DNA from: a virus
Length of the DNA: 56,314 bases
IMG/VR virus record: IMGVR_UViG_3300032282_004923
Coordinates: 1 to 56,314 of that record
Reading direction: 5' to 3' (one strand)
Under the pieces are notes generated by a model, which was given only the letters and a program-made list of their open reading frames with translations, did not search any database and was not told the origin of the DNA. The stretch's first letter is position 1, and every line of letters begins with the position of its first letter. This document shows, piece by piece, positions 1 through 56,314 of this stretch. A program made the position numbers and the translations under genes.

Positions 1-1173
1 ATAGCAGGGGCAGTAGGAGCAACAGGAGTTGCAGGAACTGCAGGTGGACACCCTAGTGACAGTGGAACCGTAGGTGCTGCTGGCGGTAGAGGAACTACAG
101 GAGCAAGCGGAGCAAGCGGAGCACGAGGTGCATCTGGTGCAAGTGGTGCTTCTGGAGCACAAGGTGCATCTGGAGCATCTGGCGCAAGTGGAGCACGAGG
201 TGCAAGTGGAGTTTCAGGTACTGGCGGCCTTGGTGGAAGCGGTGGAATGGGCGGACCGGTAGTCGCAATTATTGCGAAGACCATTACAGGAACCGGAACG
301 GTTATGTCTCTTGCCATGATTGGTGCTGTCGGCGCTACTGGTGTTACTGGCGCAACAGGAACAACGGGTGCTAGTGGAGTTTCAGGAGTTTCAGGAGTTT
401 CAGGAGTTTCAGGAGTTTCAGGAGTAGCGGGAACCACTGGTGCTACTGGGACCACGGGAGCCGCCGGAACAAAAGCACCCGACTACACGGTTACCCCGCA
501 TTCGGCTGGCCCAACTCACCATACGACCCCGTCTCACACGAATAATGGACACCATACGACCCCACACCATGTTAATAATGGACATCACCATACTCCTGGT
601 GGGCATCATACGACTCATCACCATGTGAACCATACGCATACAGTAAACCCACACCATCATTGTTGCGACTCACATAACGCTAAGTACGGACATTATGCTG
701 GGCACACGGTTAATGGTGGACATCACCATGTGGGCCACCACCATACTGCCGATGGTCATACCCATCCCCATCACCATACGAATCCTCATCACCAACAGCA
801 CGTAAATCCTCATCACCAGCAGCATGTACAGGCTCATACCCATCACCACGCCAATGCAACCGTTCATTATGTTGGTGGAGCGGGTGGAGCAGGAGGCGCT
901 GGCGGAGCAGGAGGAGCAGGAGGAGCAGGAGGTCTTGGGGGCGCGGGAGGAGCAGGAGGAGCAGGAGGTCTTGGGGGCGCGGGAGGTTCTGGAGGCACTG
1001 GAACTACAGGCGCAAGTGGAGTAAGAGGTGGAGCAGGTGGCGGTGGTGCTATTCTTATCTTGACAGAAACTACACCGTCTGGGTTGTCCTACGATGTACG
1101 CTCTGGCACTACAGCAGCATCTGACACGTATACAGCTTCTTCTGGAACCACTTATATACTTCTTAACGCTTAA
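1..1173 (+). CDS. Collagen-like, His-rich fibre protein (5' end outside window)
   Basis: The frame is open from base 1, so the start codon lies upstream and at least 390 residues are present. The visible protein is nearly all Gly-X-Y-type repeat (GASGASGAR, five GVS units, then GGAGGAG blocks), the pattern of phage collagen-like tail fibres. Around bases 480-860 the repeat is interrupted by a very His-rich stretch (HHTTPHHVNNGHHH and similar) containing one Cys pair, which could bind metal. The last 45 residues (ILTETTPSG...YILLNA) are non-repetitive and look like a small C-terminal cap that trimerises or exposes the fibre. It leads a run of same-strand fibre genes. Family assignment is by composition only. 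Confidence 0.85.
   Translation: MAGAVGATGVAGTAGGHPSDSGTVGAAGGRGTTGASGASGARGASGASGASGAQGASGASGASGARGASGVSGTGGLGGSGGMGGPVVAIIAKTITGTGTVMSLAMIGAVGATGVTGATGTTGASGVSGVSGVSGVSGVSGVAGTTGATGTTGAAGTKAPDYTVTPHSAGPTHHTTPSHTNNGHHTTPHHVNNGHHHTPGGHHTTHHHVNHTHTVNPHHHCCDSHNAKYGHYAGHTVNGGHHHVGHHHTADGHTHPHHHTNPHHQQHVNPHHQQHVQAHTHHHANATVHYVGGAGGAGGAGGAGGAGGAGGLGGAGGAGGAGGLGGAGGSGGTGTTGASGVRGGAGGGGAILILTETTPSGLSYDVRSGTTAASDTYTASSGTTYILLNA
376..420 (+). repeat. 9-bp tandem repeat (GGAGTTTCA x5) in fibre gene
   Basis: Five head-to-tail copies of GGAGTTTCA encode Gly-Val-Ser. Copies are identical at the DNA level, which suggests recent slippage; unit number probably varies between related phages. A longer Gly-rich duplication lies at about 903-1000 in the same gene. 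Confidence 0.85.
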
Positions 1174-1188
1174 AAAAACGGAGAAATC

Positions 1189-1416
1189 ATGGAATTCAAC
1201 TTAACTGCAGAACAAAAAATCAAATCACTGGAAGACACCAAGAAGCATATGCTCAACGAAGTGTTTGGACTCCTCGTAGGACTGGGAATTGACCCAGACG
1301 AGTTTGAACCCACAACATGGGTTCCAGCAGAACCACCCACAGGTAATGAAGCACGAGTAACGTCATTGTTGACTAATATTACTCGTGCAGACGCAAAAAT
1401 TGCTCAACTATCATAA
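1189..1416 (+). CDS. Small hypothetical protein in fibre operon
   Basis: A 75-residue soluble protein, start MEFNLTAEQK, preceded by GGAGAAATC. It is mostly helical by composition, with a Pro-rich middle (VPAEPPTG) and a C-terminal helix. It sits 15 bases after the collagen-like fibre and 9 bases before the next gene, so it is probably co-transcribed and may be a fibre accessory or chaperone. I do not recognise a family. Confidence 0.75.
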   Translation: MEFNLTAEQKIKSLEDTKKHMLNEVFGLLVGLGIDPDEFEPTTWVPAEPPTGNEARVTSLLTNITRADAKIAQLS

Positions 1417-1425
1417 AAGGTAAAA

Positions 1426-2502
1426 ATGAGCGATATATCGCTAATAGATACATCAAACTACAAGTGCTATTACAGTATTGATGGCACAAACGATTTTAAA
1501 TTGTATACAGCAACACCAAACGGCAATGTTGAGTACACCAAATATGACACATTTACTTCGGTAGATAAGACGATTATTGCGTTTAGGGAACTAGACCCTT
1601 ACTCTGGCGACTTTAACTATGTTCTTGTTTGCAATAATGAAGAGTCAATTATTGATGCTCTTTGCTATGACGACATATTAGGTCATCTTTCCAAAAACGG
1701 AATTAAAGAAGACGACATGTATGTTGTAATGGGTTCTAAAGTAGTAACTACAACCAATGCTCATCCCGCCGTTAAATTCAATGACCGTTGTGATACTGGC
1801 AAATATGGCCCTACCCGATTTCACCTAGAAGATGGAGTGCGTCCTGCTGTTACAGACATCACACTGTTTCAACATATACACACTGTTACAACAATGCTCA
1901 GTGTTAATGGTACAGCGCATGTTCTTTATGGAGTAGTACCTAGGCTTGGAGATTCATTTAGAGATTGGCCTGGTGTCTCAAGTGTTGCTAAAACACTAAC
2001 AGGAGTAATGAAACTTATTATTGAGTGGGCATCTTTGGCTGACGAACCCTTCAATAGTTCTGATGAAATTTCTCTTTCATGCAAAAATTACATCGATACT
2101 CTCCAGATACCAGAAAATGTATTAAATGAGATATCCGAATATCAAGATGATATGCCTGTGTATCGTTACCTCCAAAACCAAGAAAATGCCCGTCATGGAT
2201 TTACTGAACAAACTAGTGTTGGACCCTTGTTTTTAAACTGGATTAAGAACACTCACAGATACCGCACACTCAACGCTTTGGTACACAACCACCCTTCTCC
2301 TCCCGTTGTTCCGGAAGAAATACTCTCTTTAGAACGACAGTACATTGAGTCAAAAATATATGAAATCTGCATCAAGTATGGTATAGAGTTGTCTTTGTCT
2401 CCACTAGAAATATTGGAGCAAATTCCGCCCTTCACTGATTTGACACTAAGTCAGTGGATTCTTGAAGTTAACTACATCAAGTCTTACATAGCATATTCGT
2501 AG
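1426..2502 (+). CDS. Hypothetical protein, 358 aa
   Basis: A 358-residue acidic, aromatic-rich protein without signal peptide or clear membrane segment. It begins MSDISLIDTSNYKCYYSIDG after an AAAGGTAAAA leader. It starts 9 bases after the preceding gene and ends 6 bases before the halogenase, so it heads a tight five-gene unit (halogenase, unknown, two oxygenases). No motif is recognised. Its position suggests a partner or substrate of the modifying enzymes or another virion protein; that is inference. Confidence 0.8.
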   Translation: MSDISLIDTSNYKCYYSIDGTNDFKLYTATPNGNVEYTKYDTFTSVDKTIIAFRELDPYSGDFNYVLVCNNEESIIDALCYDDILGHLSKNGIKEDDMYVVMGSKVVTTTNAHPAVKFNDRCDTGKYGPTRFHLEDGVRPAVTDITLFQHIHTVTTMLSVNGTAHVLYGVVPRLGDSFRDWPGVSSVAKTLTGVMKLIIEWASLADEPFNSSDEISLSCKNYIDTLQIPENVLNEISEYQDDMPVYRYLQNQENARHGFTEQTSVGPLFLNWIKNTHRYRTLNALVHNHPSPPVVPEEILSLERQYIESKIYEICIKYGIELSLSPLEILEQIPPFTDLTLSQWILEVNYIKSYIAYS

Positions 2503-2508
2503 GTAAAA

Positions 2509-4005
2509 ATGAATAACAATTTATCGTTTTGCATTGTTGGTTCAGGAACCGCTGGATTGGTTTCCGCTTTATTGCTTCGGAGAGCATTTGTTAATTCTGA
2601 AATTACAATAATCTCTTCTTCTAAAATAGGAATTATTGGCGTTGGAGAAGGTTCTACAGAACACTGGCGCGAGTTCATGAACGACTGCGACATTCCGACT
2701 GGTGAACTTATTGAGAACACAAGCGCAACTCACAAATATGGTCTTCGTTTTGAAAACTGGACAACCCACACTCCTGACTATTTTCACAGCATTGGCGGGG
2801 TGGACGACATATTTGCCCACGGGTTATTTGCTACCTATGCTGGATTTGTTGACTCCAATAAACTAATTACTTCCCAGACCGGAAGTGCCGGTCTTGTGCA
2901 GAACAAAATTGGTAGACAAAACATCCACAAGACAACAAATCAGTTTCATTTTGATACCAATAAACTAAACGATTATTTAACAGGACTATGTTTCTCAAGA
3001 ATGATTAAGTTCATTGATGCCGAGGTTGATTCAATTGAACTTGACTCGGAAACTGGAGAAATATCTTCTGTAACAACAGAACATAATGCAGTTATTTCTG
3101 CTGATTTTTGGATTGATGCCAGTGGTTTTTCCAGAGTCCTTATGACAAAACTAGGAAACACGGAATGGGAATCTTTCTCCCCTTACCTTCTTTGTGATTC
3201 TGCAATTGCTTTTCCAACAGAGTCTGACCCTAATGGGCAGATTCGTCCGTACACCCGTGCAAGAGCAGCATCTTCGGGATGGATGTTTGAAATACCAACA
3301 CAAGAGCGTCGCGGCAATGGCTATATCTTTTCTTCTGCCCACATATCCGTAGACGAGGCCATCAAAGAAGCGGAAGCGATGACTGGATACAAGGTTCCAG
3401 AAAATCCCAAAACTTTTAAATACGATGCAGGATTCTTAAAAAACCAGTGGGTAAAAAACTGTGTCTCCGTAGGTCTTGCTTCCTCGTTTGTTGAACCCCT
3501 AGAAGCCACCAGTATCGGGAGCACGTTAATTCAGTTAAAAATGCTTATTCAGAACGTCGCTTCATATACTAAAAAATCATCAAAAATGCAGATTGCGTAC
3601 AACAAAACGATTACGGGGACAATGCGTAACATATTGACAATGATTAGGTTGCATTATGTTTCCGATAGGCGAGACTCACAATTTTGGATTGACCAATCTG
3701 AAATGCCTCTTAATGACGAACTTCAGGAACTAATTGATTTATGGTCTGAAAAAGTTCCATCCAGGTACGACCATTACCAAGAGATAAACCTAATGTTTCA
3801 TGTACCTCATTTAGTTCACGTCATGCAAGGCCAAGGGCTTTTACCAAAAGAACCATCTTCGCTCGCCCTTGATAGACTAAACCTGCGACAAAAGGTCAAT
3901 TTGGAAATGGACAACTTTAGGAACTCCAGGCACAACCACGAGTTGGTTGACCATAAAGACGGATTGTTAGAAATTCAAAACATAGACGAGGAGTACAGAC
4001 GGTGA
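2509..4005 (+). CDS. Flavin-dependent (tryptophan-type) halogenase
   Basis: A 498-residue protein of the flavin-dependent halogenase family, which uses FADH2, O2 and halide to halogenate aromatic rings. The N-terminus has the dinucleotide-binding GSGTAG motif (residues about 8-13). A GVGEGSTEHW segment at about 44-53 matches the family's GxGE motif near the active-site lysine region. SGWMFEIP at about 261-268 corresponds to the family WxWxIP motif with the second Trp replaced by Phe. A late DASGFSR segment fits the FAD fold. The C-terminus overlaps the next start by 4 bases. Cyanophages are known to carry such enzymes (viral halogenases active on non-tryptophan aromatics), so the substrate here is open; tyrosine or tryptophan in fibre proteins is one possibility. 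Confidence 0.9.
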   Translation: MNNNLSFCIVGSGTAGLVSALLLRRAFVNSEITIISSSKIGIIGVGEGSTEHWREFMNDCDIPTGELIENTSATHKYGLRFENWTTHTPDYFHSIGGVDDIFAHGLFATYAGFVDSNKLITSQTGSAGLVQNKIGRQNIHKTTNQFHFDTNKLNDYLTGLCFSRMIKFIDAEVDSIELDSETGEISSVTTEHNAVISADFWIDASGFSRVLMTKLGNTEWESFSPYLLCDSAIAFPTESDPNGQIRPYTRARAASSGWMFEIPTQERRGNGYIFSSAHISVDEAIKEAEAMTGYKVPENPKTFKYDAGFLKNQWVKNCVSVGLASSFVEPLEATSIGSTLIQLKMLIQNVASYTKKSSKMQIAYNKTITGTMRNILTMIRLHYVSDRRDSQFWIDQSEMPLNDELQELIDLWSEKVPSRYDHYQEINLMFHVPHLVHVMQGQGLLPKEPSSLALDRLNLRQKVNLEMDNFRNSRHNHELVDHKDGLLEIQNIDEEYRR

Positions 4006-4745
4006 AAAAGAAAAAGTCAGTTAAGCCAGGACATATTAGGGTAACGCCAGAAGACAACCGCTTAATGGAGATGCCTCCCTATTTAAACTCGCAACTAACA
4101 ATGCCTAAGTGGTACAAAATAATGCCCAGTGGTGCTGGCTTAAAAAAGTGTGCAGGACTCAACGACTACCTAGCAGCAGGAATGACTGTTCCTCTTTGGA
4201 GCAATCTGTATTTCAGGCCAAACCCAGAAAATGGATTCTGGGAATCACGCATTGAAAACATGAGCCCACCACTTGAAAATATTGCGGTACAGGGTTTCCC
4301 TGTTCAAGACACGCCTGGATGTCCTGTTATCGGAGTTCGCAAACTTGAAAATATGCAATATCCAAAAATCGTAACTCCTTGGCGCTTTGAGACTGCACCG
4401 GGTTGGTCTTCCTTGATACTTCCATTATCTTGGGAACCAAACCAAAACTATGATGTTTTACCAGCAATTGTTCATACTGATTTTTATCATGTAACTAATA
4501 TTGTTTTAAATATAAAAACAAATACTGATTTTATGATTCCATACGGAACACCAATGATGCAGGTAATTCCATTTAAACGGAGTACCAACCTTTCCGCTAT
4601 TGAGTTTGAAGATGAATCTTATTTTAAGTATGTTGCAAACAGCGGTTTTGGGTCTGGATACATCATGCCATCAATAGGTACCGCAGGTCCTTATAGACGG
4701 CATAAACACAAAGTTGATATTGAACTAGCCAAAAAAGAAAAGTAA
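4002..4745 (+). CDS. Hypothetical protein between halogenase and oxygenase (cupin/DUF6065-like look)
   Basis: A 247-residue protein with a Lys-rich start (MKKKKSVKPGH). Conserved-looking blocks are MPKWYKIMPSG, TPWRFETAPGWSSLILPL, IVHTDFYHV and IPYGTPMMQVIPFKR. The PW..TPPGYS / D.YH / GTP..QV.PF layout resembles small beta-barrel proteins found in phages (DUF6065-like), but I cannot confirm it. It overlaps the halogenase by 4 bases and touches the next gene (stop/start overlap of 1 base), so translation is probably coupled. It is likely part of the same modification pathway. Confidence 0.8.
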   Translation: MKKKKSVKPGHIRVTPEDNRLMEMPPYLNSQLTMPKWYKIMPSGAGLKKCAGLNDYLAAGMTVPLWSNLYFRPNPENGFWESRIENMSPPLENIAVQGFPVQDTPGCPVIGVRKLENMQYPKIVTPWRFETAPGWSSLILPLSWEPNQNYDVLPAIVHTDFYHVTNIVLNIKTNTDFMIPYGTPMMQVIPFKRSTNLSAIEFEDESYFKYVANSGFGSGYIMPSIGTAGPYRRHKHKVDIELAKKEK

Positions 4746-5326
4746 TGCAAGTACTACATCCATCGTTGTGGGTTTACAACAAATTGTTAAGCAATCCCAA
4801 TGTAATTATTGACTCCATAGAAAAAGCAATAGACAACGATATTTCTTTAAATTGGCAATATGCCAGCACGTTTGAAGATAAAGATAACGGAAGTGTTCAG
4901 AATCTTTATCGAAGCAATAAAACTATAAACCTAACAAACAACGTCATGGTTGATGGTAGTGCGCAAAAACTTGATGAATACGTTTTTAACGCAGTTACTG
5001 GAGCCACCCGAGAATATGCCGAACATCACGGTCTGGGTGGGTTGTTTGATGAAACCTATTTTATTTTAAAATATGAAAAAGGGACAGAATACAAACAGCA
5101 CTTTGATTGTGGTGGGGACCACAAAGACAGGGTCCTATCTATGATTGCTTTTTTGAACGATGACTTTGAGGGAGGGAAACTAGAGTTCCCAACTCTAGGA
5201 ATAACGTACCAACCATCTGCTGGCGACGTTGTGTTTTTTCCTTCTTGTTATTCTTTTCCGCACATTGTTCACCCTGTCAGTGAGGGTATTAGATACTCTC
5301 TTGTGACGTGGCTGCGTTATGAGTAA
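4745..5326 (+). CDS. 2-oxoglutarate/Fe(II)-dependent oxygenase, prolyl-4-hydroxylase type
   Basis: A 193-residue protein with the double-stranded beta-helix signature of 2OG oxygenases. The metal ligands read as HFD (HxD) in KQHFDCGGDH at about 118-120, a distal His in SFPHIVHPV, and the 2OG-binding Arg in GIRYSLVTW. EGGKLEFPTLG and PSAGDVVFFPS are typical of P4H-like enzymes. The reaction would be hydroxylation of a side chain with succinate and CO2 as by-products. It lies between the halogenase unit and a second oxygenase-like gene, in a region dominated by collagen-like fibres, whose Pro, Lys or Asp residues are candidate substrates (inference). Confidence 0.88.
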   Translation: MQVLHPSLWVYNKLLSNPNVIIDSIEKAIDNDISLNWQYASTFEDKDNGSVQNLYRSNKTINLTNNVMVDGSAQKLDEYVFNAVTGATREYAEHHGLGGLFDETYFILKYEKGTEYKQHFDCGGDHKDRVLSMIAFLNDDFEGGKLEFPTLGITYQPSAGDVVFFPSCYSFPHIVHPVSEGIRYSLVTWLRYE

Positions 5327-5921
5327 AAAAAGAGACTTTCTCATAGATAACTATGTTCATGTACCTAACTTTGTAGACGCCTTGGTTGTCTCTCTTGTGT
5401 CAAAATATGCACTCTTAAAAGAAGCGTATTCTTTTAGCCCAGACACAGCACAGGTAATTAACGCTCATGCCGTTTATGCTGACTTCCTAATGGAGTCTCT
5501 GCTTCTGGACTATAAAGAAAAAGTAGAAGAAGTCACAGGGTTGTCACTAATCCCTACGTACTCTTTTTACAGGGTCTATAGGCGAGGTCAAGAACTGACT
5601 CCGCATATTGACCGACCTGCTTGTGAAATATCAGTAAGTGTTTGTTACGAATATGACTACCAGGGAAAAGACTACGAATGGCCACTCGTTATGGGAGACA
5701 CTCCAGTCGTGATGAAACCGGGTGACGGCGCTATCTATAGGGGAATGGAAGTAAATCACTTCCGACCCGTATTCAATGTCCCCCAAGATTCGTACCATAT
5801 TCAAGGTTTCTATCATTACGTAGACGCCAATGGTCCTTGGAGTAGTCACGCGTATGATAAAAAAGAAAACTCTCATCTAAAATTAATAGAAAAACCAGTC
5901 GTAGAAGAAAAATTAATTTAG
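5319..5921 (+). CDS. Second 2OG-Fe(II) oxygenase-like protein
   Basis: A 200-residue protein with the same fold signature as its neighbour but little sequence similarity. HID (HxD) occurs in LTPHIDRPACE at about 92-94, a distal His in EVNHFRP, and GDGAIYRGMEV marks a beta-helix turn. The expected 2OG-anchoring Arg is less clear, so activity is less certain. It overlaps the preceding oxygenase by 8 bases. Many phages carry such enzymes with unknown protein or nucleic acid substrates. Confidence 0.8.
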   Translation: MSKKRDFLIDNYVHVPNFVDALVVSLVSKYALLKEAYSFSPDTAQVINAHAVYADFLMESLLLDYKEKVEEVTGLSLIPTYSFYRVYRRGQELTPHIDRPACEISVSVCYEYDYQGKDYEWPLVMGDTPVVMKPGDGAIYRGMEVNHFRPVFNVPQDSYHIQGFYHYVDANGPWSSHAYDKKENSHLKLIEKPVVEEKLI

Positions 5922-5987
5922 AAACAGTACGAGCAATATCGCGCCGATGAAGCCCGTGCTTTCGTAAATAAAATGAGTAGATAGAAT

Positions 5988-6272
5988 ATGCTAAACAAAG
6001 TAATACAAGCAACAAAGACAATGTCTCACAAAGGGTATTGGACTAAACCAAACATCGTGGAAGCATGGGGTTTTACAACCAAAGTTGCTATTATCTTCCC
6101 TGGTCTGCTCTTTGGGTACCAATGGTGGTGGATTTACTTCTTTGCCATCGCATCAAGCCTTGCGCTTATCTGGTCATCAACTGAAAAGACCCTTCCAACT
6201 ATTATTCTATTTAATGTTGCATGGACAATTCTTGCCAGCCTTTCAATCCTGAAGCATTTCTGGTGGGTTTAG
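5988..6272 (+). CDS. Small membrane protein, about three TM segments
   Basis: A 94-residue protein. Hydrophobic stretches near residues 29-43 (FTTKVAIIFPGLLFGY), 46-62 (WWWIYFFAIASSLALIW) and 70-88 (TIILFNVAWTILASLSIL) look like membrane helices. It lies between the oxygenases and the methyltransferase. Small three-helix proteins of this kind occur near T4-like and cyanophage fibre genes, but function is unknown. Confidence 0.78.
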   Translation: MLNKVIQATKTMSHKGYWTKPNIVEAWGFTTKVAIIFPGLLFGYQWWWIYFFAIASSLALIWSSTEKTLPTIILFNVAWTILASLSILKHFWWV

Positions 6273-6283
6273 AATAAATTTTT

Positions 6284-7030
6284 ATGCTGCCTAATATGCT
6301 CGTAGTTCAATGCAGGGGGAATCAGTTCCTCATCTTTGACAAGCCTGATGTAATCAGTGACGGACTCAGGTCAGGTGCTGGTCATGACGCATGGCTGGAA
6401 TATTATTCAACAATCCTGATTGGGGACAACAGGGACGGAGTGGTCCTGGATATCGGCAGCAATATCGGAACCTATGTTGTTCCTTTGGCTAAACGATTCC
6501 CCGGTATTGAGTTCTACGGTTTTGAACCGCAGAGGATAGTTTTCTATCAGTTGTGCGCCAATGTCGTTTTGAATGGTCTAGAGAATGTTCATCTAACCAA
6601 CAAGGGTCTTGGGGAGACTGCAACCGAGGTTGAAATATTCACTCCGGATTATTCGGTTGAAGTGAATATTGGTGCTTTCAGTTTGGATGCTGGCGTTCAT
6701 GAGAACAACAATCAGTGCGCCAGTCAGGGCAAGTTGGAAAAGATACAAATTGACCGACTGGACGATTACGGATTTCAGAACATCAGGCTCATCAAGATAG
6801 ATGTTGAAGGTCTTGAGTTGGTTGTTATCAAGGGTGGTCTAGAAACCCTCAAGGCAAACGACTACCCACCCATCATCTTTGAGACGTGGAGCATTATGGA
6901 CTGGTACCAAGAACGGCGCAAGGAAATTCTTGTTTACGTTGAGTCACTTGGCTATGACGTCACCTCAATTGGCGACAACTGTATCGCACAGCACACAAGC
7001 CGAAAAGTCATTAAGTGGGCCGTAACTTAA
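6284..7030 (+). CDS. FkbM-family methyltransferase
   Basis: A 248-residue class I SAM-dependent methyltransferase. The SAM loop is VLDIGSNIGTYVVPLA (about 51-66), followed by the acidic motif YGFEPQ and the FkbM signature IRLIKIDVEGLELVVIKGG (about 167-185), with PPIIFETW near the C-terminus. FkbM enzymes usually O-methylate sugars or small molecules. Placed among fibres and near a glycosyltransferase, it may cap glycans on virion proteins or alter host surface sugar (inference). An ATG 12 bases downstream is an alternative start. Confidence 0.92.
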   Translation: MLPNMLVVQCRGNQFLIFDKPDVISDGLRSGAGHDAWLEYYSTILIGDNRDGVVLDIGSNIGTYVVPLAKRFPGIEFYGFEPQRIVFYQLCANVVLNGLENVHLTNKGLGETATEVEIFTPDYSVEVNIGAFSLDAGVHENNNQCASQGKLEKIQIDRLDDYGFQNIRLIKIDVEGLELVVIKGGLETLKANDYPPIIFETWSIMDWYQERRKEILVYVESLGYDVTSIGDNCIAQHTSRKVIKWAVT

Positions 7031-7043
7031 TAGGAACGTGGTG

Positions 7044-7049
7044 TAAAAT
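7044..7049 (+). promoter_or_regulatory. Candidate -10 element before fibre gene
   Basis: TGTAAAAT lies in the 27-base gap before the collagen-like fibre start. Similar TG-preceded A/T hexamers precede other genes in the structural/lysis half (10574, 17958, 19244), without a shared -35. Confidence 0.35.
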
Positions 7050-7057
7050 AGGGGCAT

Positions 7058-7834
7058 ATGGCTATTGATTTCCCAGACTCCCCCTCGCCCGGTGCTAACC
7101 ATACGGTAAACGGCAAAACGTGGACATACACGGATGGTAAGTGGGCGCTCAATGTTGACTCTCTGGGAGTTACTGGCGCAACAGGACCTAGTGGCCCAAC
7201 GGGGGCTACAGGACCAAGTGGAGTTAGTGGAGTTAGTGGAGTTAGTGGAGTTTCAGGTGTTAGTGGACCATCGGGTGTTTCTGGTGTTTCTGGTGTTTCT
7301 GGTGTTTCTGGTGTTTCTGGAGTTTCGGGCGTAAGTGGTACTGCCTCTACGGTCTCTGGTCCACAAGGCGCTTCAGGAGTTCCGGGGTCAAACGGCGCGC
7401 AAGGCGCTTCAGGAGTTCCGGGGTCAAACGGCGCGCAAGGCGCTTCAGGAGTTCCGGGAGAACCAGGTCCACAAGGCGCTTCAGGAGTTCCGGGGTCAAA
7501 CGGCGCGCAAGGCGCTTCAGGAGTTCCAGGGTCTTGGGCAACTTCACAAACAATTGTTTCAAGTGCAACATATACCCCGTCCTCGTCTGACGTTGGAAAG
7601 ATGATTCAGTTAACCAATAGTGGCGACATCAACGTCACTGTAAATACGGGTCTTGGTTTAACGGCAGGACAAAGCATTGATTTTCTTCGTTTTGGAACCG
7701 GCAACGTAACATTTAATGGCACTGCAGTTCCAGTTGCTACTCCTGGATTAAAACTTCGTGCTCAATATTCTTCGGCTACATTATTCTGTATCACGACTAA
7801 CAGTTATGTACTTATTGGCGACTTGAGCGCGTAA
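7058..7834 (+). CDS. Collagen-like tail fibre protein
   Basis: A 258-residue protein. The N-terminus (MAIDFPDSPSPGANHTVNGK, then TWTYTDGKW) is the short adaptor domain often seen on phage fibres. Residues about 40-165 are collagen-like: GATGPSG, a run of GVSG, then GAQGASGVPGSN blocks. The C-terminal about 90 residues (QTIVSSATYTPSSSDVGKMIQ...) form a non-repetitive beta domain shared in style with the 10611 gene. Its stop overlaps the next start by 1 base (TAATG). It is the first member of a unit that recurs at 10.6-14.4 kb. Confidence 0.92.
   Translation: MAIDFPDSPSPGANHTVNGKTWTYTDGKWALNVDSLGVTGATGPSGPTGATGPSGVSGVSGVSGVSGVSGPSGVSGVSGVSGVSGVSGVSGVSGTASTVSGPQGASGVPGSNGAQGASGVPGSNGAQGASGVPGEPGPQGASGVPGSNGAQGASGVPGSWATSQTIVSSATYTPSSSDVGKMIQLTNSGDINVTVNTGLGLTAGQSIDFLRFGTGNVTFNGTAVPVATPGLKLRAQYSSATLFCITTNSYVLIGDLSA
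7220..7338 (+). repeat. Imperfect 9-bp tandem repeats encoding Gly-Val-Ser
   Basis: Runs of GGAGTTAGT and GGTGTTTCT, each encoding GVS. Two synonymous versions of the codon unit alternate in blocks, showing separate expansion events. Confidence 0.85.
7367..7531 (+). repeat. 36-bp-class tandem repeat in fibre gene
   Basis: Five near-identical copies of a block starting GGCGCTTCAGGAGTTCC encode GASGVPG, most followed by SNGAQ. The third copy carries a variant linker (EPGPQ). Identity at synonymous sites indicates recent unequal exchange. Confidence 0.88.
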
Positions 7835-9255
7835 TGCCTTTTCATAGAGGAACGATGGCGGGTGGCTTCCTAGGAACAGTACCAGGCACTCCCGGAACAC
7901 CTACGGCTACAACATGCGCAAACGCACAGTCTGTTCTTTCTTGGACCGCACCAACAAACAATGGCGGTTCTGCCATCACTGACTATGCAGTTCAATACTC
8001 CACTAACGGCACTACTGGTTGGACGACGTTCTCAGATGGCACATCTGCATCAACCGGAGCAACAGTAACTGGTCTCTCTAACGGAACTACGTACTATTTT
8101 AAAGTGGCAGCAGTAAACACATACGGAACTGGCTCTTACTCAGGTGTGTCTACAGTGATAACTCCAGCAACAGCACCTAACGCCCCTACAAGCGTATCGG
8201 GTGCATCCAATGCAAACGGAGAATCTTCTGTGTCTTGGGTTGCACCAAGCGGAGCCGGAACTGGTGGCAACGGACCTCCGTTTACGTTCACGGTTCAGTA
8301 TTCAACTTCAGCAACTTTTGCTTCTGCTGTTACTACTTTTGGAACAACATCATCGTCGTCACCATTAATAGTTAATGGCCTCACTAACGGAACTACTTAT
8401 TATTTCCGAGTAAAAGCAACAAACTGTGCCGGAGATAGTTCGTACTCCACTATTTCTGCAGGCGCGGTTCCAGCAGCGGTTCCGGGCGCTCCTGGAACGG
8501 CAACATTAACAAACGGTGATACAACAGATACGTTTGCATGGAGTCAAGCAGCATCTAATGGCTCCACCGTAACTGCATACAGATATCAGGTTACTAACGA
8601 CAACGGAACCACTTGGTACAGCGATATTGGCGGAACTCTAAATGGATATACGGAAGTTGCTGCTCTGTCTGCAGTTTTGGCTACCCAGTACAGAACTGAC
8701 CGTTGGAAAGTAAGAGCCAGTGGCGTTAACGGTGTTGGTCAAGGGCCCTATGCAAGCGGACTTGCTCCCGAAGCCACTGTTGCTTGGGCTTTTGGTGGAT
8801 ATACAGATTCAGGAACGTGTGCTTCAGTAGCATGCAACTGTGCTGCTTGTGATTGCGGAACAAGTACAGGAACCAACACCACCCGGACTGGAAGTAGACT
8901 TTGCTACAGATGGACCAGGAGTGCTACTAGTTCCACCCCGGGTCCACTACGCAACTCAGACAACAGCGCTGCTTGCAGTGGCGCTTACGGCAGTTGCACG
9001 GGTGGAACTTGTACCAGTTGTACCGGTTGTGGCTCTTACACAAGCGCAGCCAAGACCGGCAACTTCAGTCAAGGCGGAATTGACTACACCTATACTGGTA
9101 CTCCCGGTTCGTACTATGCGTTCCCTAACCCAACCTGTTCCAGTGGTTGCGACTTCAGCACCGCTTACTATTCTGTTACGGTCTGTAACGGGACAAATAC
9201 AATTAACCTCACTTCCAGTGACCCTTGTTACAATGTCTTCGGTGACCCTTGTTAA
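7834..9255 (+). CDS. Fibronectin type III repeat protein with Cys-rich C-terminus
   Basis: A 473-residue protein with about three FN3 domains (residues about 15-110, 113-208 and 212-310), each with the SW..P...GG..I..Y.V.YS start and NGT.YYF.V.A.N end. After them comes a Cys-rich region (CASVACNCAACDCG, CTSCTGCGSY) of about 150 residues ending in GDPC. There is no signal peptide, so it is probably a virion adhesin for carbohydrate or surface binding rather than secreted. It follows a collagen-like fibre with a TAATG overlap and precedes a 67-residue partner; both relations recur at 11727-14384. Confidence 0.9.
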   Translation: MPFHRGTMAGGFLGTVPGTPGTPTATTCANAQSVLSWTAPTNNGGSAITDYAVQYSTNGTTGWTTFSDGTSASTGATVTGLSNGTTYYFKVAAVNTYGTGSYSGVSTVITPATAPNAPTSVSGASNANGESSVSWVAPSGAGTGGNGPPFTFTVQYSTSATFASAVTTFGTTSSSSPLIVNGLTNGTTYYFRVKATNCAGDSSYSTISAGAVPAAVPGAPGTATLTNGDTTDTFAWSQAASNGSTVTAYRYQVTNDNGTTWYSDIGGTLNGYTEVAALSAVLATQYRTDRWKVRASGVNGVGQGPYASGLAPEATVAWAFGGYTDSGTCASVACNCAACDCGTSTGTNTTRTGSRLCYRWTRSATSSTPGPLRNSDNSAACSGAYGSCTGGTCTSCTGCGSYTSAAKTGNFSQGGIDYTYTGTPGSYYAFPNPTCSSGCDFSTAYYSVTVCNGTNTINLTSSDPCYNVFGDPC

Positions 9256-9273
9256 TTTCTGTAAGGAGAATTT

Positions 9274-9477
9274 ATGTCTGATGTATCAATAAAATTTTTA
9301 GTTGTAGAAGTGGACGGTGAAGCCGTGCTCAAATACCCATTCCCTATTTTTCAGGATGAGGACAATTTTGAAATGATGGAAGCGGTCCTTGCGTCTAGCC
9401 CGGTTCTTCGCCTGGTTGACTCTGTTGAAATTGGTGATATCTGGGATGGACAAAACTTCGTAACTCCTGTAGAGTAG
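9274..9477 (+). CDS. 67-aa partner of FN3 adhesin (copy 1)
   Basis: A short acidic protein starting after GGAGAATTT. It is a clear paralogue of the gene at 14181: both share IKFLVVE.DGEAVL, NFEMMEAVLAS.PVLRLVDSV, GDIWDGQNF and VTPV. Each copy immediately follows an FN3/Cys-rich adhesin, so it may be its assembly chaperone or a fibre subunit (inference). No known family recognised. Confidence 0.85.
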   Translation: MSDVSIKFLVVEVDGEAVLKYPFPIFQDEDNFEMMEAVLASSPVLRLVDSVEIGDIWDGQNFVTPVE

Positions 9478-9481
9478 TCGC

Positions 9482-10540
9482 ATGAGATTTCATGTAGTAG
9501 GTCTTCCTCACGCAAATACAACCCTAGATTTCACGGCTTGCGCTTTTACTGAGAATGTTCGCAAATTCGCAATAATGATGAAATCCCTTAATCATGAGGT
9601 TTTTCTTTACGGTGGTGAATTCACCGATGCCCCCTGTGATGAGAACATCATGTGCATTTCCGAGCAGGAGCGCCTTGACTCCCTGGAAGGCAAGCATTAT
9701 TCCCTTGCGTCTTTTGACTACGCCCTGCCTCACTGGGTGAAGTTCAACAACACGGCCATTGAAGAGATGGCTAAGCGAATTCAGCCAAAAGACTTTATTT
9801 GCGTTATTGGCGGGCGGGCGCACAAAGTCATTGCTGACGCATTCCCTCAAAATATGACCGTGGAGTTTGAAGTCGGGTACGGCGGCACCTTTGCCAAGTA
9901 CAAAGTCTTTGAGTCCTACGCTTGGATGCATGTTGTTTATGGGGCGGCAGCTGGCAACCCCAACGATGTTGATGGTCAGTTTTATGACGATGTAATCCCG
10001 GGTCACGTGGACATTAAGGACTTTCCTTTCCGAGAGACTCCAGATGACTACTATCTCTTCATAGGACGACTTATAGACCGTAAGGGCTATCAGGTGGCAG
10101 TAGACGTCTGTAGGCACCTAGGAAAGCGTCTCATAGTGGCTGGACAGGGTTCTGTGCCCGATTACGGCGAGTATGTAGGGGTCGTAGGAACAGAAGAGCG
10201 AGCCAAGTTGATGGGTGGGGCGATTGCATCATTTGTGCCAACTATTTACACGGAGCCATTTGGATTAGTTGTGGCCGAAGCGATGGCGTGTGGCACTCCG
10301 GTCATCACAACCGACTGGGGCGCTTTTCCCGAAAACGTGATTCAAGGAGTTAATGGGTTTCGCTGCCGAACATTACAGGAATTCATTGACGCAGCAGTAG
10401 CTGCACCAAGCTTGGACCGTAAAGCGATTAGAGAATACGCAGTTAATCGTTTTGGCTTAGAAGCCAATGCTCTGCTGTATGAGAAGTACTTTGAAAGACT
10501 CCTGACTCTTTGGGGCAAAGGTTTCTACGAACTAAAATAG
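9482..10540 (+). CDS. GT-B fold glycosyltransferase (group 1/GT4-like)
   Basis: A 352-residue glycosyltransferase. The C-terminal half has FIGRLIDRKGYQVAVDVC (about 191-208), VAGQGS and the nucleotide-sugar binding EPFGLVVAEAMACGTPVITTD (about 258-278), with the E-x7-E arrangement of GT4 enzymes. The N-terminal half is Rossmann-like but divergent. Inserted between the two fibre units, it may glycosylate phage adhesins or modify host envelope glycans. It starts 5 bases after the preceding stop. Confidence 0.92.
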   Translation: MRFHVVGLPHANTTLDFTACAFTENVRKFAIMMKSLNHEVFLYGGEFTDAPCDENIMCISEQERLDSLEGKHYSLASFDYALPHWVKFNNTAIEEMAKRIQPKDFICVIGGRAHKVIADAFPQNMTVEFEVGYGGTFAKYKVFESYAWMHVVYGAAAGNPNDVDGQFYDDVIPGHVDIKDFPFRETPDDYYLFIGRLIDRKGYQVAVDVCRHLGKRLIVAGQGSVPDYGEYVGVVGTEERAKLMGGAIASFVPTIYTEPFGLVVAEAMACGTPVITTDWGAFPENVIQGVNGFRCRTLQEFIDAAVAAPSLDRKAIREYAVNRFGLEANALLYEKYFERLLTLWGKGFYELK

Positions 10541-10551
10541 CAAAGAAGTCA

Positions 10552-10579
10552 TTACCGACTGCGCAAGTAGTTGTATAAT
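10552..10579 (+). promoter_or_regulatory. Candidate promoter before second fibre unit
   Basis: TTACCG, 16-base spacer, TATAAT (10574-10579). This is the best -10 in the fibre half and lies just after the glycosyltransferase stop, 32 bases before the next start. Confidence 0.55.
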
Positions 10580-10610
10580 ATGGGAGCTACTGCTTACCAA
10601 AAGGATACAG

Positions 10611-11726
10611 ATGGCTTTACAGATATTCACACCGGGCCAGACCTTGACGGCTACACAATTAAACAACCTTCAGGCTACATCTTATAACGCAACCCAAAAG
10701 GTTGTAACGACCGTGTCTTACTCTTTGGTTTCATCCGATGTAGGCAAGACGCTTGTTTTTACAAATGCTGGAGCGATAACTGTCGCAGTTCCTGACGACC
10801 TTGCTATTACTGATGGCGACACCTTTACACTCATTCTGGGGGGCTCTGGTTCTCTTTCTTTGGCCCCAGACGTCGGTGTGGTTATTAACTCTGAAGGAGA
10901 CCTGCAGTCTCTTTCTAACCAGTGGGCAAGCATGACACTAATGCAATACGATACTAATGAATTTATCCTTGGTGGACTAACTGCAATTTCTACATCAGAA
11001 CTCATTGATGCCAGCGTTGTCGCAAGCAAAATAGCCACAGGTGCGGTAACTTCAGACAAGATTCTTGACGGTACTATTGTTAACGCAGACATAAATGCTT
11101 CTGCAGCAATTGCTTTAACCAAGACTTCTGGTACAGCAGCAAACCTAAGAACTGCCCTTGGTGGTGACCATACAGGAACTGGTGGAGCAGTTTTTGCTAC
11201 CAGCCCAACCCTGACTACTCCCGTTCTGGGTGTGGCATCTGGCACATCATTGGGTCTTTCTGGCTCCCTGACTGCAGGGTCTCTCTCTACGACCGGCAGC
11301 ACTTCATTGCAGCACGTTCTTGAAAAAACCACATACTCAACTAGCCAGGTGCCGACATCTCTAGCTATCGATGTAGTTGACGGTTGTATTTATTATTACG
11401 CCGGAACAAATTCCACTACAGCGACTATTAACTTAAATATTAGGGGAAATGCTGCAAGCTCGATTGACCTAAACTCCTTGGTAACAAGCGGTCGAGCAAT
11501 CACGGTTGCTGTTATATGGAAAAATGGCGCAGCTGCCAGAACGCACGGAACCATTTCTATAGAAGGAACAACAACTGGAGTTTCTACATTTTGGTTTGGT
11601 GGCTCATCTGCCCCTGCTGAAGCTGCCGGTTTTCACTATGTTTATACATACACGATTATGAGAACAAACTCTATAACGCCGGCAACGTATACGGTATTTG
11701 CAAGTCAAGCAAAATTTGGAGCATAA
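10611..11726 (+). CDS. Tail fibre protein
   Basis: A 371-residue fibre protein. The middle has the classic phage fibre motif (GDHTGTGGAVFATSPTLTTP, then VLGVASGTSLGLSG). It is preceded by helical Ala/Ser-rich segments (ASKIATGAVTSDKILDGTI). The N-terminal beta domain (KVVTTVSYSLVSSDVGKTLV) resembles the C-terminal domain of the 7058 fibre (ATYTPSSSDVGKMIQ), linking the two as diverged fibres. Start after AAAGGATACAG. The next gene begins after a 0-base gap. Confidence 0.9.
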   Translation: MALQIFTPGQTLTATQLNNLQATSYNATQKVVTTVSYSLVSSDVGKTLVFTNAGAITVAVPDDLAITDGDTFTLILGGSGSLSLAPDVGVVINSEGDLQSLSNQWASMTLMQYDTNEFILGGLTAISTSELIDASVVASKIATGAVTSDKILDGTIVNADINASAAIALTKTSGTAANLRTALGGDHTGTGGAVFATSPTLTTPVLGVASGTSLGLSGSLTAGSLSTTGSTSLQHVLEKTTYSTSQVPTSLAIDVVDGCIYYYAGTNSTTATINLNIRGNAASSIDLNSLVTSGRAITVAVIWKNGAAARTHGTISIEGTTTGVSTFWFGGSSAPAEAAGFHYVYTYTIMRTNSITPATYTVFASQAKFGA

Positions 11727-14171
11727 ATGCCCATACTTGCTTCTCGTGCCGGCTTTATGTCGGGCAAGTTTGCTGCTGGTAAAGCGCCAGACGCGCCAAC
11801 AGGTGTGACTTCTGCGCGCCTTAACCAATCCCTAAATATCTCAGGTACTGCTCCAGACTTTAATGGTGGTCTTGCTATAACAGATTACGAGTACGCACTT
11901 TCCACAAATAGCGGTTCAACATATGGTTCATGGATTTCTTCAGGTTCATCTAGTTTTCCTTTTCAAATATCAAATTTAACCAACGGTCAGGCGTACTACG
12001 TAAAAATTCGCGGAGTCAATGCCCTTGGTGGTGGAAACGAGTTTGGCCCGATAACTACGGGGACTACACCTTCGACCGTTCCTTCTGCTCCGACTAACGT
12101 ATCTGGAACAAACTATGCAGATTCTCGGTCTATAGTTTCATGGACCGCACCTGCAGACAACGGAGCAGCGATTACAGGTTACAAAGTTGAATATGCCGTG
12201 AGTCCATATTCTAGTTGGACAACTTTTAACGCCGACACGGGCAATACTGCCACTTCAATTACAGTTACTTCATTAAATAACGGAACTTATTACAAATTCA
12301 GAATTTCAGCAATTAACGCTGCTGGAACTGGTTCTACTGGAACTTCAGTAAGCGCCTTCCTTCCTGCAGTAATACCTGGGGTACCAACCAGCCCGAGCAT
12401 AAGCTCTGGTAGCGGCTCGATTACCATACAGTGGGGTGCTCCTGTATCGGACGGCGGCGCTCCTCCTGTTTCATACACTGTTGAAACTCAAAGAGAAAGC
12501 GACGCTTTTGTAGACAGAGGAACTCAAACGAGCCCGTATGCTATAAATGGTCTTTCAAACGGCTCGACCTACAGAGCGCGAATAACTGCAAACACGGTAG
12601 TTGGTTCTAGCGCGACAAAAGCTTTAACAGGAGACGCTATTCCTGGTAACACTCCAGACGCTCCGGGAACACCTACAGCAACACCATGTCAAAATACGCA
12701 GTCTGCACTTTCATGGACAGCAGCAGCCCCCAATGGTTCTGCTGTTACGGATTATGTAGTTGAGTATTCAACTTCGGCAACATTTATTGGAGGTGGAACG
12801 GTATTTGCTGACGGAACCTCTGCTTCAACTAGTGCAACAGTAACTGGTCTTAACAACGGAACCCCATATTACTTCCGAGTTGCAGCAGTAAATGCAATAG
12901 GAACTGGTCCATATTCGGGAATATCTACAGCAATAACTCCAGCAACAGTTCCTAGTGCTCCGACAAGCGTGCAGGCTACATCCCATACAAACGGAGAATC
13001 TTCTGTGTCTTGGGTTGCACCGAGCGGAGCCGGAACTGGCGGTAATGGACCTCCGTTTACATACACAGTTCAGTACTCAACTTCATCAACGTTTGCTTCT
13101 GCTGTTACCACTGTAAGCCCAACTTCAACGTCATCGCCAAAAGTAGTAAACGGCCTTACTAATGGAACTACTTATTACTTCAGAGTAAAAGCAACAAACT
13201 GTGCTGGAGATAGTTCATACTCTACAATTTCTGCAGGTGCCGTTCCTTCTACTGTTCCAAACGCTCCTGCGACTCCGACTGTTACCGCACTAGACGCCGG
13301 AGACACAATCAACTGGACAGCACCCGCTACCGGTGGTCGTGCAATTACGGCATATTATTACAAGGTAAGCACTAACGACGGACCATATGGCGCTGAAGTG
13401 CCAGTTGCTGCCAATGTTTTTTCTTTTGCTACATTAAACCAATACAGCGCGGATACCAAAAAAATTCAGGTACGTGCAGAGAACGCAAACGGAAGCAGTG
13501 GTTTCAGTACCGTTTCAGCCAATACTGTAGCGTGGGCTCAAAGTAGCGGCCAGGTTCAGAACAACCCCACCCCTTGTCCTGCTCCAACCTGTGCTGATTG
13601 TCCTGAACCAACCTGTGCTGCGTGTAATAATGCCCCAGACTGTTCCGGGGGTTGCCCGTGCGACTGCGGTACCGCTTCAAGAACAGCCTCGTCGGGAACA
13701 AGAGGAGCATCCATTATTGGAACAAGAGGGGCTCCAACTCTTGGAACAAGTACTAGAACTTGCTACAGGTGGGAAAGACCCGCAGCCGGAAGTACTGCAT
13801 CTGGTTATGTCTATGCTCAAAACAGCACTTCTGGTTGTGGTGACTACTCCACATGTACTGCCTCAACGTGTGGAGCCTGTTCAGCCGGAACATGCGGTGA
13901 TTGTTCGGCTGGAACATGCTCGGCTTGCTCGGCTTGCAGCGGCACAAGAACAAACGATACTGTAGACTTTGTTGGCCCGAATGGTTATACTTACTACTAC
14001 GATGGCGTTCCTGGAAACTTTGTGGCATTTATTGGTTACCCAGACGGGTCAGGTGGATGTGATGCTTGTCCGCCAGGCCAATTCCGCGTTGCTTACTATA
14101 ATGTAACAACGTGTCTTGGGGAACGTAGAATTATCGCAACAAACTGCAATACCTGTCAAGATTTTGGTTAA
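11727..14171 (+). CDS. Large FN3-repeat adhesin with Cys-rich C-terminus
   Basis: An 814-residue paralogue of the 7834 gene with about six FN3 domains instead of three (up to about residue 610). The last two FN3 domains are nearly identical in sequence to the shorter protein (WVAPSGAGTGGNGPPFT). The Cys-rich tail (CPAPTCADCPEPTCAACNN, CGACSAGTCGDCSAGTCSAC) is expanded and ends CNTCQDFG. It is probably a virion adhesin. The higher domain number and different N-terminal domains suggest domain gain by recombination. Confidence 0.9.
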   Translation: MPILASRAGFMSGKFAAGKAPDAPTGVTSARLNQSLNISGTAPDFNGGLAITDYEYALSTNSGSTYGSWISSGSSSFPFQISNLTNGQAYYVKIRGVNALGGGNEFGPITTGTTPSTVPSAPTNVSGTNYADSRSIVSWTAPADNGAAITGYKVEYAVSPYSSWTTFNADTGNTATSITVTSLNNGTYYKFRISAINAAGTGSTGTSVSAFLPAVIPGVPTSPSISSGSGSITIQWGAPVSDGGAPPVSYTVETQRESDAFVDRGTQTSPYAINGLSNGSTYRARITANTVVGSSATKALTGDAIPGNTPDAPGTPTATPCQNTQSALSWTAAAPNGSAVTDYVVEYSTSATFIGGGTVFADGTSASTSATVTGLNNGTPYYFRVAAVNAIGTGPYSGISTAITPATVPSAPTSVQATSHTNGESSVSWVAPSGAGTGGNGPPFTYTVQYSTSSTFASAVTTVSPTSTSSPKVVNGLTNGTTYYFRVKATNCAGDSSYSTISAGAVPSTVPNAPATPTVTALDAGDTINWTAPATGGRAITAYYYKVSTNDGPYGAEVPVAANVFSFATLNQYSADTKKIQVRAENANGSSGFSTVSANTVAWAQSSGQVQNNPTPCPAPTCADCPEPTCAACNNAPDCSGGCPCDCGTASRTASSGTRGASIIGTRGAPTLGTSTRTCYRWERPAAGSTASGYVYAQNSTSGCGDYSTCTASTCGACSAGTCGDCSAGTCSACSACSGTRTNDTVDFVGPNGYTYYYDGVPGNFVAFIGYPDGSGGCDACPPGQFRVAYYNVTTCLGERRIIATNCNTCQDFG

Positions 14172-14180
14172 GGAAAATTT

Positions 14181-14384
14181 ATGGACAATATAACAATAAA
14201 ATTTTTAGTTGTAGAAGCAGATGGTGAAGCAGTGTTGCGATTTCCTATTGCATCAACACCAACTGATTTAAATTTTGAAATGATGGAAGCAGTGCTTGCG
14301 TCTAATCCGGTTCTTCGCCTGGTTGACTCTGTTCAAGTTGGCGACATTTGGGATGGACAGAACTTCGTAACTCCTGTAGGGTAG
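14181..14384 (+). CDS. 67-aa partner of FN3 adhesin (copy 2)
   Basis: Paralogue of the gene at 9274, with conserved MMEAVLAS.PVLRLVDSV and GDIWDGQNFVTPV. It lies 9 bases after the large adhesin. The N-terminal third diverges (ITIKFLVVEADGEAVLRFPI), while the C-terminal half is nearly constant, so the constant part probably contacts a shared feature such as the Cys-rich tail. Confidence 0.85.
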   Translation: MDNITIKFLVVEADGEAVLRFPIASTPTDLNFEMMEAVLASNPVLRLVDSVQVGDIWDGQNFVTPVG

Positions 14385-14388
14385 CAAC

Positions 14389-14634
14389 ATGGAAACTCCT
14401 TGGCAAAAATGGAAGCGCGAAAACGCTGAAAGACAACAATCCGGCAAAGTATCCCCTTTGGACTTTGTTAATCCGGACACAGAATATGCATCTGCTGAAG
14501 AAATACAAAGCAGAATGGAACTCTGTGAAGGCTGCGAACACTACCTTGCAACAAAACAATGTTCACAATGTGGCTGTTTTATGCCTTTAAAGACAAAACT
14601 ACTTCATGCGGTGTGTCCAGTAAATAAGTGGTAA
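14389..14634 (+). CDS. Small zinc-ribbon protein (DUF6171-like)
   Basis: An 81-residue protein with four paired cysteines: CEGCEHYL and CSQCGCFM, followed by KTKLLHAVCPVNKW. This C..C...C..CGCFM...A.CP..KW pattern is found in small phage and bacterial proteins (DUF6171-like). It starts 4 bases after the adhesin partner, so it belongs to the fibre operon. Function unknown. Confidence 0.85.
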   Translation: METPWQKWKRENAERQQSGKVSPLDFVNPDTEYASAEEIQSRMELCEGCEHYLATKQCSQCGCFMPLKTKLLHAVCPVNKW

Positions 14635-14656
14635 TAAACTATTAGCTAACGCCTGC

Positions 14657-14662
14657 TAAAAT
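14657..14662 (+). promoter_or_regulatory. Candidate -10 element before large secreted protein
   Basis: GCTAAAAT sits 28 bases before the ATG at 14691 and just after the fibre operon end. Confidence 0.3.
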
Positions 14663-14690
14663 GGTCTATAGACTATTTGAGGGCAGGGAA

Positions 14691-17600
14691 ATGCGCATTA
14701 GATTAAGAAAAGGCTCGTGGATTATTATTCCAGCCCTTCTGGTTTCATTCTTTGCTCCTCCATTATCTCGCTCTGAGGCATCAACAGTTATAACAAACGG
14801 TGGGTTCGACGGTTCTAACGGCTGGACAATAGTCCAAAACGGTGGAAGTGGGATGGTCTTCAACGGAGCCCTTAGGTTTTCTTATGCAACTGGAGAAGTG
14901 AGTCAATCCTTTACAGTAAACCCAGGAGACACGGTGGAGGTTTTGTTTACTGTGGACAACTCCTCAACCAATAGTGTAGGTAGGGGGGCAATATCCGATA
15001 CATGGAATGCATCCCTGATATCCGGAAACGCTTCAGCAACTACCGGAAGAACGGTTGCCCACAACCAAGAAGCGTTCACCTTGTCGTTGGTTGTCCCATC
15101 TGGCGTATCTTCTGCAACCCTGGACTTCAGCGGGATGGATAATGGTTACTGGGCTGGAGTCTATGGACCCATAATCGACAGTGTTTCAGCCAACATAACG
15201 CCAGCACCCTTTGTTGCGACAGGATACCCAGCAGACCAACAGTGGGAAGCTGTCACTTACGGCGCTGGAAAGTTTGTGGCTGTTGCTTCTTCTGGTGACG
15301 GCAACCGTGTCATGACTTCAACAAATGGTAATTATTGGACCTCAAGAACGTCTGCCTCAAATAGTAACTGGCAGGGAATTACGTATGCAGATAACCAGTT
15401 TGTTGCAGTTGGCTCAAATGCCGTAATGACCTCGCCTGATGGAATTACATGGACATCAAGAACTGCACCAAATGGCGAGTGGCAGGCAATCACAAACTGC
15501 GGTGGTCTTTATGTCGCTACTGCAACATGGGGTAGTAATTACATCATGTCCTCAACGAACGGAATTGATTGGACCGTTCGAACCCCTTCTACAGCATGGT
15601 CACATGATGCAGTTGCTTGTAGCGCAGAAGTCCCACGGTTTGTTTCTGTGTCAATGTACGGAAGGGGTTGGTCTTCCGCTAATGGAACAACTCTTTGGTC
15701 AACACAAAACCCTGGTGCGATAGTCGACATCCGAACAGTTGCGTTTGGCAACGGACGTTTCTCGTGGCTTGAATACAGCACAAATTCAGGAAATAGATAC
15801 GGTGCGTACTCCACTAACGGAGTTAACTGGACCAACACCGCAAGTGCTCCAGCCAACCAGTGGAAATATATAACATATGGTGGAAACAAGTTTATTGCCG
15901 TAGCAGAAGGTGGAGTAAATTCTCGCTCTGCTTATTCAACCGATGGTGCAAACTGGACGCTTGGTTCTGGCGTACCAAACAACTCATGGCAAGGTGTTGC
16001 TTATGGGGCGGGAAAATACGTTGCTGTAGCAAACTCTGGCACAGGAAACAGAGTAATGACCTCCACTAATGGGCAGTCATGGGAAAGCCTTTCTGTTAGT
16101 TACCTTAACCCGGTGCAAAATTTAACTGCGACAGCAAACAATGACGGAAGCGTAAGTCTTGATTGGGATGCTCCAGAGGCAAGCAACACTGAAATATACG
16201 GATACTCAATCAACTTTGTTGACTACGACAATGGTGTTGAGCGTGGTGGATGGGGTATCTGGACAGTTGCTGCGAATACGTCTTATTTACTTAATGATTA
16301 CATGTTTACTGGAAGCAACCCGGTTACTACTGGGTACGGCCCTGTCCGTTTCAAGGTTTACGCAATGACCGGTCCGTGCGCAGGTGTTGGAAGTGGTTCA
16401 TGTATGTATGGCCCAAGCACGAGCGCAGATGCAGATGTTGTTGAACCTGTTTCATCTACAACTACTAGTAGTACTAGTACCACCAGTACATCAATAGTGC
16501 CCACAACGACCACAAGCACAACAATAGTTTCACCTGTTAATAATACAACAACTACTGAACCAGAAGTTGTCCCCCCTCCTATTGAGACGATTCCAACAGA
16601 TAACACCACTGTTTCAATTCCAGAAACAGAAACACCAATCTCACCAACTACAACAACCGTTATTGAAAAAATATTTGACCCAGTGGAGGTAACCCCAGTT
16701 GAAGCACCCGCGAGCGAAGGTGAAACCGAAGACAATGGACCCGCCGCCTCGGTACCACAATATGCCCCAGAACAAGAGACAACAACACAAACGGACGAAC
16801 CAGCGATAGAGGTACCAAAAGAAACTCAAGACGCAGCCGACGCTGCAGTTGCAGATATTTTTGACGCTCCTATATCTGATGCAAAACTTGCAGATGCTGT
16901 CGACGGCCTTATTGCCGATGCTGGCACACCAGAAGAACTTACTGCTGTAGTCAACTCTCTTCTTGACCAAGAACTAACAGACACCCAGTTTGCAACAGTT
17001 ATTGATTCGGTTTTTTCTGAGCCTTTATCTGATGAGAACTTTGCTGCTGCAGTAGATGCGGTATTTGCCGACACTTCTACATTGAGCAATGAACAGTTTG
17101 ACACTGCAGTTCAGGCAGTGTTTGATGGGCCTTTGTCAACCGAGCAATTCAGCGCTGCTCTTGATGCGGTTTTTGATGAGCCAATATCTGATGAAAAGTT
17201 TGATGCCATTATCAATGCTGTTTTGGACGAGCCACTTTCGGATGAGCAGTTTACAGAACTGGTAAATGTCTTGGAATCAGAGACAGTTACCGAAGAGCAA
17301 GTATCTGCCGCTGTTGATTCGGTTATTGAAAACGGTGTTACAGAAGACCAAGCAACAGAACTTGCTACTAGCGCAAAGGTTTTGCAGAGCATTGACGGAG
17401 AACAGGCAACAGAAATCTTTGATGCTGTGGATATATCAAACGTAACACCAGAAGAAGCTGCGGCTCTGGTTGCAGCGGTTCAAGATGCTCCTATTGAAGT
17501 CAGAGAAGCACTGGAATCGGAAATTAACGTATTCGATGGAGCCATCGATACGTATGTTCCACTTGGTTCTGCTGTTGACGTAGGCGTACGTCGCGTGATA

Positions 17601-17738
17601 ATAGCAGCTACTGCTGTATTATCTATTACGGCAGTACCTACTGCTCCTCCTGCCGGTCCTTCCGGTGGTGGTTCTGGTGGTGGTTCTGACGGTGGCACAG
17701 ATGGAAACCCTAGCGATAGCAGAAGAAGGCGCAAATGA
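14691..17738 (+). CDS. Large secreted surface protein: beta-repeat, FN3, Thr-rich linker, helical repeats
   Basis: The start at 14691 follows GGGCAGGGA and gives a signal peptide (MRIRLRKGSWIIIPALLVSF to about residue 30). Next come a jelly-roll-like domain (about 30-170), repeats of W.AVTYGAGKFVAVA / RVMTSTNG..W (about 175-470) resembling beta-propeller blades, and an FN3 domain (about 478-590). A Thr/Ser/Pro-rich linker follows. About eight helical units of DAVFDEPLSDEQF type occupy about 710-930. The end has a hydrophobic segment (VRRVIIAATAVLSITAV) and a GGGSGGG/RRRRK tail. It is a bacterial-surface-like architecture, unusual for a virion protein. It may be exported by the infected cell or acquired from the host. 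Confidence 0.88.
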   Translation: MRIRLRKGSWIIIPALLVSFFAPPLSRSEASTVITNGGFDGSNGWTIVQNGGSGMVFNGALRFSYATGEVSQSFTVNPGDTVEVLFTVDNSSTNSVGRGAISDTWNASLISGNASATTGRTVAHNQEAFTLSLVVPSGVSSATLDFSGMDNGYWAGVYGPIIDSVSANITPAPFVATGYPADQQWEAVTYGAGKFVAVASSGDGNRVMTSTNGNYWTSRTSASNSNWQGITYADNQFVAVGSNAVMTSPDGITWTSRTAPNGEWQAITNCGGLYVATATWGSNYIMSSTNGIDWTVRTPSTAWSHDAVACSAEVPRFVSVSMYGRGWSSANGTTLWSTQNPGAIVDIRTVAFGNGRFSWLEYSTNSGNRYGAYSTNGVNWTNTASAPANQWKYITYGGNKFIAVAEGGVNSRSAYSTDGANWTLGSGVPNNSWQGVAYGAGKYVAVANSGTGNRVMTSTNGQSWESLSVSYLNPVQNLTATANNDGSVSLDWDAPEASNTEIYGYSINFVDYDNGVERGGWGIWTVAANTSYLLNDYMFTGSNPVTTGYGPVRFKVYAMTGPCAGVGSGSCMYGPSTSADADVVEPVSSTTTSSTSTTSTSIVPTTTTSTTIVSPVNNTTTTEPEVVPPPIETIPTDNTTVSIPETETPISPTTTTVIEKIFDPVEVTPVEAPASEGETEDNGPAASVPQYAPEQETTTQTDEPAIEVPKETQDAADAAVADIFDAPISDAKLADAVDGLIADAGTPEELTAVVNSLLDQELTDTQFATVIDSVFSEPLSDENFAAAVDAVFADTSTLSNEQFDTAVQAVFDGPLSTEQFSAALDAVFDEPISDEKFDAIINAVLDEPLSDEQFTELVNVLESETVTEEQVSAAVDSVIENGVTEDQATELATSAKVLQSIDGEQATEIFDAVDISNVTPEEAAALVAAVQDAPIEVREALESEINVFDGAIDTYVPLGSAVDVGVRRVIIAATAVLSITAVPTAPPAGPSGGGSGGGSDGGTDGNPSDSRRRRK

Positions 17739-17926
17739 ATCTCGTAAAGACAATAATCAGAAAATTAGCCAATGAGGTTCATGCACTTGCGTGGACTCTT
17801 GCTGGTGCCATAACGGTGCTAATCACACTATCGGGCAAAACACAAGTGCAAGGCTTGCAGATTACTGTTGCAGCTCTAGTAATTCACCTCATTGGTGTGC
17901 TTCTTAGAAAAGACAACAAAGAGTAG
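17735..17926 (+). CDS. Small membrane protein, holin candidate
   Basis: A 63-residue protein with two hydrophobic segments (ALAWTLAGAITVLITLS and GLQITVAALVIHLIGVLL) and a charged tail (RKDNKE). Its start overlaps the preceding stop by 4 bases. Immediately before the M15-type peptidase, this is the usual place and shape of a two-helix holin, but sequence cannot prove it. Confidence 0.75.
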   Translation: MNLVKTIIRKLANEVHALAWTLAGAITVLITLSGKTQVQGLQITVAALVIHLIGVLLRKDNKE

Positions 17927-17957
17927 GCCTTTACCTATAGACCTACTTGTAGTGTTG

Positions 17958-17963
17958 TAAAAT
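17958..17963 (+). promoter_or_regulatory. Candidate -10 element before endolysin
   Basis: TGTAAAAT lies 43 bases before the peptidase start in an 80-base intergenic gap that also contains a short inverted repeat (ACCTACTTGTAG region). Confidence 0.35.
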
Positions 17964-18006
17964 ATAGCTACCCCCAAAGTAGGGCTCTTCTATAAAAGGA
18001 CAACCA

Positions 18007-18525
18007 ATGGCTCGTAAGTACACTGGCAATACAGACGGAAATTCTGGCAAAGCACTCCCAGGAACCCAAAAACTCCTAGAACTCTGTGGGAAAAGATGGG
18101 GTTTTACGAACCTGGGGATTTGGGCCAATCGGTCGATGAAAAATCCTAAGGCAATTCCTGGCGACCCAAAGTGGCTGAGCGTTCACGCAACTGGCCGCGC
18201 AGTTGATATGGGCTACACAGACCGTAAGAAGGCCGTAGAGGCATGGAACTGGTTCCTTGCTAACACTGCTGCGCTCGGCATTGAAGAGATGCACGACTAC
18301 GCGTTTGACAAAGACAAAGCCGACAAAGAGGCTGGCTGGGGACGCGGATATAGATGTTCTCGTGGTGAAGGCTCAGACCCTAAATCGGTTAAGGTTTATG
18401 ATGAAAATGATAACGCTGGCTCGCAGGGCGGGCATTGGCTGCACGTAGAGCTTTCTCCAGAAATGGCTAAAGACGCTGCAAAATTTGAAGCTGCATGGCG
18501 CGCCCTTCCTAAGCCTGGTGCATAG
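18007..18525 (+). CDS. M15-type peptidase, probable endolysin
   Basis: A 172-residue protein. SVHATGRAVDMGY (about 58-70) supplies the His and Asp zinc ligands of the D-Ala-D-Ala carboxypeptidase (VanY/M15) fold, and GGHWLHVELSP (about 139-149) supplies the second His with the catalytic Glu region. It would cleave peptide bonds in peptidoglycan cross-links. No signal peptide is present, which fits export through a holin; a holin candidate lies directly upstream and two more membrane proteins follow. Confidence 0.88.
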   Translation: MARKYTGNTDGNSGKALPGTQKLLELCGKRWGFTNLGIWANRSMKNPKAIPGDPKWLSVHATGRAVDMGYTDRKKAVEAWNWFLANTAALGIEEMHDYAFDKDKADKEAGWGRGYRCSRGEGSDPKSVKVYDENDNAGSQGGHWLHVELSPEMAKDAAKFEAAWRALPKPGA

Positions 18526-18528
18526 TTC

Positions 18529-18756
18529 ATGGAAGCAATTACAGTTGCTCTCATCACGGTTGTCGGTGCCGTACTAGTTGCCCTTGTTGAAAAAGGACGA
18601 CGCGAAAACAAATCTGACCATGGAGTTGTTTCAGAAAAGCTTGACATTATGGGCAAAAGTCTTGGAAGGTCTATTGACCGCGTTGAAGAGACTGTTGTTC
18701 GCAACGAAGTAAAGCTTGACCAACATATTCGTGACCATGTAAAGGGAGATGCCTGA
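18529..18756 (+). CDS. DUF2746-like small membrane protein (lysis region)
   Basis: A 75-residue protein: one N-terminal membrane helix (AITVALITVVGAVLVALVE), then a charged amphipathic helix (LDIMGKSLGRSIDRVEETVV) and a basic/acidic tail. This layout matches DUF2746 proteins found beside endolysins in actinobacteriophages, some regarded as holin-like. It lies 3 bases after the peptidase and touches the next gene by one base. Confidence 0.82.
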   Translation: MEAITVALITVVGAVLVALVEKGRRENKSDHGVVSEKLDIMGKSLGRSIDRVEETVVRNEVKLDQHIRDHVKGDA

Positions 18757-18983
18757 TGGCCGGCAAGAAACCAGCAAAAGCCATGGCTGGTCAAACTAAG
18801 CAGGCAGCAAAAGACCCTGCTGTTTACGGACAGCAGACGATGTTCTGGGGGTTGAAACTATCTCCTTCTATTTGCCCAATGTGTGCAAGAAAAACGGTGC
18901 GCGGAATGGTTCGCGTAAAGCAAGATAAAATTTACTGTTCAGAAACATGCGCAGTAGCAAGTACTCCGGTGGAGGCGGTATGA
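18756..18983 (+). CDS. Zinc-ribbon protein in lysis region
   Basis: A 75-residue basic protein with CPMCARKTV and CSETCAVAS pairs, a four-Cys treble-clef or ribbon. The N-terminus is Lys/Gln/Ala-rich (KKPAKAMAGQTKQAAKDP). It is linked to both neighbours by stop/start overlaps (1 base upstream, 4 bases downstream). Function unknown. Confidence 0.78.
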   Translation: MAGKKPAKAMAGQTKQAAKDPAVYGQQTMFWGLKLSPSICPMCARKTVRGMVRVKQDKIYCSETCAVASTPVEAV

Positions 18984-19243
18984 AAACCTTATTCTCACTA
19001 ATGGGCAGAATTGCTGCAGTTTTTGGCTCAAATGCACTGGCTGCAGTTGCCGGTGGTGCGGTATTCGGTGTTGAACTCTGGAAGAGCGCAGCTATTGCTG
19101 GTGTAATGGCGGCTGCAAAGGTCTCAGAGGCTCTCCTGCGCGCGTACGCAGACGATGGTGTTGTTGATAAAGAAGAAATATCGGCAGCTTTTGGCGGAAA
19201 CAACAAAGCGACTATACGCAAAAAAGCAGCTATAGCTCAGTGA
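18980..19243 (+). CDS. Small membrane-associated protein, holin-like candidate
   Basis: The ATG at 18980 follows GGAGGCGG and overlaps the previous stop (ATGA), giving 87 residues. A hydrophobic Ala/Gly/Val-rich region (ALAAVAGGAVFGVELW, AAIAGVMAAA) precedes a charged helix with DDGVVDKEEISAAF. The latter looks like the short EF-hand-like helix seen in some actinophage lysis proteins. It is probably membrane-associated. Confidence 0.75.
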   Translation: MKTLFSLMGRIAAVFGSNALAAVAGGAVFGVELWKSAAIAGVMAAAKVSEALLRAYADDGVVDKEEISAAFGGNNKATIRKKAAIAQ

Positions 19244-19249
19244 TATAAT
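19244..19249 (+). promoter_or_regulatory. Candidate -10 element (TATAAT) at end of lysis operon
   Basis: A perfect TATAAT overlaps the stop region of the last lysis gene. A stem-loop begins 5 bases downstream, so a transcript from here would start with that hairpin. Confidence 0.4.
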
Positions 19250-19253
19250 TGAG

Positions 19254-19283
19254 TAGGAGCGGGCTGTCAAGGGGATGCTCCTA
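19254..19283 (+). other. Stem-loop after lysis operon
   Basis: TAGGAGC pairs with GCTCCTA across a 16-base loop, followed by an A/T-rich stretch but no clear T run. It may be a weak terminator for the lysis operon or the 5' hairpin of a transcript from 19244. Confidence 0.45.
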
Positions 19284-19307
19284 ATTATTTAAATTTAGCC
19301 AATCGAG

Positions 19308-19313
19308 TAGTCT
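19308..19313 (+). promoter_or_regulatory. -10 element for leaderless gene at 19320
   Basis: TAGTCT lies 6 bases before the ATG, the spacing expected if transcription starts at the start codon. The same hexamer at the same spacing precedes the genes at 25073 and 54014 on the other strand. No SD is present. Confidence 0.5.
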
Positions 19314-19319
19314 GTACAC

Positions 19320-19649
19320 ATGGAACAAGAACTCAAATGGAACAAAGATGGACACACCATCACATTCCTTCTCGAAAAAGGCAACTTGGTAATAACGGGA
19401 ATACATTGCCCGACCACCGAAGAGTGCACCATGAAAGATGGCAATTGCGTCTTTAGGGCATTCATTCAAATCTATGGGATTGAATGCAATGTAGGAGTAG
19501 TAGAGATAGCCCCAACTTTGGAATTTGCTTGGGCACTAATGGGAGATACAGAAGACCCGATTAATGATGGTCAGCTTTGGATTATCCCTGTAGACGATGA
19601 AATCTTTAAAGCTTGGGCAGAAGCTCAGAATGGGTCTGGCTCTTCTTGA
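19320..19649 (+). CDS. Hypothetical protein, 109 aa
   Basis: An acidic soluble protein with four spread cysteines (HCPTTEECTMKDGNCVF and ECNV) and repeated beta-strand-like segments (GHTITFLLEKGNLVITGI). No family recognised. Its 3' end overlaps the converging regulator gene by 25 bases. The start has no SD and is placed as a leaderless start. Confidence 0.75.
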   Translation: MEQELKWNKDGHTITFLLEKGNLVITGIHCPTTEECTMKDGNCVFRAFIQIYGIECNVGVVEIAPTLEFAWALMGDTEDPINDGQLWIIPVDDEIFKAWAEAQNGSGSS

Positions 19650-20062
19650 CAAATGCGTAGTGCCCTACGCAAATGGATGATATCAGTAAGTTCATAGAAC
19701 TTTTCTAGGTCAACTGCGTAACTATTTCGACCAGCCAATTTTGTCTTTGCTACAAGCCCTGATTCTATAAGGGTTTTAATGGTCTTTTGGACCGCTGCTT
19801 CCGATATGCCGAGGTAGATAGACAGGGCGCGTTGGGTCATAAACGGCTCGTCTATGAGGGTAATTAGCATGCGCGCCGGCGCAGTGAGCACTGATATCAC
19901 TTCCCCATTAGAGTAAGAAGCCATTTTCCCGCTAAGCGCCTGCACAATCTGAGCCGAAATTTGCTCAGGCGTACTGTTATCGTCATGGCCTTTTTTGATA
20001 AGCATTTCTATGGGGGAAGCAAGCCCGCCATACTCAAGTTTTCGTTTGTCCATAGTCCACAT
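19625..20062 (-). CDS. Winged-helix transcriptional regulator (MarR/ArsR-like)
   Basis: A 145-residue protein. A winged helix covers about residues 70-125: MTQRALSIYLGISEAAVQKT as helix-turn-helix and LIESGLVAKTKLAGRNSYAV as third helix and wing. It reads away from the divergently transcribed gene at 20161, with a shared intergenic region holding a promoter and a LexA-type palindrome, so it may control its own and the rightward genes. ATG at 20053 is an alternative start. Confidence 0.85.
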   Translation of the reverse strand: MWTMDKRKLEYGGLASPIEMLIKKGHDDNSTPEQISAQIVQALSGKMASYSNGEVISVLTAPARMLITLIDEPFMTQRALSIYLGISEAAVQKTIKTLIESGLVAKTKLAGRNSYAVDLEKFYELTDIIHLRRALRICQEEPDPF

Positions 20063-20072
20063 CTTTACATAG

Positions 20073-20103
20073 TTGACAGCCCCATACTAGGTGTGCCTAT
20101 AGT
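20073..20103 (+). promoter_or_regulatory. Candidate rightward promoter TTGACA-N19-TATAGT
   Basis: TTGACA at 20073 and TATAGT at 20098, spacer 19. Transcription would start near 20110, directly in front of the CGAAC-N4-GTTCG palindrome. Confidence 0.5.
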
Positions 20104-20114
20104 AGTGTTGCAAC

Positions 20115-20128
20115 CGAACACATGTTCG
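20115..20128 (+). promoter_or_regulatory. Candidate LexA (SOS) box
   Basis: CGAACACATGTTCG fits the Gram-positive/actinobacterial SOS consensus CGAAC-N4-GTTCG, and the palindrome extends one more base on each side (C...G). It would cover about +5 to +18 of a transcript from the 20073-20103 promoter, a normal repressor position. Confidence 0.6.
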
Positions 20129-20160
20129 GCATCACCAACAAACGCGGAAGCAGAGGCATC

Positions 20161-20481
20161 ATGAGCGTACAGGACCAACAGGCTATAAGCAAGCCAGCTT
20201 TCAACAAATTGCGCGACAATCTCATTAGCTTGTCCTCACAGTCAGGGCATGGACCGTGCGCGCTAGGCAAAATAGCCAACTCGCTCGATGATGACACCAA
20301 GGAAGCACTGTTTGCCGCTATGGCAAGTTCTGCGTCTTCCAATGCGATAACAAACAGTCTACGTGACGCCGGCATGATAATTGCCCGCTCCACGGTAGTA
20401 CAAAAGCGTACATGCTTTAGTGAGAGTGGTTCTCATATGTGTGCATGCTTCCCAGGCCTTTACACAGGAGAAGTACAATGA
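20161..20481 (+). CDS. Predicted DNA-binding protein under LexA-type operator
   Basis: The start at 20161 follows AGAGG; an earlier ATG at 20122 falls inside the operator and is less likely. The 106-residue product has a helical core (CALGKIANSLDDDTKEALF, ASSNAITNSLRDAGMIIARS) that reads as a helix-turn-helix, followed by a Cys-containing tail (RTCFSESGSHMCACF). Similar small proteins precede nuclease or phosphoesterase genes in actinophages. Its stop overlaps the next start (ATGA), so the two are coupled. Confidence 0.75.
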   Translation: MSVQDQQAISKPAFNKLRDNLISLSSQSGHGPCALGKIANSLDDDTKEALFAAMASSASSNAITNSLRDAGMIIARSTVVQKRTCFSESGSHMCACFPGLYTGEVQ

Positions 20482-21656
20482 CCGACAAAAAAGCCCTTAA
20501 CAATAAACTTGTTAAACTCGCCACCCAAGAAAAGGTCGAAAGCCAAAAGAGTAAAGTTCTGGGTGATATCGCTCAGATGCTCGAGCGCAAAAACATCAGT
20601 CTTGATGAAATCGGCAGTATCCAACGTGTCTCTTTATACCAGTCCTTGACAAAAAATGAGGAAGGCGAAGCAGAAGTCCACGACTTAGTAGCCCTCCAGT
20701 TCTCGCCGGCATTTGAAGATGGACCTAAGTGGCCCGTTATACAGCAAGGGCCAGCGATACAAGTACCAAAAGTCAAGGGTTCAAAGAAGCCTAACAAGGG
20801 CTTCAAGACCTGTGTAGTCGTGCCTGATATCCAGATTGGTTACTTCCGCAATGCAGACGGAAAGCTTGAGCCTACTCATGACGAAAAAGCCATCAGTATT
20901 GCTCTTCAGATTATCGAGGACTTGAATCCAGAGCTGATTGTTTGCGTAGGAGACAACCTAGACCTTCCCGAGATGGGCAAGTACTTGACATATCCTTCTT
21001 TCCAGCAAACAACACAAGCATCAATCGATGCTGCGACCACTCTCTGTGCTCAAATGCGTGCTGCTGCACCAAATGCCAAGATTGTGTGGTTGGCAGGAAA
21101 CCATGAAGAGCGCCTTCCAAAGTACCTTCTTGTCAACGCATCAGCTGCTTATGGACTCCGCAAGGGGAATACTCCTAAAGACTGGCCAGTAATGACCGTT
21201 CCTTACTTGTGTCGTATGGAAGAGTACGGAGTTGAGTTCCTTCCTGGATACCCAGCTAGCCACTACTGGATTAACGAGAAATTGCGCGTTATCCACGGTG
21301 ACCGCGTCAACTCTAATGGTGTTACAGCAACCCGCTACCTCAGTAATGAGAAGGTTTCTGTCCTTTACGGGCATATCCACCGTATTGAAATGGCTTTCAA
21401 GACCCGCGAAGACTTCGATGGCCCTCGTACCGTCATGGCTGCTAGCGCTGGATGTCTTGCGCGTATCGATGGAGCTATCCCTTCCACTAAGGGCGGGGTT
21501 GACTTAGACGGTCGTCCACTTGTTCGTCACGAAGACTGGCAACAGGGACTTGGCGTAGTTACCTATGAAGACAAGGGTGAGCATCGGTTTTCCTACGAAA
21601 CTGTTCACATTTATAACGGCTGGGGACAGTACCGAGGCACTGAATACAAGGGCTAA
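20478..21656 (+). CDS. Calcineurin-like metallophosphoesterase
   Basis: A 392-residue protein starting at 20478 after CAGGAGAAG. The full metal-binding set is visible: PDIQIG (D-x-Q in place of DxH), VGDNLD (GDxxD-like), GNHEER (GNHE), HGD and GHIH. The first 100 residues are helical and Glu/Lys-rich, perhaps DNA or partner binding. Phage proteins of this class are often annotated as recombination-type nucleases; substrate cannot be read from sequence. It is co-transcribed with the LexA-box gene, hinting at a DNA-damage or recombination role. Confidence 0.88.
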   Translation: MTDKKALNNKLVKLATQEKVESQKSKVLGDIAQMLERKNISLDEIGSIQRVSLYQSLTKNEEGEAEVHDLVALQFSPAFEDGPKWPVIQQGPAIQVPKVKGSKKPNKGFKTCVVVPDIQIGYFRNADGKLEPTHDEKAISIALQIIEDLNPELIVCVGDNLDLPEMGKYLTYPSFQQTTQASIDAATTLCAQMRAAAPNAKIVWLAGNHEERLPKYLLVNASAAYGLRKGNTPKDWPVMTVPYLCRMEEYGVEFLPGYPASHYWINEKLRVIHGDRVNSNGVTATRYLSNEKVSVLYGHIHRIEMAFKTREDFDGPRTVMAASAGCLARIDGAIPSTKGGVDLDGRPLVRHEDWQQGLGVVTYEDKGEHRFSYETVHIYNGWGQYRGTEYKG

Positions 21657-21733
21657 CTAAAGAAACGCCCAATTATCCCTGCAATGTTCCCGAAACCCAA
21701 ATAGCCAAAAGTCACTAGAGAGACATAGAGCCC

Positions 21734-22387
21734 ATGACAACAATAGTAGGAATACAAGGAGATGGTTTTTCACTGTTATGTAGCGACTCTCGTATCTCCG
21801 ACTTAGATAGGGATGGGGGAGTGTCTCAGATGTTTACTCTGGGTACTGGGCATTCCAAGATAGCGGTAAATGGGCCCTTCCATCTGGGTGCTGCTGGAGA
21901 CTTACGGGCTATAAACCTTTTAGCACATGCCTTTGTACCTCCAGCACCGGTTCCCCAGGTGACCGGAAAGAAGCTAGACGCCTATATGACGGTCAAGTTT
22001 ATACCGGAACTGCGCGACTGTTTTGAGAAGTACGGGTATTCGCTTCCAGAAAGAGACGCAAGCAGTCATCTGGCGGAACACGGGTCTATTTTGATGTGTT
22101 CTGTGAATGCTGTCATTTATGTGATTGACGGTGACTATTCATGGATTACAGACGCAGCAGGCTTTTACTCCATAGGAAGTGGGTCGCAGTTCGCATTAGG
22201 AGCACTACACGCCCTTGCTGGGGGTAAAAAGCTGTCACTGCAGCAAGCGAAGGTCATGGCATTAAAAGCTATGGCGGCAGCTGCTAAATATGACCCATGT
22301 ACAGGATTGCCATATAACACGTTCGTACAGGAATCACCTACTAAGACAACTACACAGGTGGCCAAGAGTGTCAAAAAAAGAATCTAA
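21734..22387 (+). CDS. Proteasome-beta/HslV-like Ntn hydrolase
   Basis: A 217-residue protein beginning MTTIVGIQGDGFSLLCSDSR. Removal of Met would leave an N-terminal Thr, as in HslV (MTTIV...). The Ntn-hydrolase landmarks follow: CSDSRI (the Asp17/Arg19 position), HSKIAV (the Lys33 position) and GAAGDL (the GxxGD turn). YSIGSGSQFALGAL corresponds to the conserved GSG..A..AL helix region. No propeptide is present. It may be a self-compartmentalised protease or a decoy/inhibitory subunit of the host proteasome. It overlaps the WhiB-like gene by 20 bases. Confidence 0.82.
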   Translation: MTTIVGIQGDGFSLLCSDSRISDLDRDGGVSQMFTLGTGHSKIAVNGPFHLGAAGDLRAINLLAHAFVPPAPVPQVTGKKLDAYMTVKFIPELRDCFEKYGYSLPERDASSHLAEHGSILMCSVNAVIYVIDGDYSWITDAAGFYSIGSGSQFALGALHALAGGKKLSLQQAKVMALKAMAAAAKYDPCTGLPYNTFVQESPTKTTTQVAKSVKKRI

Positions 22388-22733
22388 AGTATCCAAACTA
22401 GAAGTATCCCTAGAAGATGTACCCGAGCCTCCATCTGTAGACGATATACAAGAAAAGGGGTGGATGTACTATGCCAACTGTAAAAAACAGACGGAGAAGA
22501 TGTTCCCGAAGGGACATAAGGACATTAGTTACATACTTGATGCACGAGCCTTATGTTCCGGATGTTTCGTACGTGAACAGTGTCTTGATTACGCGCTCGA
22601 ATTTCCAGTAGCAGATATGCACGGGATATGGGCTGGGATGACCAGTAGACAATTGGCAGCAGAGCAGAGACGTCGGGGGATTACTGCTATCAGGCCTACG
22701 CTGTCACAAATGTGGGGCGATAAAAACCGCTAG
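22368..22733 (+). CDS. WhiB-like Fe-S regulator (copy 1)
   Basis: A GTG start at 22368 gives 121 residues. The four WhiB cysteines are present (ANCKKQTEKMF, then LCSGCFVREQC), followed by the GIWAGM turn and a basic tail (AAEQRRRG). WhiB proteins bind a 4Fe-4S cluster and region 4 of the main sigma factor, and they are restricted to actinobacteria and their phages. In mycobacteriophage TM4 a WhiB-like protein acts on host whiB2 expression and superinfection exclusion; a similar takeover role is possible. Converges on the leftward operon. Confidence 0.88.
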   Translation: MSKKESKVSKLEVSLEDVPEPPSVDDIQEKGWMYYANCKKQTEKMFPKGHKDISYILDARALCSGCFVREQCLDYALEFPVADMHGIWAGMTSRQLAAEQRRRGITAIRPTLSQMWGDKNR

Positions 22734-23074
22734 GTTCCCCGCACGCCACATTCTGCGCAAAATTTCATGTTTTGTAATTGCTTCCACTGTGGCTTACAGT
22801 CTGTACGGCCACACGGTTGAAGTAATTTCTCGCCGGCGATGTAGGAACGAATCTCGTCTGCAGTCGTAGGGATACGCGCCACTGGGTCAGGAGCAGGCGG
22901 CATGCCTTTCTCTTCTCTTAGTGCGCGCAAGAGGGTTGCTGACACCCAGACGTTTATTCCTACCCCGTGCTTGCGGCAGTGGTCGAGTATCTCGTTCTTA
23001 AACCAACCCGGTATCTGGATGACCAGGCTGTACTTCCCATCGCGCAGCTTAGCTCGCAGGGGTTTCCGAGGCAT
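22730..23074 (-). CDS. Ribbon-helix-helix-like protein with C-terminal zinc ribbon
   Basis: A 114-residue protein. Residues about 10-55 (KYSLVIQIPGWFKNEILDHC...INVWVSATLLRALR) have the beta-strand plus two-helix pattern of ribbon-helix-helix DNA-binding proteins. The tail has C-G-x4-C...C-x2-C (CGRTDC, CAECG), a zinc ribbon. It overlaps the next upstream gene by 26 bases and is last in a leftward operon of four. It probably acts as a repressor. Confidence 0.78.
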   Translation of the reverse strand: MPRKPLRAKLRDGKYSLVIQIPGWFKNEILDHCRKHGVGINVWVSATLLRALREEKGMPPAPDPVARIPTTADEIRSYIAGEKLLQPCGRTDCKPQWKQLQNMKFCAECGVRGT

Positions 23075-23234
23075 CTCTACTAACTAGTGTCAAGAGATAC
23101 TCAGTGATAGTCATGTCGTATCCATCAGCTAACGAGATAATGAGGTTCTTCATCTCAGCTGGTATACGAATAGTCACTGTAGTGCTGACGCCGGCTGTGA
23201 CATAGTTCGCCGGCCGACCCATCTTCTTACGCAT
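23049..23234 (-). CDS. Small ribbon-helix-helix DNA-binding protein
   Basis: A 61-residue protein: TVTIRIPAEMKNLIISLADG followed by MTITEYLLTLVSR is a typical CopG/Arc-type ribbon-helix-helix. The basic N-terminus (MRKKMGRPAN) could reach into DNA. It is 14 bases downstream of the loader-like gene and overlaps the following RHH gene. Confidence 0.78.
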   Translation of the reverse strand: MRKKMGRPANYVTAGVSTTVTIRIPAEMKNLIISLADGYDMTITEYLLTLVSRDASETPAS

Positions 23235-23248
23235 GTCTAGACATTAGT

Positions 23249-23719
23249 CTAAATTTTTGGCGCGTAGTGGCGTGTCTCCCAGTTGTTGACAATCTCTGTG
23301 TAGGCTTGTAGGAAGAATGAACGGTCCCCATTTGTGCTCACTGCGAGGGAGGAGATGCCTCCCATGGCTTGTACTGCTTCGAGCACGCACTCGTGACAAA
23401 TACCTGGGTCGTATGTTCCGGAGCTTACTGCTTTCGAGAGAGTCTGTACTTCAGCCCACGCTAGAGCCGGCGAAGGCGGAGGGACAAGTCGGCTGCTCAT
23501 CTGGAGTATCTTTTTCCGAAGCGCAGCTGGACGAGGCATGTAAGTGTCGGAGAGAGCTAAAGCATCTACTGCAGCAACAGCCTCATCGAATCCCAGGTCC
23601 GACAACATACGTGTCCATGGACGGAGCACGGAAATCTTGACGGGCCCACTGGACGGCAGACGCTCGTTCCAGTTACCTAGAAGAAGTTCTGCTACTGCTT
23701 CGATTTCTTTACTGTTCAT
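23249..23719 (-). CDS. Replication accessory protein, G39P/helicase-loader-like
   Basis: The start at 23719 (MNSKEIEAVAELLLGNWNER) gives 156 residues and overlaps the upstream gene by 11 bases. The block LLLGNWNERLP, followed by DLGFDEAVAAVDALALSDTYMPRPAALRKKIL, is the pattern of the replicative helicase inhibitor/loader N-domain (G39P-like) found in actinobacterial phages. Such proteins bring DnaB-type helicase to the origin or hold it inactive; the primase-helicase at 47097 is the possible partner. Confidence 0.75.
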   Translation of the reverse strand: MNSKEIEAVAELLLGNWNERLPSSGPVKISVLRPWTRMLSDLGFDEAVAAVDALALSDTYMPRPAALRKKILQMSSRLVPPPSPALAWAEVQTLSKAVSSGTYDPGICHECVLEAVQAMGGISSLAVSTNGDRSFFLQAYTEIVNNWETRHYAPKI

Positions 23720-24041
23720 CGTCCAGCATCTTAGCAAACTTCTTGACACGCCACTCATCTCGGAAGATGAGCTCGATGGAATTATATTTCTTCCCGAGGT
23801 CATTCCCTCCCATGTGAAATTCTGACACTGCACACCCTTGTACGGCCTTTAGAGCGAGCTCGAGGCCATATGTGCCAATTGCATACGCGATGACTATGCG
23901 TCGCTCTTCTGTGAGCTTCATACGACGTACTGAGTGGAGATTAAGCCAGCACTCCCAGAGTTGATTGATGAGGTCTTCCCCCACCGAGTCTGCATACGAA
24001 GTAGCCGTAAATTTGGTTGCTACTTTTTTTCGGGTAGTCAT
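23709..24041 (-). CDS. Conserved phage replication-region protein
   Basis: A 110-residue helical protein starting after GAAGGGACAACT. The C-terminal NDLGKKYNSIELIFRDEWRVKKFAKML resembles a conserved tail (N..GK.Y..IELI.RD...V..F) in small proteins beside helicase loaders in actinophages. The TATSYADSV segment is unassigned. It is the first gene of the leftward operon and has an unusually long leader of about 330 bases. Confidence 0.78.
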   Translation of the reverse strand: MTTRKKVATKFTATSYADSVGEDLINQLWECWLNLHSVRRMKLTEERRIVIAYAIGTYGLELALKAVQGCAVSEFHMGGNDLGKKYNSIELIFRDEWRVKKFAKMLDDEQ

Positions 24042-24115
24042 AGTTGTCCCTTCGACGTTATAACTAAGACTAGAGGTACATCTAGTTTATATACACTTTT
24101 ACTAGTACTTACTGT

Positions 24116-24138
24116 TACTACCTTTAGTTTAGGTAGTA
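24116..24138. promoter_or_regulatory. Inverted repeat TACTACCT-N7-AGGTAGTA
   Basis: An 8-bp perfect inverted repeat about 75 bases upstream of the leftward start at 24041. It could be a repressor operator or a leader hairpin; the adjacent genes encode RHH proteins that could bind it. Confidence 0.5.
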
Positions 24139-24162
24139 AAAGACAAGAAGTTTATTACCCAT

Positions 24163-24190
24163 AAATTCTCTCAGCTTTGCTGAGAAATTT
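24163..24190. other. Stem-loop in leader of leftward operon
   Basis: CTCAGC-TTT-GCTGAG with flanking AAATT/AATTT forms an extended hairpin in the leader transcript of the 24041 operon. Confidence 0.5.
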
Positions 24191-24327
24191 ACTGGAGACT
24201 AGTTACTCTTCCTATAGCTGAAAATTACATCGTCCATGCAATTAGAGGCAGCACAAAAGAACCTTGCTGAGTTACAGGCAAAGTAAATTGGAAGGTTTTT
24301 GGCCGGCCTTCGATTGGTGAAGCTCAC

Positions 24328-24356
24328 AAGATACACGAGCTTCGGGTGGTTGTCAA
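24328..24356 (-). promoter_or_regulatory. Leftward promoter TTGACA-N17-TATCTT
   Basis: Consensus -35 TTGACA (24356-24351), 17-base spacer and TATCTT (24333-24328) on the minus strand. It lies just downstream of the box-A promoter, so two tandem promoters serve the 24041 operon. Confidence 0.6.
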
Positions 24357-24381
24357 GTCAAGTGACTTAATAACTTTGCAA

Positions 24382-24411
24382 AGTATATACACGCTCTTCC
24401 GCCACCGTCAA
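24382..24411 (-). promoter_or_regulatory. Leftward promoter in dispersed box (copy 1): TTGACG-N18-TATACT
   Basis: The + strand carries CTTCCGCCACCGTC at 24396. Read leftward this is TTGACGGTGGCGGAAG, giving a -35 (TTGACG), 18-base spacer and TATACT. Copies at 25095 and 25939 are built the same way, so in this arm the dispersed box is part of a promoter. Confidence 0.6.
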
Positions 24412-24501
24412 CTCCTAACAAGGAATTTTTTGGGCTGTTAGCCCCGGTTGCGCATCTATTGGTGTAAAGTTTTTTTGGGAGGTCTCCCCTTCGCCTCCCA
24501 C

Positions 24502-24555
24502 GAGTGGGGTGCGGCCGTACAAGTTTTGTAGGTGGCTTGCTACGGCCCCCCACTC
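24502..24555 (-). terminator. GC-rich stem-loop after leftward gene 24561
   Basis: GAGTGGGG-TGC-GGCCGTA pairs with TACGGCC-CCCCACTC across a 21-base loop. It starts 6 bases after the stop of the 24561 gene on the minus strand and probably ends that transcript. Confidence 0.5.
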
Positions 24556-24560
24556 ACTAC

Positions 24561-25073
24561 TTACTCGAGCTCCAGGAGAAACGTTTCGGCTGCCCACATG
24601 ATGCCGATAGCTGCATAGCCGGCGACGTCAAGAAGATTGTCCTTTAAAGATTCATTGCCTGGTTCAAGACCGCGGGTCACGAGGTTCTCGAGACGTGCAA
24701 TCTTGTCGTGGCAGCGGACCACTAGGCCCAGGAGACCAAAGCGTGCAATGTTCTGGTGACCGTAGTCGCGCTGCTTACGTACCAAGGTAGACGTCAGCTC
24801 GTCCCAGCTAAAGCTATGGCCAGTGTTGCGCGCGTAAGCATATGCTGCATACCCGGTCTGGGCCCATGCATCCACGACCTGGTCGAGGTCTGGGTCCTGC
24901 ATGACTCGAGCATCGATTGCCACAAGACCCTCTACGCGGGTAAATTTATGGCGAATCTCGTTAACCGATATGGCCGGCATGGGGGTTGCCTCCGAGATGA
25001 GCTCTACCGCTCCCGCGGCAGCGGAATTCCAAGTTGGCTGTGGAGCCAGATGAGAATAGGTACGTGCGTTCAT
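24561..25073 (-). CDS. DUF1599-type (nucleotide modification associated domain 1) protein
   Basis: A 170-residue protein. The C-terminal two thirds (LVRKQRDYGHQNIARFGLLG, VVRCHDKIARLENL, ESLKDNLLDVAGYAAIGIMW) match the DUF1599/Nmad1 all-helical family, related in fold to MazG/dUTPase-type NTP pyrophosphohydrolases and linked to phage nucleotide modification. The DYGxxN and D..K..RL motifs are intact. It starts 7 bases after a TAGTCT -10 element and has no SD, so it is probably a leaderless message. Confidence 0.85.
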   Translation of the reverse strand: MNARTYSHLAPQPTWNSAAAGAVELISEATPMPAISVNEIRHKFTRVEGLVAIDARVMQDPDLDQVVDAWAQTGYAAYAYARNTGHSFSWDELTSTLVRKQRDYGHQNIARFGLLGLVVRCHDKIARLENLVTRGLEPGNESLKDNLLDVAGYAAIGIMWAAETFLLELE

Positions 25074-25080
25074 AGTTTAA

Positions 25081-25110
25081 AGACTAGTACGTCTCTTCCA
25101 CCACCGTCAA
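25081..25110 (-). promoter_or_regulatory. Leaderless promoter in dispersed box (copy 2): TTGACG-N18-TAGTCT
   Basis: The box CTTCCACCACCGTC at 25095 reads leftward as TTGACGGTGGTGGAAG. TAGTCT lies 18 bases on, and the ATG of the 24561-25073 gene is 7 bases further. The spacing fits transcription starting at the start codon. Confidence 0.65.
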
Positions 25111-25113
25111 AGG

Positions 25114-25317
25114 CTAGCGAGAAGTTTTTTGTGGAGCCAGGGATTTCTCGCCCTCGATGCATTCCATAATCTGGCTCTTCGACGTGTGAGATTTTTTGTT
25201 TCGACAAACGGGTGCACAACTGAGCGCGACGAATACTTCTATTCGATTGCTGCACTTCGGGCATTTCCAGACGCGTTTGTTTTTTTCCACAGAAGCGATA
25301 ATACATGCATCAGCCAC
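25114..25317 (-). CDS. Small zinc-ribbon protein
   Basis: A GTG start at 25317 gives 67 residues (MADACIIASVEKNKRVWKCP...). The WKCPKCSNRIEVFV...CAPVCRN arrangement is a four-Cys zinc ribbon of a type common in actinophages (KCxxC...APVCxN). It ends 4 bases before dispersed-box copy 2. An overlapping 78-residue frame is rejected because it loses the ribbon. Confidence 0.75.
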   Translation of the reverse strand: MADACIIASVEKNKRVWKCPKCSNRIEVFVALSCAPVCRNKKSHTSKSQIMECIEGEKSLAPQKTSR

Positions 25318-25319
25318 TA

Positions 25320-25376
25320 TTAAGCGCTAACCATGATGAAAATAAATATTCCAATGAATCCAATTAGATTACCCAT
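25320..25376 (-). CDS. Hydrophobic micropeptide (18 aa)
   Basis: MGNLIGFIGIFIFIMVSA. Its ATG shares one base with the stop of the 25376-25585 gene (TGATG), so it is placed for translational coupling. It is one single membrane helix. Seven other peptides of this kind occur between 32.5 and 39.8 kb. Confidence 0.6.
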   Translation of the reverse strand: MGNLIGFIGIFIFIMVSA

Positions 25377-25585
25377 CAGCTCGAGGCCTTTAGCTCGTTA
25401 ATCATTTTTAAACCCTTGTAAGCTACTTCGTCCCAGGACTGGCCCATGTATTCTTCGGCGATATCGACGTCACTGACTGGACCGTCCGCAACTTGAACGT
25501 GCAGTGAAATAAGAATAAGCAGCAGAGCTTCTTCAGCTGAGTCCGCCAGGCTAATGGCCGGCGTCTTGATTTTTTTCTTAGTCAT
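25376..25585 (-). CDS. Small acidic hypothetical protein
   Basis: A 69-residue protein, MTKKKIKTPAISLADSAEEA then two helices and an acidic segment (DVDIAEEYMGQSWDEVAYKG). It overlaps the end of the potassium-channel gene by 8 bases and its own stop overlaps a hydrophobic micropeptide. No family recognised; it could be a soluble partner of the channel (inference). Confidence 0.72.
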   Translation of the reverse strand: MTKKKIKTPAISLADSAEEALLLILISLHVQVADGPVSDVDIAEEYMGQSWDEVAYKGLKMINELKASS

Positions 25586-25919
25586 TATGTACCTTCTGAT
25601 GTATAGAGCGAAGAAGTTCTTTTACTTCTTCTTGTTCTTCGTGAGTGAACTTATGTTCGTCGATGATTATCGAGCGCGCTACCAGGGCCGTAATTGTTGG
25701 AACAACTATGAACACTGCGGTAAAAACCAAAAGCATCCCAGCTCCGCGGCCGACGAGAGACCTTGGATATTGGTCTCCGTAGCCGACTGTAGTAAATGTC
25801 ATGAATGCCCACCAAACTGCATCACCAGTTGAGTGGTGCTCCGCTGCCACGTACGCAATTACTGCAGTTACGTAGACGCTAGCCAGGAGCGAGCTTAAAC
25901 GTAGTAGTTGTTTCTTCAT
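25578..25919 (-). CDS. Two-TM potassium channel (Kcv/KcsA-like pore)
   Basis: A 113-residue protein with the minimal potassium-channel architecture. TM1 is about residues 5-27 and the pore helix 34-43. The selectivity filter TTVGYGD is at about 43-49, and TM2 at about 58-80 (AGMLLVFTAVFIVVPTITAL). A charged C-terminal helix (FTHEEQEEVKELLRSIHQKV) could tetramerise. The filter is intact, so conduction is plausible. Chlorella viruses use similarly small Kcv channels to depolarise host membranes during entry; in a phage it could act in lysis, superinfection exclusion or ion balance. It starts without SD from a leaderless-type promoter. Confidence 0.88.
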   Translation of the reverse strand: MKKQLLRLSSLLASVYVTAVIAYVAAEHHSTGDAVWWAFMTFTTVGYGDQYPRSLVGRGAGMLLVFTAVFIVVPTITALVARSIIIDEHKFTHEEQEEVKELLRSIHQKVHND

Positions 25920-25925
25920 GGGCTA

Positions 25926-25954
25926 ATACTTCCATAGTCTTCCGCCACCGTCAA
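25926..25954 (-). promoter_or_regulatory. Promoter in dispersed box (copy 3): TTGACG-N17-AAGTAT
   Basis: The box CTTCCGCCACCGTC at 25939 reads leftward as TTGACGGTGGCGGAAG. AAGTAT follows after 17 bases and the channel ATG 6 bases later. The -10 is weak but the geometry matches copies 1 and 2. Confidence 0.5.
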
Positions 25955-25973
25955 CCGCTAATAACAAAAATAT

Positions 25974-26219
25974 TTAGCGCGCTAGGTTTTTATTATGTGA
26001 AGACACTGACGGATGAGCTGAGCCCACGTTCTCGAGCGTGTCTGAGTTATAAATAGTTTCGCAGCGATTGCATATGTAGTGCACGCCGTCCCATTCCTTA
26101 GGCGTCGGGGGTACATGCATCCCACGTGATGTACAGGTTTCAAACCCGTCACTGCGCGGGTTGTTACCGCACCCACATACAAACCAGTCACTGGATGTTT
26201 CTTTTAAATTCAAGTTCAT
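25974..26219 (-). CDS. Small zinc-binding protein
   Basis: The start at 26219 (MNLNLKETSSDWFVCGCGNN) gives 81 residues after AAAGGCG. CGCGNN, then GFETCTSRGMHVPPTP, then HYICNRCETIYN give two Cys pairs plus His, a likely zinc ribbon. It is the last gene of a leftward run of tiny genes. Confidence 0.72.
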   Translation of the reverse strand: MNLNLKETSSDWFVCGCGNNPRSDGFETCTSRGMHVPPTPKEWDGVHYICNRCETIYNSDTLENVGSAHPSVSSHNKNLAR

Positions 26220-26230
26220 GCGGACGCCTT

Positions 26231-26374
26231 TCATTCTGAACTCACAAAACCGCACCAGAACCCATGGGCCGTTAGGAGGTCTGCGATTTTATCCAGGCAT
26301 TCACCATCAGTGTGGTCTTCGCCTGGAAGGTTTATGATGCTGGCGATTTCCTTAAGCAGGTCTTCGTTATTCAC
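26231..26374 (-). CDS. Small acidic protein, tandem paralogue (47 aa)
   Basis: GTG start at 26374 after AGGAGATACAG, overlapping the upstream stop by 8 bases. The product (NNEDLLKEIASIINLPGEDH then TDGECLDKIADLL) is paralogous to the 26367-26531 product: both share ..L..EI..I, TDGECL and DLL..xG. Tandem duplication is likely. Function unknown. Confidence 0.68.
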   Translation of the reverse strand: MNNEDLLKEIASIINLPGEDHTDGECLDKIADLLTAHGFWCGFVSSE

Positions 26375-26531
26375 CTGTATCTCCTGTTCGGTTGATTGTT
26401 GGGTAGACGGGTCCGTAGCCGTTTTGTTCTAGCAGGTCGCAGACCATTTCTAGACACTCGCCATCGGTCGCAAGCTCCCCATCGATGCGCATGATGCGAA
26501 TTATTTCTGCCATTAGCTCTTCTGAGGTCAT
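26367..26531 (-). CDS. Small acidic protein, tandem paralogue (54 aa)
   Basis: The start MTSEELMAEIIRIMR at 26531 overlaps the upstream stop (ATGA) and follows GGAAGAGAA. It has the same core as the next gene (ATDGECLEMVCDLLEQNGYG). All helical and acidic. Function unknown. Confidence 0.7.
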   Translation of the reverse strand: MTSEELMAEIIRIMRIDGELATDGECLEMVCDLLEQNGYGPVYPTINRTGDTGE

Positions 26532-26686
26532 GTTGGGTTCTCTTCCGTTGTGAATATACAATGCCAGCACGTCATACTAAAGATGTGTTCATCGTCAAGC
26601 ACGACGGCTGATAGTACACCACCCTTTATCAACGTGTCACATTTTATGCAGGTATTCGTGTGATGTGTGAGTTCTTCTTGTTTCAT
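26528..26686 (-). CDS. Small zinc-ribbon protein (52 aa)
   Basis: MKQEELTHHTNTCIKCDTLI then TCWHCIF: two CxxC pairs 22 residues apart form a compact ribbon. Its stop overlaps the next start (ATGA). It follows the 26688 gene after a 1-base gap. Very short, but the coding pattern and coupling support it. Confidence 0.68.
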   Translation of the reverse strand: MKQEELTHHTNTCIKCDTLIKGGVLSAVVLDDEHIFSMTCWHCIFTTEENPT

Positions 26687-26687
26687 G

Positions 26688-26885
26688 TTAGAGGTCTATA
26701 CTTGTCGTGATGAACGGGAGGACCTTGTCGTCGATAAATATTCGTTCTTCATCAGTGACGTCGCGAAAGATTCCGTCGTCATCCATGGCTTCAGATATTG
26801 ATGAGCTGAAGTTCATGTCTACAAATATTTTGCCGTTATCGTCGACAGTGACGATTACTATAGGGCACAGGACAATCTGTTTCAT
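26688..26885 (-). CDS. Small hypothetical protein
   Basis: A 65-residue protein, MKQIVLCPIVIVTVDDNGKI..., with alternating beta-like hydrophobic strands and a strongly acidic centre (EAMDDDGIFRDVTDEER). Its start shares one base with the stop of the upstream zinc-ribbon gene (TAATG). No family recognised. Confidence 0.72.
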   Translation of the reverse strand: MKQIVLCPIVIVTVDDNGKIFVDMNFSSSISEAMDDDGIFRDVTDEERIFIDDKVLPFITTSIDL

Positions 26886-27055
26886 TATTTTACCTTCTTC
26901 TTTTTAGACAGGCAGTTGATGCATGTGTAGATAATGATTGCTGGGGTTACATCGTCTTTGATGTCCAGCGAGCCGTAGTAAGGCTCCCATAGCTTTTTAC
27001 ACCTATGACAGTGTGTGTAGGTAGGAGCTTCGAAGTCGTCTTCGTCGTGGTCCAT
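26885..27055 (-). CDS. Small zinc-ribbon protein (56 aa)
   Basis: The ATG at 27055 follows AGGGGGAAATC. MDHDEDDFEAPTYTHCHRCK then IYTCINCLSKKKK: two CxxC pairs, an acidic N-terminus and a Lys-rich tail. It is the first gene of the leftward unit driven by the CRP-site promoter at 27095-27139. Confidence 0.72.
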   Translation of the reverse strand: MDHDEDDFEAPTYTHCHRCKKLWEPYYGSLDIKDDVTPAIIIYTCINCLSKKKKVK

Positions 27056-27094
27056 GATTTCCCCCTGGTAAGTAGTTAGTTAGGTATGGGGTGC

Positions 27095-27139
27095 ACGCTA
27101 CACCCAACACCTCAGTTTTCCAATATGACGTTTGTCACA
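27095..27139 (-). promoter_or_regulatory. CRP-like site plus promoter TTGGAA-N17-TAGCGT
   Basis: Minus strand: TGTGACAAACGTCATA (27139-27124) directly abuts TTGGAA (27123-27118), then a 17-base spacer and TAGCGT (27100-27095). The site is TGTGA-N6-TCAtA. It overlaps the 3' end of the CIRCE-controlled gene and drives the 27055 unit. Confidence 0.65.
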
Positions 27140-27356
27140 TCTTGACGAGCACACGATGTTGCTCGACCCATTGCTCTCCACTGCCATTGAGTGGCTTGAC
27201 TAGTAAGTCGAGGTGACCGAAACGAACACGGACGTCGGAGATTTTTACACCGACAGTGAGTCCTTCGATTGACACTGTTCCTACTTCGCCTTTGAAGCGT
27301 TGTGGGTTTAATTCCTCAATTGAGGCTTTGCTATACGTACGTACAGGTTGTTGCAT
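27135..27356 (-). CDS. Small protein under CIRCE control
   Basis: A 73-residue protein starting after AAGGAG. The sequence (VGTVSIEGLTVGVKISDVRV, RFGHLDLLVKPLNG, WVEQHRVLVK) looks like an all-beta barrel of OB or SH3 type. It is not recognisably GroES, HSP20 or DnaJ. The only regulatory element in front is a perfect CIRCE operator over the transcription start, so expression should rise when HrcA is released (heat or unfolded-protein stress). A role in host chaperone function is possible but not shown. Confidence 0.75.
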   Translation of the reverse strand: MQQPVRTYSKASIEELNPQRFKGEVGTVSIEGLTVGVKISDVRVRFGHLDLLVKPLNGSGEQWVEQHRVLVKM

Positions 27357-27368
27357 GTCTGCTCCTTC

Positions 27369-27395
27369 TTAGCACTCTGATGTGCTGAGTGCTAA
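27369..27395. promoter_or_regulatory. Perfect CIRCE operator (HrcA site)
   Basis: TTAGCACTC-N9-GAGTGCTAA, identical to the canonical CIRCE consensus including the 9-base spacer. It lies between the -10 (TAGCGT, 27400-27395) and the SD of the 27135-27356 gene, covering the expected transcription start. In bacteria this element is bound by HrcA and controls groE/dnaK genes. Confidence 0.92.
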
Positions 27396-27424
27396 CGCTA
27401 CCGACTACACCCTGCAAACCACAA
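27395..27424 (-). promoter_or_regulatory. Promoter TTGTGG-N18-TAGCGT for the CIRCE gene
   Basis: Minus strand: TTGTGG (27424-27419), 18-base spacer, TAGCGT (27400-27395). The last base of the -10 is the first base of CIRCE, so HrcA would block the start site. Confidence 0.6.
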
Positions 27425-27454
27425 CCTCTCACGTAGGAAAATCTCGAGGGCCCT

Positions 27455-27540
27455 CTTCCACCACCGTCCGGTAGTCGAGTAGCCCCGCGGGGGAAGAACC
27501 GGTTCCGGGGCCCCAGAGTTCCGCCGCAGCCGGCTGCCGG
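27455..27540 (+). repeat. Dispersed intergenic module, copy 4
   Basis: CTTCCACCACCGTC at 27455-27468, then GTAGTCGAGTAGCCCCGCGGGG, an AACCGGTT palindrome and a GC-rich stretch up to the rightward gene at 27559. The TTG of the leftward -35 is lost here (CGGACG), so this copy is probably not a leftward promoter. Confidence 0.75.
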
Positions 27541-27558
27541 AGAAGTAGTGTCAAGGGT

Positions 27559-27948
27559 ATGACAAGTACATCAAAATGGGACAGAAACATAGACGCTTTG
27601 CGGGATTTTGTAGGGAAACACGGTAGTGCCTTGGTTCCAACAGCTCATAAACACGAGTTTGACGGGAAGATTGTTTCTCTCGGAGCTTGGGTGAGCTACT
27701 TGCGTATCAAGTATCGCGGCGGTCTGGTTAGCCCCGATAAGATTTCCCAGTTGGAGTCTTTCCCTGGTTGGTCTTGGGGGCCTTGCAAGCCTGGCCCTCT
27801 CGGTAATCCCGACAGAGACAAGAAGATGATAGAGATGCGCACTAACGGTAGTAGCCTGCAAGCCATCGGTGACGAGTACGGTCTGTCTCGTCAGCGTGTT
27901 CATCAGATACTTGGCAGACTTGGATACAAGGAAAAAACAAATGCGTAA
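27559..27948 (+). CDS. Helicase-associated domain fused to sigma-region-4-like HTH
   Basis: A 129-residue protein in two parts. Residues about 5-75 (WDRNIDALRDFVGKHGSALV, LGAWVSYLRIKYRGG, ISQLESFPGWSW) match the helicase-associated (HA) domain, a myb-like DNA-binding helix bundle. Residues about 90-125 (MRTNGSSLQAIGDEYGLSRQ then RVHQILGRLGY) are a sigma-70 region 4-like helix-turn-helix. Together it is a likely transcription factor or sigma-like regulator for the accessory region. It overlaps the next gene by 8 bases. Confidence 0.8.
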   Translation: MTSTSKWDRNIDALRDFVGKHGSALVPTAHKHEFDGKIVSLGAWVSYLRIKYRGGLVSPDKISQLESFPGWSWGPCKPGPLGNPDRDKKMIEMRTNGSSLQAIGDEYGLSRQRVHQILGRLGYKEKTNA

Positions 27949-28183
27949 CGAGGACTTTCATCGCCCTTACACAAAGTCGGGTGTGTCAGAAGGCAGAGCC
28001 GTAGTGTTAGGAATAATCATTAGTGGGCTTGTCTATGGGCTTACACTTTGGACAACGCTATGGTTTGTCCGTTCGTCAGGTATCGCTTCGTGGCAAATGC
28101 CATTCTGGAAATGCGTTCTTCTGACCGACTTGATAAACGCGCTGCGACTTTACGACCAGCAGGTATTCAGTAAAAAACAGTAG
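27941..28183 (+). CDS. Small membrane protein
   Basis: The start at 27941 (MRNEDFHRPYTKSG) gives 80 residues. One membrane helix (VVLGIIISGLVYGLTLWTTL) is followed by a second amphipathic segment (FWKCVLLTDLINALRLYD). Its start lies within the end of the HTH gene, suggesting coupling. Function unknown. Confidence 0.7.
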   Translation: MRNEDFHRPYTKSGVSEGRAVVLGIIISGLVYGLTLWTTLWFVRSSGIASWQMPFWKCVLLTDLINALRLYDQQVFSKKQ

Positions 28184-28186
28184 GGT

Positions 28187-28210
28187 CTTCCACCACCGTC
28201 AGGTGGTAGT
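28187..28210 (+). repeat. Dispersed intergenic box, copy 5
   Basis: CTTCCACCACCGTC at 28187-28200 followed by AGGTGGTAGTGATGAG; CACC and GGTG can pair. It begins 4 bases after a rightward stop and ends close to the stop of a leftward gene, so here the box sits between converging genes, where it cannot drive a nearby gene. Confidence 0.75.
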
Positions 28211-28217
28211 GATGAGT

Positions 28218-28439
28218 TTATTCTGACTGTCGGAAAACCATCAGCCCTGCGACTGATGAACCTTCGTGCGTTGGGTCTGCGAGTGCAATACCTGTTACCC
28301 ACGCTTCTTTTGGTAGTGGCTGTGTCGGGTCATCGCCTACTATGCCACGCACCTTCTGTATCGCTTCGCTAATCGCTTCGCCGTCTGAGTGTGCTTCCAC
28401 ATCTACGCCGACCATAACTTGTACTCGGTACTTGCTCAT
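28218..28439 (-). CDS. Small hypothetical protein
   Basis: The start at 28439 (MSKYRVQVMVGVDVEAHSDG) gives 73 residues: a beta-alpha-beta start with conserved-looking EAISEAIQKVRGIVGD, which resembles small phage proteins with a ferredoxin-like fold. It follows the VWA gene in a leftward operon. Confidence 0.72.
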   Translation of the reverse strand: MSKYRVQVMVGVDVEAHSDGEAISEAIQKVRGIVGDDPTQPLPKEAWVTGIALADPTHEGSSVAGLMVFRQSE

Positions 28440-28580
28440 CGCTGTCTTTCTGCCCGTACCTAAGTGTCGGGTCTTTCTTTTGCTCGCCTCTACGGGCTTC
28501 CTGTGAGCCACTTTCTTTGAGATAGTCAGGCAGGTGGGGAGAAAGGGGGTGAAGCCCCACCTGCCGACAACTAGCCACAC

Positions 28581-30089
28581 TCAACGATAAGTGAGTGTGT
28601 GACCTGTGCGCTCTTGATAAGTGTTGGCAAGGTGGCTCGGAACGATGCTACGCACCTTCTCGCCCTTGCTCATCGCTTTGAGCATTGCTATCGCTTGTTC
28701 AGGTGTCTCTGCCGTGTAGATACCAAACTGTTTTACGAGTCCGATACATTCCATAACTAAGTCCACTCCCCAACTATCGCCTACGCCCGTGACACCACCA
28801 TCTGTTACCCAGATTAGAGGCGAGTTGGAACGCTGACGCTTAGAGATAGCCCAACGGATAGCAGGCGCATCTACGCCATTGCCACCGTTAGGGTCAGGAA
28901 GGTGACTTACGCACTTTCCCTTGTTAGCGACAACATAAAGGTTGGGCTTATTGCTACGCCCACCTGAATACTGAGCCACGAGAGCCGATGGTGCGTTGAG
29001 TACCATCTCCATTACTTCATCGTGTGACAGGCTCATAGAACCACTTGTGTCAATGAGTACAACTCCACCAGCACCTTTCACAGTACGGTCAAAGATACGC
29101 TTGTCGGGGTCTGTGAGTAGGCGAGACATACGGCGTGGATTACGCCCCATATTGGTAGCGATACGCTTACGCCCTAACGCACCCATTACATTACGGTCTA
29201 GCATCGGTGTGGAAACTTTTAGTTTTTCCCATAGTGCGTCACGAGACTTTTTAGGAATACTGCCACGAGCGTTCCAACCCTTGTTCGCATCTATCCAACC
29301 TTGTCCAGCCTTTTCTAAGGCTTCTTTGGGGTCAGTTGCTTCTGTGCCTTCGCCAGCAGGCTGACCTTGTGGCTGACCACTCGGATTATCCGTGAGTGCG
29401 CCTACTACTTCCTCTACCCACTTGGCGTAGTTTTCTACATAGCCAAATCCCGATAGGTGTATGCGTGAGTGCGTACCACCGAGAGTTTGTACGCCGTGAC
29501 TTTTTATGATGTTGTTGTAATACTCAACACCTTTGTCTGTGATGTAAGTAAGGTACTCCACCCACTCAGGGTGGTGCTTAGATATTCCAGCAAGGTAGTC
29601 GCCGTATCCAGCAGTATTGCGATAGGCAATACAGGTAGCAACGGCGTTCAGAAAGTCACCGTGCTGTGCTGTGCGTTCACCATCTAGGCGTTCACTCCCG
29701 TCACGCAAGTGTGTCTGTGGGTCAAATCCTGAGTGTTCTAAGAGCATATTTACTCGTAGTTCTTCACACACAGTCATTGTCACTTGTTTTGCGTATCCAC
29801 GAGCAATCCACTTGTCAAACTGTTTCGCATTGGGTGAAACTTTTGCGTGAACCATCTCGTGACCACGAATAGTGCGAGAGTGTTCATCGTCATACAACGG
29901 TACAAACATTTCACGGTCTGTCACATTGGTCTTTGGCTCACCACGCTTCGCTTCTACGCCCGTGATGTTCCAACGCTTGTCTTTGCCTGTGTTGTCGTTA
30001 CGACCTAGCATCTCAGGCTCAGGGCTTTGGGGCGTGAACCCCTTAGCCGTTATCTGAGTGCTTATCGGGTCATCTGTTATGCGTGACAT
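28581..30089 (-). CDS. VWA-domain protein with HExxH metallopeptidase-like motif
   Basis: A 502-residue protein. HEMVHAK at about 77-83 contains HExxH, with a Glu-rich helix (CEELRVNMLLE) about 30 residues later as possible third ligand. The VWA metal-binding (MIDAS) motif DTSGSMS is at about 347-353. A Pro/Gly/Gln linker separates the two. This is the architecture of VWA-like putative metallopeptidases that pair with MoxR-type AAA ATPases. The ATPase gene lies directly upstream in the same operon. Start follows GGGGGAGAG. The pair probably remodels a protein complex; the substrate is unknown. Confidence 0.88.
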   Translation of the reverse strand: MSRITDDPISTQITAKGFTPQSPEPEMLGRNDNTGKDKRWNITGVEAKRGEPKTNVTDREMFVPLYDDEHSRTIRGHEMVHAKVSPNAKQFDKWIARGYAKQVTMTVCEELRVNMLLEHSGFDPQTHLRDGSERLDGERTAQHGDFLNAVATCIAYRNTAGYGDYLAGISKHHPEWVEYLTYITDKGVEYYNNIIKSHGVQTLGGTHSRIHLSGFGYVENYAKWVEEVVGALTDNPSGQPQGQPAGEGTEATDPKEALEKAGQGWIDANKGWNARGSIPKKSRDALWEKLKVSTPMLDRNVMGALGRKRIATNMGRNPRRMSRLLTDPDKRIFDRTVKGAGGVVLIDTSGSMSLSHDEVMEMVLNAPSALVAQYSGGRSNKPNLYVVANKGKCVSHLPDPNGGNGVDAPAIRWAISKRQRSNSPLIWVTDGGVTGVGDSWGVDLVMECIGLVKQFGIYTAETPEQAIAMLKAMSKGEKVRSIVPSHLANTYQERTGHTLTYR

Positions 30090-30097
30090 CTCTCCCC

Positions 30098-30841
30098 CTA
30101 CTTTTGTGTAGAGAGAGAGTTCACGGCAATAGCGTCAATGATGCTTTTGGCGCGTTCGCCAAATACCATAGTCGCCGCCTTTTTTGTTCCGAGTGCTGTA
30201 CGCAACTTGTCAAAGGCGTAGAACGAACGGAGAGAGATACGGCGTTCACCTGCGTCACACATCTGACGAGCGTACTCACGCAAGTCCTCACTCATTTTCA
30301 TTAGTGCTGACGGGTGTGGCTCGTTGATACGGATACACACAGGGAAACGGTCTTTGAGTGCCATCGGCAACTCGTTCATCTGCTCAATGTTTGTCGTCAT
30401 TACAACAGAGAAACCGTCACGGGGTACGACCATCTCACGGGTCTGTGGGTGTTCCCATTGTGCGCTTTCAGGGCTGTCTGTCATTGCTAGTAGTGTTGCG
30501 AACACATCGCCACCAGCCTTGTCAATCTCGTCAATAACAAGACGACCACCTGAGACACCATCTCCACGCCACGCACGGATAGCCTGTCCGTCTAACCACG
30601 ACCACGAACCGTTGTCGTTAGGTTGCCAGCAACCTGTGACATCTGAGTTGGTCATATCGTCAGTACAGATAAGACGGTAAGCACCACTATCGGTGTTTCC
30701 GTAGTTCAGTCCAGCAAAGGTCTTGCCTGTTCCAGCAGTTCCAAACAAGATAAGTCGGTCAATGCCTGCTTCCAGCGCATCGCTTACTTGTTGCCAGCAG
30801 TCGGGCAGTTTGTAGCCCTCTGTTTCTAGTATTGTTGCCAT
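30098..30841 (-). CDS. MoxR-type AAA+ ATPase
   Basis: A 247-residue AAA+ protein: Walker A GTAGTGKT (about 34-41), Walker B LVIDEIDKA (about 101-109), sensor-like VMTTNIEQM and an arginine in LKDRFPV. The length and D-E-I-D-K-A motif fit the MoxR/CbbQ/CobS clade, whose members act with VWA proteins, as here. Start after AAAGGGGAAGCA. The ATPase-VWA pair is seen in many actinophages and cyanophages. Confidence 0.9.
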   Translation of the reverse strand: MATILETEGYKLPDCWQQVSDALEAGIDRLILFGTAGTGKTFAGLNYGNTDSGAYRLICTDDMTNSDVTGCWQPNDNGSWSWLDGQAIRAWRGDGVSGGRLVIDEIDKAGGDVFATLLAMTDSPESAQWEHPQTREMVVPRDGFSVVMTTNIEQMNELPMALKDRFPVCIRINEPHPSALMKMSEDLREYARQMCDAGERRISLRSFYAFDKLRTALGTKKAATMVFGERAKSIIDAIAVNSLSTQK

Positions 30842-30877
30842 TGCTTCCCCTTTCGTGGGAGTTAGTAGGTGAGTTTG

Positions 30878-30906
30878 AGTGTAGCCACTTTCTTAGTAGC
30901 ACACAA
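30878..30906 (-). promoter_or_regulatory. Leftward promoter TTGTGT-N17-TACACT
   Basis: Minus strand -35 TTGTGT (30906-30901), spacer 17, -10 TACACT (30883-30878), before the ATPase gene. A 16-base direct repeat (GTAGCCACTTTCTTAG on the + strand) overlaps the spacer at 30881-30896 and recurs at 30911-30926, a likely operator pair. Confidence 0.65.
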
Positions 30907-30930
30907 CTTGGTAGCCACTTTCTTAGTGGC
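30881..30930. repeat. 16-bp direct repeat at the MoxR promoter
   Basis: GTAGCCACTTTCTTAG occurs at 30881 and 30911, 30 bases apart (about three helical turns). The second copy extends into an inverted repeat AGCCACT-N5-AGTGGCT. Position over the spacer and upstream of -35 suggests regulator binding. Confidence 0.6.
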
Positions 30931-30937
30931 TGTTCTT

Positions 30938-30975
30938 GTATGGGGTGGGGAATATCCGTTACACCCACCCCATAC
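30938..30975 (-). terminator. 12-bp stem-loop after 30988 gene
   Basis: GTATGGGGTGGG pairs perfectly with CCCACCCCATAC across 14 bases. It begins 13 bases past the stop of the leftward 30988 gene and precedes the promoter of the ATPase operon, so it probably terminates or attenuates between the units. Confidence 0.6.
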
Positions 30976-30987
30976 GAGACTTTATGA

Positions 30988-31392
30988 CTAGGCGACCTGC
31001 GCTTTGTCGGTGGACTTGGACTTAGCATCGGGAGAGATGTTGTAGGTACGCACCTGTGAGTAGGTGGTGACGGTGGTGACTTCATCGGCAACGCTCTGCT
31101 CAATGATGATGCCAACGGCTTTCTCAAAGAGGTCTGCGTCAATGACGGTCTTTGTGACCTTCTTGTAGATAGCAGGCTTCACGAGCATTGCCAACTTGTC
31201 TGCGTCAAAGGCACGGCGTGTGCCTGTGATGATGCTGACCTGAACGCCATCTATGACGCTCTCTGTCAATCCAGCAGTTGCTAACGCCTTACGGAGTTCT
31301 GTCTCTGCTTCTTTCTTTGCCTTTTCTGCCTGTGCGCTTTCCTCTTTTGCGAGTAAGTAAGCACGGGTGGCTTGGTCTATGGATAGTGCCAT
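30988..31392 (-). CDS. Coiled-coil hypothetical protein
   Basis: A 134-residue protein. Residues about 8-42 are a charged coiled coil (QATRAYLLAKEESAQAEKAK), then a compact beta/alpha part (GVQVSIITGTRRAFDADKL) and a Lys/Ser-rich tail. Start after AAAGGGGAACACA. Two CRP-site promoters in tandem lie upstream. It may work with the neighbouring ATPase/VWA pair. No known family. Confidence 0.78.
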   Translation of the reverse strand: MALSIDQATRAYLLAKEESAQAEKAKKEAETELRKALATAGLTESVIDGVQVSIITGTRRAFDADKLAMLVKPAIYKKVTKTVIDADLFEKAVGIIIEQSVADEVTTVTTYSQVRTYNISPDAKSKSTDKAQVA

Positions 31393-31432
31393 TGTGTTCC
31401 CCTTTCATTGGGACTTGTAGGTGACAAGGAAC

Positions 31433-31487
31433 AAGTTACAAGTGGTAAGGCAAAAACACAAGTTATTTCTTTGTGTCTTTTGTCACA
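31433..31487 (-). promoter_or_regulatory. CRP-like site plus promoter TTGTGT-N17-TAACTT (10-base gap)
   Basis: Minus strand: TGTGACAAAAGACACA (31487-31472), 10-base gap AAGAAATAAC, TTGTGT (31461-31456), 17-base spacer, TAACTT (31438-31433). Proximal promoter for the 30988-31392 gene. Confidence 0.68.
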
Positions 31488-31518
31488 CTCACAGGGCTTG
31501 TTCGCTGTATGAGTTGTA

Positions 31519-31573
31519 AAGGTACAGGTGACAAGGCGCAATAGCAAGTCTTTTGTTTGTGTCGTTTGTCACA
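31519..31573 (-). promoter_or_regulatory. CRP-like site plus promoter TTGCTA-N17-TACCTT (10-base gap)
   Basis: Minus strand: TGTGACAAACGACACA (31573-31558), 10-base gap, TTGCTA (31547-31542), spacer 17, TACCTT (31524-31519). Distal tandem promoter for the same leftward gene. Confidence 0.65.
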
Positions 31574-31633
31574 GGCTCGGCAGGTGGAGATGGGGTGAAC
31601 AGGGAGAGAGAAAGAGTTGCTTAGAGATACTGA

Positions 31634-31700
31634 CTTCCACCACCGTCGTAGTAGTCGGAGCCCCGCCCGCCGCTGCCGCCCGCGGGGCTTCCAGCCAGAT
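31634..31700 (+). repeat. Dispersed intergenic module, copy 6
   Basis: CTTCCACCACCGTC at 31634, then GTAGTAGTCGG, a hairpin with AGCCCCGC/GCGGGGCT arms and CCAGATG downstream. A second small hairpin (GTGATG-N5-CATCAC) follows. It occupies the gene-free stretch 31393-31832 between diverging promoters; no protein gene is seen in that stretch. Confidence 0.82.
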
Positions 31701-31742
31701 GTCTGTGATGTCCAGCATCACGAAACTGACTTGTCGTGAGTG

Positions 31743-31797
31743 TGTGACAACTGCCACAAAGAAATAACTTGCTATTTATTACTATGACTTGTAAGGT
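31743..31797 (+). promoter_or_regulatory. CRP-like site plus promoter TTGCTA-N17-TAAGGT (10-base gap)
   Basis: TGTGACAACTGCCACA (31743-31758), gap AAGAAATAAC (10 bases, identical to the gap of the 31472 site), TTGCTA (31769-31774), spacer 17, TAAGGT (31792-31797). Drives the 31833 gene. Confidence 0.68.
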
Positions 31798-31832
31798 ACA
31801 AAGCGTACATCTATCCCACGAAAGGGGACATA

Positions 31833-32291
31833 ATGGAAAATCCAATGGTGGACACGGCTTCCCGTGCCAACACCGAAATCAAGGAAGGTGGCTCACGGTT
31901 CCAAATGGAATACGGAGTTATCTTTGCTATTACATCTGAGGGCTTTCGCACCTTACTCACTAACGAGGACATTTACGAAGGGCTACACGCCGTACAAGGT
32001 ATGACGCTTCTTCCTGATGAACTCGGTATTGGTCTTGTCTCAACAGGTTGGGCTTCACCAATCCCACCTGACTTTGACGGTGACGAAGATGAGATAACTG
32101 CGCCAAGCCAACACCCTGAGAAACGCCGTGTGCGCCTTGTGACTTGTGTGGACAAGTCGTTGCGTATGGGTTCTGCCTTGTGTTTCCAAGACGACCCTGA
32201 CGAAATGATTACTGACGAAGGTCAAGCAACAGGCAATCTCGCTATCGCCGTGCGTAACTCACTTATTGCTATGCTTGCTAAGGCTGAATAG
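31833..32291 (+). CDS. Hypothetical protein, 152 aa
   Basis: Starts after AAAGGGGACATA. MENPMVDTASRANTEIKEGG, then segments with alternating strands (YGVIFAITSEGFRTLLTNED) and an acidic loop (PPDFDGDEDEITAP). No family recognised. It is a single-gene cassette: CRP-site promoter before, strong terminator 20 bases after. Confidence 0.78.
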   Translation: MENPMVDTASRANTEIKEGGSRFQMEYGVIFAITSEGFRTLLTNEDIYEGLHAVQGMTLLPDELGIGLVSTGWASPIPPDFDGDEDEITAPSQHPEKRRVRLVTCVDKSLRMGSALCFQDDPDEMITDEGQATGNLAIAVRNSLIAMLAKAE

Positions 32292-32310
32292 CCACCAAGC
32301 AAGTTTCACT

Positions 32311-32355
32311 AGAAGCCCCACCAACTCTCGGACACGACAAGTTGGTGGGGCTTCT
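32311..32355 (+). terminator. Strong intrinsic terminator
   Basis: A perfect 15-bp stem: AGAAGCCCCACCAAC pairs with GTTGGTGGGGCTTCT across 15 bases. It ends the 31833 transcript. Confidence 0.82.
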
Positions 32356-32377
32356 TGCTGTACCCAAACAGAAGGTT

Positions 32378-32460
32378 CTTCCACCACCGTCGTTGTAGTA
32401 GCGCAATCTCTGGGGCTGGTAGCCCCGGGGTTTTATTCCCAGATGGCATCTGGTTCTGGG
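32378..32460 (+). repeat. Dispersed intergenic module, copy 7
   Basis: CTTCCACCACCGTC at 32378, GTTGTAGTAG, hairpin GGGGCT-GGT-AGCCCC, then CCCAGATGG. It is bracketed by two terminators (32311-32355 and 32481-32526), so any RNA from it would be a free-standing short transcript. Confidence 0.82.
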
Positions 32461-32480
32461 AGTGTGTGTTGGGCAATAAA

Positions 32481-32526
32481 AAAGCCCGTTGAGTACGCCA
32501 GCGTGAAGCGCACCCAACGGGCTTTT
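32481..32526. terminator. Bidirectional terminator between converging units
   Basis: AAAGCCCGTTG pairs with CAACGGGCTTT, T run on the + side and A run on the other, so it works both ways. It ends the leftward operon 33642-32539. Confidence 0.75.
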
Positions 32527-32538
32527 ACTTAGTGAGGG

Positions 32539-32598
32539 CTAATCAAACGCCCACAATAAGAACAGTAGGAAGATGATGATGATGAAGCCAAATGTCAT
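32539..32598 (-). CDS. Hydrophobic micropeptide (19 aa)
   Basis: MTFGFIIIIFLLFLLWAFD. Its ATG overlaps the stop of the 32595-32840 gene (ATGA). It is one membrane helix with an acidic end and the last gene of the leftward operon before the terminator. Confidence 0.62.
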   Translation of the reverse strand: MTFGFIIIIFLLFLLWAFD

Positions 32599-32840
32599 TT
32601 TGGTAACCCTGTGTAAGCAACAATCTCCCACAGTTTCTTTGCGTGTATCTGCTTTGCGAGGTCAAGAAGTACAGACATCATTCGTTCGTCTGTAAGACCG
32701 TGCTGTAAGAAAGACCCATCTACCGTTTCGTAGAGAATGGTCATAAGAGCATCACCCCCAGTCGCATCTAGCGTGTAGTAGTTCTCGTCAAAGAGTTCTA
32801 CCAGTTCTTCGTTTGTTAGGTCTGATAGTTCTGTTGTCAT
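32595..32840 (-). CDS. Small acidic hypothetical protein
   Basis: The start at 32840 (MTTELSDLTNEELVELFDEN) overlaps the upstream stop by 4 bases and gives 81 residues. All helical, acidic (ETVDGSFLQHGLTDERMM). No family recognised. The middle part of a fully coupled leftward operon. Confidence 0.75.
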   Translation of the reverse strand: MTTELSDLTNEELVELFDENYYTLDATGGDALMTILYETVDGSFLQHGLTDERMMSVLLDLAKQIHAKKLWEIVAYTGLPK

Positions 32841-33058
32841 TCCAATACTGTCCAATCATCTTCGCTGCGAATAAGTCCAAGAGTAGAGCCACTATCCCAC
32901 TTTATGTGGAATGTGCCTAAGTCGTCTATGTCGGTAATGACACCTTCATCCCCTTTGGAGAGTTTGGTGAACGGGTCGGATGAATAGTTGAGGCGCACTC
33001 GCTTTCCAACAAGTGCGCCACGCAACCAATCTTTTGTGAGTTCAGTAATCTTGTTCAT
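32837..33058 (-). CDS. DUF4314-like small protein
   Basis: The start at 33058 (MNKITELTKDWLRGALVGKR) shares a base with the upstream stop (TAATG). The 73-residue body GKRVRLNYSSDPFTKLSKGDEG, VITDIDDLGTFHIKWDSGST then LGLI has the G.RV.L....DP...L..G..G.V...D..G...I.WD.GS.LGL pattern of DUF4314 (an SH3-like domain). Function unknown. Confidence 0.82.
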   Translation of the reverse strand: MNKITELTKDWLRGALVGKRVRLNYSSDPFTKLSKGDEGVITDIDDLGTFHIKWDSGSTLGLIRSEDDWTVLE

Positions 33059-33642
33059 TAGCAAATCTGAAATCCACCACAGTTCGCGAGAAATGTTACG
33101 AACTGACGGATGTTGTCTTTGTCAATGTGGTAGTCCTTGGCGAAAGGCTTTTGCCCACCGGAACCGTTACAGGCATTACATTCTTTGACTTGCTCAATCC
33201 AGCCTTCTGCTAATTCTAAATCTTTGTAAGCAGGAAGCCTGTCCTCGTGTGTGAGTGTATCCATAAGACTGAACTCGTAAGCAGGAACTTGGGTTACCTC
33301 GCCAGCAGTTGCTTTGGGGTTTATGTGCCAAGTGCGCTGACCAGTTGCCTTACAATGAGGGCAGGGGCGAATAGGCAACGCCTCTATTTCTGCGTCACGG
33401 TCTGCTATGTACTTGTCTGCTGTTCCGTCACGCAAAGATTTACGCAGAGCCTTTGCTAGAAGCACAGAGTCGTCTCCGTCAAGCCCGTCACCATCGTTGC
33501 TGTATGCGAACTCCACCAACTCGGTGAGGTCGGGTGCGACAAACTCGCAGTATTCCCACAAGGGTCGCCACCACCATACATTGTTACGGAAGTACGCACC
33601 TTTTTCATTCTTTGGTTCTACACCAAATACATCCATTCCCAT
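33058..33642 (-). CDS. Conserved protein with DnaJ-type zinc-finger repeats
   Basis: A 194-residue protein starting MGMDVFGVEPKNEKGAYFRN, then NVWWWRPLWEYC, a block I associate with a conserved phage/bacterial family. Two CxxCxxxG motifs (CPHCKATG and CNACNGSG), as in DnaJ zinc fingers, flank the middle region and suggest one shared zinc site or protein-binding module. First gene of the operon; start after AAAGGGGTATCCA. A possible co-chaperone-like role is inference. Confidence 0.82.
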   Translation of the reverse strand: MGMDVFGVEPKNEKGAYFRNNVWWWRPLWEYCEFVAPDLTELVEFAYSNDGDGLDGDDSVLLAKALRKSLRDGTADKYIADRDAEIEALPIRPCPHCKATGQRTWHINPKATAGEVTQVPAYEFSLMDTLTHEDRLPAYKDLELAEGWIEQVKECNACNGSGGQKPFAKDYHIDKDNIRQFVTFLANCGGFQIC

Positions 33643-33669
33643 TGGATACCCCTTTCATTAGGTGTGTTG

Positions 33670-33723
33670 AGTGTACCTGACACATAGCAGTAGTCAAGAG
33701 TTTTCTTTGTGTCGTTTGTCACA
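33670..33723 (-). promoter_or_regulatory. CRP-like site plus promoter TTGACT-N16-TACACT (10-base gap)
   Basis: Minus strand: TGTGACAAACGACACA (33723-33708), 10-base gap AAGAAAACTC, TTGACT (33697-33692), spacer 16, TACACT (33675-33670). Drives the 33642-32539 operon. Confidence 0.7.
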
Positions 33724-33800
33724 CTTGTACAAGTTGTTGTACAAGTCCAGTAGTGGGTGTTACCTGATTAGATAACACAGTCAAGTTCAGAAGGGGGGGT

Positions 33801-33870
33801 CATCCGCCACCGTCGTAGTTCTCGGCTGCCCCGGAAAGAAAAACCCCGCCGCGGGGCTAACCCCTTCACC
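33801..33870 (+). repeat. Dispersed intergenic module, copy 8
   Basis: CATCCGCCACCGTC at 33801, GTAGTTCTCGG, then a CCCCG-CCG-CGGGG hairpin ending GGGGCTAA. It lies in the 365-base gap between diverging CRP-site promoters (33643-34007); no protein gene is seen there. Confidence 0.78.
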
Positions 33871-33928
33871 CTTCGCAGAAGCGTCCCTGATAGGCACACA
33901 TTTACACAACTTGCCTGAGACTTTCCTG

Positions 33929-33973
33929 TGTGACGAAAGACACATTGACAAGTTGTTGCTTATTCCCTACACT
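33929..33973 (+). promoter_or_regulatory. CRP-like site plus promoter TTGACA-N17-TACACT (no gap)
   Basis: TGTGACGAAAGACACA (33929-33944) directly abuts TTGACA (33945-33950); spacer 17; TACACT (33968-33973). This is the best consensus promoter of the set and drives the 34008 gene. Confidence 0.75.
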
Positions 33974-34007
33974 TACCACTACCTACTAATACCCAAGGGG
34001 GGTAACA

Positions 34008-34577
34008 ATGGAAGAAATACCAACACCACAAGAAGTGGTTGAGTTCGTAGCCGAAAAAGCAAAGTTTGCTAAGTACGCTTGGTGTGAGGACAATGAAGGA
34101 ATGGCTGACGCACCACCTCTGCTTATGGGGCAGTTCCCTGACGGCACAGGTTTCATTATGCCTGACCTTATGGAAGGACACCCTTCCGATACTCTGCCTG
34201 TGTTGCTATCTGCTTTGATAGAGGCAATGGAAGAACACAACGGTACTGCCGAATACTCTTGGCTCGCTTATGTCGTAGAGGGCTACTATCGCCCCCAAAC
34301 AGACGAGATGCCTGACGGCTGGAAGCGTGGAGACTTAGAGCAGGAATACAAGACCAACCCAGTATCAGATGTTCGTGAGGGCATCATTGTTACTGTGTAC
34401 CCTTGGGACGGCGAGAGCCACGCCAAGACCATTCCTGTAAGTGTCGGAGACAACGGTCTGCCCGTGTTCGGTGACATCTCTGACGAGGGCATCGGCATCG
34501 GTGGTGGAGTAATCCCCACCATCTTTGAGGGCTTTCGCAAGTTCTGTGGGATAAAAGTAAGCGCACAGAACAACTAA
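34008..34577 (+). CDS. Hypothetical acidic protein, 189 aa
   Basis: Starts after AAGGGGGGTAAC. An acidic protein (MEEIPTPQEVVEFVAEKAKF) with a Gly-rich C-terminal turn (DISDEGIGIGGGVIPTIFEG). No signal peptide or membrane helix. No family recognised. Single-gene cassette between a CRP-site promoter and a strong terminator. Confidence 0.8.
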   Translation: MEEIPTPQEVVEFVAEKAKFAKYAWCEDNEGMADAPPLLMGQFPDGTGFIMPDLMEGHPSDTLPVLLSALIEAMEEHNGTAEYSWLAYVVEGYYRPQTDEMPDGWKRGDLEQEYKTNPVSDVREGIIVTVYPWDGESHAKTIPVSVGDNGLPVFGDISDEGIGIGGGVIPTIFEGFRKFCGIKVSAQNN

Positions 34578-34588
34578 GTTCCCCCAAC

Positions 34589-34627
34589 AAAGGGGTCGTC
34601 TGCTGAAAGGTGGGCGACCCCTTTTTT
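34589..34627 (+). terminator. Intrinsic terminator
   Basis: AAAGGGGTCG pairs with CGACCCCTTT, followed by further Ts. It ends the 34008 transcript. Confidence 0.8.
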
Positions 34628-34644
34628 GCTGTCTAAGAACAAGT

Positions 34645-34712
34645 CATCCACCACCGTCAAAGTAGTAGCGCATTGCTATCGCATCGCAGCCCCGGTAAGA
34701 TATCCAGATGAG
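34645..34712 (+). repeat. Dispersed intergenic module, copy 9
   Basis: CATCCACCACCGTC at 34645, AAAGTAGTAG, CAGCCCCGG and CCAGATG. In this copy the ATG of CCAGATG is the start codon of the 34708 gene, so the module forms that gene's leader. Confidence 0.75.
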
Positions 34713-34917
34713 TAGTTATGCGATGTTCCGTTGTGTGTTTTGTGACAATCCACTAAATGTTGGAGACTCAACTGTTATGAAACAGGTTGTTTGTTGGGTG
34801 CGTTCTGATAACAACACATCTCCCAAGGGGGCGCAAAGCCAACATCGCTATGCTCACGCAGTTTGTTTAGAGGTGGAACTCCACAGCAAGCCTAAACAGG
34901 CAGAAACTTTGTTCTAA
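34708..34917 (+). CDS. Small zinc-binding protein
   Basis: A 69-residue protein: FRCVFCDNPLNVGDST ... HRYAHAVCLEVE gives C-x2-C and H-x2-H/C ligands of a zinc ribbon. The start at 34708 lies in the CCAGATG part of the dispersed module; a second ATG is at 34720. The stop overlaps the converging micropeptide stop. Confidence 0.72.
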   Translation: MSSYAMFRCVFCDNPLNVGDSTVMKQVVCWVRSDNNTSPKGAQSQHRYAHAVCLEVELHSKPKQAETLF

Positions 34918-34967
34918 CTAATAGCGACTACGGCAAAAGCGATAATCAAGATAACAATAAAAGTCAT
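34914..34967 (-). CDS. Hydrophobic micropeptide (17 aa)
   Basis: MTFIVILIIAFAVVAIS. ATG overlaps the stop of the 34964-35392 gene (ATGA). One membrane helix with the family ending VVAIS. It is the last gene of a five-gene leftward operon. Confidence 0.65.
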   Translation of the reverse strand: MTFIVILIIAFAVVAIS

Positions 34968-35392
34968 TGGTGCGCCTTGCGCCAGCCACCATTGCCATCT
35001 CCGAGATACACGATGCTTTCTGTTCCCTCGGTAAGCCAAGTCCAACACCAGCGACAGCAAGAAGGAACTTCTGTCCCTGTACCCATGTTATTCGGGTGGC
35101 AACCACGGTCACCCATCTTTTCTGCCAGCAACGGGAATGTCGTAAGGAACTTTACAACGCAATCGTGACACAGCCACCAATGCTCATACTCGTCTCCCCC
35201 GATAAGAACGCCGATGTCGTCATCAAAGCCGTTGTAGTAACCGAAGTGTTTATGTGGCAAGAACCAACCCGATGGGGCTGGCTCTGCTAACTGTTCTCCC
35301 GAACGGAGCGTGATGAGATGTTTGTTGTAGGTTTCCCCACACGCTGAACAATCAACCGTTGTAGGAATAGGTGTTGTATCCGTAAGGGTCAT
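34964..35392 (-). CDS. Cys-rich zinc-binding protein
   Basis: The ATG at 35392 gives 142 residues and overlaps the upstream gene by 41 bases. Cysteine pairs CSACGETY, CHDCVVKF and CCRWCW, with Trp-rich spacers (YEHWWLCHDC), point to two zinc sites. No family recognised. The start lacks a clear SD and could be re-initiation. Confidence 0.68.
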   Translation of the reverse strand: MTLTDTTPIPTTVDCSACGETYNKHLITLRSGEQLAEPAPSGWFLPHKHFGYYNGFDDDIGVLIGGDEYEHWWLCHDCVVKFLTTFPLLAEKMGDRGCHPNNMGTGTEVPSCCRWCWTWLTEGTESIVYLGDGNGGWRKAHQ

Positions 35393-35561
35393 AGACCGTT
35401 GTACTCGTTTCGCAAGGGTAGTGATAATACTCGCAGTCGGGGAGACCTTGCTTTTCGTCCCCGATAGAGCCAATAAGAATGAGTGTCGCACCGATGAGGC
35501 TTACCCAAAAGACAAAGCGTACGCAAGAGCGAACTGTGTAATAGACGGGTGGGTGGTTCAT
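35352..35561 (-). CDS. Single-TM protein with C-terminal Cys motif (paralogue 1)
   Basis: A 69-residue protein, MNHPPVYYTVRSCVRFVFWV. One membrane helix (FVFWVSLIGATLILIGSI) is followed by LPDCEYYHYPCETSTTVYDP and a Tyr/Asn-rich end. Paralogous to the 39572 gene on the other strand: shared VRSCVR..FW, PDCE..H.PCE..TT.YDPYG. The ATG overlaps the preceding micropeptide stop. Two conserved Cys outside the membrane suggest a disulfide. Confidence 0.75.
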   Translation of the reverse strand: MNHPPVYYTVRSCVRFVFWVSLIGATLILIGSIGDEKQGLPDCEYYHYPCETSTTVYDPYGYNTYSYNG

Positions 35562-35644
35562 CTGTCATCTCCTGCGAGAATGATTGCCATAAGAAAGACA
35601 AGCCCGAGAGGCAGACTCATAATGACTGCGAGTAGAACTTTCAT
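35558..35644 (-). CDS. Hydrophobic small peptide (28 aa)
   Basis: Begins MKVLLAVIMSLPLGLVFLMA and ends ILAGDDR; one membrane helix with a charged tail. It is coupled on both sides by ATGA overlaps (35641 gene stop, 35561 gene start). Longer than the other micropeptides but in the same kind of position. Confidence 0.62.
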   Translation of the reverse strand: MKVLLAVIMSLPLGLVFLMAIILAGDDR

Positions 35645-35937
35645 TTGACCACCAACACTTTTTCCATCTTTTCCATAAACTTTTTCATCACACGTATTTG
35701 GTCTTTGCCAGCCCAGCCGTACTCACCTGCGTTTACCCACCAGTTGCATTCGGCAAGCATCCCCCAAAGAACGAACTGAGTGGTCTCTACGCAGACGGTG
35801 CGCCTGTTGCGCCACTTGACCTCTAATGGGTGCTTGATGTCGTTTGACTCGTCGTAGCGCATATCGTCAAGAATGCGTGACTCCCACTCGTGAAACAGAT
35901 TGTTGCTGACCGTGAAGGTGATGAGAGGTGACTGCAT
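35641..35937 (-). CDS. Hypothetical protein, 98 aa (leaderless)
   Basis: The ATG at 35937 lies 6 bases after the -10 TACCTT of a CRP-site promoter and has no SD, so it is taken as leaderless; the frame is open further upstream but would cross the promoter. The product (MQSPLITFTVSNNLFHEWES ... CNWWVNAGEYGWAGKDQIRV) is Trp-rich and basic at the C-terminus. No family recognised. First gene of the leftward operon to 34914. Confidence 0.72.
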   Translation of the reverse strand: MQSPLITFTVSNNLFHEWESRILDDMRYDESNDIKHPLEVKWRNRRTVCVETTQFVLWGMLAECNWWVNAGEYGWAGKDQIRVMKKFMEKMEKVLVVK

Positions 35938-35943
35938 AACTAC

Positions 35944-35988
35944 AAGGTACAGGGTGTAAGGCGTAATGTCAATATGACATTTGTCACA
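35944..35988 (-). promoter_or_regulatory. CRP-like site plus leaderless promoter TTGACA-N17-TACCTT
   Basis: Minus strand: TGTGACAAATGTCATA (35988-35973) abuts TTGACA (35972-35967); spacer 17; TACCTT (35949-35944); ATG at 35937, 6 bases on. Confidence 0.72.
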
Positions 35989-36047
35989 GGGTGGAGAAGC
36001 AAGAGAGGGAGTGAGTAAATAGAAAGGGGGCGACAAGAGAGAGAGTT

Positions 36048-36118
36048 CTTCCACCACCGTCGTTCTAGTCGGAGTCCCGCGTTGCGCAGCGGCTTGCCGG
36101 GGCTGCCATCTTCCTGCT
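36048..36118 (+). repeat. Dispersed intergenic module, copy 10
   Basis: CTTCCACCACCGTC at 36048, GTTCTAGTCGG, AGTCCCG paired with CGGGGCT about 18 bases on. It lies in the 370-base gap 35938-36307, which also holds a micropeptide and two promoters. Confidence 0.8.
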
Positions 36119-36139
36119 GCGGCAGCGGCGCATGGAAAC

Positions 36140-36168
36140 TTGACTTGGCTTGCAGTTCGTGTTACTTT
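36140..36168 (+). promoter_or_regulatory. Leaderless promoter TTGACT-N17-TACTTT
   Basis: TTGACT (36140-36145), spacer 17, TACTTT (36163-36168), then 6 bases to the ATG at 36175. No CRP-like site in front. Confidence 0.6.
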
Positions 36169-36174
36169 GACGCT

Positions 36175-36228
36175 ATGAAGTTTGTAGTCATACTTGTAAT
36201 AGCCTTTATCGTTGTGGGCATGGGGTGA
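36175..36228 (+). CDS. Hydrophobic micropeptide (17 aa), free-standing
   Basis: MKFVVILVIAFIVVGMG. The only member of the family with its own promoter rather than coupling to an upstream gene. Its strong similarity to MTFIVILIIAFAVVAIS on the other strand argues that it is a real gene. Confidence 0.62.
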   Translation: MKFVVILVIAFIVVGMG

Positions 36229-36278
36229 CAAAAGACACACTTTTAGTATTTGACTAATGGCTACTAACTTGGTAGCCT
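36224..36278 (+). promoter_or_regulatory. CRP-like site plus promoter TTGACT-N17-TAGCCT (10-base gap)
   Basis: GGTGACAAAAGACACA (36224-36239; first base deviates), 10-base gap, TTGACT (36250-36255), spacer 17, TAGCCT (36273-36278). Drives the 36308 gene. Confidence 0.65.
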
Positions 36279-36307
36279 GACATTCTCAACTCACAAAAGG
36301 GGGAATC

Positions 36308-36664
36308 ATGACCGATTCTGTCATTGAGTGGGAGGGGATAAGCAATACCTCTGAGGATTGGCAGTGGGATATGGCGACAGACTTGTTCGCCATGACCGCC
36401 GAAGTGCTCATTGCTCATAATGAGGAACTCAACGAAGGCGACACTTGGTGGCGTGTTCAGGGTTTCCCGTTGTGGGGCGGTGGGCGTGACGGCATATTCC
36501 GCGCTGACAGTCCAATGGAGTTGTTGGAAAAGATTACCGTTCGTTCGGATTGGTCATTGCGCTACACGCTTGACTCCGAAACAATGGTACTCACTTGTCA
36601 CCTCTCTCACCACGATGCAAGCGGGCAGTTCACGGTGCAGGCAACGCCTAATCCTGACCGCTAA
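36308..36664 (+). CDS. Hypothetical protein, 118 aa
   Basis: Starts after AAAGGGGGAATC. An acidic, Trp-rich protein (MTDSVIEWEGISNTSEDWQW, GDTWWRVQGFPLWGGG). A helical N-terminus is followed by strands (ITVRSDWSLRYTLDSETMVL). No family recognised. Single-gene cassette. Confidence 0.78.
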   Translation: MTDSVIEWEGISNTSEDWQWDMATDLFAMTAEVLIAHNEELNEGDTWWRVQGFPLWGGGRDGIFRADSPMELLEKITVRSDWSLRYTLDSETMVLTCHLSHHDASGQFTVQATPNPDR

Positions 36665-36681
36665 TCCAACCAACCACAAGC

Positions 36682-36713
36682 AAGCCCGTCTCCGTAAGGG
36701 GGCGGGCTTTTTG
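36682..36713 (+). terminator. Intrinsic terminator
   Basis: AAGCCCG pairs with CGGGCTT, followed by a T run, 17 bases after the 36308 gene. Confidence 0.78.
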
Positions 36714-36740
36714 CGTTGTCTCCACTCTTGCGCTTGCTGT

Positions 36741-36791
36741 CATCCGCCACCGTCGTAGTAGTAACTGGGACATCGGCAGCCCCGCTACCCG
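36741..36791 (+). repeat. Dispersed intergenic module, copy 11
   Basis: CATCCGCCACCGTC, GTAGTAGTAA, then a perfect 12-bp stem CTGGGACATCGG/CCGATGTCCCAG with CAGCCCCGC in the loop. No protein gene in the surrounding 36665-37136 stretch. Confidence 0.88.
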
Positions 36792-36916
36792 ATGTCCCAG
36801 GTGTGCCACGTCGCCTGGTTTGAACGTGAGCGTTTCGTGTTTGAAAAAATAAAAACTGAGAAAACTGCAAAAAAGAAACAAAAAGTTGGAGAAAAGTAAA
36901 ACTTTTAGCGAAAAAC

Positions 36917-36945
36917 TTGAAAAAACAAAAGTTTGTTGCTATGTT
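36917..36945 (+). promoter_or_regulatory. A-tract promoter TTGAAA-N17-TATGTT
   Basis: TTGAAA (36917-36922), 17-base spacer, TATGTT (36940-36945). About 80 bases of A-rich sequence precede it, like an UP element. It has no CRP-like site. Confidence 0.55.
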
Positions 36946-36951
36946 GCATCC

Positions 36952-37065
36952 CCGTTTTCACGTAGCAACCGGCTTCGTGCGCGCGAGTCCCGATACGGCG
37001 AGCTCGCTCGCGGGGCTTCGGCACGGCTCGTCGCCCTTCGTCGCCGCCGCTGCCAGTCCTTCGTT
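36952..37065 (+). ncRNA. Candidate structured RNA downstream of A-tract promoter
   Basis: A GC-rich, non-coding stretch in an otherwise A-rich setting. AGTCCCG pairs with CGGGGCT (one wobble) around 37000. The equivalent position holds similar arms at about 38640 and 39372. It could be a small RNA or just a long leader of the 37137 gene. Confidence 0.35.
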
Positions 37066-37070
37066 GCGCC

Positions 37071-37115
37071 TGTGACAACTGCCACATTGACATTGTCGCC
37101 TGCACCCTGTACCAT
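37071..37115 (+). promoter_or_regulatory. CRP-like site plus promoter TTGACA-N17-TACCAT (no gap)
   Basis: TGTGACAACTGCCACA (37071-37086) abuts TTGACA (37087-37092); spacer 17; TACCAT (37110-37115). Drives the 37137 gene. Confidence 0.72.
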
Positions 37116-37136
37116 ACAAGTATGAGAGGGGGTGAA

Positions 37137-37499
37137 ATGAAACTAACAAATACCGAACTGTCGCTAATCGCATTACGCAACGCTGACCGTTCAGGTCGTG
37201 AGTGCGACCCGCACGAAGTTATCGCTCAAATGGGCAAGATGAACTTTTTCGCGGTGTGCGGTGGTAAGTGGGCAAAGATAAACGCTAGTGATGGCGTGAC
37301 TATCGGCTTACTGATGCCGTGCGGAGAAAGTCGTGCGGTTGAGGTGATACTCAACTTCTTAGACCTTTACGAAGTGCGCCGTGTGCGCCGTGTGAATCGT
37401 GGCGATGCAAAAGGCTCGCTAGTCGTTGAGTACGAAGTGCTTGATGTCTATTGCGAGAATCTAGGCGATGCTGTCTATTCCGCTTCCTGCTGGAAGTAA
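37137..37499 (+). CDS. Hypothetical protein, 120 aa
   Basis: ATG at 37137 follows GAGGGGGTGAA; the ATG at 37122 would lack an SD. MKLTNTELSLIALRNADRSG..., with strands around VEVILNFLDLYEVRRVRRVN and a C-terminal Cys/Tyr part (VLDVYCENLGDAVYSASCW). No family recognised. Confidence 0.75.
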   Translation: MKLTNTELSLIALRNADRSGRECDPHEVIAQMGKMNFFAVCGGKWAKINASDGVTIGLLMPCGESRAVEVILNFLDLYEVRRVRRVNRGDAKGSLVVEYEVLDVYCENLGDAVYSASCWK

Positions 37500-37527
37500 T
37501 CCAACCCAACAACCCAACTAACCGAGT

Positions 37528-37560
37528 GCGCCCGTTCCCGAAAGGGGGCGGGCGTTTCTT
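37528..37560 (+). terminator. Intrinsic terminator
   Basis: GCGCCCG pairs with CGGGCGT, followed by TTCTT, 28 bases after the 37137 gene. Confidence 0.75.
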
Positions 37561-37572
37561 GTTGTGTGCCAT

Positions 37573-37640
37573 CTTCCGCCACCGTCGTAGTAGTAACAGC
37601 GCTGAGCCTTGCAGCCCCGCTGGTTTTTGTTTCCCAGTCA
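37573..37640 (+). repeat. Dispersed intergenic module, copy 12
   Basis: CTTCCGCCACCGTC, GTAGTAGTAACAGCG, GCAGCCCCGC and CCCAGTC. The hairpin is weaker than in copies 11, 13 and 14. Confidence 0.8.
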
Positions 37641-37672
37641 GGTTGCGAAGAAGGGCGTGTGGGGCTTTGAGA

Positions 37673-37717
37673 TGTGACAAAAGAGTGCTTGCTTTTCTTT
37701 GCTGGTGCTTGTACCCT
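37673..37717 (+). promoter_or_regulatory. CRP half-site plus promoter TTGCTT-N17-TACCCT (no gap)
   Basis: TGTGACAAAAGAGTGC (37673-37688; right half degenerate) abuts TTGCTT (37689-37694); spacer 17; TACCCT (37712-37717). Confidence 0.6.
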
Positions 37718-37752
37718 ACACCTGTTACCTAACTATCCCTAAGGGGGGTCAA

Positions 37753-38166
37753 ATGCCAACAGTAGATTATGACGGAATACAGATGATGTATGAGTCAGAC
37801 ATAAACAAGTCAGAGAGTGGTCTTATGGAGTCACTTATTGACGCTGTCAAAGATGGCGAGTTATCGCCTTTCGTCTTCACGATGGAGTGGTCTATCTGTG
37901 ACTACTGCCGTGGTGGTGGTGGACACTCTCGCCGTTTCGGTGCGATGACATCAGATGAGTTCGCAGAGTGGAGCGATGAGTCTCGTGAGGCGTATATGCG
38001 TGGTGCTTACGATGAGCGTTGCGATGCGTGTAACGGTCAAGGCAAAGTTTACGAGATGAACGAGAAAGACCTGCCCGAGGAAGTCCAAGAGTACATCGGG
38101 CGATATCGCTCAGACGCTTACGAGTCTGCTTCCACCTCAGCAATGGAACGCCGTTTCGGTTGCTAG
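37753..38166 (+). CDS. Protein with DnaJ-type zinc-finger motifs
   Basis: The start at 37753 after AAGGGGGGTCAA gives 137 residues. CDYCRGGGGHSR and CDACNGQGKVYE are CxxCxGxG repeats of the DnaJ type, about 45 residues apart, with a Ser/Ala/Arg-rich C-terminus. A second, unrelated-looking protein with such motifs lies at 33058. It could bind unfolded protein or act as a chaperone modulator. The stop is shared with the start of a micropeptide (TAGTG). Confidence 0.8.
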   Translation: MPTVDYDGIQMMYESDINKSESGLMESLIDAVKDGELSPFVFTMEWSICDYCRGGGGHSRRFGAMTSDEFAEWSDESREAYMRGAYDERCDACNGQGKVYEMNEKDLPEEVQEYIGRYRSDAYESASTSAMERRFGC

Positions 38167-38222
38167 TGGTTACCGTTGCGCTCATCATTAGTATCGCCGT
38201 CTTAGCCGTAGCCATTTCCTAG
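38166..38222 (+). CDS. Hydrophobic micropeptide (18 aa)
   Basis: GTG start sharing its first base with the upstream TAG. MVTVALIISIAVLAVAIS, one membrane helix; family ending AVAIS. Confidence 0.62.
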   Translation: MVTVALIISIAVLAVAIS

Positions 38223-38238
38223 TCACCCGACCAAGAGA

Positions 38239-38277
38239 GGTCGCCTGCCCTTAGAACGGGGGTGGGCGACCTTTTTT
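38239..38277 (+). terminator. Intrinsic terminator
   Basis: GGTCGCCTGCCC pairs with GGTGGGCGACC (one bulge), then six Ts. It ends the 37753/micropeptide transcript. Confidence 0.82.
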
Positions 38278-38397
38278 GCGTACCCGTAGAGGCATCTGTA
38301 AGGCTCGCAGAGGCGAGATAACCATTGCTTGCTCATATCCGTACCCCAACAACTACCGAGGGCTTTTGAGTCGCAGAGTAATCCAGTTGGGGTTTGT

Positions 38398-38475
38398 CTT
38401 CCACCACCGTCGTAGTAGTGAGAGGTGGGTCTGGCAGTCCCGACTGCCAGACCCAGATGTCCCAGTCTTCTGGGG
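38398..38475 (+). repeat. Dispersed intergenic module, copy 13
   Basis: CTTCCACCACCGTC, GTAGTAGTGAG, a perfect 12-bp stem GGGTCTGGCAGT/ACTGCCAGACCC with CCCG loop, then CAGATG and a small TCCCAG/CTGGGG hairpin. Non-coding stretch 38223-38814 contains this module, an A-tract promoter and a GC-rich region. Confidence 0.88.
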
Positions 38476-38582
38476 GAAAGACGATGCGTGGGATTCGGAC
38501 ATTAAGTTTTTATAAAAACCAACTCAAAAAAACAAAAGTTTGACGAAAAAAGAAAAAAAACTTAAAAACTTTGAGGAAAAAC

Positions 38583-38611
38583 TTGAAAAAGAACGAACGC
38601 TTCGCTAGGGT
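38583..38611 (+). promoter_or_regulatory. A-tract promoter TTGAAA-N17-TAGGGT
   Basis: TTGAAA (38583-38588), spacer 17, TAGGGT (38606-38611), preceded by about 80 A-rich bases. Confidence 0.5.
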
Positions 38612-38614
38612 TTG

Positions 38615-38742
38615 CCCGTTTCGCCCGTGCGAGCGCGCGAGTCCCGTTGGAGCGGGTTTCCCCGCGGGACTACCCAGAGGCCCCCGGCCGCAGCTCGAGC
38701 TTAGGTTTGGCGGCCGCAGCTCGAGCTCGGATTATCAAACCA
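38615..38742 (+). ncRNA. Candidate structured RNA with AGTCCCG/CGGGACT hairpin and repeat
   Basis: AGTCCCG pairs with CGGGACT across 18 bases (about 38639-38670). A 16-base direct repeat (GGCCGCAGCTCGAGCT) follows at about 38687 and 38712, and GGTTTG/CAAACC can close a further stem. No protein gene is seen. Same position and arms as the candidate RNAs near 36952 and 39340. Confidence 0.35.
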
Positions 38743-38744
38743 GG

Positions 38745-38789
38745 TGTGTCAAATGTCACTGTGTTGTTGCGCCTTATAGGCTGTACCAT
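38745..38789 (+). promoter_or_regulatory. CRP-like site plus promoter GTGTTG-N17-TACCAT (no gap)
   Basis: TGTGTCAAATGTCACT (38745-38760) abuts GTGTTG (38761-38766); spacer 17; TACCAT (38784-38789). Weak -35 but intact site and -10. Confidence 0.6.
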
Positions 38790-38814
38790 CTACCTCTTCT
38801 AAAGAAAGGTATCT

Positions 38815-39018
38815 ATGCCGGAGTTTTATCCGGAAGAAACCAAACACCAAAAGTCAAAAAGGTTTAGTAACTCATCAGGAAAGATGGTCAAAGCATTTAG
38901 CCACACAAAGTGTGGTCGGTGCGACACCATAATTGTTGAGGGAACAGAATGTGTTTGGCTTCGCAGTAAAGGTTGCTTCCATAAACAGGGCGAGTGCCCA
39001 CCCAAAGAAGACCGATGA
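38815..39018 (+). CDS. Small basic zinc-ribbon protein
   Basis: Starts after AAAGGTATCT. 67 residues: a basic N-terminus (EETKHQKSKRFSNSSGK), then FSHTKCGRCDTIIVEGTECV and GCFHKQGECPP, a Cys/His zinc ribbon. The stop overlaps the start of a micropeptide (ATGA). Function unknown, possibly nucleic-acid binding. Confidence 0.75.
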   Translation: MPEFYPEETKHQKSKRFSNSSGKMVKAFSHTKCGRCDTIIVEGTECVWLRSKGCFHKQGECPPKEDR

Positions 39019-39068
39019 CTATTTTAATTATCGTTCTCATTGCAGTAATAGTTGTAGCGATGTCCTAG
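39015..39068 (+). CDS. Hydrophobic micropeptide (17 aa)
   Basis: MTILIIVLIAVIVVAMS, coupled to the 38815 gene by an ATGA overlap; one membrane helix with the family ending VVAMS. Confidence 0.65.
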   Translation: MTILIIVLIAVIVVAMS

Positions 39069-39097
39069 CCCCCCAAGGACATTGCTCTTACAGAAAG

Positions 39098-39128
39098 ACC
39101 CCGTGCTAAAAAGTGCGGGGTTTTTCTT
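39098..39128 (+). terminator. Intrinsic terminator
   Basis: ACCCCG pairs with CGGGGT, loop rich in A, then a T run, 30 bases after the micropeptide. Confidence 0.78.
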
Positions 39129-39131
39129 TGT

Positions 39132-39192
39132 CTTCCGCCACCGTCGTAGTAGTAACTGCTCCCTTCGGAAGCCCCGCTTTCCGAAGGGAGTG
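39132..39192 (+). repeat. Dispersed intergenic module, copy 14
   Basis: CTTCCGCCACCGTC, GTAGTAGTAA, then stem CTCCCTTCGGA/TCCGAAGGGAG with AGCCCCGC in the loop. It begins directly after a terminator. The stretch 39069-39571 has no protein gene. Confidence 0.88.
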
Positions 39193-39306
39193 TCGCTCAG
39201 CGCACGTTCGCCGTCGCTAAAAGGAACTTCGCAAAAAAAATAAAACTCAAAAACTTTGTTTTCTCGTCAAAAAAGTCAGAAAAAGAGAAAAAGTTGCGAA
39301 ACAAAC

Positions 39307-39334
39307 TTGACAAATGAAAAAAACTTGTTATGTT
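39307..39334 (+). promoter_or_regulatory. A-tract promoter TTGACA-N16-TATGTT
   Basis: TTGACA (39307-39312), spacer 16, TATGTT (39329-39334), after about 90 A-rich bases. Shares CTTG..TATGTTG with the 36917 promoter. Confidence 0.55.
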
Positions 39335-39339
39335 GCTGG

Positions 39340-39420
39340 CTTGCGGGGGGGTGTGTCACAGTTTTGCCATCTTCCGCGCGGGAGCCCCGTTACTACTCTC
39401 GAGTAGTAACGGGACTATGA
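39340..39420 (+). ncRNA. Candidate structured RNA with 12-bp CCCGTTACTACT hairpin
   Basis: A truncated dispersed box (CTTCCGC) leads into AGCCCCGTTACTACTC paired with GAGTAGTAACGGG. The arms combine the module's GTAGTAGTAAC and CCCG elements in one stem, suggesting this RNA and the modules share structure. No protein gene is seen. Confidence 0.4.
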
Positions 39421-39510
39421 AGCCCTCAGCCAGAAACTTGCTGGGGCGAGGAACTGCGTTCTTTCTTTTCTTGCGTGTTGGCGGCTGCGTGAAAGTAAAA
39501 AAAGAAATGC

Positions 39511-39539
39511 TTGACTTTTGTTTGTGTGGGGTGTACCTT
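39511..39539 (+). promoter_or_regulatory. Promoter TTGACT-N17-TACCTT
   Basis: TTGACT (39511-39516), spacer 17, TACCTT (39534-39539). An AAGAAATGC stretch lies before -35, as in the 10-base gaps elsewhere, but no good CRP-like site precedes it. Confidence 0.65.
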
Positions 39540-39571
39540 GTAAGCAGGTGGAGACCTACCCGAAAGGAACT

Positions 39572-39754
39572 ATGTACTACTTTGTGCGCTCTTGCGTGCG
39601 GTGGTTGTTTTGGACGGTCATAATCTCAGCATTTTGGCTCGCCATCATCACCTACACAAACAATTACACAGAAAAAATACCTGACTGTGAGTTAGGGCAT
39701 TTTCCGTGTGAAGCACCAACAACAATTTATGACCCATACGGAATGGGGGGGTAA
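39572..39754 (+). CDS. Single-TM protein with C-terminal Cys motif (paralogue 2)
   Basis: ATG at 39572 after GAAAGGAACT. 60 residues: MYYFVRSCVRWLFWTVIISA, membrane helix, then IPDCELGHFPCEAPTTIYDP and YGMGG. Paralogue of 35352-35561. Its stop overlaps the start of a micropeptide (TAATG), so both copies are linked to hydrophobic micropeptides. Confidence 0.78.
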   Translation: MYYFVRSCVRWLFWTVIISAFWLAIITYTNNYTEKIPDCELGHFPCEAPTTIYDPYGMGG

Positions 39755-39810
39755 TGGAAATAGTAATAATCATTTTATCGGTAGCGTTTTTAGCAGTCTC
39801 AATCAGTTAG
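39754..39810 (+). CDS. Hydrophobic micropeptide (18 aa)
   Basis: MEIVIIILSVAFLAVSIS, coupled to the preceding gene by TAATG. One membrane helix; family ending AVSIS. Confidence 0.65.
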   Translation: MEIVIIILSVAFLAVSIS

Positions 39811-39823
39811 AAGCCAATAAAAA

Positions 39824-39856
39824 AGGCGCACTCGTTACTGGGTGCGTCTTTTTTAG
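39824..39856 (+). terminator. Intrinsic terminator
   Basis: AAGGCGCAC pairs with GTGCGTCTT (one G-U pair), then Ts. The 180 bases to the next gene hold no feature I can support. Confidence 0.72.
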
Positions 39857-40034
39857 TGCTCAAAATCAACTGGACTTAGCAGTCCCGCTCGCTCCGTTAC
39901 AATCTTCCACTCATTACGCATTTTGCTACTTGGGGCTTTGCCTCCAAGAAAGCAAAAAACTTCATGTCGTTACAGATGTAACTTCGCTCGCAGTCTGCTC
40001 GTTCACTCTACGAGTGAACTTCGCAGCCCCGTTA

Positions 40035-40364
40035 TTAATCGTCTTGAGTCATACAGCGACTCTCACGTATGGCATCTCGCCGGCCCAAAAGAAGAACCGC
40101 TTTAGCTCCTGATTCGGTAATCATAAGGTTCTCGCCGTTTTCCGTTATGTAGCCCATCGAGACAAGCTTGTCCACGCCTTTGATAAAGTATTCCTTGCGT
40201 TTTGCCGTTGATGGGCGAAACTCAATGTATTCAGCGTAAGTGAACGGCTCATTACGGAATCGAGCGTAATAAAGGATGCGCTTAGGAGCGGAACGGTACG
40301 GAATTTCTCTCTTGGATATTCCGTAGTCTGGATAGCGAGTGCTGAACGAAGGTGATTTTCCCAT
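40035..40364 (-). CDS. Hypothetical protein, winged-helix-like
   Basis: A 109-residue basic protein. The C-terminal half (KEYFIKGVDKLVSMGYITEN, GENLMITESGAKAVLLLG) reads like helix plus beta-wing of a winged-helix domain. The N-terminus is Arg/Tyr-rich. It may be a regulator; no specific family. Confidence 0.72.
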   Translation of the reverse strand: MGKSPSFSTRYPDYGISKREIPYRSAPKRILYYARFRNEPFTYAEYIEFRPSTAKRKEYFIKGVDKLVSMGYITENGENLMITESGAKAVLLLGRRDAIRESRCMTQDD

Positions 40365-40373
40365 CAGGGCATT

Positions 40374-40709
40374 CTATAGGGGTTTGTAGGGTTCCCACTC
40401 TTCGGTAGACCAATTTATCCAATCGATATTTGGGTCCCTACTATCGTCCCAGTATGTGCATATTTCACCAAGGAGCGTTGCTACTCGAGCTATCTCCGGG
40501 AAGTTCTTCGGAAGCTCTTCGTGTAAGTTCTCGAGCCACCCAGCGCACCATATCTCTTCCGAATAATAAGCCATGACACGAGGAAGCATCCATCGCATCA
40601 GACGCATCAGTTCATCAGGGCTAGCCACTCTATCCCACTTGGGGAAGCTAGATATTTCCGCCCAAGAGCGCGATACATCTTCCGGGTCGTAATACTTCTC
40701 TGTCGACAT
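40374..40709 (-). CDS. Hypothetical Trp-rich protein
   Basis: The start at 40709 (MSTEKYYDPEDVSRSWAEIS) gives 111 residues; a GTG 6 bases upstream is possible. All helical with many Trp and acidic residues (WSTEEWEPYKPL end). Transcribed away from the SNF2 helicase with a 27-base intergenic space. No family recognised. Confidence 0.72.
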   Translation of the reverse strand: MSTEKYYDPEDVSRSWAEISSFPKWDRVASPDELMRLMRWMLPRVMAYYSEEIWCAGWLENLHEELPKNFPEIARVATLLGEICTYWDDSRDPNIDWINWSTEEWEPYKPL

Positions 40710-40736
40710 AACCACACATGCTACTAGACTTACCGC

Positions 40737-42683
40737 ATGTCTATTGGCGCACTAACTCTTGCAGACGACCATCTTGTCCTTGACTTTCCGTATGACGCCG
40801 AACAGGTAGCTACTATAAAGCTCATACCAGGAGCAAAGTGGGACAAAGCATCAAGGGTATGGCGTGCGCCTATGTCGTCGCTCCCCGAAGTCCGTCAGTT
40901 TGCACAAGACCTCGGATTCACCATAGACACCGAAGTGCTCAAGTTTGACCTGCCCATGCCTCTGAATGAAGCCCGAGGGCTATACATGGACGGAGACTGG
41001 GTATATCTAAGCTTTGCCTATGACCCGGTACGCGTAAGGTCGGTAAAAACATTGCCTGGCGTCACTTGGCATTCACCGACCAAGGCATGGCGTGTCCCTT
41101 CTTCGGCGTTGCGTGATGCAATTGCTTGGGGTGACAAGTTTGGGCAGCCGATGGAAGATGGCTTGCGCGACAAGGCTGCAGTGATGATGGAAGAAAAAGC
41201 ATCAATCGTTGCATCTTCACGTGCCAAGGACGCAGATATAACTATTCCGACCCTTAATGGGAAGCTGCTCCCATATCAAAAGGCCGGCGTCTTCTATGCA
41301 TCAAATGCTCGTCGCTGTTTTATAGCCGATGACATGGGGTTAGGAAAGACAATGCAGGCCATAGCAACGTTGGAGTACGTGCAAGACTCGTACCCTGCCG
41401 TAATTACATGCCCGCCAACCCTGGTACTGAACTGGCGTGATGAAATAAACAAATGGTTACCGCACCGAACCGTTGCCATAGTCGCAAACCGTGCAGACTT
41501 TCCAGACAAAGGGACGTATGACGTTTTAATCGTCGGCTATTCAAATATTGACCATTGGCAAAACCAACTAAAAGGGCATCGGTCATACGTGTACGACGAG
41601 TCTCATTATGCAAAGACCCCATCAACTAAGCGCACTAAGGCTGCAATAAAGATGGCACGGTCTGCGCCGAAAGAAGGACTGGTTCTATGTTTAACGGGAA
41701 CACCCATCACTAACCGTCCAGCAGAGTACGCAAGCCAACTTGACATTCTTGGCCGACTCAACGGGTTTGGCGGACTATGGGGTTTCTACCGAAGGTACTG
41801 CGGCGCTTTCCGTGACAGGTTTGGGCAATGGCACATTGATGGGTCGTCTAACCTTGACGAACTAAATGACACCCTTCGCTCGTTGTGTTACATCCGGAGA
41901 ATAAAAGCCGATGTACTTCAAGAACTTGCACCGGTGCGGCACTCGAAAATTATCGTACCTACTAGTGCTGCGGGAATGAAAGAATACAAACAAGCCGAAG
42001 AAGACATTGTTGAATACCTTGTGGCGCGCGCGAAAGAAATAGCCAAAGAGCTTGGAGAGTCACCGTATTCCGCAGCTGTGCGCGCCAAGATACGAGCAGA
42101 ATCTAATGAGCATCTTGTGCGTATCTCTGTTCTTCGTCGCCTTGCAGCAAAAGCAAAGATGGAAGCAGTAACCGAATGGATTGACTCAAAGCTTGCTGGA
42201 GGAGACAAGGTTGTTATTGCCGCACATCACCGTGATGTTGTCGACAGTCTTGCAAATAAATACGGTGGGCTAAAGATACAAGGCGGCATGAATGCCGACG
42301 ATGTGCAAGAAGCCAAGCGACTATTTCAAACTGCATCTATCGACGAAGCACCCGTAATAGTTTTGTCAATGCAAGCAGCAAAAACAGGACACACACTAAC
42401 CGCAGCTCAAGATGTTCTATTCGTTGAACTTCCGTGGACACCCGCTGATGTTGACCAAACTTACTCGCGCTGCCATCGTTTAGGGCAAACAGGAAGCGTC
42501 ATGGCAACTTACATGCTTGCTAAAGACACTATAGATGAACGCATCTATGAGATGATTGAGTCCAAGCGAGATGTTGTGAACAAAGCCACCGAAGGCGGTG
42601 ATGTAGAATTGTCTGGAGGAGCATCTCAACTGGTGTTTGATTTCTTGAACGCCGGGTTAAAGAAAGAAGTTGACCGTGGATGA
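40737..42683 (+). CDS. SNF2-family helicase with two HARP-like N-terminal repeats
   Basis: A 648-residue protein. Two N-terminal repeats (about 8-65 and 82-140) each follow ..L.F.YD...V..VK.LPG..W....K.WR.P, the HARP pattern of SMARCAL1-like annealing helicases. The motor has motif I DDMGLGKTMQAIATL, DEAD-type DESHYAK, LTGTPITNR, and the C-terminal SMQAAKTGHTLTAAQ and YSRCHRLGQTGSV (motif VI) of SNF2 enzymes. It probably remodels forks or anneals single strands during phage replication. The ATG is 6 bases after TAGACT, so it may be leaderless. Confidence 0.92.
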   Translation: MSIGALTLADDHLVLDFPYDAEQVATIKLIPGAKWDKASRVWRAPMSSLPEVRQFAQDLGFTIDTEVLKFDLPMPLNEARGLYMDGDWVYLSFAYDPVRVRSVKTLPGVTWHSPTKAWRVPSSALRDAIAWGDKFGQPMEDGLRDKAAVMMEEKASIVASSRAKDADITIPTLNGKLLPYQKAGVFYASNARRCFIADDMGLGKTMQAIATLEYVQDSYPAVITCPPTLVLNWRDEINKWLPHRTVAIVANRADFPDKGTYDVLIVGYSNIDHWQNQLKGHRSYVYDESHYAKTPSTKRTKAAIKMARSAPKEGLVLCLTGTPITNRPAEYASQLDILGRLNGFGGLWGFYRRYCGAFRDRFGQWHIDGSSNLDELNDTLRSLCYIRRIKADVLQELAPVRHSKIIVPTSAAGMKEYKQAEEDIVEYLVARAKEIAKELGESPYSAAVRAKIRAESNEHLVRISVLRRLAAKAKMEAVTEWIDSKLAGGDKVVIAAHHRDVVDSLANKYGGLKIQGGMNADDVQEAKRLFQTASIDEAPVIVLSMQAAKTGHTLTAAQDVLFVELPWTPADVDQTYSRCHRLGQTGSVMATYMLAKDTIDERIYEMIESKRDVVNKATEGGDVELSGGASQLVFDFLNAGLKKEVDRG

Positions 42684-42855
42684 ATGGATGACCGATGAAG
42701 AGTGGGCAGCAGAACTCATATTGTTCGATTTGCTCAACAGCGGAGTGATAAAAACCATTGGGTTTGATAAAGATGGTGAAGCATTGATAATGCCAACATC
42801 AGAATTCATTCAAGGTCTACGCCAAAGTCTAGACTGGGACGATGGCGGAAATTAA
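42676..42855 (+). CDS. Small acidic hypothetical protein
   Basis: GTG start at 42676 (TTG at 42670 and ATG at 42688 are alternatives) gives 59 residues overlapping the helicase end. VDEWMTDEEWAAELILFDLL is a charged helix, followed by a strand-rich part. Possibly a helicase partner; unknown. Confidence 0.65.
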   Translation: MDEWMTDEEWAAELILFDLLNSGVIKTIGFDKDGEALIMPTSEFIQGLRQSLDWDDGGN

Positions 42856-43288
42856 CAAAAAAAGTGCACCGCAGCATGAAGTCGTTGAGATTATTAAACA
42901 CGGTAGCTGGGGGCACGTTGAATACATCCACAAGCTAAAATGTGGACATGCCGAAGTGCGTAAACGCATTGCATCAACACCGCGTCTTGCTTGCACTAGT
43001 TGCGTTAAGGCTGCCGAAGCAACACATATGCTTTCTGAACTAGCGAAACCGCCAAGCGTCTATTTAGATTCAAGCGAAATACATGATGAAATTGCAATTG
43101 ATATCGCAAGCACCGAGCAAGACATCGCAAGATTGCGTGCTGCTATCGCTCTACGGTTGGGTATTGATTCTGATGCTATCGATATGATTGTCGATGAGAC
43201 TACAGATACGCCAACAATTGTTCAGGTAGTCATATTTATGGATGCATATCAGGCCATAGCCTTTGCTAATCAAGAATCTTCTGCCTGA
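42842..43288 (+). CDS. Hypothetical protein with N-terminal zinc ribbon
   Basis: A 148-residue protein. KLKCGHAEVRKR...LACTSCVKA gives C-x-H and C-x2-C ligands of a zinc ribbon, then an acidic helical C-terminal part (EQDIARLRAAIALRLGIDSD). Overlaps the previous gene by 14 bases and converges with the PP-loop gene, overlapping it by 19. Confidence 0.75.
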   Translation: MAEINKKSAPQHEVVEIIKHGSWGHVEYIHKLKCGHAEVRKRIASTPRLACTSCVKAAEATHMLSELAKPPSVYLDSSEIHDEIAIDIASTEQDIARLRAAIALRLGIDSDAIDMIVDETTDTPTIVQVVIFMDAYQAIAFANQESSA

Positions 43289-44418
43289 TTTATTTCTTGT
43301 TGAATTGTATACGCGCGCGTACCAGGGCCTATTGGGTTTACCGCAGTTATATGCAGTTCGTTGATTAACAGATTACGTATTAACCAATGCAACGGGTATG
43401 AACGAGGGTCTTTGAGGTGTTTCTTGCGGAACTCTGCGCAATAAGCAAGTGCACGCGTACGCAAACCAGGCGTAGCCATATTGTCCTCTACGCACTGTTT
43501 TACTCCCGCCCAACCATTGTCCGCATAGAACATAATCCTGCGCTCAAGGTTGTATGAGGGCCAGATGCGTCGTTGTGCATCAATATGAGGGAAGCACTCG
43601 TATAGCCGGTCATAGAACTCTGGTTCTGTAGCCACAACATCACCAATGCGCCGGATGGCCACAGCATGAAGCGGTATTCCAACCCGTGTGTTACTGCCCG
43701 TAAGGGCCGCACGGTCGTAGTACTCGCAGTATGGGGCATTGTGTTCTTCGGAAATGAACTTCAACACATCGTCGGTTGTCCAGTCATAGATTACCTTTGC
43801 AAAACGCAACGGGATATTCTTTTTCATTCGATAAGGAGTGACAATGTAGTTCTCGTGCAACTTCTGAACGCAAGAGCGGTAGCGAATCATCGATTCGTTT
43901 GCTCGCACACCAGTAATGAATGCAACCCGCCCTTGTTTGCCTTGCATTGTGTAATAATCAATAGACTGCGGGAGGGGAAGTGACGGGTCTAGTCCAAAGT
44001 GCTCAGCGCGTATTGCATACGACGGCATCTCGCGGACTAAACGTCCTTCAGAAGCGCGATATGGCGACCAAAGTAAGCAGTACTCGCGACGACCAAGCAC
44101 CCATATCTCTTGCCCTTGGGGAAGGCAATACCACTCCATGTCCACCCAGTCGTAGTTGCGGACTTCTTCCATAAACTTTATAACCGTTGGGCTAACCATC
44201 TCCTCGTCGCGAAAGATGACCTTGACTGGACCCAACCCGCGCTCTTCATGGATTTCTTTAGCAAGGTATAGAACTGCTGTTGAGTCTTTACCGCCAGAGA
44301 ACTGTACACAGACCGTGTCAAAAGTGTCGTAGACGTGCCGCATGCGTTCACGTGCTGCATCTACGCAGTTTATGTCTAGGAATAGGCGCTGACGAGTCAA
44401 GAGACAACCATGGGCCAT
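43270..44418 (-). CDS. PP-loop ATPase, PAPS reductase/DUF3440-like
   Basis: A 382-residue protein. The PP-loop SGGKDSTAVLYLAKE (about 40-54) marks the adenine-nucleotide alpha-hydrolase fold. FRDEEMVSP, FITGVRANES and the PAPS-reductase-like DWTTDDVLKFI follow. The C-terminal about 120 residues fit the large phage PAPS reductase-like class (DUF3440 relatives). Related enzymes act in sulfur activation and DNA phosphorothioation (DndC); without DndDE neighbours here its substrate is open. The first 10 residues overlap the upstream gene, so the start could be slightly later. Confidence 0.85.
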   Translation of the reverse strand: MAHGCLLTRQRLFLDINCVDAARERMRHVYDTFDTVCVQFSGGKDSTAVLYLAKEIHEERGLGPVKVIFRDEEMVSPTVIKFMEEVRNYDWVDMEWYCLPQGQEIWVLGRREYCLLWSPYRASEGRLVREMPSYAIRAEHFGLDPSLPLPQSIDYYTMQGKQGRVAFITGVRANESMIRYRSCVQKLHENYIVTPYRMKKNIPLRFAKVIYDWTTDDVLKFISEEHNAPYCEYYDRAALTGSNTRVGIPLHAVAIRRIGDVVATEPEFYDRLYECFPHIDAQRRIWPSYNLERRIMFYADNGWAGVKQCVEDNMATPGLRTRALAYCAEFRKKHLKDPRSYPLHWLIRNLLINELHITAVNPIGPGTRAYTIQQEINQAEDS

Positions 44419-44816
44419 ATGTATGCAGCAGACGGGTCATCTTCCCAACCAAACTGCGAGTAATACAGGCTATCTTTACGAAGAAGGTTTGAGCGGTGAG
44501 AGGAGTGGACTGCATTGTCACCCCACCATGACGGCATGTCTTTTATATCTGGAGCTCCAAGCTCAAGTATCTTGGCTTTTGTTGTGTCTTTGTATCCGCG
44601 CGCAATCCATTCATCACACATTGCTACGCCATACGCAATTAAACCTTGAGTATTGTTAGCCCACATACGAGATGCTGGATGCGTACTCCACCCGGCGGTT
44701 ATCCCAAGATTAGCGCGAAGTATTTGAAATGTTTCTACGCGCTGTTTGCCTAAGCGACGGTAGTCAAGGGCTGCAGCAGACGCAGCGATGTTTGAGTAAG
44801 GAACAAATGTTTGCAT
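44397..44816 (-). CDS. Pyrimidine dimer DNA glycosylase-like protein
   Basis: The start at 44816 (MQTFVPYSNIAASAAALDYR) gives 139 residues. MQTFVPY....A..LD..RLGKQRVE..QIL, then GW..HPA.RMW, and MCDEWIARGYKDT follow the family of actinobacterial proteins annotated as pyrimidine dimer glycosylases/endonuclease V relatives. Predicted role: repair of UV dimers, useful for a surface-water phage. Overlaps the PP-loop gene by 22 bases. Confidence 0.8.
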   Translation of the reverse strand: MQTFVPYSNIAASAAALDYRRLGKQRVETFQILRANLGITAGWSTHPASRMWANNTQGLIAYGVAMCDEWIARGYKDTTKAKILELGAPDIKDMPSWWGDNAVHSSHRSNLLRKDSLYYSQFGWEDDPSAAYIWPMVVS

Positions 44817-44829
44817 TTTGTCTACTTTT

Positions 44830-45165
44830 CTAATCTTTATATGGAAGTAGCTGAACTTCACTGTCTGTATCGACCGGAGAATATACTTCTTCCGATTTGT
44901 TTAGTTTATCTTTAGCCAAGATATACGCAACCTGGAGAGCCGTTAATGGGTTTTCACGTGGACCGCTATTGAGCGCCCACATGGAATCTGCTGGCGCGGA
45001 CTTGTCTGCTTCTGGAAAGGCCAAACACCTCCACTCCCTGTTTTCGTAGGTGATGGCAAAGGCAAGTTTGTGCTTGGTGAACCACGTTCCGTACGTATGG
45101 AACTCGGAGCAACCGTCTCCGTATGGATAATCTGTGTGTTCTTCTGTTCCGTATATCAAGGGCAT
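44830..45165 (-). CDS. Hypothetical protein, 111 aa
   Basis: A soluble protein, MPLIYGTEEHTDYPYGDGCS, with a beta-rich first half (KHKLAFAITYENREWRCLAF) and a helical second half. It begins a leftward unit with the glycosylase and PP-loop genes and diverges from the DUF932 gene. No family recognised. Confidence 0.72.
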   Translation of the reverse strand: MPLIYGTEEHTDYPYGDGCSEFHTYGTWFTKHKLAFAITYENREWRCLAFPEADKSAPADSMWALNSGPRENPLTALQVAYILAKDKLNKSEEVYSPVDTDSEVQLLPYKD

Positions 45166-45258
45166 GTCCAGATGATACCCGTAAAAGATGGCTCTATAGC
45201 AAACAAGTCATCATCTGGGGCGAAAGTCTTTACTGATACAGTGTGCGAAGGTAACAAC

Positions 45259-46287
45259 ATGAGCCACGAACTTGATTTCACAAAAGACAATACGGCCAGA
45301 ATGGCCTACGCAACCGGCCCAGGAAGAGCTGTCCCCTGGCATCGCCTAGGCGTTCCTATGAAAGGTCTTCAGACGGTTGACGCAATGCTTGCTGCTGCTA
45401 GCGCTGACTTTGACGTGCTTCTCACTAAAGTCGCAGCAGTAGATGACTACGGCAATCTAATTCGCAACGCAGATGGAACTGTATTGATAATCGATGACAG
45501 CCGAGCCACCGTTAGACAGAATAGTGACGGCAGCTTTGATGCTCTTGCTACTGTTGGCACCCGTTACGTGGTGCGTCAAAACCGCGAAGTACTGGAACGA
45601 GCCATTGCTGTTGTGGGAGCATCGGATGGAGATGCGGTAATGGACACAGTAGGTGTATTGCGCGGTGGTGCGCGTTTCTTTGCAACCATCGACCTTGGGG
45701 CAGTAGTTATTGACCCAATGGGCGTAAACGATAAAATTTCTAGATATTTAGTTGTCTCTACAGGGCATGATGGTGTTTGGCCAATTCGGTATGCAAATAC
45801 GGACATTCGTGCAGTATGCAACAATACCGTAGTACTTGGGCTAAAGAAGGCAGAAAGAGTCTTTACTGCTCGTCACACGAGAAATGTTGACACCGTAATA
45901 GAGGATGCGCGTACTGTTCTGCGTATCTCAACTAACTGGGCAGATGAATTCAAAGCCGAAGCAGAGAGAATGTTGGCAATCCCTGTTCTTCCTAAAAGCC
46001 GAAAACTATCGGAAGTCATTGACGGTGTATTCCCAATAGAAAAAGACCAAACATCTCGACAGAAGAAACATCGCGATGAAACCATTTCTAAAGTCCTTGC
46101 TATATACGGCAACGACCGCAATGCCGGTACTTATGGCTACAACGGTTGGTCTATCTACAACGCAATAGCAGAGTATTTTGACCATCATAGAACTGATGAC
46201 CCAATAGCCAATGCGATGTCATCCATGGATGACACTTCAGTAACTACCGTGAGGAAGTTGACTACACATCGCTTGGTGGTAAAATAA
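45259..46287 (+). CDS. DUF932 (phage/plasmid-like protein TIGR03299)
   Basis: The start at 45259 after CGAAGGTAACA gives 342 residues; the frame extends upstream but lacks an SD. The AYATGPGRAVPWHRLGVPM start, YVVRQNREVLERAI and YLVVSTGHDGVWPIRYANTD blocks, then VCNNTVVLGLKKAERVFTARH, are the signature of DUF932, widespread in phages and plasmids and often near replication genes; molecular function unknown. A promoter for the next gene lies inside its last codons. Confidence 0.9.
   Translation: MSHELDFTKDNTARMAYATGPGRAVPWHRLGVPMKGLQTVDAMLAAASADFDVLLTKVAAVDDYGNLIRNADGTVLIIDDSRATVRQNSDGSFDALATVGTRYVVRQNREVLERAIAVVGASDGDAVMDTVGVLRGGARFFATIDLGAVVIDPMGVNDKISRYLVVSTGHDGVWPIRYANTDIRAVCNNTVVLGLKKAERVFTARHTRNVDTVIEDARTVLRISTNWADEFKAEAERMLAIPVLPKSRKLSEVIDGVFPIEKDQTSRQKKHRDETISKVLAIYGNDRNAGTYGYNGWSIYNAIAEYFDHHRTDDPIANAMSSMDDTSVTTVRKLTTHRLVVK
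46258..46285 (+). promoter_or_regulatory. Leaderless promoter TTGACT-N16-TAAAAT
   Basis: TTGACT (46258-46263), spacer 16, TAAAAT (46280-46285), then 6 bases to the ATG at 46292. It lies within the end of the DUF932 gene. Confidence 0.55.
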
Positions 46288-46291
46288 CTAG

Positions 46292-46762
46292 ATGGGTTCA
46301 GACTTTTTCTCAGATGATTTTTTTGCATGGGAAGACGATGATGACGACTTCCTCCAAGCGACTGATGATGAAGAGTTTTGGACGGACGAAGTAGAAACTC
46401 GCTACGAGCACACTGCGCGTCAAATAAGCAAACTGGTGCAGATTGCCATCAATGAAGAAGGAACTCCAATCGTAGGTGAGTTCATGAAAGCCATAGAGAA
46501 CTGCATGGGGTGGCGCTTAGAGGTGGTGGCGGACTCTTCTTCCATAGATGACGTTCTGTTCCATGGCTATAACACTTACGACGAGCTTGGGTGGCTTCAT
46601 TACATGAATTCAACGCAGTTTCATCAGCTATCCCGCGACGTAACTCACATGGCAAACGCTGCAAGTATGGACTTTGTTAATCAACATATGGGCAACAAAC
46701 GCCCCATGCGCAAGAAGATTCGTAACATTCTCTGGAAACTTGTCAAGCGACTTGATTTTTAA
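46292..46762 (+). CDS. Acidic hypothetical protein, 156 aa
   Basis: A very acidic N-terminus (MGSDFFSDDFFAWEDDDDDF) leads into helical segments (ARQISKLVQIAINEEGTPIV) and a basic C-terminus (MRKKIRNILWKLVKRLDF). The charge split suggests autoinhibition or nucleic-acid mimicry, but no family is recognised. No SD; probably leaderless. Confidence 0.75.
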   Translation: MGSDFFSDDFFAWEDDDDDFLQATDDEEFWTDEVETRYEHTARQISKLVQIAINEEGTPIVGEFMKAIENCMGWRLEVVADSSSIDDVLFHGYNTYDELGWLHYMNSTQFHQLSRDVTHMANAASMDFVNQHMGNKRPMRKKIRNILWKLVKRLDF

Positions 46763-46781
46763 TTGAATTATCCCGTATGCT
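46752..46781 (+). promoter_or_regulatory. Promoter TTGATT-N18-TATGCT
   Basis: TTGATT (46752-46757), spacer 18, TATGCT (46776-46781) before the WhiB-like gene, whose start has an SD (AGGGAG). Confidence 0.5.
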
Positions 46782-46804
46782 CATTCCTCTAGCAGGGAGA
46801 GTAA

Positions 46805-47113
46805 ATGATTGGATTTCGCGTAGAACGTGATTTTGACCTACAGCCACCTAAGAACGGTGCATGCGTAGGACACCCAACTGAGTGGTGGTTCCCAGCAAAG
46901 GCTCCACGCCGACAAGACTGGATTAATATTCGTACAGCCCGTCAGATTTGTGAGAGCTGTGATGTGCGCGTAGAGTGCCTTGAGTACGCAATAGAAGCCG
47001 AAGAACATCACGGCATATGGGGGGCTATGGCACCAGAACAACGCAAAGTAGAGATTCGTCGTCGGCGCAAAGCTGGCCTAATGGTCCGGAAGCGTCATGT
47101 CATCAATTTCTGA
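46805..47113 (+). CDS. WhiB-like Fe-S regulator (copy 2)
   Basis: A 102-residue WhiB family protein: first Cys in GACVGHPTEWWF, CESCDVRVEC for the next three, GIWGAMAPEQRK turn, and a basic C-terminus (RRRRKAGLMVRKRH). Less like copy 1 than expected for a recent duplication, so the two were probably acquired separately. It overlaps the primase-helicase start by 17 bases. Confidence 0.9.
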   Translation: MIGFRVERDFDLQPPKNGACVGHPTEWWFPAKAPRRQDWINIRTARQICESCDVRVECLEYAIEAEEHHGIWGAMAPEQRKVEIRRRRKAGLMVRKRHVINF

Positions 47114-48896
47114 ACCAGTAGATAAGGTACTTTCGCTCCTAGATGGAGTACGCGAATCAGGCAAAGACCAGTGGATGGCGCGCTGTCCTTGTCGTAACGA
47201 CGATTCAAACCCTAGCCTCGCTATCGCGCAAGGTGAAGATGGAACTGCATTACTCCATTGTCATCGAGGCAACGCTTGTTCCGTTGATGAGATATGCAAG
47301 TCCATCGGCATGACGCCACGTGAACTTTTCACAGAGGATGAAGATTGGAAGCCAGTAGCGCGACCACGCTCTGCAGGAAAGATTGAGACGCTTGCATCAT
47401 CTGCAAAAAAGAAGATGGGCAAGAAGATTGAAAAGGTTTACCCGTACACAGACGAAGAGGGAACTTTATTGTACGAGAAGGTTCGTTTCCGTTTAGACGA
47501 CGGAAGCAAGTCTTTTGCTAATCGCCAGCCAGATTCATCACGTTCAGGTGAATACATCTGGAACCTCAAGAACCCACCAGTGCGTCGTGTTCTTTATCGC
47601 TTGCCAGAGCTCAACGATGCAATATCAAAAGGAGAACCCGTATGGCTTGTTGAGGGTGAAAAAGACGTTGACACACTCATGGACCTTGGCATCTTTGCTA
47701 CAACAATGGACAGCGGAGCAGGAAAGTGGGAGCAGTCTTATACCGATACTTTAAGTAACGCTTATGTAGAGATTATTGCTGACAACGACGATGTAGGACG
47801 ACTGCACGCGATGCATGTGTCAGAGCGCCTTTTGGCTGCCGGTGCACGTGGGTGCAACATATGGGTATCAAAACACGGCAAAGATATCACTGACCACTTG
47901 ACTGCAGGTAAGACTTTTGACGACCTAACCGCACTAGATGCATATGACCTACCAGATACTGTTCCTCAACTAGAGATAGATGATGGAGAGCCAGCAGCAG
48001 AAGACAAGCTACTTGAACAGATTGCCGACGTATTTGCCCGTGACAAGTTGACGCTTACGCAAAAACTCAATCGTGCGTCATTGTTAATCAACTCAGCAGG
48101 GGTTGAGGAAGCGCATAGCACTGGTCGAACAGTTAAGTGGCAAGAGTTTCTACAAGAAGTAGACCAAGATGTATATGAGTGGGTTATTCCAGGATTGCTT
48201 GAGAAGCGCGAGCGTGTCATCGTCGTTGCTGCAGAAGGTGTTGGTAAGACAATGCTCGCACGACAAGTTGCTATCTGCGCAGCCGCAGGACTACACCCGT
48301 TCACTTTTCAGCCAATGAAGCCCGTATGTACTTTAACTATCGACCTTGAGAACCCTGAGCGCATTATTCGCCGCACAACTCACAGCATTATGCATAACGC
48401 CGTAAAGAAGTCTCACGCAACTGACGTTCTTGCTCATCTGCACATGAAGCCAGACGGTATTGATTTATGCTCCGTCAAAGACCGCACTTATATTGAAGAA
48501 CTTGTCGACCGTATCAAGCCAGAGATACTTTTCCTCGGCCCTCTCTACAAGTCCTACGTAGATAACGGAACCCGTTCTAGTGAAGCAATGGCAGTAGAGG
48601 TTGCTAAATTCCTAGACACTTTGCGTGATGTGCATGGATGCGCACTATGGCTAGAGCACCACGCACCACTAGGGACATCCATGGCTTCCCGTGACTTGCG
48701 ACCATTTGGCTCATCAGTGTGGTCACGTTGGCCAGAGTTTGGCATCTCTTTAACCCCAGACCCAACAGCACTGAGTGGGTATGAATACAACGTTGGTCAC
48801 TTCCGTGGAGCGCGTGATAAGCGCCCGTGGCCTACCAAGATGGCACGTGGCGTAGAGCTGCCTTTCGTAGTATTAGACTATATGAAGGTGGATTAA
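47097..48896 (+). CDS. Bifunctional primase-helicase (zinc, Toprim, RepA-like ATPase)
   Basis: A 599-residue replication protein. A CHC2-like zinc region (MARCPCRNDDSNPSLAI, LLHCHRGNACSVDEI) occupies about 20-70. The Toprim domain follows with LVEGEKDVDTLMDLG (about 183-197) and IIADNDDVGRLHAM. The C-terminal ATPase has Walker A AAEGVGKTMLARQ (about 377-389), TLTIDLENPERI and FLGPLYK, of the RepA/AAA_25 DnaB-like type. It should prime lagging strands and unwind DNA. The adjacent downstream gene overlaps nearly head-to-tail (1 base apart). Confidence 0.92.
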   Translation: MSSISEPVDKVLSLLDGVRESGKDQWMARCPCRNDDSNPSLAIAQGEDGTALLHCHRGNACSVDEICKSIGMTPRELFTEDEDWKPVARPRSAGKIETLASSAKKKMGKKIEKVYPYTDEEGTLLYEKVRFRLDDGSKSFANRQPDSSRSGEYIWNLKNPPVRRVLYRLPELNDAISKGEPVWLVEGEKDVDTLMDLGIFATTMDSGAGKWEQSYTDTLSNAYVEIIADNDDVGRLHAMHVSERLLAAGARGCNIWVSKHGKDITDHLTAGKTFDDLTALDAYDLPDTVPQLEIDDGEPAAEDKLLEQIADVFARDKLTLTQKLNRASLLINSAGVEEAHSTGRTVKWQEFLQEVDQDVYEWVIPGLLEKRERVIVVAAEGVGKTMLARQVAICAAAGLHPFTFQPMKPVCTLTIDLENPERIIRRTTHSIMHNAVKKSHATDVLAHLHMKPDGIDLCSVKDRTYIEELVDRIKPEILFLGPLYKSYVDNGTRSSEAMAVEVAKFLDTLRDVHGCALWLEHHAPLGTSMASRDLRPFGSSVWSRWPEFGISLTPDPTALSGYEYNVGHFRGARDKRPWPTKMARGVELPFVVLDYMKVD

Positions 48897-48897
48897 C

Positions 48898-49551
48898 ATG
48901 GCTCAGTCTAAAAACTTAACAAGAGAGTTCCTTGCAGAGCGCGATTTGCGCATCTTTAAGCTTCGTCAAGCCGGTGTACCCATGAACGAAATAGCCCGCA
49001 GGTTCGGTATTGCGACCAAAACTGTTGGTACTTCCATCTCTAGGCAGCTAGAGAAGATGAACAGGGAAGCTTTGATGGCTTACCCAGAAGTACTGCGCAT
49101 GGAGCTAGAGCGCCTTGATGCGCTTCAGCAAGCAATCTGGCCAATGACTCAACACCGTAAGGTAGCAATGGATGATGGCACCGAAATGCAAGTAGAGCCA
49201 GACCTGAAAGCAATCCAGCAAGTCCTTGCAATAATGGATAGACGCTCCAAACTCCTCGGTATGGAGCAAAACAACGTGAACATTCAGATGGACGTCAGCT
49301 CTAGTATCCCCATTCGTGCAACTCTTGCAGGTTCTATCCAGCAATCCGTAGGCCAACAGTTTAGTCCGGAAGCAGAAGCTCGTAAAATGCTTGAGCTTAT
49401 GGGTAAGTCTGGGGTTATGCCTAAGGATTACGTAGATGCAGTTCTTTCCCGTGCTGTTGGTGAATTATCACCCATTATTGATGCCGAAGTTGTGGGAGAC
49501 TCTGAAATAGAACTATTCGGTGAACCCGTAGATGGAGAAGAAGATGAGTGA
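48898..49551 (+). CDS. HTH DNA-binding protein, terminase-small-subunit-like
   Basis: A 217-residue protein. The N-terminal helix-turn-helix (RIFKLRQAGVPMNEIARRFG, IATKTVGTSISRQLEKMN) is followed by a long helical part (MELERLDALQQAIWPMTQHR, LKAIQQVLAIMDRRSKLLGM) typical of small terminase subunits or related phage DNA-binding oligomers, and an acidic tail. No large terminase lies nearby in the window, so the packaging role is tentative; a replication-linked regulator is the alternative. Confidence 0.78.
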   Translation: MAQSKNLTREFLAERDLRIFKLRQAGVPMNEIARRFGIATKTVGTSISRQLEKMNREALMAYPEVLRMELERLDALQQAIWPMTQHRKVAMDDGTEMQVEPDLKAIQQVLAIMDRRSKLLGMEQNNVNIQMDVSSSIPIRATLAGSIQQSVGQQFSPEAEARKMLELMGKSGVMPKDYVDAVLSRAVGELSPIIDAEVVGDSEIELFGEPVDGEEDE

Positions 49552-49858
49552 CGAGCAGGACAACATTGAGGCGGCTATGGATAAGGTAGCAAGCTCTATG
49601 AAGCTGACCCGTAAGAGTAATACCGGCTCGGTGCCAGGAGAACCCGCACAAAAGCAGGTAATGGTGAGAGCCACCGAGGCCGACCATGACAAGTGGAAAA
49701 AAGCTGCAGAGCGCGAAGGCAAATCAATGGCTGAGTTCATCAGAGATGTGTGCAATGAAGCAAGCAAGGAAGCCCTTGAGTGTCGTCATCCACCAGAATT
49801 CAGAAAATCATACCCGTGGTCTGAGTTTTGTTTGAAATGCAACCATAGAATACGCTAA
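49544..49858 (+). CDS. Ribbon-helix-helix-like protein with zinc tail
   Basis: The start at 49544 after GGAGAAGAAG gives 104 residues. QVMVRATEADHDKWKKAAER then EGKSMAEFIRDVCNEAS is a ribbon-helix-helix. ECRHPPEFRK...FCLKCNHRIR adds a Cys/His tail. Overlaps the preceding stop by 8 bases and touches the next gene (TAATG). Confidence 0.8.
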   Translation: MSDEQDNIEAAMDKVASSMKLTRKSNTGSVPGEPAQKQVMVRATEADHDKWKKAAEREGKSMAEFIRDVCNEASKEALECRHPPEFRKSYPWSEFCLKCNHRIR

Positions 49859-50109
49859 TGCTTAATCAGCCCAGTATTAATTTCATCAATTATAACGAGT
49901 TTATTTCAGGGGTGATGGCGCAAGCTGAAACCCTAAAGAAGGAGCATGGGTGGAGATATGGGCAGGCGTTTTTTAATGTTCTATTTGAAGAGCGACCAGA
50001 CATAGCACAAGCTATACACGGTTCAAGTCTTGACCCTTTCTTTAAGCATATAATTAGTATTGAAACCTTAGAGAAAATACAAGAGATGTACCAAGCGGAG
50101 GAACAATGA
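49858..50109 (+). CDS. Hypothetical protein, 83 aa
   Basis: An all-helical protein, MLNQPSINFINYNEFISGVM, with YGQAFFNVLFEERPDIAQAI. Coupled on both sides (TAATG, ATGA). No family recognised; similar small proteins occur beside phage thioredoxins. Confidence 0.75.
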   Translation: MLNQPSINFINYNEFISGVMAQAETLKKEHGWRYGQAFFNVLFEERPDIAQAIHGSSLDPFFKHIISIETLEKIQEMYQAEEQ

Positions 50110-50426
50110 GCCAGGAACTAAACATTACGGACTTTGAGTCGTTTATTAATCAATCCGACAAGCCAGTAATAGTTGACTTCTGGGCACCATGGTGTGGCCC
50201 GTGCTCGATGTTTGGACCCGTAATTGACTCCGTAGGCCAAAAGCACTCATCAAAGGTTGTTGTTGCCAAGGTAAACGTTGACGAAAATATGGACCTTGCT
50301 ATGAAGTACAGCGTGATGAGCATTCCTAGCGTTTTGGTCTTTGTTAATGGGCGCGTAGCTACTACTATTGTCGGCGCGTATCCAGAAGCAGAGTTCGTAG
50401 AAAAGATAAAGAAATATCTTTCATGA
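50106..50426 (+). CDS. trxA: Thioredoxin
   Basis: A 106-residue thioredoxin with the WCGPC active site (about 29-33), VDFWAPW before it and the cis-Pro MSIPSVLVF at about 76-84. Length and fold elements are complete. In phages thioredoxin supplies electrons to ribonucleotide reductase or acts as a polymerase clamp; the nrdJ gene 900 bases downstream makes the first role likely. Confidence 0.93.
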   Translation: MSQELNITDFESFINQSDKPVIVDFWAPWCGPCSMFGPVIDSVGQKHSSKVVVAKVNVDENMDLAMKYSVMSIPSVLVFVNGRVATTIVGAYPEAEFVEKIKKYLS

Positions 50427-50455
50427 TTGCTTTCTGCGTTTAGGCGCATTAGTAT
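50427..50455 (+). promoter_or_regulatory. Leaderless promoter TTGCTT-N17-TAGTAT
   Basis: TTGCTT (50427-50432), spacer 17, TAGTAT (50450-50455), then 6 bases to the HNH gene ATG at 50462. Confidence 0.55.
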
Positions 50456-50461
50456 TTCAGC

Positions 50462-51019
50462 ATGGCTAAAAAACCTTCAACAGAAGAATGTTTTTTCCAA
50501 AAAGTACAAAAGACAGACTCTTGCTGGCTTTGGAATGGTTCTACCAACGCTAAAGGTTACGGGTCTTTTGCCGTTAATCGCAAAACCACCCTGGCTCATC
50601 GGTATTCTTATGTTCTTCACAAAGGTGAAATACCCGAAGGCTTAATAATCTGTCACACCTGCGATGTCCCTGCATGTGTAAATCCAGAACACCTATGGGC
50701 TGGTACTTACTCAGATAACGCAATAGATATGGTTAGTAAAAACAGGCACGGCAAGTCGAGTAAAAAGCATACACATTGCAAGAAAGGTCATTCTTTCGAA
50801 GAGTTTGAACCACTTGTCTACGTAAAAAAACAAGGTAGACAAATTGGAAAAGAATACAGAATATGTAAAGAATGCAAGCGTATAAGCAGCTCGGAAAGAG
50901 GAGGCAGTGAATACCTTGAAAAGATGCGTGAATATCATCATAAAAATCGTGACAGAATAAACGAAGCGAAAAGAAAACGATATCATGCTAGCAAAAATAA
51001 AGAAAACCCCTTGCCCTGA
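50462..51019 (+). CDS. HNH endonuclease
   Basis: A 185-residue protein of the phage HNH type: CWLWNGSTNAKGYGSFA, AHRYSYVLHKGEIPEGLIIC, HTCDVPACVNPEHLWAGTYS supplies H-N-H and zinc cysteines, then CKKGHSFEEF and RICKECKRISS zinc knuckle. The C-terminal 40 residues are Lys/Arg-rich. It looks like a homing endonuclease inserted beside the tRNA; its stop codon lies inside the tRNA acceptor stem. Confidence 0.9.
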   Translation: MAKKPSTEECFFQKVQKTDSCWLWNGSTNAKGYGSFAVNRKTTLAHRYSYVLHKGEIPEGLIICHTCDVPACVNPEHLWAGTYSDNAIDMVSKNRHGKSSKKHTHCKKGHSFEEFEPLVYVKKQGRQIGKEYRICKECKRISSSERGGSEYLEKMREYHHKNRDRINEAKRKRYHASKNKENPLP

Positions 51020-51086
51020 TAGCTCAATTGGACAGAGCAACAGACTTCTAATCTGTAGGTTGTAGGTTCGATTCCTGCTCAGGGCG
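51013..51086 (+). tRNA. trnR(tct): tRNA-Arg (anticodon TCT)
   Basis: Acceptor GCCCTGA pairs with TCAGGGC. The D-arm follows (AGCTC...GAGC). Anticodon stem ACAGA/TCTGT encloses CTTCTAA with anticodon TCT at 34-36. T-arm has GGTTCGATTCC. CCA is not encoded. It would read AGA/AGG codons, rare in many actinobacteria. Its first 7 bases overlap the HNH coding sequence. Confidence 0.93.
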
Positions 51087-51101
51087 CGATATGCTTTATG
51101 C

Positions 51102-51293
51102 ATGCCAATACAGAGCGAAGACATAATAATCCTGCGGTGTTGCAGAGATTGGCCCGTACATGCCCATAGCGCATTTGGACGAATGGGTAGATGCGGCGTG
51201 TGCAGAGAAGTGCCACAACCAGTGTTTGAGTTATACCCTGAGGAGGAGTTCGCTCGCAATAAAGCTGGCTACACTCCCCCTCCAGAGGTTTAA
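51102..51293 (+). CDS. Small Cys-rich protein
   Basis: A 63-residue protein: LRCCRDWPVHAHSAF then GRCGVCREVPQ gives two Cys pairs and two His, a zinc ribbon. Pro-rich end (YTPPPEV). Its end overlaps the converging RNR gene by 4 bases. Function unknown. Confidence 0.65.
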   Translation: MPIQSEDIIILRCCRDWPVHAHSAFGRMGRCGVCREVPQPVFELYPEEEFARNKAGYTPPPEV

Positions 51294-53215
51294 CGTACCG
51301 GACAAGCTCCAGTAGCACAGTCGTCTAGGTCGAGAATTCCACCCGTAGCTGCAAACAGCGGAATATTAAAATCAATCTTGGACAATAGCTTCTCGTATAC
51401 TTCCTTTGTTATCTCCTCATATGGGGGAAGCGGGAAGTTGTGGTCTGCGTGCAATAAGAAGGACACGCTCTTTACTGCTGTGTCGTAGTTCTTTGCTAGC
51501 CATTCTTGTATTGTTGGCAGTTCTTCCTTGCGGTAGTACACAGTGACTGACACTGCGTTGTCTGCCCACTCTGTCTGAAGTTTTTTTACCCACTCAAGTT
51601 GTTCCAGTGCTGTCATATCTGCCGCTAGAACTGCACCCGTAGGCGATTGACATGGAAACTCAACAACGTAACGAGTGTGGTCTTCGCGTCCATCTAGGCC
51701 AAGGTCCCAACAAATCTTGTATCCACGCTTACGACAGGCCTCTACGAGAGGGTCTGCTGCACCAAAACGAACACGGCGGATGTAGTACTGCGCGTATGCG
51801 GGGTGAATACCTGGCGTCACTCCTGGAAGTAGCGAAAGTGTTCCTGAGGGTTGAACGGTGGTAAGACGCACTGATTTAGGAAACCCGTACTCTGTTGAGT
51901 AGTCAACATCAAGTGCGCGAAGGAACTCATAAGCAGGAGAGAGCCATGCAATTTTCTCTGGCTCACACTGCAACACACCCGTAATGCTTTGTCCTAAACG
52001 TGCATTCTTACGAACAATCTCTGTTGTCTTTTCGTACGGATACGAGAGACGTGTAATGCTCTTCTGAACGATGTATAGGAGTTCTGATATCTCGCAAAAC
52101 TGTTCAAACGATTCGATGTTTGGTAGGAAGAGCGTAGATAGGTTGCACGATTCGCCATCACCAAGAGCAATCTCTGCACATGGATTGAATCCTTCGATTG
52201 TGTTATCTAGACGACGTTCTCCAAGGCGTCCTTGCGTGCGCGCGAGACGACGATTGACCAAACCGTATGGTTCTCCTGAGCCATCGTATCCCTTCCAGAG
52301 TTCGGGAAGTATTTCATCAAAATGGTCTGCATAGATACTGTTGTTGGAGTTTGCACGATATGCCGGAACGTTACCCGTAGACCAATTCTTTGCACGGATA
52401 AACAACACATCGTCAGGGTCACCAATAGCAATCTGTGCAGAACGACGAGACGAGCCAGATACTACGATTTTGCCAATGATGTTGCAGATGTCAAGCACGT
52501 CGATGCTGCGAAGCTTCTTGCCTTCGCGATTCTTCATTACTTTGCAGATGTCTTCTATGCCATCAATCAGTGCACCTGGTCCAGATGCTGTTCCTCCGAA
52601 AGTCTTAAGTGGTGCACCAAACTCGCGAATCAAGATGGTGGAATACGAAAAAGACTTACCCGTGTCGAAATATGACTTCAATACGCTGTGCAAAAGACGA
52701 CGCCATCCAGTACGTGAGTCTGGAACGATAATGTCTGCATCGTTAGAGCGTTCATGCGAGATTGTTACATTCGGTTTTACTTTTGGAAGTTCGTGTATCT
52801 TTGAGCGCTCAACAGAGAAGCCAACGCCTCCACCAAGCATAAGGTAGTCAAATAGAAGCTCAAAGTCTTCTACCTTTTCTATGTTTGTGAAGTAGCAGTT
52901 ATTGAGGGATGTTCCACTGAACTCTTTAACAAGTGGGGTACCTAACTGCCACAATGCGCGACCTGAGAGCGAGCAACGCAAGTGAAACATGTGGTCAAAG
53001 AGTTTTTCTGCCTTAACTTCAGATAGTGGAGCACCAATGTCAATGGCTCCATCTATCGCCCGTACGATAGTTTCAATCCATGTTTCATTACGACCAAGTC
53101 CTTCTATCGGACGGCTATATGTACGCAGATAAACGACTTCTCCAAGTCCACCAAAACCCCAAGGAGTTTGTTTTTGTGAATAGGACAAAATGAATTCGGG
53201 GGAAAAGATTGACAT
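51290..53215 (-). CDS. nrdJ: Class II (B12-dependent) ribonucleotide reductase
   Basis: A 641-residue protein of the monomeric class II (adenosylcobalamin) ribonucleoside-triphosphate reductase type. Landmarks are LNNCYFTNIE (first active-site Cys), LMLGGGVGFSVE, FNPCAEIALGDGESCNLSTL (radical Cys and Glu region), TVQPSGTLSLLPGVTPGIHP, and the C-terminal CATGACPVR redox pair. It converts NTPs to dNTPs without oxygen dependence but needs host B12. The phage thioredoxin is a likely reductant. Confidence 0.93.
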   Translation of the reverse strand: MSIFSPEFILSYSQKQTPWGFGGLGEVVYLRTYSRPIEGLGRNETWIETIVRAIDGAIDIGAPLSEVKAEKLFDHMFHLRCSLSGRALWQLGTPLVKEFSGTSLNNCYFTNIEKVEDFELLFDYLMLGGGVGFSVERSKIHELPKVKPNVTISHERSNDADIIVPDSRTGWRRLLHSVLKSYFDTGKSFSYSTILIREFGAPLKTFGGTASGPGALIDGIEDICKVMKNREGKKLRSIDVLDICNIIGKIVVSGSSRRSAQIAIGDPDDVLFIRAKNWSTGNVPAYRANSNNSIYADHFDEILPELWKGYDGSGEPYGLVNRRLARTQGRLGERRLDNTIEGFNPCAEIALGDGESCNLSTLFLPNIESFEQFCEISELLYIVQKSITRLSYPYEKTTEIVRKNARLGQSITGVLQCEPEKIAWLSPAYEFLRALDVDYSTEYGFPKSVRLTTVQPSGTLSLLPGVTPGIHPAYAQYYIRRVRFGAADPLVEACRKRGYKICWDLGLDGREDHTRYVVEFPCQSPTGAVLAADMTALEQLEWVKKLQTEWADNAVSVTVYYRKEELPTIQEWLAKNYDTAVKSVSFLLHADHNFPLPPYEEITKEVYEKLLSKIDFNIPLFAATGGILDLDDCATGACPVR

Positions 53216-53280
53216 TGCACGCTTTCTAAGTAGATGACTAAGGAAATAAAGTTTACCTCAGCTGAGTTGGCGATGTCAGT

Positions 53281-53586
53281 CTAGGAGATGCCTAACTCTT
53301 TTGCACGCTCAAGAGTTATATAACTTCCTTTGTGTGCAACTACTACTTTTACTTTAGTGAAAGGGGTTATCTGTCTTTCTTCGTAAAGAGTTTCTTCAAC
53401 AAGAATCATCTGAGCGTTCTTTAGTGTTTCAATAACACTGTCAGCAAATGCTATGTGTGGCGGTTTAGTTGCAGTATGACTTGACACACAGTCACCCGTA
53501 GGGTGATTACAGACTGGACATGCAGACCTATCAGCTCTAAGGACAGGAATTCCATCTAATACTGTGTCATCGTAGAACTGGCTCAT
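53281..53586 (-). CDS. Hypothetical protein with Cys motif, 101 aa
   Basis: CPVCNHPTGDCVSSH near residue 23 is a motif seen in conserved actinophage proteins, followed by strands (QMILVEETLYEERQITPFTK, VKVVVAHKGSYI) and a C-terminal LERAKELGIS. Function unknown. Upstream of the RNR gene in the same direction. Confidence 0.78.
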   Translation of the reverse strand: MSQFYDDTVLDGIPVLRADRSACPVCNHPTGDCVSSHTATKPPHIAFADSVIETLKNAQMILVEETLYEERQITPFTKVKVVVAHKGSYITLERAKELGIS

Positions 53587-53612
53587 AAAGCAATTCTACT
53601 GTAAAGAACTAT

Positions 53613-54014
53613 TTAGTTCTTGAACCAGGAAAGGAATCGCTTGCGAAGATTCTCTGGCTTGATGTCATTAGCGTAAATAACTTTACCATTGACAGTCGCT
53701 GATACGTTCGTTGTGCTGGTTGTTGTATTCTGGAATGTGTCCCAAAGTTTCTCAGCAAAATGTGCATCTTCATGTAACTCTTGCGCAGATATGCCCGTGG
53801 CCTTTTTGGGCGCTTGCTTCTTGGCTGCAGTCTTCTTTGCTGCTGTCGTCTTGACAGCGGACTTTTTGGCTGTAGCTTTCTTGACAGGTGCTTTCTTAGC
53901 AGGAGATTTCTTGGCAGGCTTCTTCTTGGTAGGAGCTTTAGCTGCTGTATTCTTAGCAGCAGTCTTCTTTTTAGGAGCTGCTGTCTTCTTTGCTGGGGTC
54001 TTCTTTGTTGCCAT
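53613..54014 (-). CDS. Histone H1-like Lys/Ala-rich protein
   Basis: A 133-residue protein whose first 70 residues are repeats of KKTAAKK/PAKK (MATKKTPAKKTAAPKKKTAA), as in histone H1-like C-terminal tails and mycobacterial HupB/Lsr2-associated tails. The last 60 residues form an acidic-to-basic folded part (AQELHEDAHFAEKLWDTFQN ... RKRFLSWFKN). A DNA-compacting or host nucleoid-binding role is likely. The ATG is 7 bases after a TAGTCT -10, so it is probably leaderless. Confidence 0.82.
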   Translation of the reverse strand: MATKKTPAKKTAAPKKKTAAKNTAAKAPTKKKPAKKSPAKKAPVKKATAKKSAVKTTAAKKTAAKKQAPKKATGISAQELHEDAHFAEKLWDTFQNTTTSTTNVSATVNGKVIYANDIKPENLRKRFLSWFKN

Positions 54015-54021
54015 GCTTGAC

Positions 54022-54027
54022 AGACTA
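54022..54027 (-). promoter_or_regulatory. -10 element TAGTCT of leaderless H1-like gene
   Basis: TAGTCT on the minus strand, 7 bases before the ATG at 54014; same hexamer and spacing as the 25073 gene. Confidence 0.5.
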
Positions 54028-54037
54028 GTAGGCTGAG

Positions 54038-54739
54038 GTGCCTACATGGCGGAAGTATGCTGTATTAATGCCCGTAGCCAATGGGGGAAGTTTCACTGGG
54101 AGACAAGTGCGATTAGATACAGAGTTTCCACATCGCCTTGACAAGGTGGCTATGGCGATGCTCTCAGGGATGGCTGTCAAAGAACAGATTGTCAAAGAGT
54201 TTGGCATAGGCGAAGATGCCAATATGTGCATCTACTGCTGGAAAGACAACAAGGTAATGCTGCTGCTGAACATGATGTCATCCACTCAGAAGCTGGAACC
54301 TATGACTCGCTTTGAGAGGGTCAACAATGCTCTATGTATAGCAAGGGCAGGCTGGGGGGTAGACGCTGTAACTATGGTAGCTGAGGGGTGGTGCAGCACT
54401 AATCCTGAATACACCAAGGACAGGGAACTACAGGTAGCTTTCCTTGATAAAGACTCACCCGTACGCGAATGTCTGACTATCACTCACTTAGAGGATGGCT
54501 CTCTCACTTTCTTAGCAAAGCCTTACAAGCTAGGTGTGCCTAGGGCTGTGCTCTGGGAAGAGGAGCTCTACTTTCCTAATCGCACAATGGTAAGAGGACA
54601 GGAGGGCTTCTATCCTCGCCTCTTCGAGAAGGTGCTGACAGAGGTTAGCTACAAGACTCCACCTCCTGACGAGGACACCTACTACTCTGAGCTAGGTGAT
54701 GGACTGCTGAAGCTTGGCTTTACCTGCGAATGGTTCTAA
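54038..54739 (+). CDS. Conserved phage protein, 233 aa
   Basis: GTG start at 54038; an ATG at 54068 that lies 6 bases after TATGCT is an alternative leaderless start. The protein is soluble with an N-terminal RHH-like VRLDTEFPHRLDKVAMAMLS, a mixed middle (MTRFERVNNALCIARAGWGV) and an aromatic C-terminus. No family recognised. Confidence 0.75.
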   Translation: MPTWRKYAVLMPVANGGSFTGRQVRLDTEFPHRLDKVAMAMLSGMAVKEQIVKEFGIGEDANMCIYCWKDNKVMLLLNMMSSTQKLEPMTRFERVNNALCIARAGWGVDAVTMVAEGWCSTNPEYTKDRELQVAFLDKDSPVRECLTITHLEDGSLTFLAKPYKLGVPRAVLWEEELYFPNRTMVRGQEGFYPRLFEKVLTEVSYKTPPPDEDTYYSELGDGLLKLGFTCEWF

Positions 54740-54764
54740 GCCAGCCCGTGGCCCTTTTGTGACT

Positions 54765-55238
54765 CTATAGAGCAAAGTGACTAGGGATAGACGAGTCACC
54801 TCTGTGTACGTCTCTATCGTAGGATACCAACGAAGACTGGATAGGTGACGTGTATGTATAGGACACTAGCTCTTTAGGCAATGCTCCTACTAGTGCAGCA
54901 CTAGCGTCACGTTCATTGGTTTCAAGAAGAGACTTATCTAAAGCGCTTACATCAACAGCAAGTATGCATGCGTGATTGTGTTTTTTCCTATCGACTACGA
55001 CTGTCTCTTTGCCTTCTTTGACAGACGTAGAGATGCCTTTGAATGATACGAAATCACGTACTGCTATGAAACCTGCTGCAAACTCAGGCTTATTACATAG
55101 ATGAATGAAACCATCTTCTCCTGGCTTTAAGCCTTCATCAAGGATTGCTTCTATTGAGTCAGGAAAGCAAGCATGATAAAGGACTTGTTGGTCGATTGGT
55201 TGGTTGTCAAGGTGTTCACTGTTCATGGTCTGCATCAT
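54765..55238 (-). CDS. Predicted ART/DUF952-like protein
   Basis: A 157-residue protein. VLYHACFPDSIEAILDEGLK and GFIHLCNKPEFAAGFIAVRD are the H...I...GL.P and I.L....E.A blocks seen in ADP-ribosyltransferase-fold proteins (KptA/DUF952-like). If functional it could modify RNA or protein; catalytic residues cannot be fixed by eye. It reads toward the 54038 gene. Confidence 0.65.
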   Translation of the reverse strand: MMQTMNSEHLDNQPIDQQVLYHACFPDSIEAILDEGLKPGEDGFIHLCNKPEFAAGFIAVRDFVSFKGISTSVKEGKETVVVDRKKHNHACILAVDVSALDKSLLETNERDASAALVGALPKELVSYTYTSPIQSSLVSYDRDVHRGDSSIPSHFAL

Positions 55239-55551
55239 AGAACAAGTTCTGTATATCTGATTGTATATATTGACATGAATGCCTATTTTGCCAGTCTCGA
55301 ATCCTAGAACTAGAACATGCCAGAATGCTTAGTTGCTAATTTGCCAAAAAGTTTAATTGCATGTTTAATTGCATGAGGTATCGCGATGATGAGAAAAAAA
55401 CACACAGAAGCCCCGACTCTAAACTTTCTGGTGAGTGTGGGTGTGTGTGTGGGGGTGCGTGACACATTTTCATCACCATCCATTGCAGATAGATTTATCC
55501 GAAACTTCCCCAGTGGTTGCAATATTCCATTTGACCGGTACTATTGTTCTT
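55239..55551. other. Intergenic region, 313 bp
   Basis: No gene is supported. It holds a direct repeat TTTAATTGCATG (x2, around 55350-55375), a GT-rich stretch and, at its end, the promoter of the 55552 gene. Confidence 0.5.
55518..55544 (+). promoter_or_regulatory. Leaderless promoter TTGCAA-N16-TACTAT
   Basis: TTGCAA, spacer about 16, TACTAT (55539-55544), then 7 bases to the ATG at 55552. Confidence 0.5.
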
Positions 55552-56109
55552 ATGCCGAATATACGCAAACCTCAATTAAGCAAGCCTAAAAGCAGCCTGA
55601 TACTCGATGACAGCCTCGTAGAGTGGCTCCGACACCAGGACTGGTCGGAGTTCGCTACTAGCATCGTCTCCTTCTACGACAAGAATGGGGGCATGACCGT
55701 CAAACAGCGCGAATCCGGGCGCAAGATGCGTGCAAAACTTGACGAATCCTACGGAGTGGCTGAGAAGTCGATTGGTGATGGCATGTACATAGACAGGGCC
55801 GGCGAACGCCTGTACAAGCTCGCACACGTCTCTAAGAATGGCTACAAGACGCGTACGCTGCGTATGCGACGGATAGAGCTTCCTAACTGGCACGAGGTTA
55901 AAAACGGGTTTGGGGCCAGCAATAAGGACGATTTTTACGAGGCTGTGGACGAGGGGTACATTCGTTTGCTATCTCTTGACGAAATGCGCGACATCGGGCG
56001 CAAGACTGGCATCTGCTGTGCCTGTGGTAGGGCTCTAGACGACCCTAAGAGCATCGAAGACGGTATTGGGCCTGTCTGTGCCAAACAAGAGCGTGAACGT
56101 AACCAGTGA
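55552..56109 (+). CDS. DUF6011-like zinc-finger protein
   Basis: The ATG at 55552 gives 185 residues without SD. The C-terminus CCACGRALDDPKSIEDGIGP then VCAK is the C-x2-C...GxGPxC motif of DUF6011-type domains found in phage helicase/recombination proteins. The N-terminal part has an SEFATSIVSFYDKNGGMTVK block resembling single zinc-knuckle DNA-binding proteins. Role unknown, probably DNA-related. Confidence 0.8.
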   Translation: MPNIRKPQLSKPKSSLILDDSLVEWLRHQDWSEFATSIVSFYDKNGGMTVKQRESGRKMRAKLDESYGVAEKSIGDGMYIDRAGERLYKLAHVSKNGYKTRTLRMRRIELPNWHEVKNGFGASNKDDFYEAVDEGYIRLLSLDEMRDIGRKTGICCACGRALDDPKSIEDGIGPVCAKQERERNQ

Positions 56110-56216
56110 CCTTAGAACGTTGATGGGATAGAGGCTCCCGTTATAAATCCAAACGGCCGCGTCTGTATTGGATAAATTTATTGGAAACTAGTGTGTGCAA
56201 TCGCATCACTAGTGGG

Positions 56217-56222
56217 TATATT
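56217..56222 (+). promoter_or_regulatory. -10 element TATATT before last gene
   Basis: TATATT, then 7 bases to the ATG at 56230. An inverted repeat ACTAGTG-N13-CACTAGT (about 56187-56213) lies over the -35 region as a likely operator. Confidence 0.5.
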
Positions 56223-56229
56223 AAAAAAC

Positions 56230-56314
56230 ATGAAAAAAGCAAAACTCCGTGAAAAGGTAAAGCGTGTCAAGTCAGAACGAGACATGTGGAAAGAAACGTC
56301 AGATTTCTTGGCTA
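56230..56314 (+). CDS. Partial basic coiled-coil protein (3' end outside window)
   Basis: MKKAKLREKVKRVKSERDMW... is open to the end of the window (28 residues visible). Strongly charged helix. Not enough sequence to name it. Confidence 0.55.
   Translation, partial: MKKAKLREKVKRVKSERDMWKETSDFLA

Follow-up and report, generated by a model that had tools for sequence, protein, structure and literature searches.

Very short genes for predicted transmembrane peptides, dispersed in a probable virus of uncultured actinobacteria and matched within each genome in protein but not in DNA

Do the very short hydrophobic open reading frames (ORFs) dispersed over one viral genome encode proteins, and why do these resemble each other within that genome? 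The question was raised by a first-pass annotation of IMG/VR record IMGVR_UViG_3300032282_004923, of which positions 1 to 56,314, the whole stretch of DNA analyzed and referred to here as the window, include a micropeptide module at 25.0-40.7 kb. All eight tiny ORFs described in that annotation were located, with the same starts, stops, and overlaps. They belong to unrelated operons on both strands (minus for 25320, 32539, 34914, and 35558; plus for 36175, 38166, 39015, and 39754), and seven start in an overlap with the stop codon of the preceding gene (TGATG at 25320, TAGTG at 38166, TAATG at 39754, and ATGA in the other four). The module contained 8 ORFs with an ATG or GTG start, a length of 14 to 30 aa, and a 12-residue Kyte-Doolittle mean of ≥3.0, versus a mean of 0.15 (maximum of 2) in 100 dinucleotide shuffles. 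The window outside the module contained 1 such ORF, versus 0 in shuffles.

On the minus strand, micropeptide MGNLIGFIGIFIFIMVSA (25320..25376) overlaps by 1 base the gene of a 69-aa protein without family match (25376..25585), and its counterparts in clades D (MATLIFAAAVVALFTCN) and E (MATVIFALAVVALFTCS) occupy the same place between conserved genes. Micropeptide MTFGFIIIIFLLFLLWAFD (32539..32598), which is followed by a terminator-like hairpin, is coupled to the gene of an 86-aa protein (32595..32855), and clade B carries MAVIFCVGIFLVLFL and MSVIFCVGLFIILFSSDI behind the corresponding gene. Micropeptide MTFIVILIIAFAVVAIS (34914..34967) is coupled to a gene encoding a Cys-rich protein (34964..35491, the real start being probably further in), and clades B, C, D, and E have counterparts behind that gene. 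On the plus strand, MKFVVILVIAFIVVGMG (36175..36228) is the eighth ORF, which does not overlap a preceding gene. Micropeptide MVTVALIISIAVLAVAIS (38166..38222, GTG start) follows a gene (37699..38166) with a CxxCxGxG (DnaJ-like) motif and a weak, below-cut-off Pfam match. Micropeptide MTILIIVLIAVIVVAMS (39015..39068) follows the gene of a small CxxC...H...C (zinc-ribbon-like) protein (38815..39018), behind which a micropeptide is present in at least clades A, C, E, F, and H, and MEIVIIILSVAFLAVSIS (39754..39810) follows the gene of a small membrane protein, YYFVRSCVRW...PDCExxxxPC...DPY (39572..39754). Terminator-like hairpins come after each of these three micropeptides. Comparison of the partner genes to Pfam and PHROGs revealed no function and no receptor-family match, only small Cys-rich or unknown proteins. 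The similar C-terminal ending reported for most of the ORFs was found in five peptides (-VVAIS, -VVGMG, -VVAMS, -AVAIS, and -AVSIS) but not in the more divergent 25320 and 32539 peptides, which occupy places where relatives also carry a peptide. The 28-residue ORF MKVLLAVIMSLPLGLVFLMAIILAGDDR (35558..35644, minus strand) had been counted as a member; it is not conserved, since relatives lack a corresponding ORF there, and was left out of the family, which in the window consists of seven peptides.

Comparison of relatives indicated that the peptides are maintained as proteins. Stops or frameshifts in relatives, which would have spoken against the first-pass annotation, do not interrupt the frames. 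The pN/pS ratio was 0.40 (95%, 0.31 to 0.49) for 21 orthologue pairs, indicating purifying selection, and hydrophobicity of the orthologues was kept far beyond neutral simulation (combined P = 5e-14). Predicted pairing to 16S rRNA at the micropeptide starts was -7.1 versus -2.6 kcal/mol (P = 4e-11). The ORF at 36175 had been assigned a leaderless promoter of its own, and a promoter-like TTGACT-17-TACTTT sequence (36140..36168, plus strand) is indeed present; because this site is only 6 bases ahead of the ATG, the mRNA is probably leaderless. The arrangement is conserved in five clades (A to E), and the locus precedes a gene, with another promoter-like site between them. We regard the seven family ORFs as genuine genes. 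It is scarcely credible that they have no functional product, being re-initiation by-products or RNA-level or spacer elements ahead of terminators: several copies do directly precede terminator-like hairpins, but the amino acids are under selection while silent sites are free, the 25320 copy has another gene close behind, and the 36175 copy begins its own transcript. We rejected a further explanation, that frameshifting or read-through extends the upstream protein into a membrane tail. The overlap of most starts with the upstream stop would suit such tails, but spacing varies from 4-base overlaps to gaps of ~10 bases, a Shine-Dalgarno sequence of their own is often present, and one copy has its own promoter, leaving this explanation only the slightest probability.

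Uncultured actinobacteria are the probable hosts of this phage, several relatives of which share such gene sets. WhiB was present in 10 of the 10 records tested, which points to an actinobacterial host; a genome scan found relatives of the gene at 33058 in 13 bacterial genomes, which belong to various phyla, and pointed to no single host. A nucleotide search of a phage collection gave no near match to the window and one weak, distant match, Actinomycetia phage DSL-LC01, whose homologous region contains no convincing coupled micropeptides. In related phages that encode WhiB, similar sets of 3 to 7 peptides of 15 to 20 residues were present; these peptides are almost devoid of positive charge and are coupled to an upstream gene or preceded by their own Shine-Dalgarno sequence, many of them at syntenic places. 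In the carrier contigs, which were picked for carrying them, 60 coupled hydrophobic ORFs were present in 362 kb, versus 4 in 1.55 Mb from 91 control stretches. The partner genes differ between lineages, the micropeptide slots moving from gene to gene. Two doubtful clade B ORFs (L005 7395 and L008 7401; MKFHVLVLLVLVAVRL and MKFYVLVLLVFVAVRL) were excluded from comparisons. Among 46 peptides of 15 to 20 aa, the summed insertion energy was negative in all on a literature scale; small residues recurred at positions 2-3, 9, and 15, and a single K or R was found.

Within each genome, the peptides resemble each other more than they resemble those of other genomes. The similarity score was 32.9 within versus 22.1 between genomes (0 of 5,000 permutations), and the nearest neighbor came from the same genome for 23 of 41 peptides, versus 4 expected. 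This likeness exceeds composition (10.8, versus 1.0 after residue shuffling) and persists when the first three residues are dropped; in clades D, G, and K, likeness inside is barely above that outside. For five loci in five clades, peptides of the same genome scored 36.6 and those of the same locus 27.3 (0 of 2,000 permutations); we assigned the loci across clades ourselves, with uncertainty for locus iv. The first-pass annotation had proposed protein similarity without DNA identity, and codons at shared residues are used as if independent: 38 versus 41.2 under independence in the window, 20 versus 24.3 in C, 7 versus 13.5 in D, 17 versus 17.0 in E, and 15 versus 17.2 in F2. No flanking DNA is shared between copies, except for one recent duplicate pair in clade B. 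Since codons are independent at shared residues, the likeness is maintained in protein and does not come from recent copying. Gene conversion was likewise rejected as its source, for recent events, on codon independence and unshared flanks.

Old duplication within each lineage, with silent sites long saturated, could yield the same pattern without continuing co-selection; synteny conserved across clades makes it less likely. Independent expansions of this kind, after which hydrophobicity alone is now selected, would also produce random-level codon identity, and the duplicate pair of clade B would be a recent instance of duplication. However, identical slots beside identical genes are filled in five clades with a consensus that differs by clade, so that each lineage must have refilled the same places, and residue-specific likeness has outlived the saturation of silent sites. 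We regard such expansions as improbable.

Within-genome likeness in protein without likeness in DNA suggests one shared host-membrane partner. We therefore favor, with moderate confidence, a multi-copy transmembrane micropeptide family acting on one common membrane partner, which may be a membrane protein of the host or the other copies. The phage would express one kind of product, a 15- to 20-residue transmembrane helix with almost no positive charge, from several operons of the accessory module. Translation would mostly involve re-initiation at the upstream stop codon or an own Shine-Dalgarno sequence and, once, a leaderless mRNA. The released peptides would enter the host cytoplasmic membrane and bind a single partner through helix packing, as residue positions suggest. 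This partner may be a lineage-specific host membrane protein, inhibited or remodeled by the peptides, or the peptides themselves in a mixed assembly. Copies would co-vary within a genome and diverge between phage lineages because every copy must fit the same partner. More tentatively, such sub-20-residue transmembrane sets may represent a new kind of viral gene family, translational riders on unrelated genes that co-evolve within each genome through selection on the protein, without gene conversion, because all engage one lineage-specific target or each other. We infer host modulation during infection; superinfection exclusion or regulation of a host membrane protein, both envisaged in the first-pass annotation, may be among their roles.

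Single hydrophobic helices could also be parts of a lysis system, as tiny holin-like or holin-regulating elements whose hetero-assembly would account for matched copies. This is quite improbable, since the copies are placed among the small genes of an accessory module, not in the structural region or next to an identified endolysin, and are scattered over operons of both strands; the genes that were scanned included none identified as an endolysin. Nor do we give much credence to secreted pheromone- or arbitrium-like signals, by which several genes would contribute to one lineage-specific code. Shortness, hydrophobicity, multiple copies, and a lineage-specific consensus would fit, but same-genome copies differ at many positions where a signal should be exact, the entire peptide would be a membrane segment without apparent cleavable precursor, and no receptor gene is linked to the peptides, the Pfam and PHROGs comparison of partner genes revealing no arbitrium/RRNPPA-type receptor beside a peptide gene.

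Dispersed copies matched in protein and not in DNA are an uncommon evolutionary signature pointing to one target. The expectation that such genes are easily missed was borne out by their length, below the usual limits of gene calling; therefore, a whole layer of phage-host interaction may go unseen, and this layer may concern aquatic actinobacterial phages. As naturally occurring sets of minimal transmembrane helices that differ between lineages, the peptides could be used for finding that target and for studying helix recognition in membranes.

Among known systems, the Ibs peptides of the ibs/Sib type I toxin-antitoxin loci of E. coli are similar in having ~19 residues, in being almost wholly hydrophobic, in forming a single helix, and in occurring as several similar copies per genome. 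The phage peptides have the Ibs size and hydrophobicity (15- to 19-residue single helix). Unlike Ibs, they are phage genes joined to various genes without shared flanking DNA, and they vary between lineages in concert. The 19-residue hydrophobic peptide IbsC depolarizes E. coli and remains active after truncation to 15 residues, provided that 10 or more are hydrophobic (PMC8309996), and its toxicity persists after frame-shifting (PMC7192591). If the phage peptides were depolarizers of this type, they would permeabilize the host membrane non-specifically, for shut-off or inhibition dosed from several operons. Size, strong hydrophobicity, and copy number agree with this possibility, which we nevertheless consider unlikely: since IbsC is toxic even when frame-shifted, bulk hydrophobicity would suffice, leaving the position-specific likeness inside each genome unexplained, and early depolarization would presumably hurt the phage itself. 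An antisense antitoxin signal was also absent, the best promoter-like site having 4.25 mismatches versus 4.15 in the background, in a consensus scan that may miss some promoters. RNA family searches of the window found tRNA only, with no Sib or other family, and, whereas an Ibs-type toxin would have a monocistronic mRNA of its own, six of the seven family members overlap the upstream gene, only that at 36175 having its own promoter. Two tests that define Ibs failed, and a classical type I toxin-antitoxin system is disfavored by the lack of antisense-promoter enrichment and of flanking DNA shared between copies. The single-helix type I toxins DinQ, TisB, ShoB, and ZorO are also small, insert into membranes, and depolarize when overproduced, but they have 26 to 29 aa, often charged ends, one or two copies, and their own promoter with an antisense RNA. 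A leader (attenuation) peptide would be 5' of the regulated gene, whereas most copies are 3' of a gene and only that at 36175 precedes one. In the literature searched, we found no description of multi-copy sets with a lineage-specific consensus on exchangeable genes. Proteins of the MgtR, KdpF, CydX, and AcrZ type are single helices of ~29 to 50 aa, present in one copy, which bind and tune a larger membrane protein; this is the mode of action proposed for the phage peptides, which differ in having 15 to 20 aa and several copies. Finally, small phage proteins recovered from metagenomes (Fremin et al. 2022, via PMC11323111) are reportedly similar to those described here in being short, unannotated, and selected as protein.

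The eight tiny ORFs reported in the first-pass annotation were all found in the window sequence as described; seven encode 15- to 20-residue hydrophobic, predicted single-helix products, here called micropeptides, and a 28-residue ORF is not counted with them. Under a fixed rule (ATG or GTG start, 14 to 30 residues, 12-residue hydropathy ≥3.0), the module carrying them (window 25.0 to 40.7 kb) contained 8 ORFs, versus a mean of 0.15 and a maximum of 2 in 100 dinucleotide shuffles; outside the module, the window contained 1 versus 0 when shuffled. Across 362 kb of contigs with micropeptides, 60 coupled hydrophobic ORFs were counted, versus 4 in 1.55 Mb (91 control stretches), a ratio inflated by the choice of contigs for carrying micropeptides, which leaves the control rate unaffected. 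Pairing with 16S before micropeptide starts reached −7.1 kcal/mol versus −2.6 at random starts (P = 4e-11), and stop-start overlaps of −4 and −1 are the typical distances between genes whose translation is coupled (PMC12548453). At the 36175 locus (plus strand), a −35/−10 pair ends 6 to 8 bases 5′ of the ATG in clades A to E, suggesting a leaderless mRNA. Selection on the peptides, which the annotation had invoked, was borne out by a pooled pN/pS of 0.40 (bootstrap 0.31 to 0.49; 21 orthologue pairs), and neutral simulations with equal numbers of changes preserved hydrophobicity far less well than the real peptides did (combined P = 5e-14). Based on sequence evidence, namely the excess over shuffles, the initiation signals, and the selection tests, the micropeptides are almost certainly real, selected genes.

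The window, a virus record of 56,314 bases from IMG/VR, contains tail, primase, helicase, and ribonucleotide reductase genes and two WhiB genes. WhiB, treated as an actinophage marker (PMC6802176, PMC10202952), was present in 10 of 10 related records tested, and the window and its relatives are therefore most probably phages of actinobacteria. Tryptophan halogenase (2509-4005), 2OG-Fe(II) oxygenase (4745-5326), HslV-like peptidase (21734-22387), and PAPS reductase (43270-44418) genes are also present. Positions 25578-25919 (minus strand) encode a 113-residue pore-only potassium channel (Pfam Ion_trans_2, E = 3e-13) with a TVGYGD filter, a motif seen in channel context in none of the other loci fetched. 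Two paralogous small membrane proteins (39572-39754, plus strand; 35355-35561, minus strand) share YY.VRSCVR...PDCExxxxPC...TTxYDPYG and have relatives in clades B to E.

Relatives were obtained by viral contig searches, one starting from a distant clade; the contigs are fragments, and clade and locus assignments are our own. Besides the window (set A), micropeptide sets occur in B (L004-L006, L008; e.g., MNSLLFVIALIIVLSA), C (L009, L011-L013; MSALITVLAVIVLFTV), D (L022, L116; MTALVITLAVVLLLAV), E (L026-L029, L118; MTALIVALAVLLLLAI), F (L082, L083, L089, L092, L102; MIEMLTALVVLIIIAAL), G (L034, L153), H (L036), and K (L121-L124; MITVLFAILIGIILAA). Within longer contigs of 137.8 and 75 kb, the micropeptides all fall inside ~16 to 17 kb.

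The upstream protein is unlikely to be the specific partner of a micropeptide, since micropeptides adjoin different genes across lineages. The gene ending TSPRWGRSWR has a micropeptide 3′ of it in F and G and not in D, E, or K; the 33058-type gene is followed by one only in K; one of the K micropeptides sits immediately 3′ of a WhiB gene; and the micropeptide precedes the 36308-type gene in A to E and follows it in G, H, and K. The 33058-33642 (minus strand) family, with CxxCxG and FRNNVWWW motifs, is represented in >560 stretches of viral contigs and also in bacterial genomes from several phyla.

Micropeptides resemble the other copies in the same genome. Across five clades and five loci, same-genome pairs scored 36.6 (reached in 0 of 2,000 label permutations), same-locus pairs from different genomes 27.3, and unrelated pairs 25.7; for 41 peptides from nine genomes, scores were 32.9 within versus 22.1 outside genomes (0 of 5,000 permutations), these counts not being exact probabilities because some comparisons share ancestry. 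The likeness in the 41 peptides was lost upon residue shuffling, and within-genome likeness persisted without the first three residues. Similarity of protein without identity of DNA, as originally proposed, held up: identical codons at shared residues, observed/expected from codon usage, were 38/41.2 in the window, 20/24.3 in C, 7/13.5 in D, 17/17.0 in E, and 15/17.2 in F2, with an increase in clade B only, through one recent duplicate, and no flanking DNA was common to the copies compared. Since codons match expectation and flanks differ, the likeness is, on this evidence, kept or produced at the protein level; ancient expansions within the individual lineages are a less likely alternative.

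Small residues occupy positions 2-3, 9, and 15 of the micropeptides, with large hydrophobic ones between. Lysine or arginine occurs in one of 46, for which insertion energies are clearly favorable (literature scale values), and we infer a transmembrane helix. All copies of one genome would engage one common partner, perhaps a host membrane protein that varies from host to host, or the micropeptides themselves in a mixed assembly. A common partner would best explain copies that match within a genome, differ between lineages, and are independent of the upstream gene, and we consider the chances of this mechanism evenly balanced. The main rival, nonspecific membrane depolarization, is the mode of action of IbsC, a peptide of the same size (PMC8309996), which nevertheless tolerates even frameshifts (PMC7192591), so that depolarization alone would not preserve specific residues.

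The 13-base element WTCCRCCACCGTC is present in 14 copies (0.01 expected) between 24397 and 39145 (e.g., 31635, 37574, 38399, and 39133), confined to the module within the window and always on the plus strand, though module genes lie on both. A GC-rich hairpin mostly comes next, and many related phages also carry the core, again in one constant orientation. Candidate counterparts of the element are a recombination site and the stoperators of cluster A mycobacteriophages, which are asymmetric and 13 bp long (PMC6550527). Nearby cassettes (36191-36794, which matches L005 3608-4205, and 37068-37586) are reordered in relatives and 81 to 87% identical to them, versus only ~70% for the helicase, which suggests cassette exchange between phages.

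No description of comparable sets was found in the literature searched, in which coverage of small-phage-gene catalogues was incomplete, so novelty is not established. The micropeptides share size and hydrophobicity with Ibs/Sib toxins but, in the scans run, showed no sign of an antisense RNA and, except at 36175, no separate toxin mRNA, which argues against membership in that family. Signal-peptide systems have an adjacent receptor gene, and Pfam and PHROGs gave no receptor match for the genes beside the micropeptides, which argues against that kind as well.
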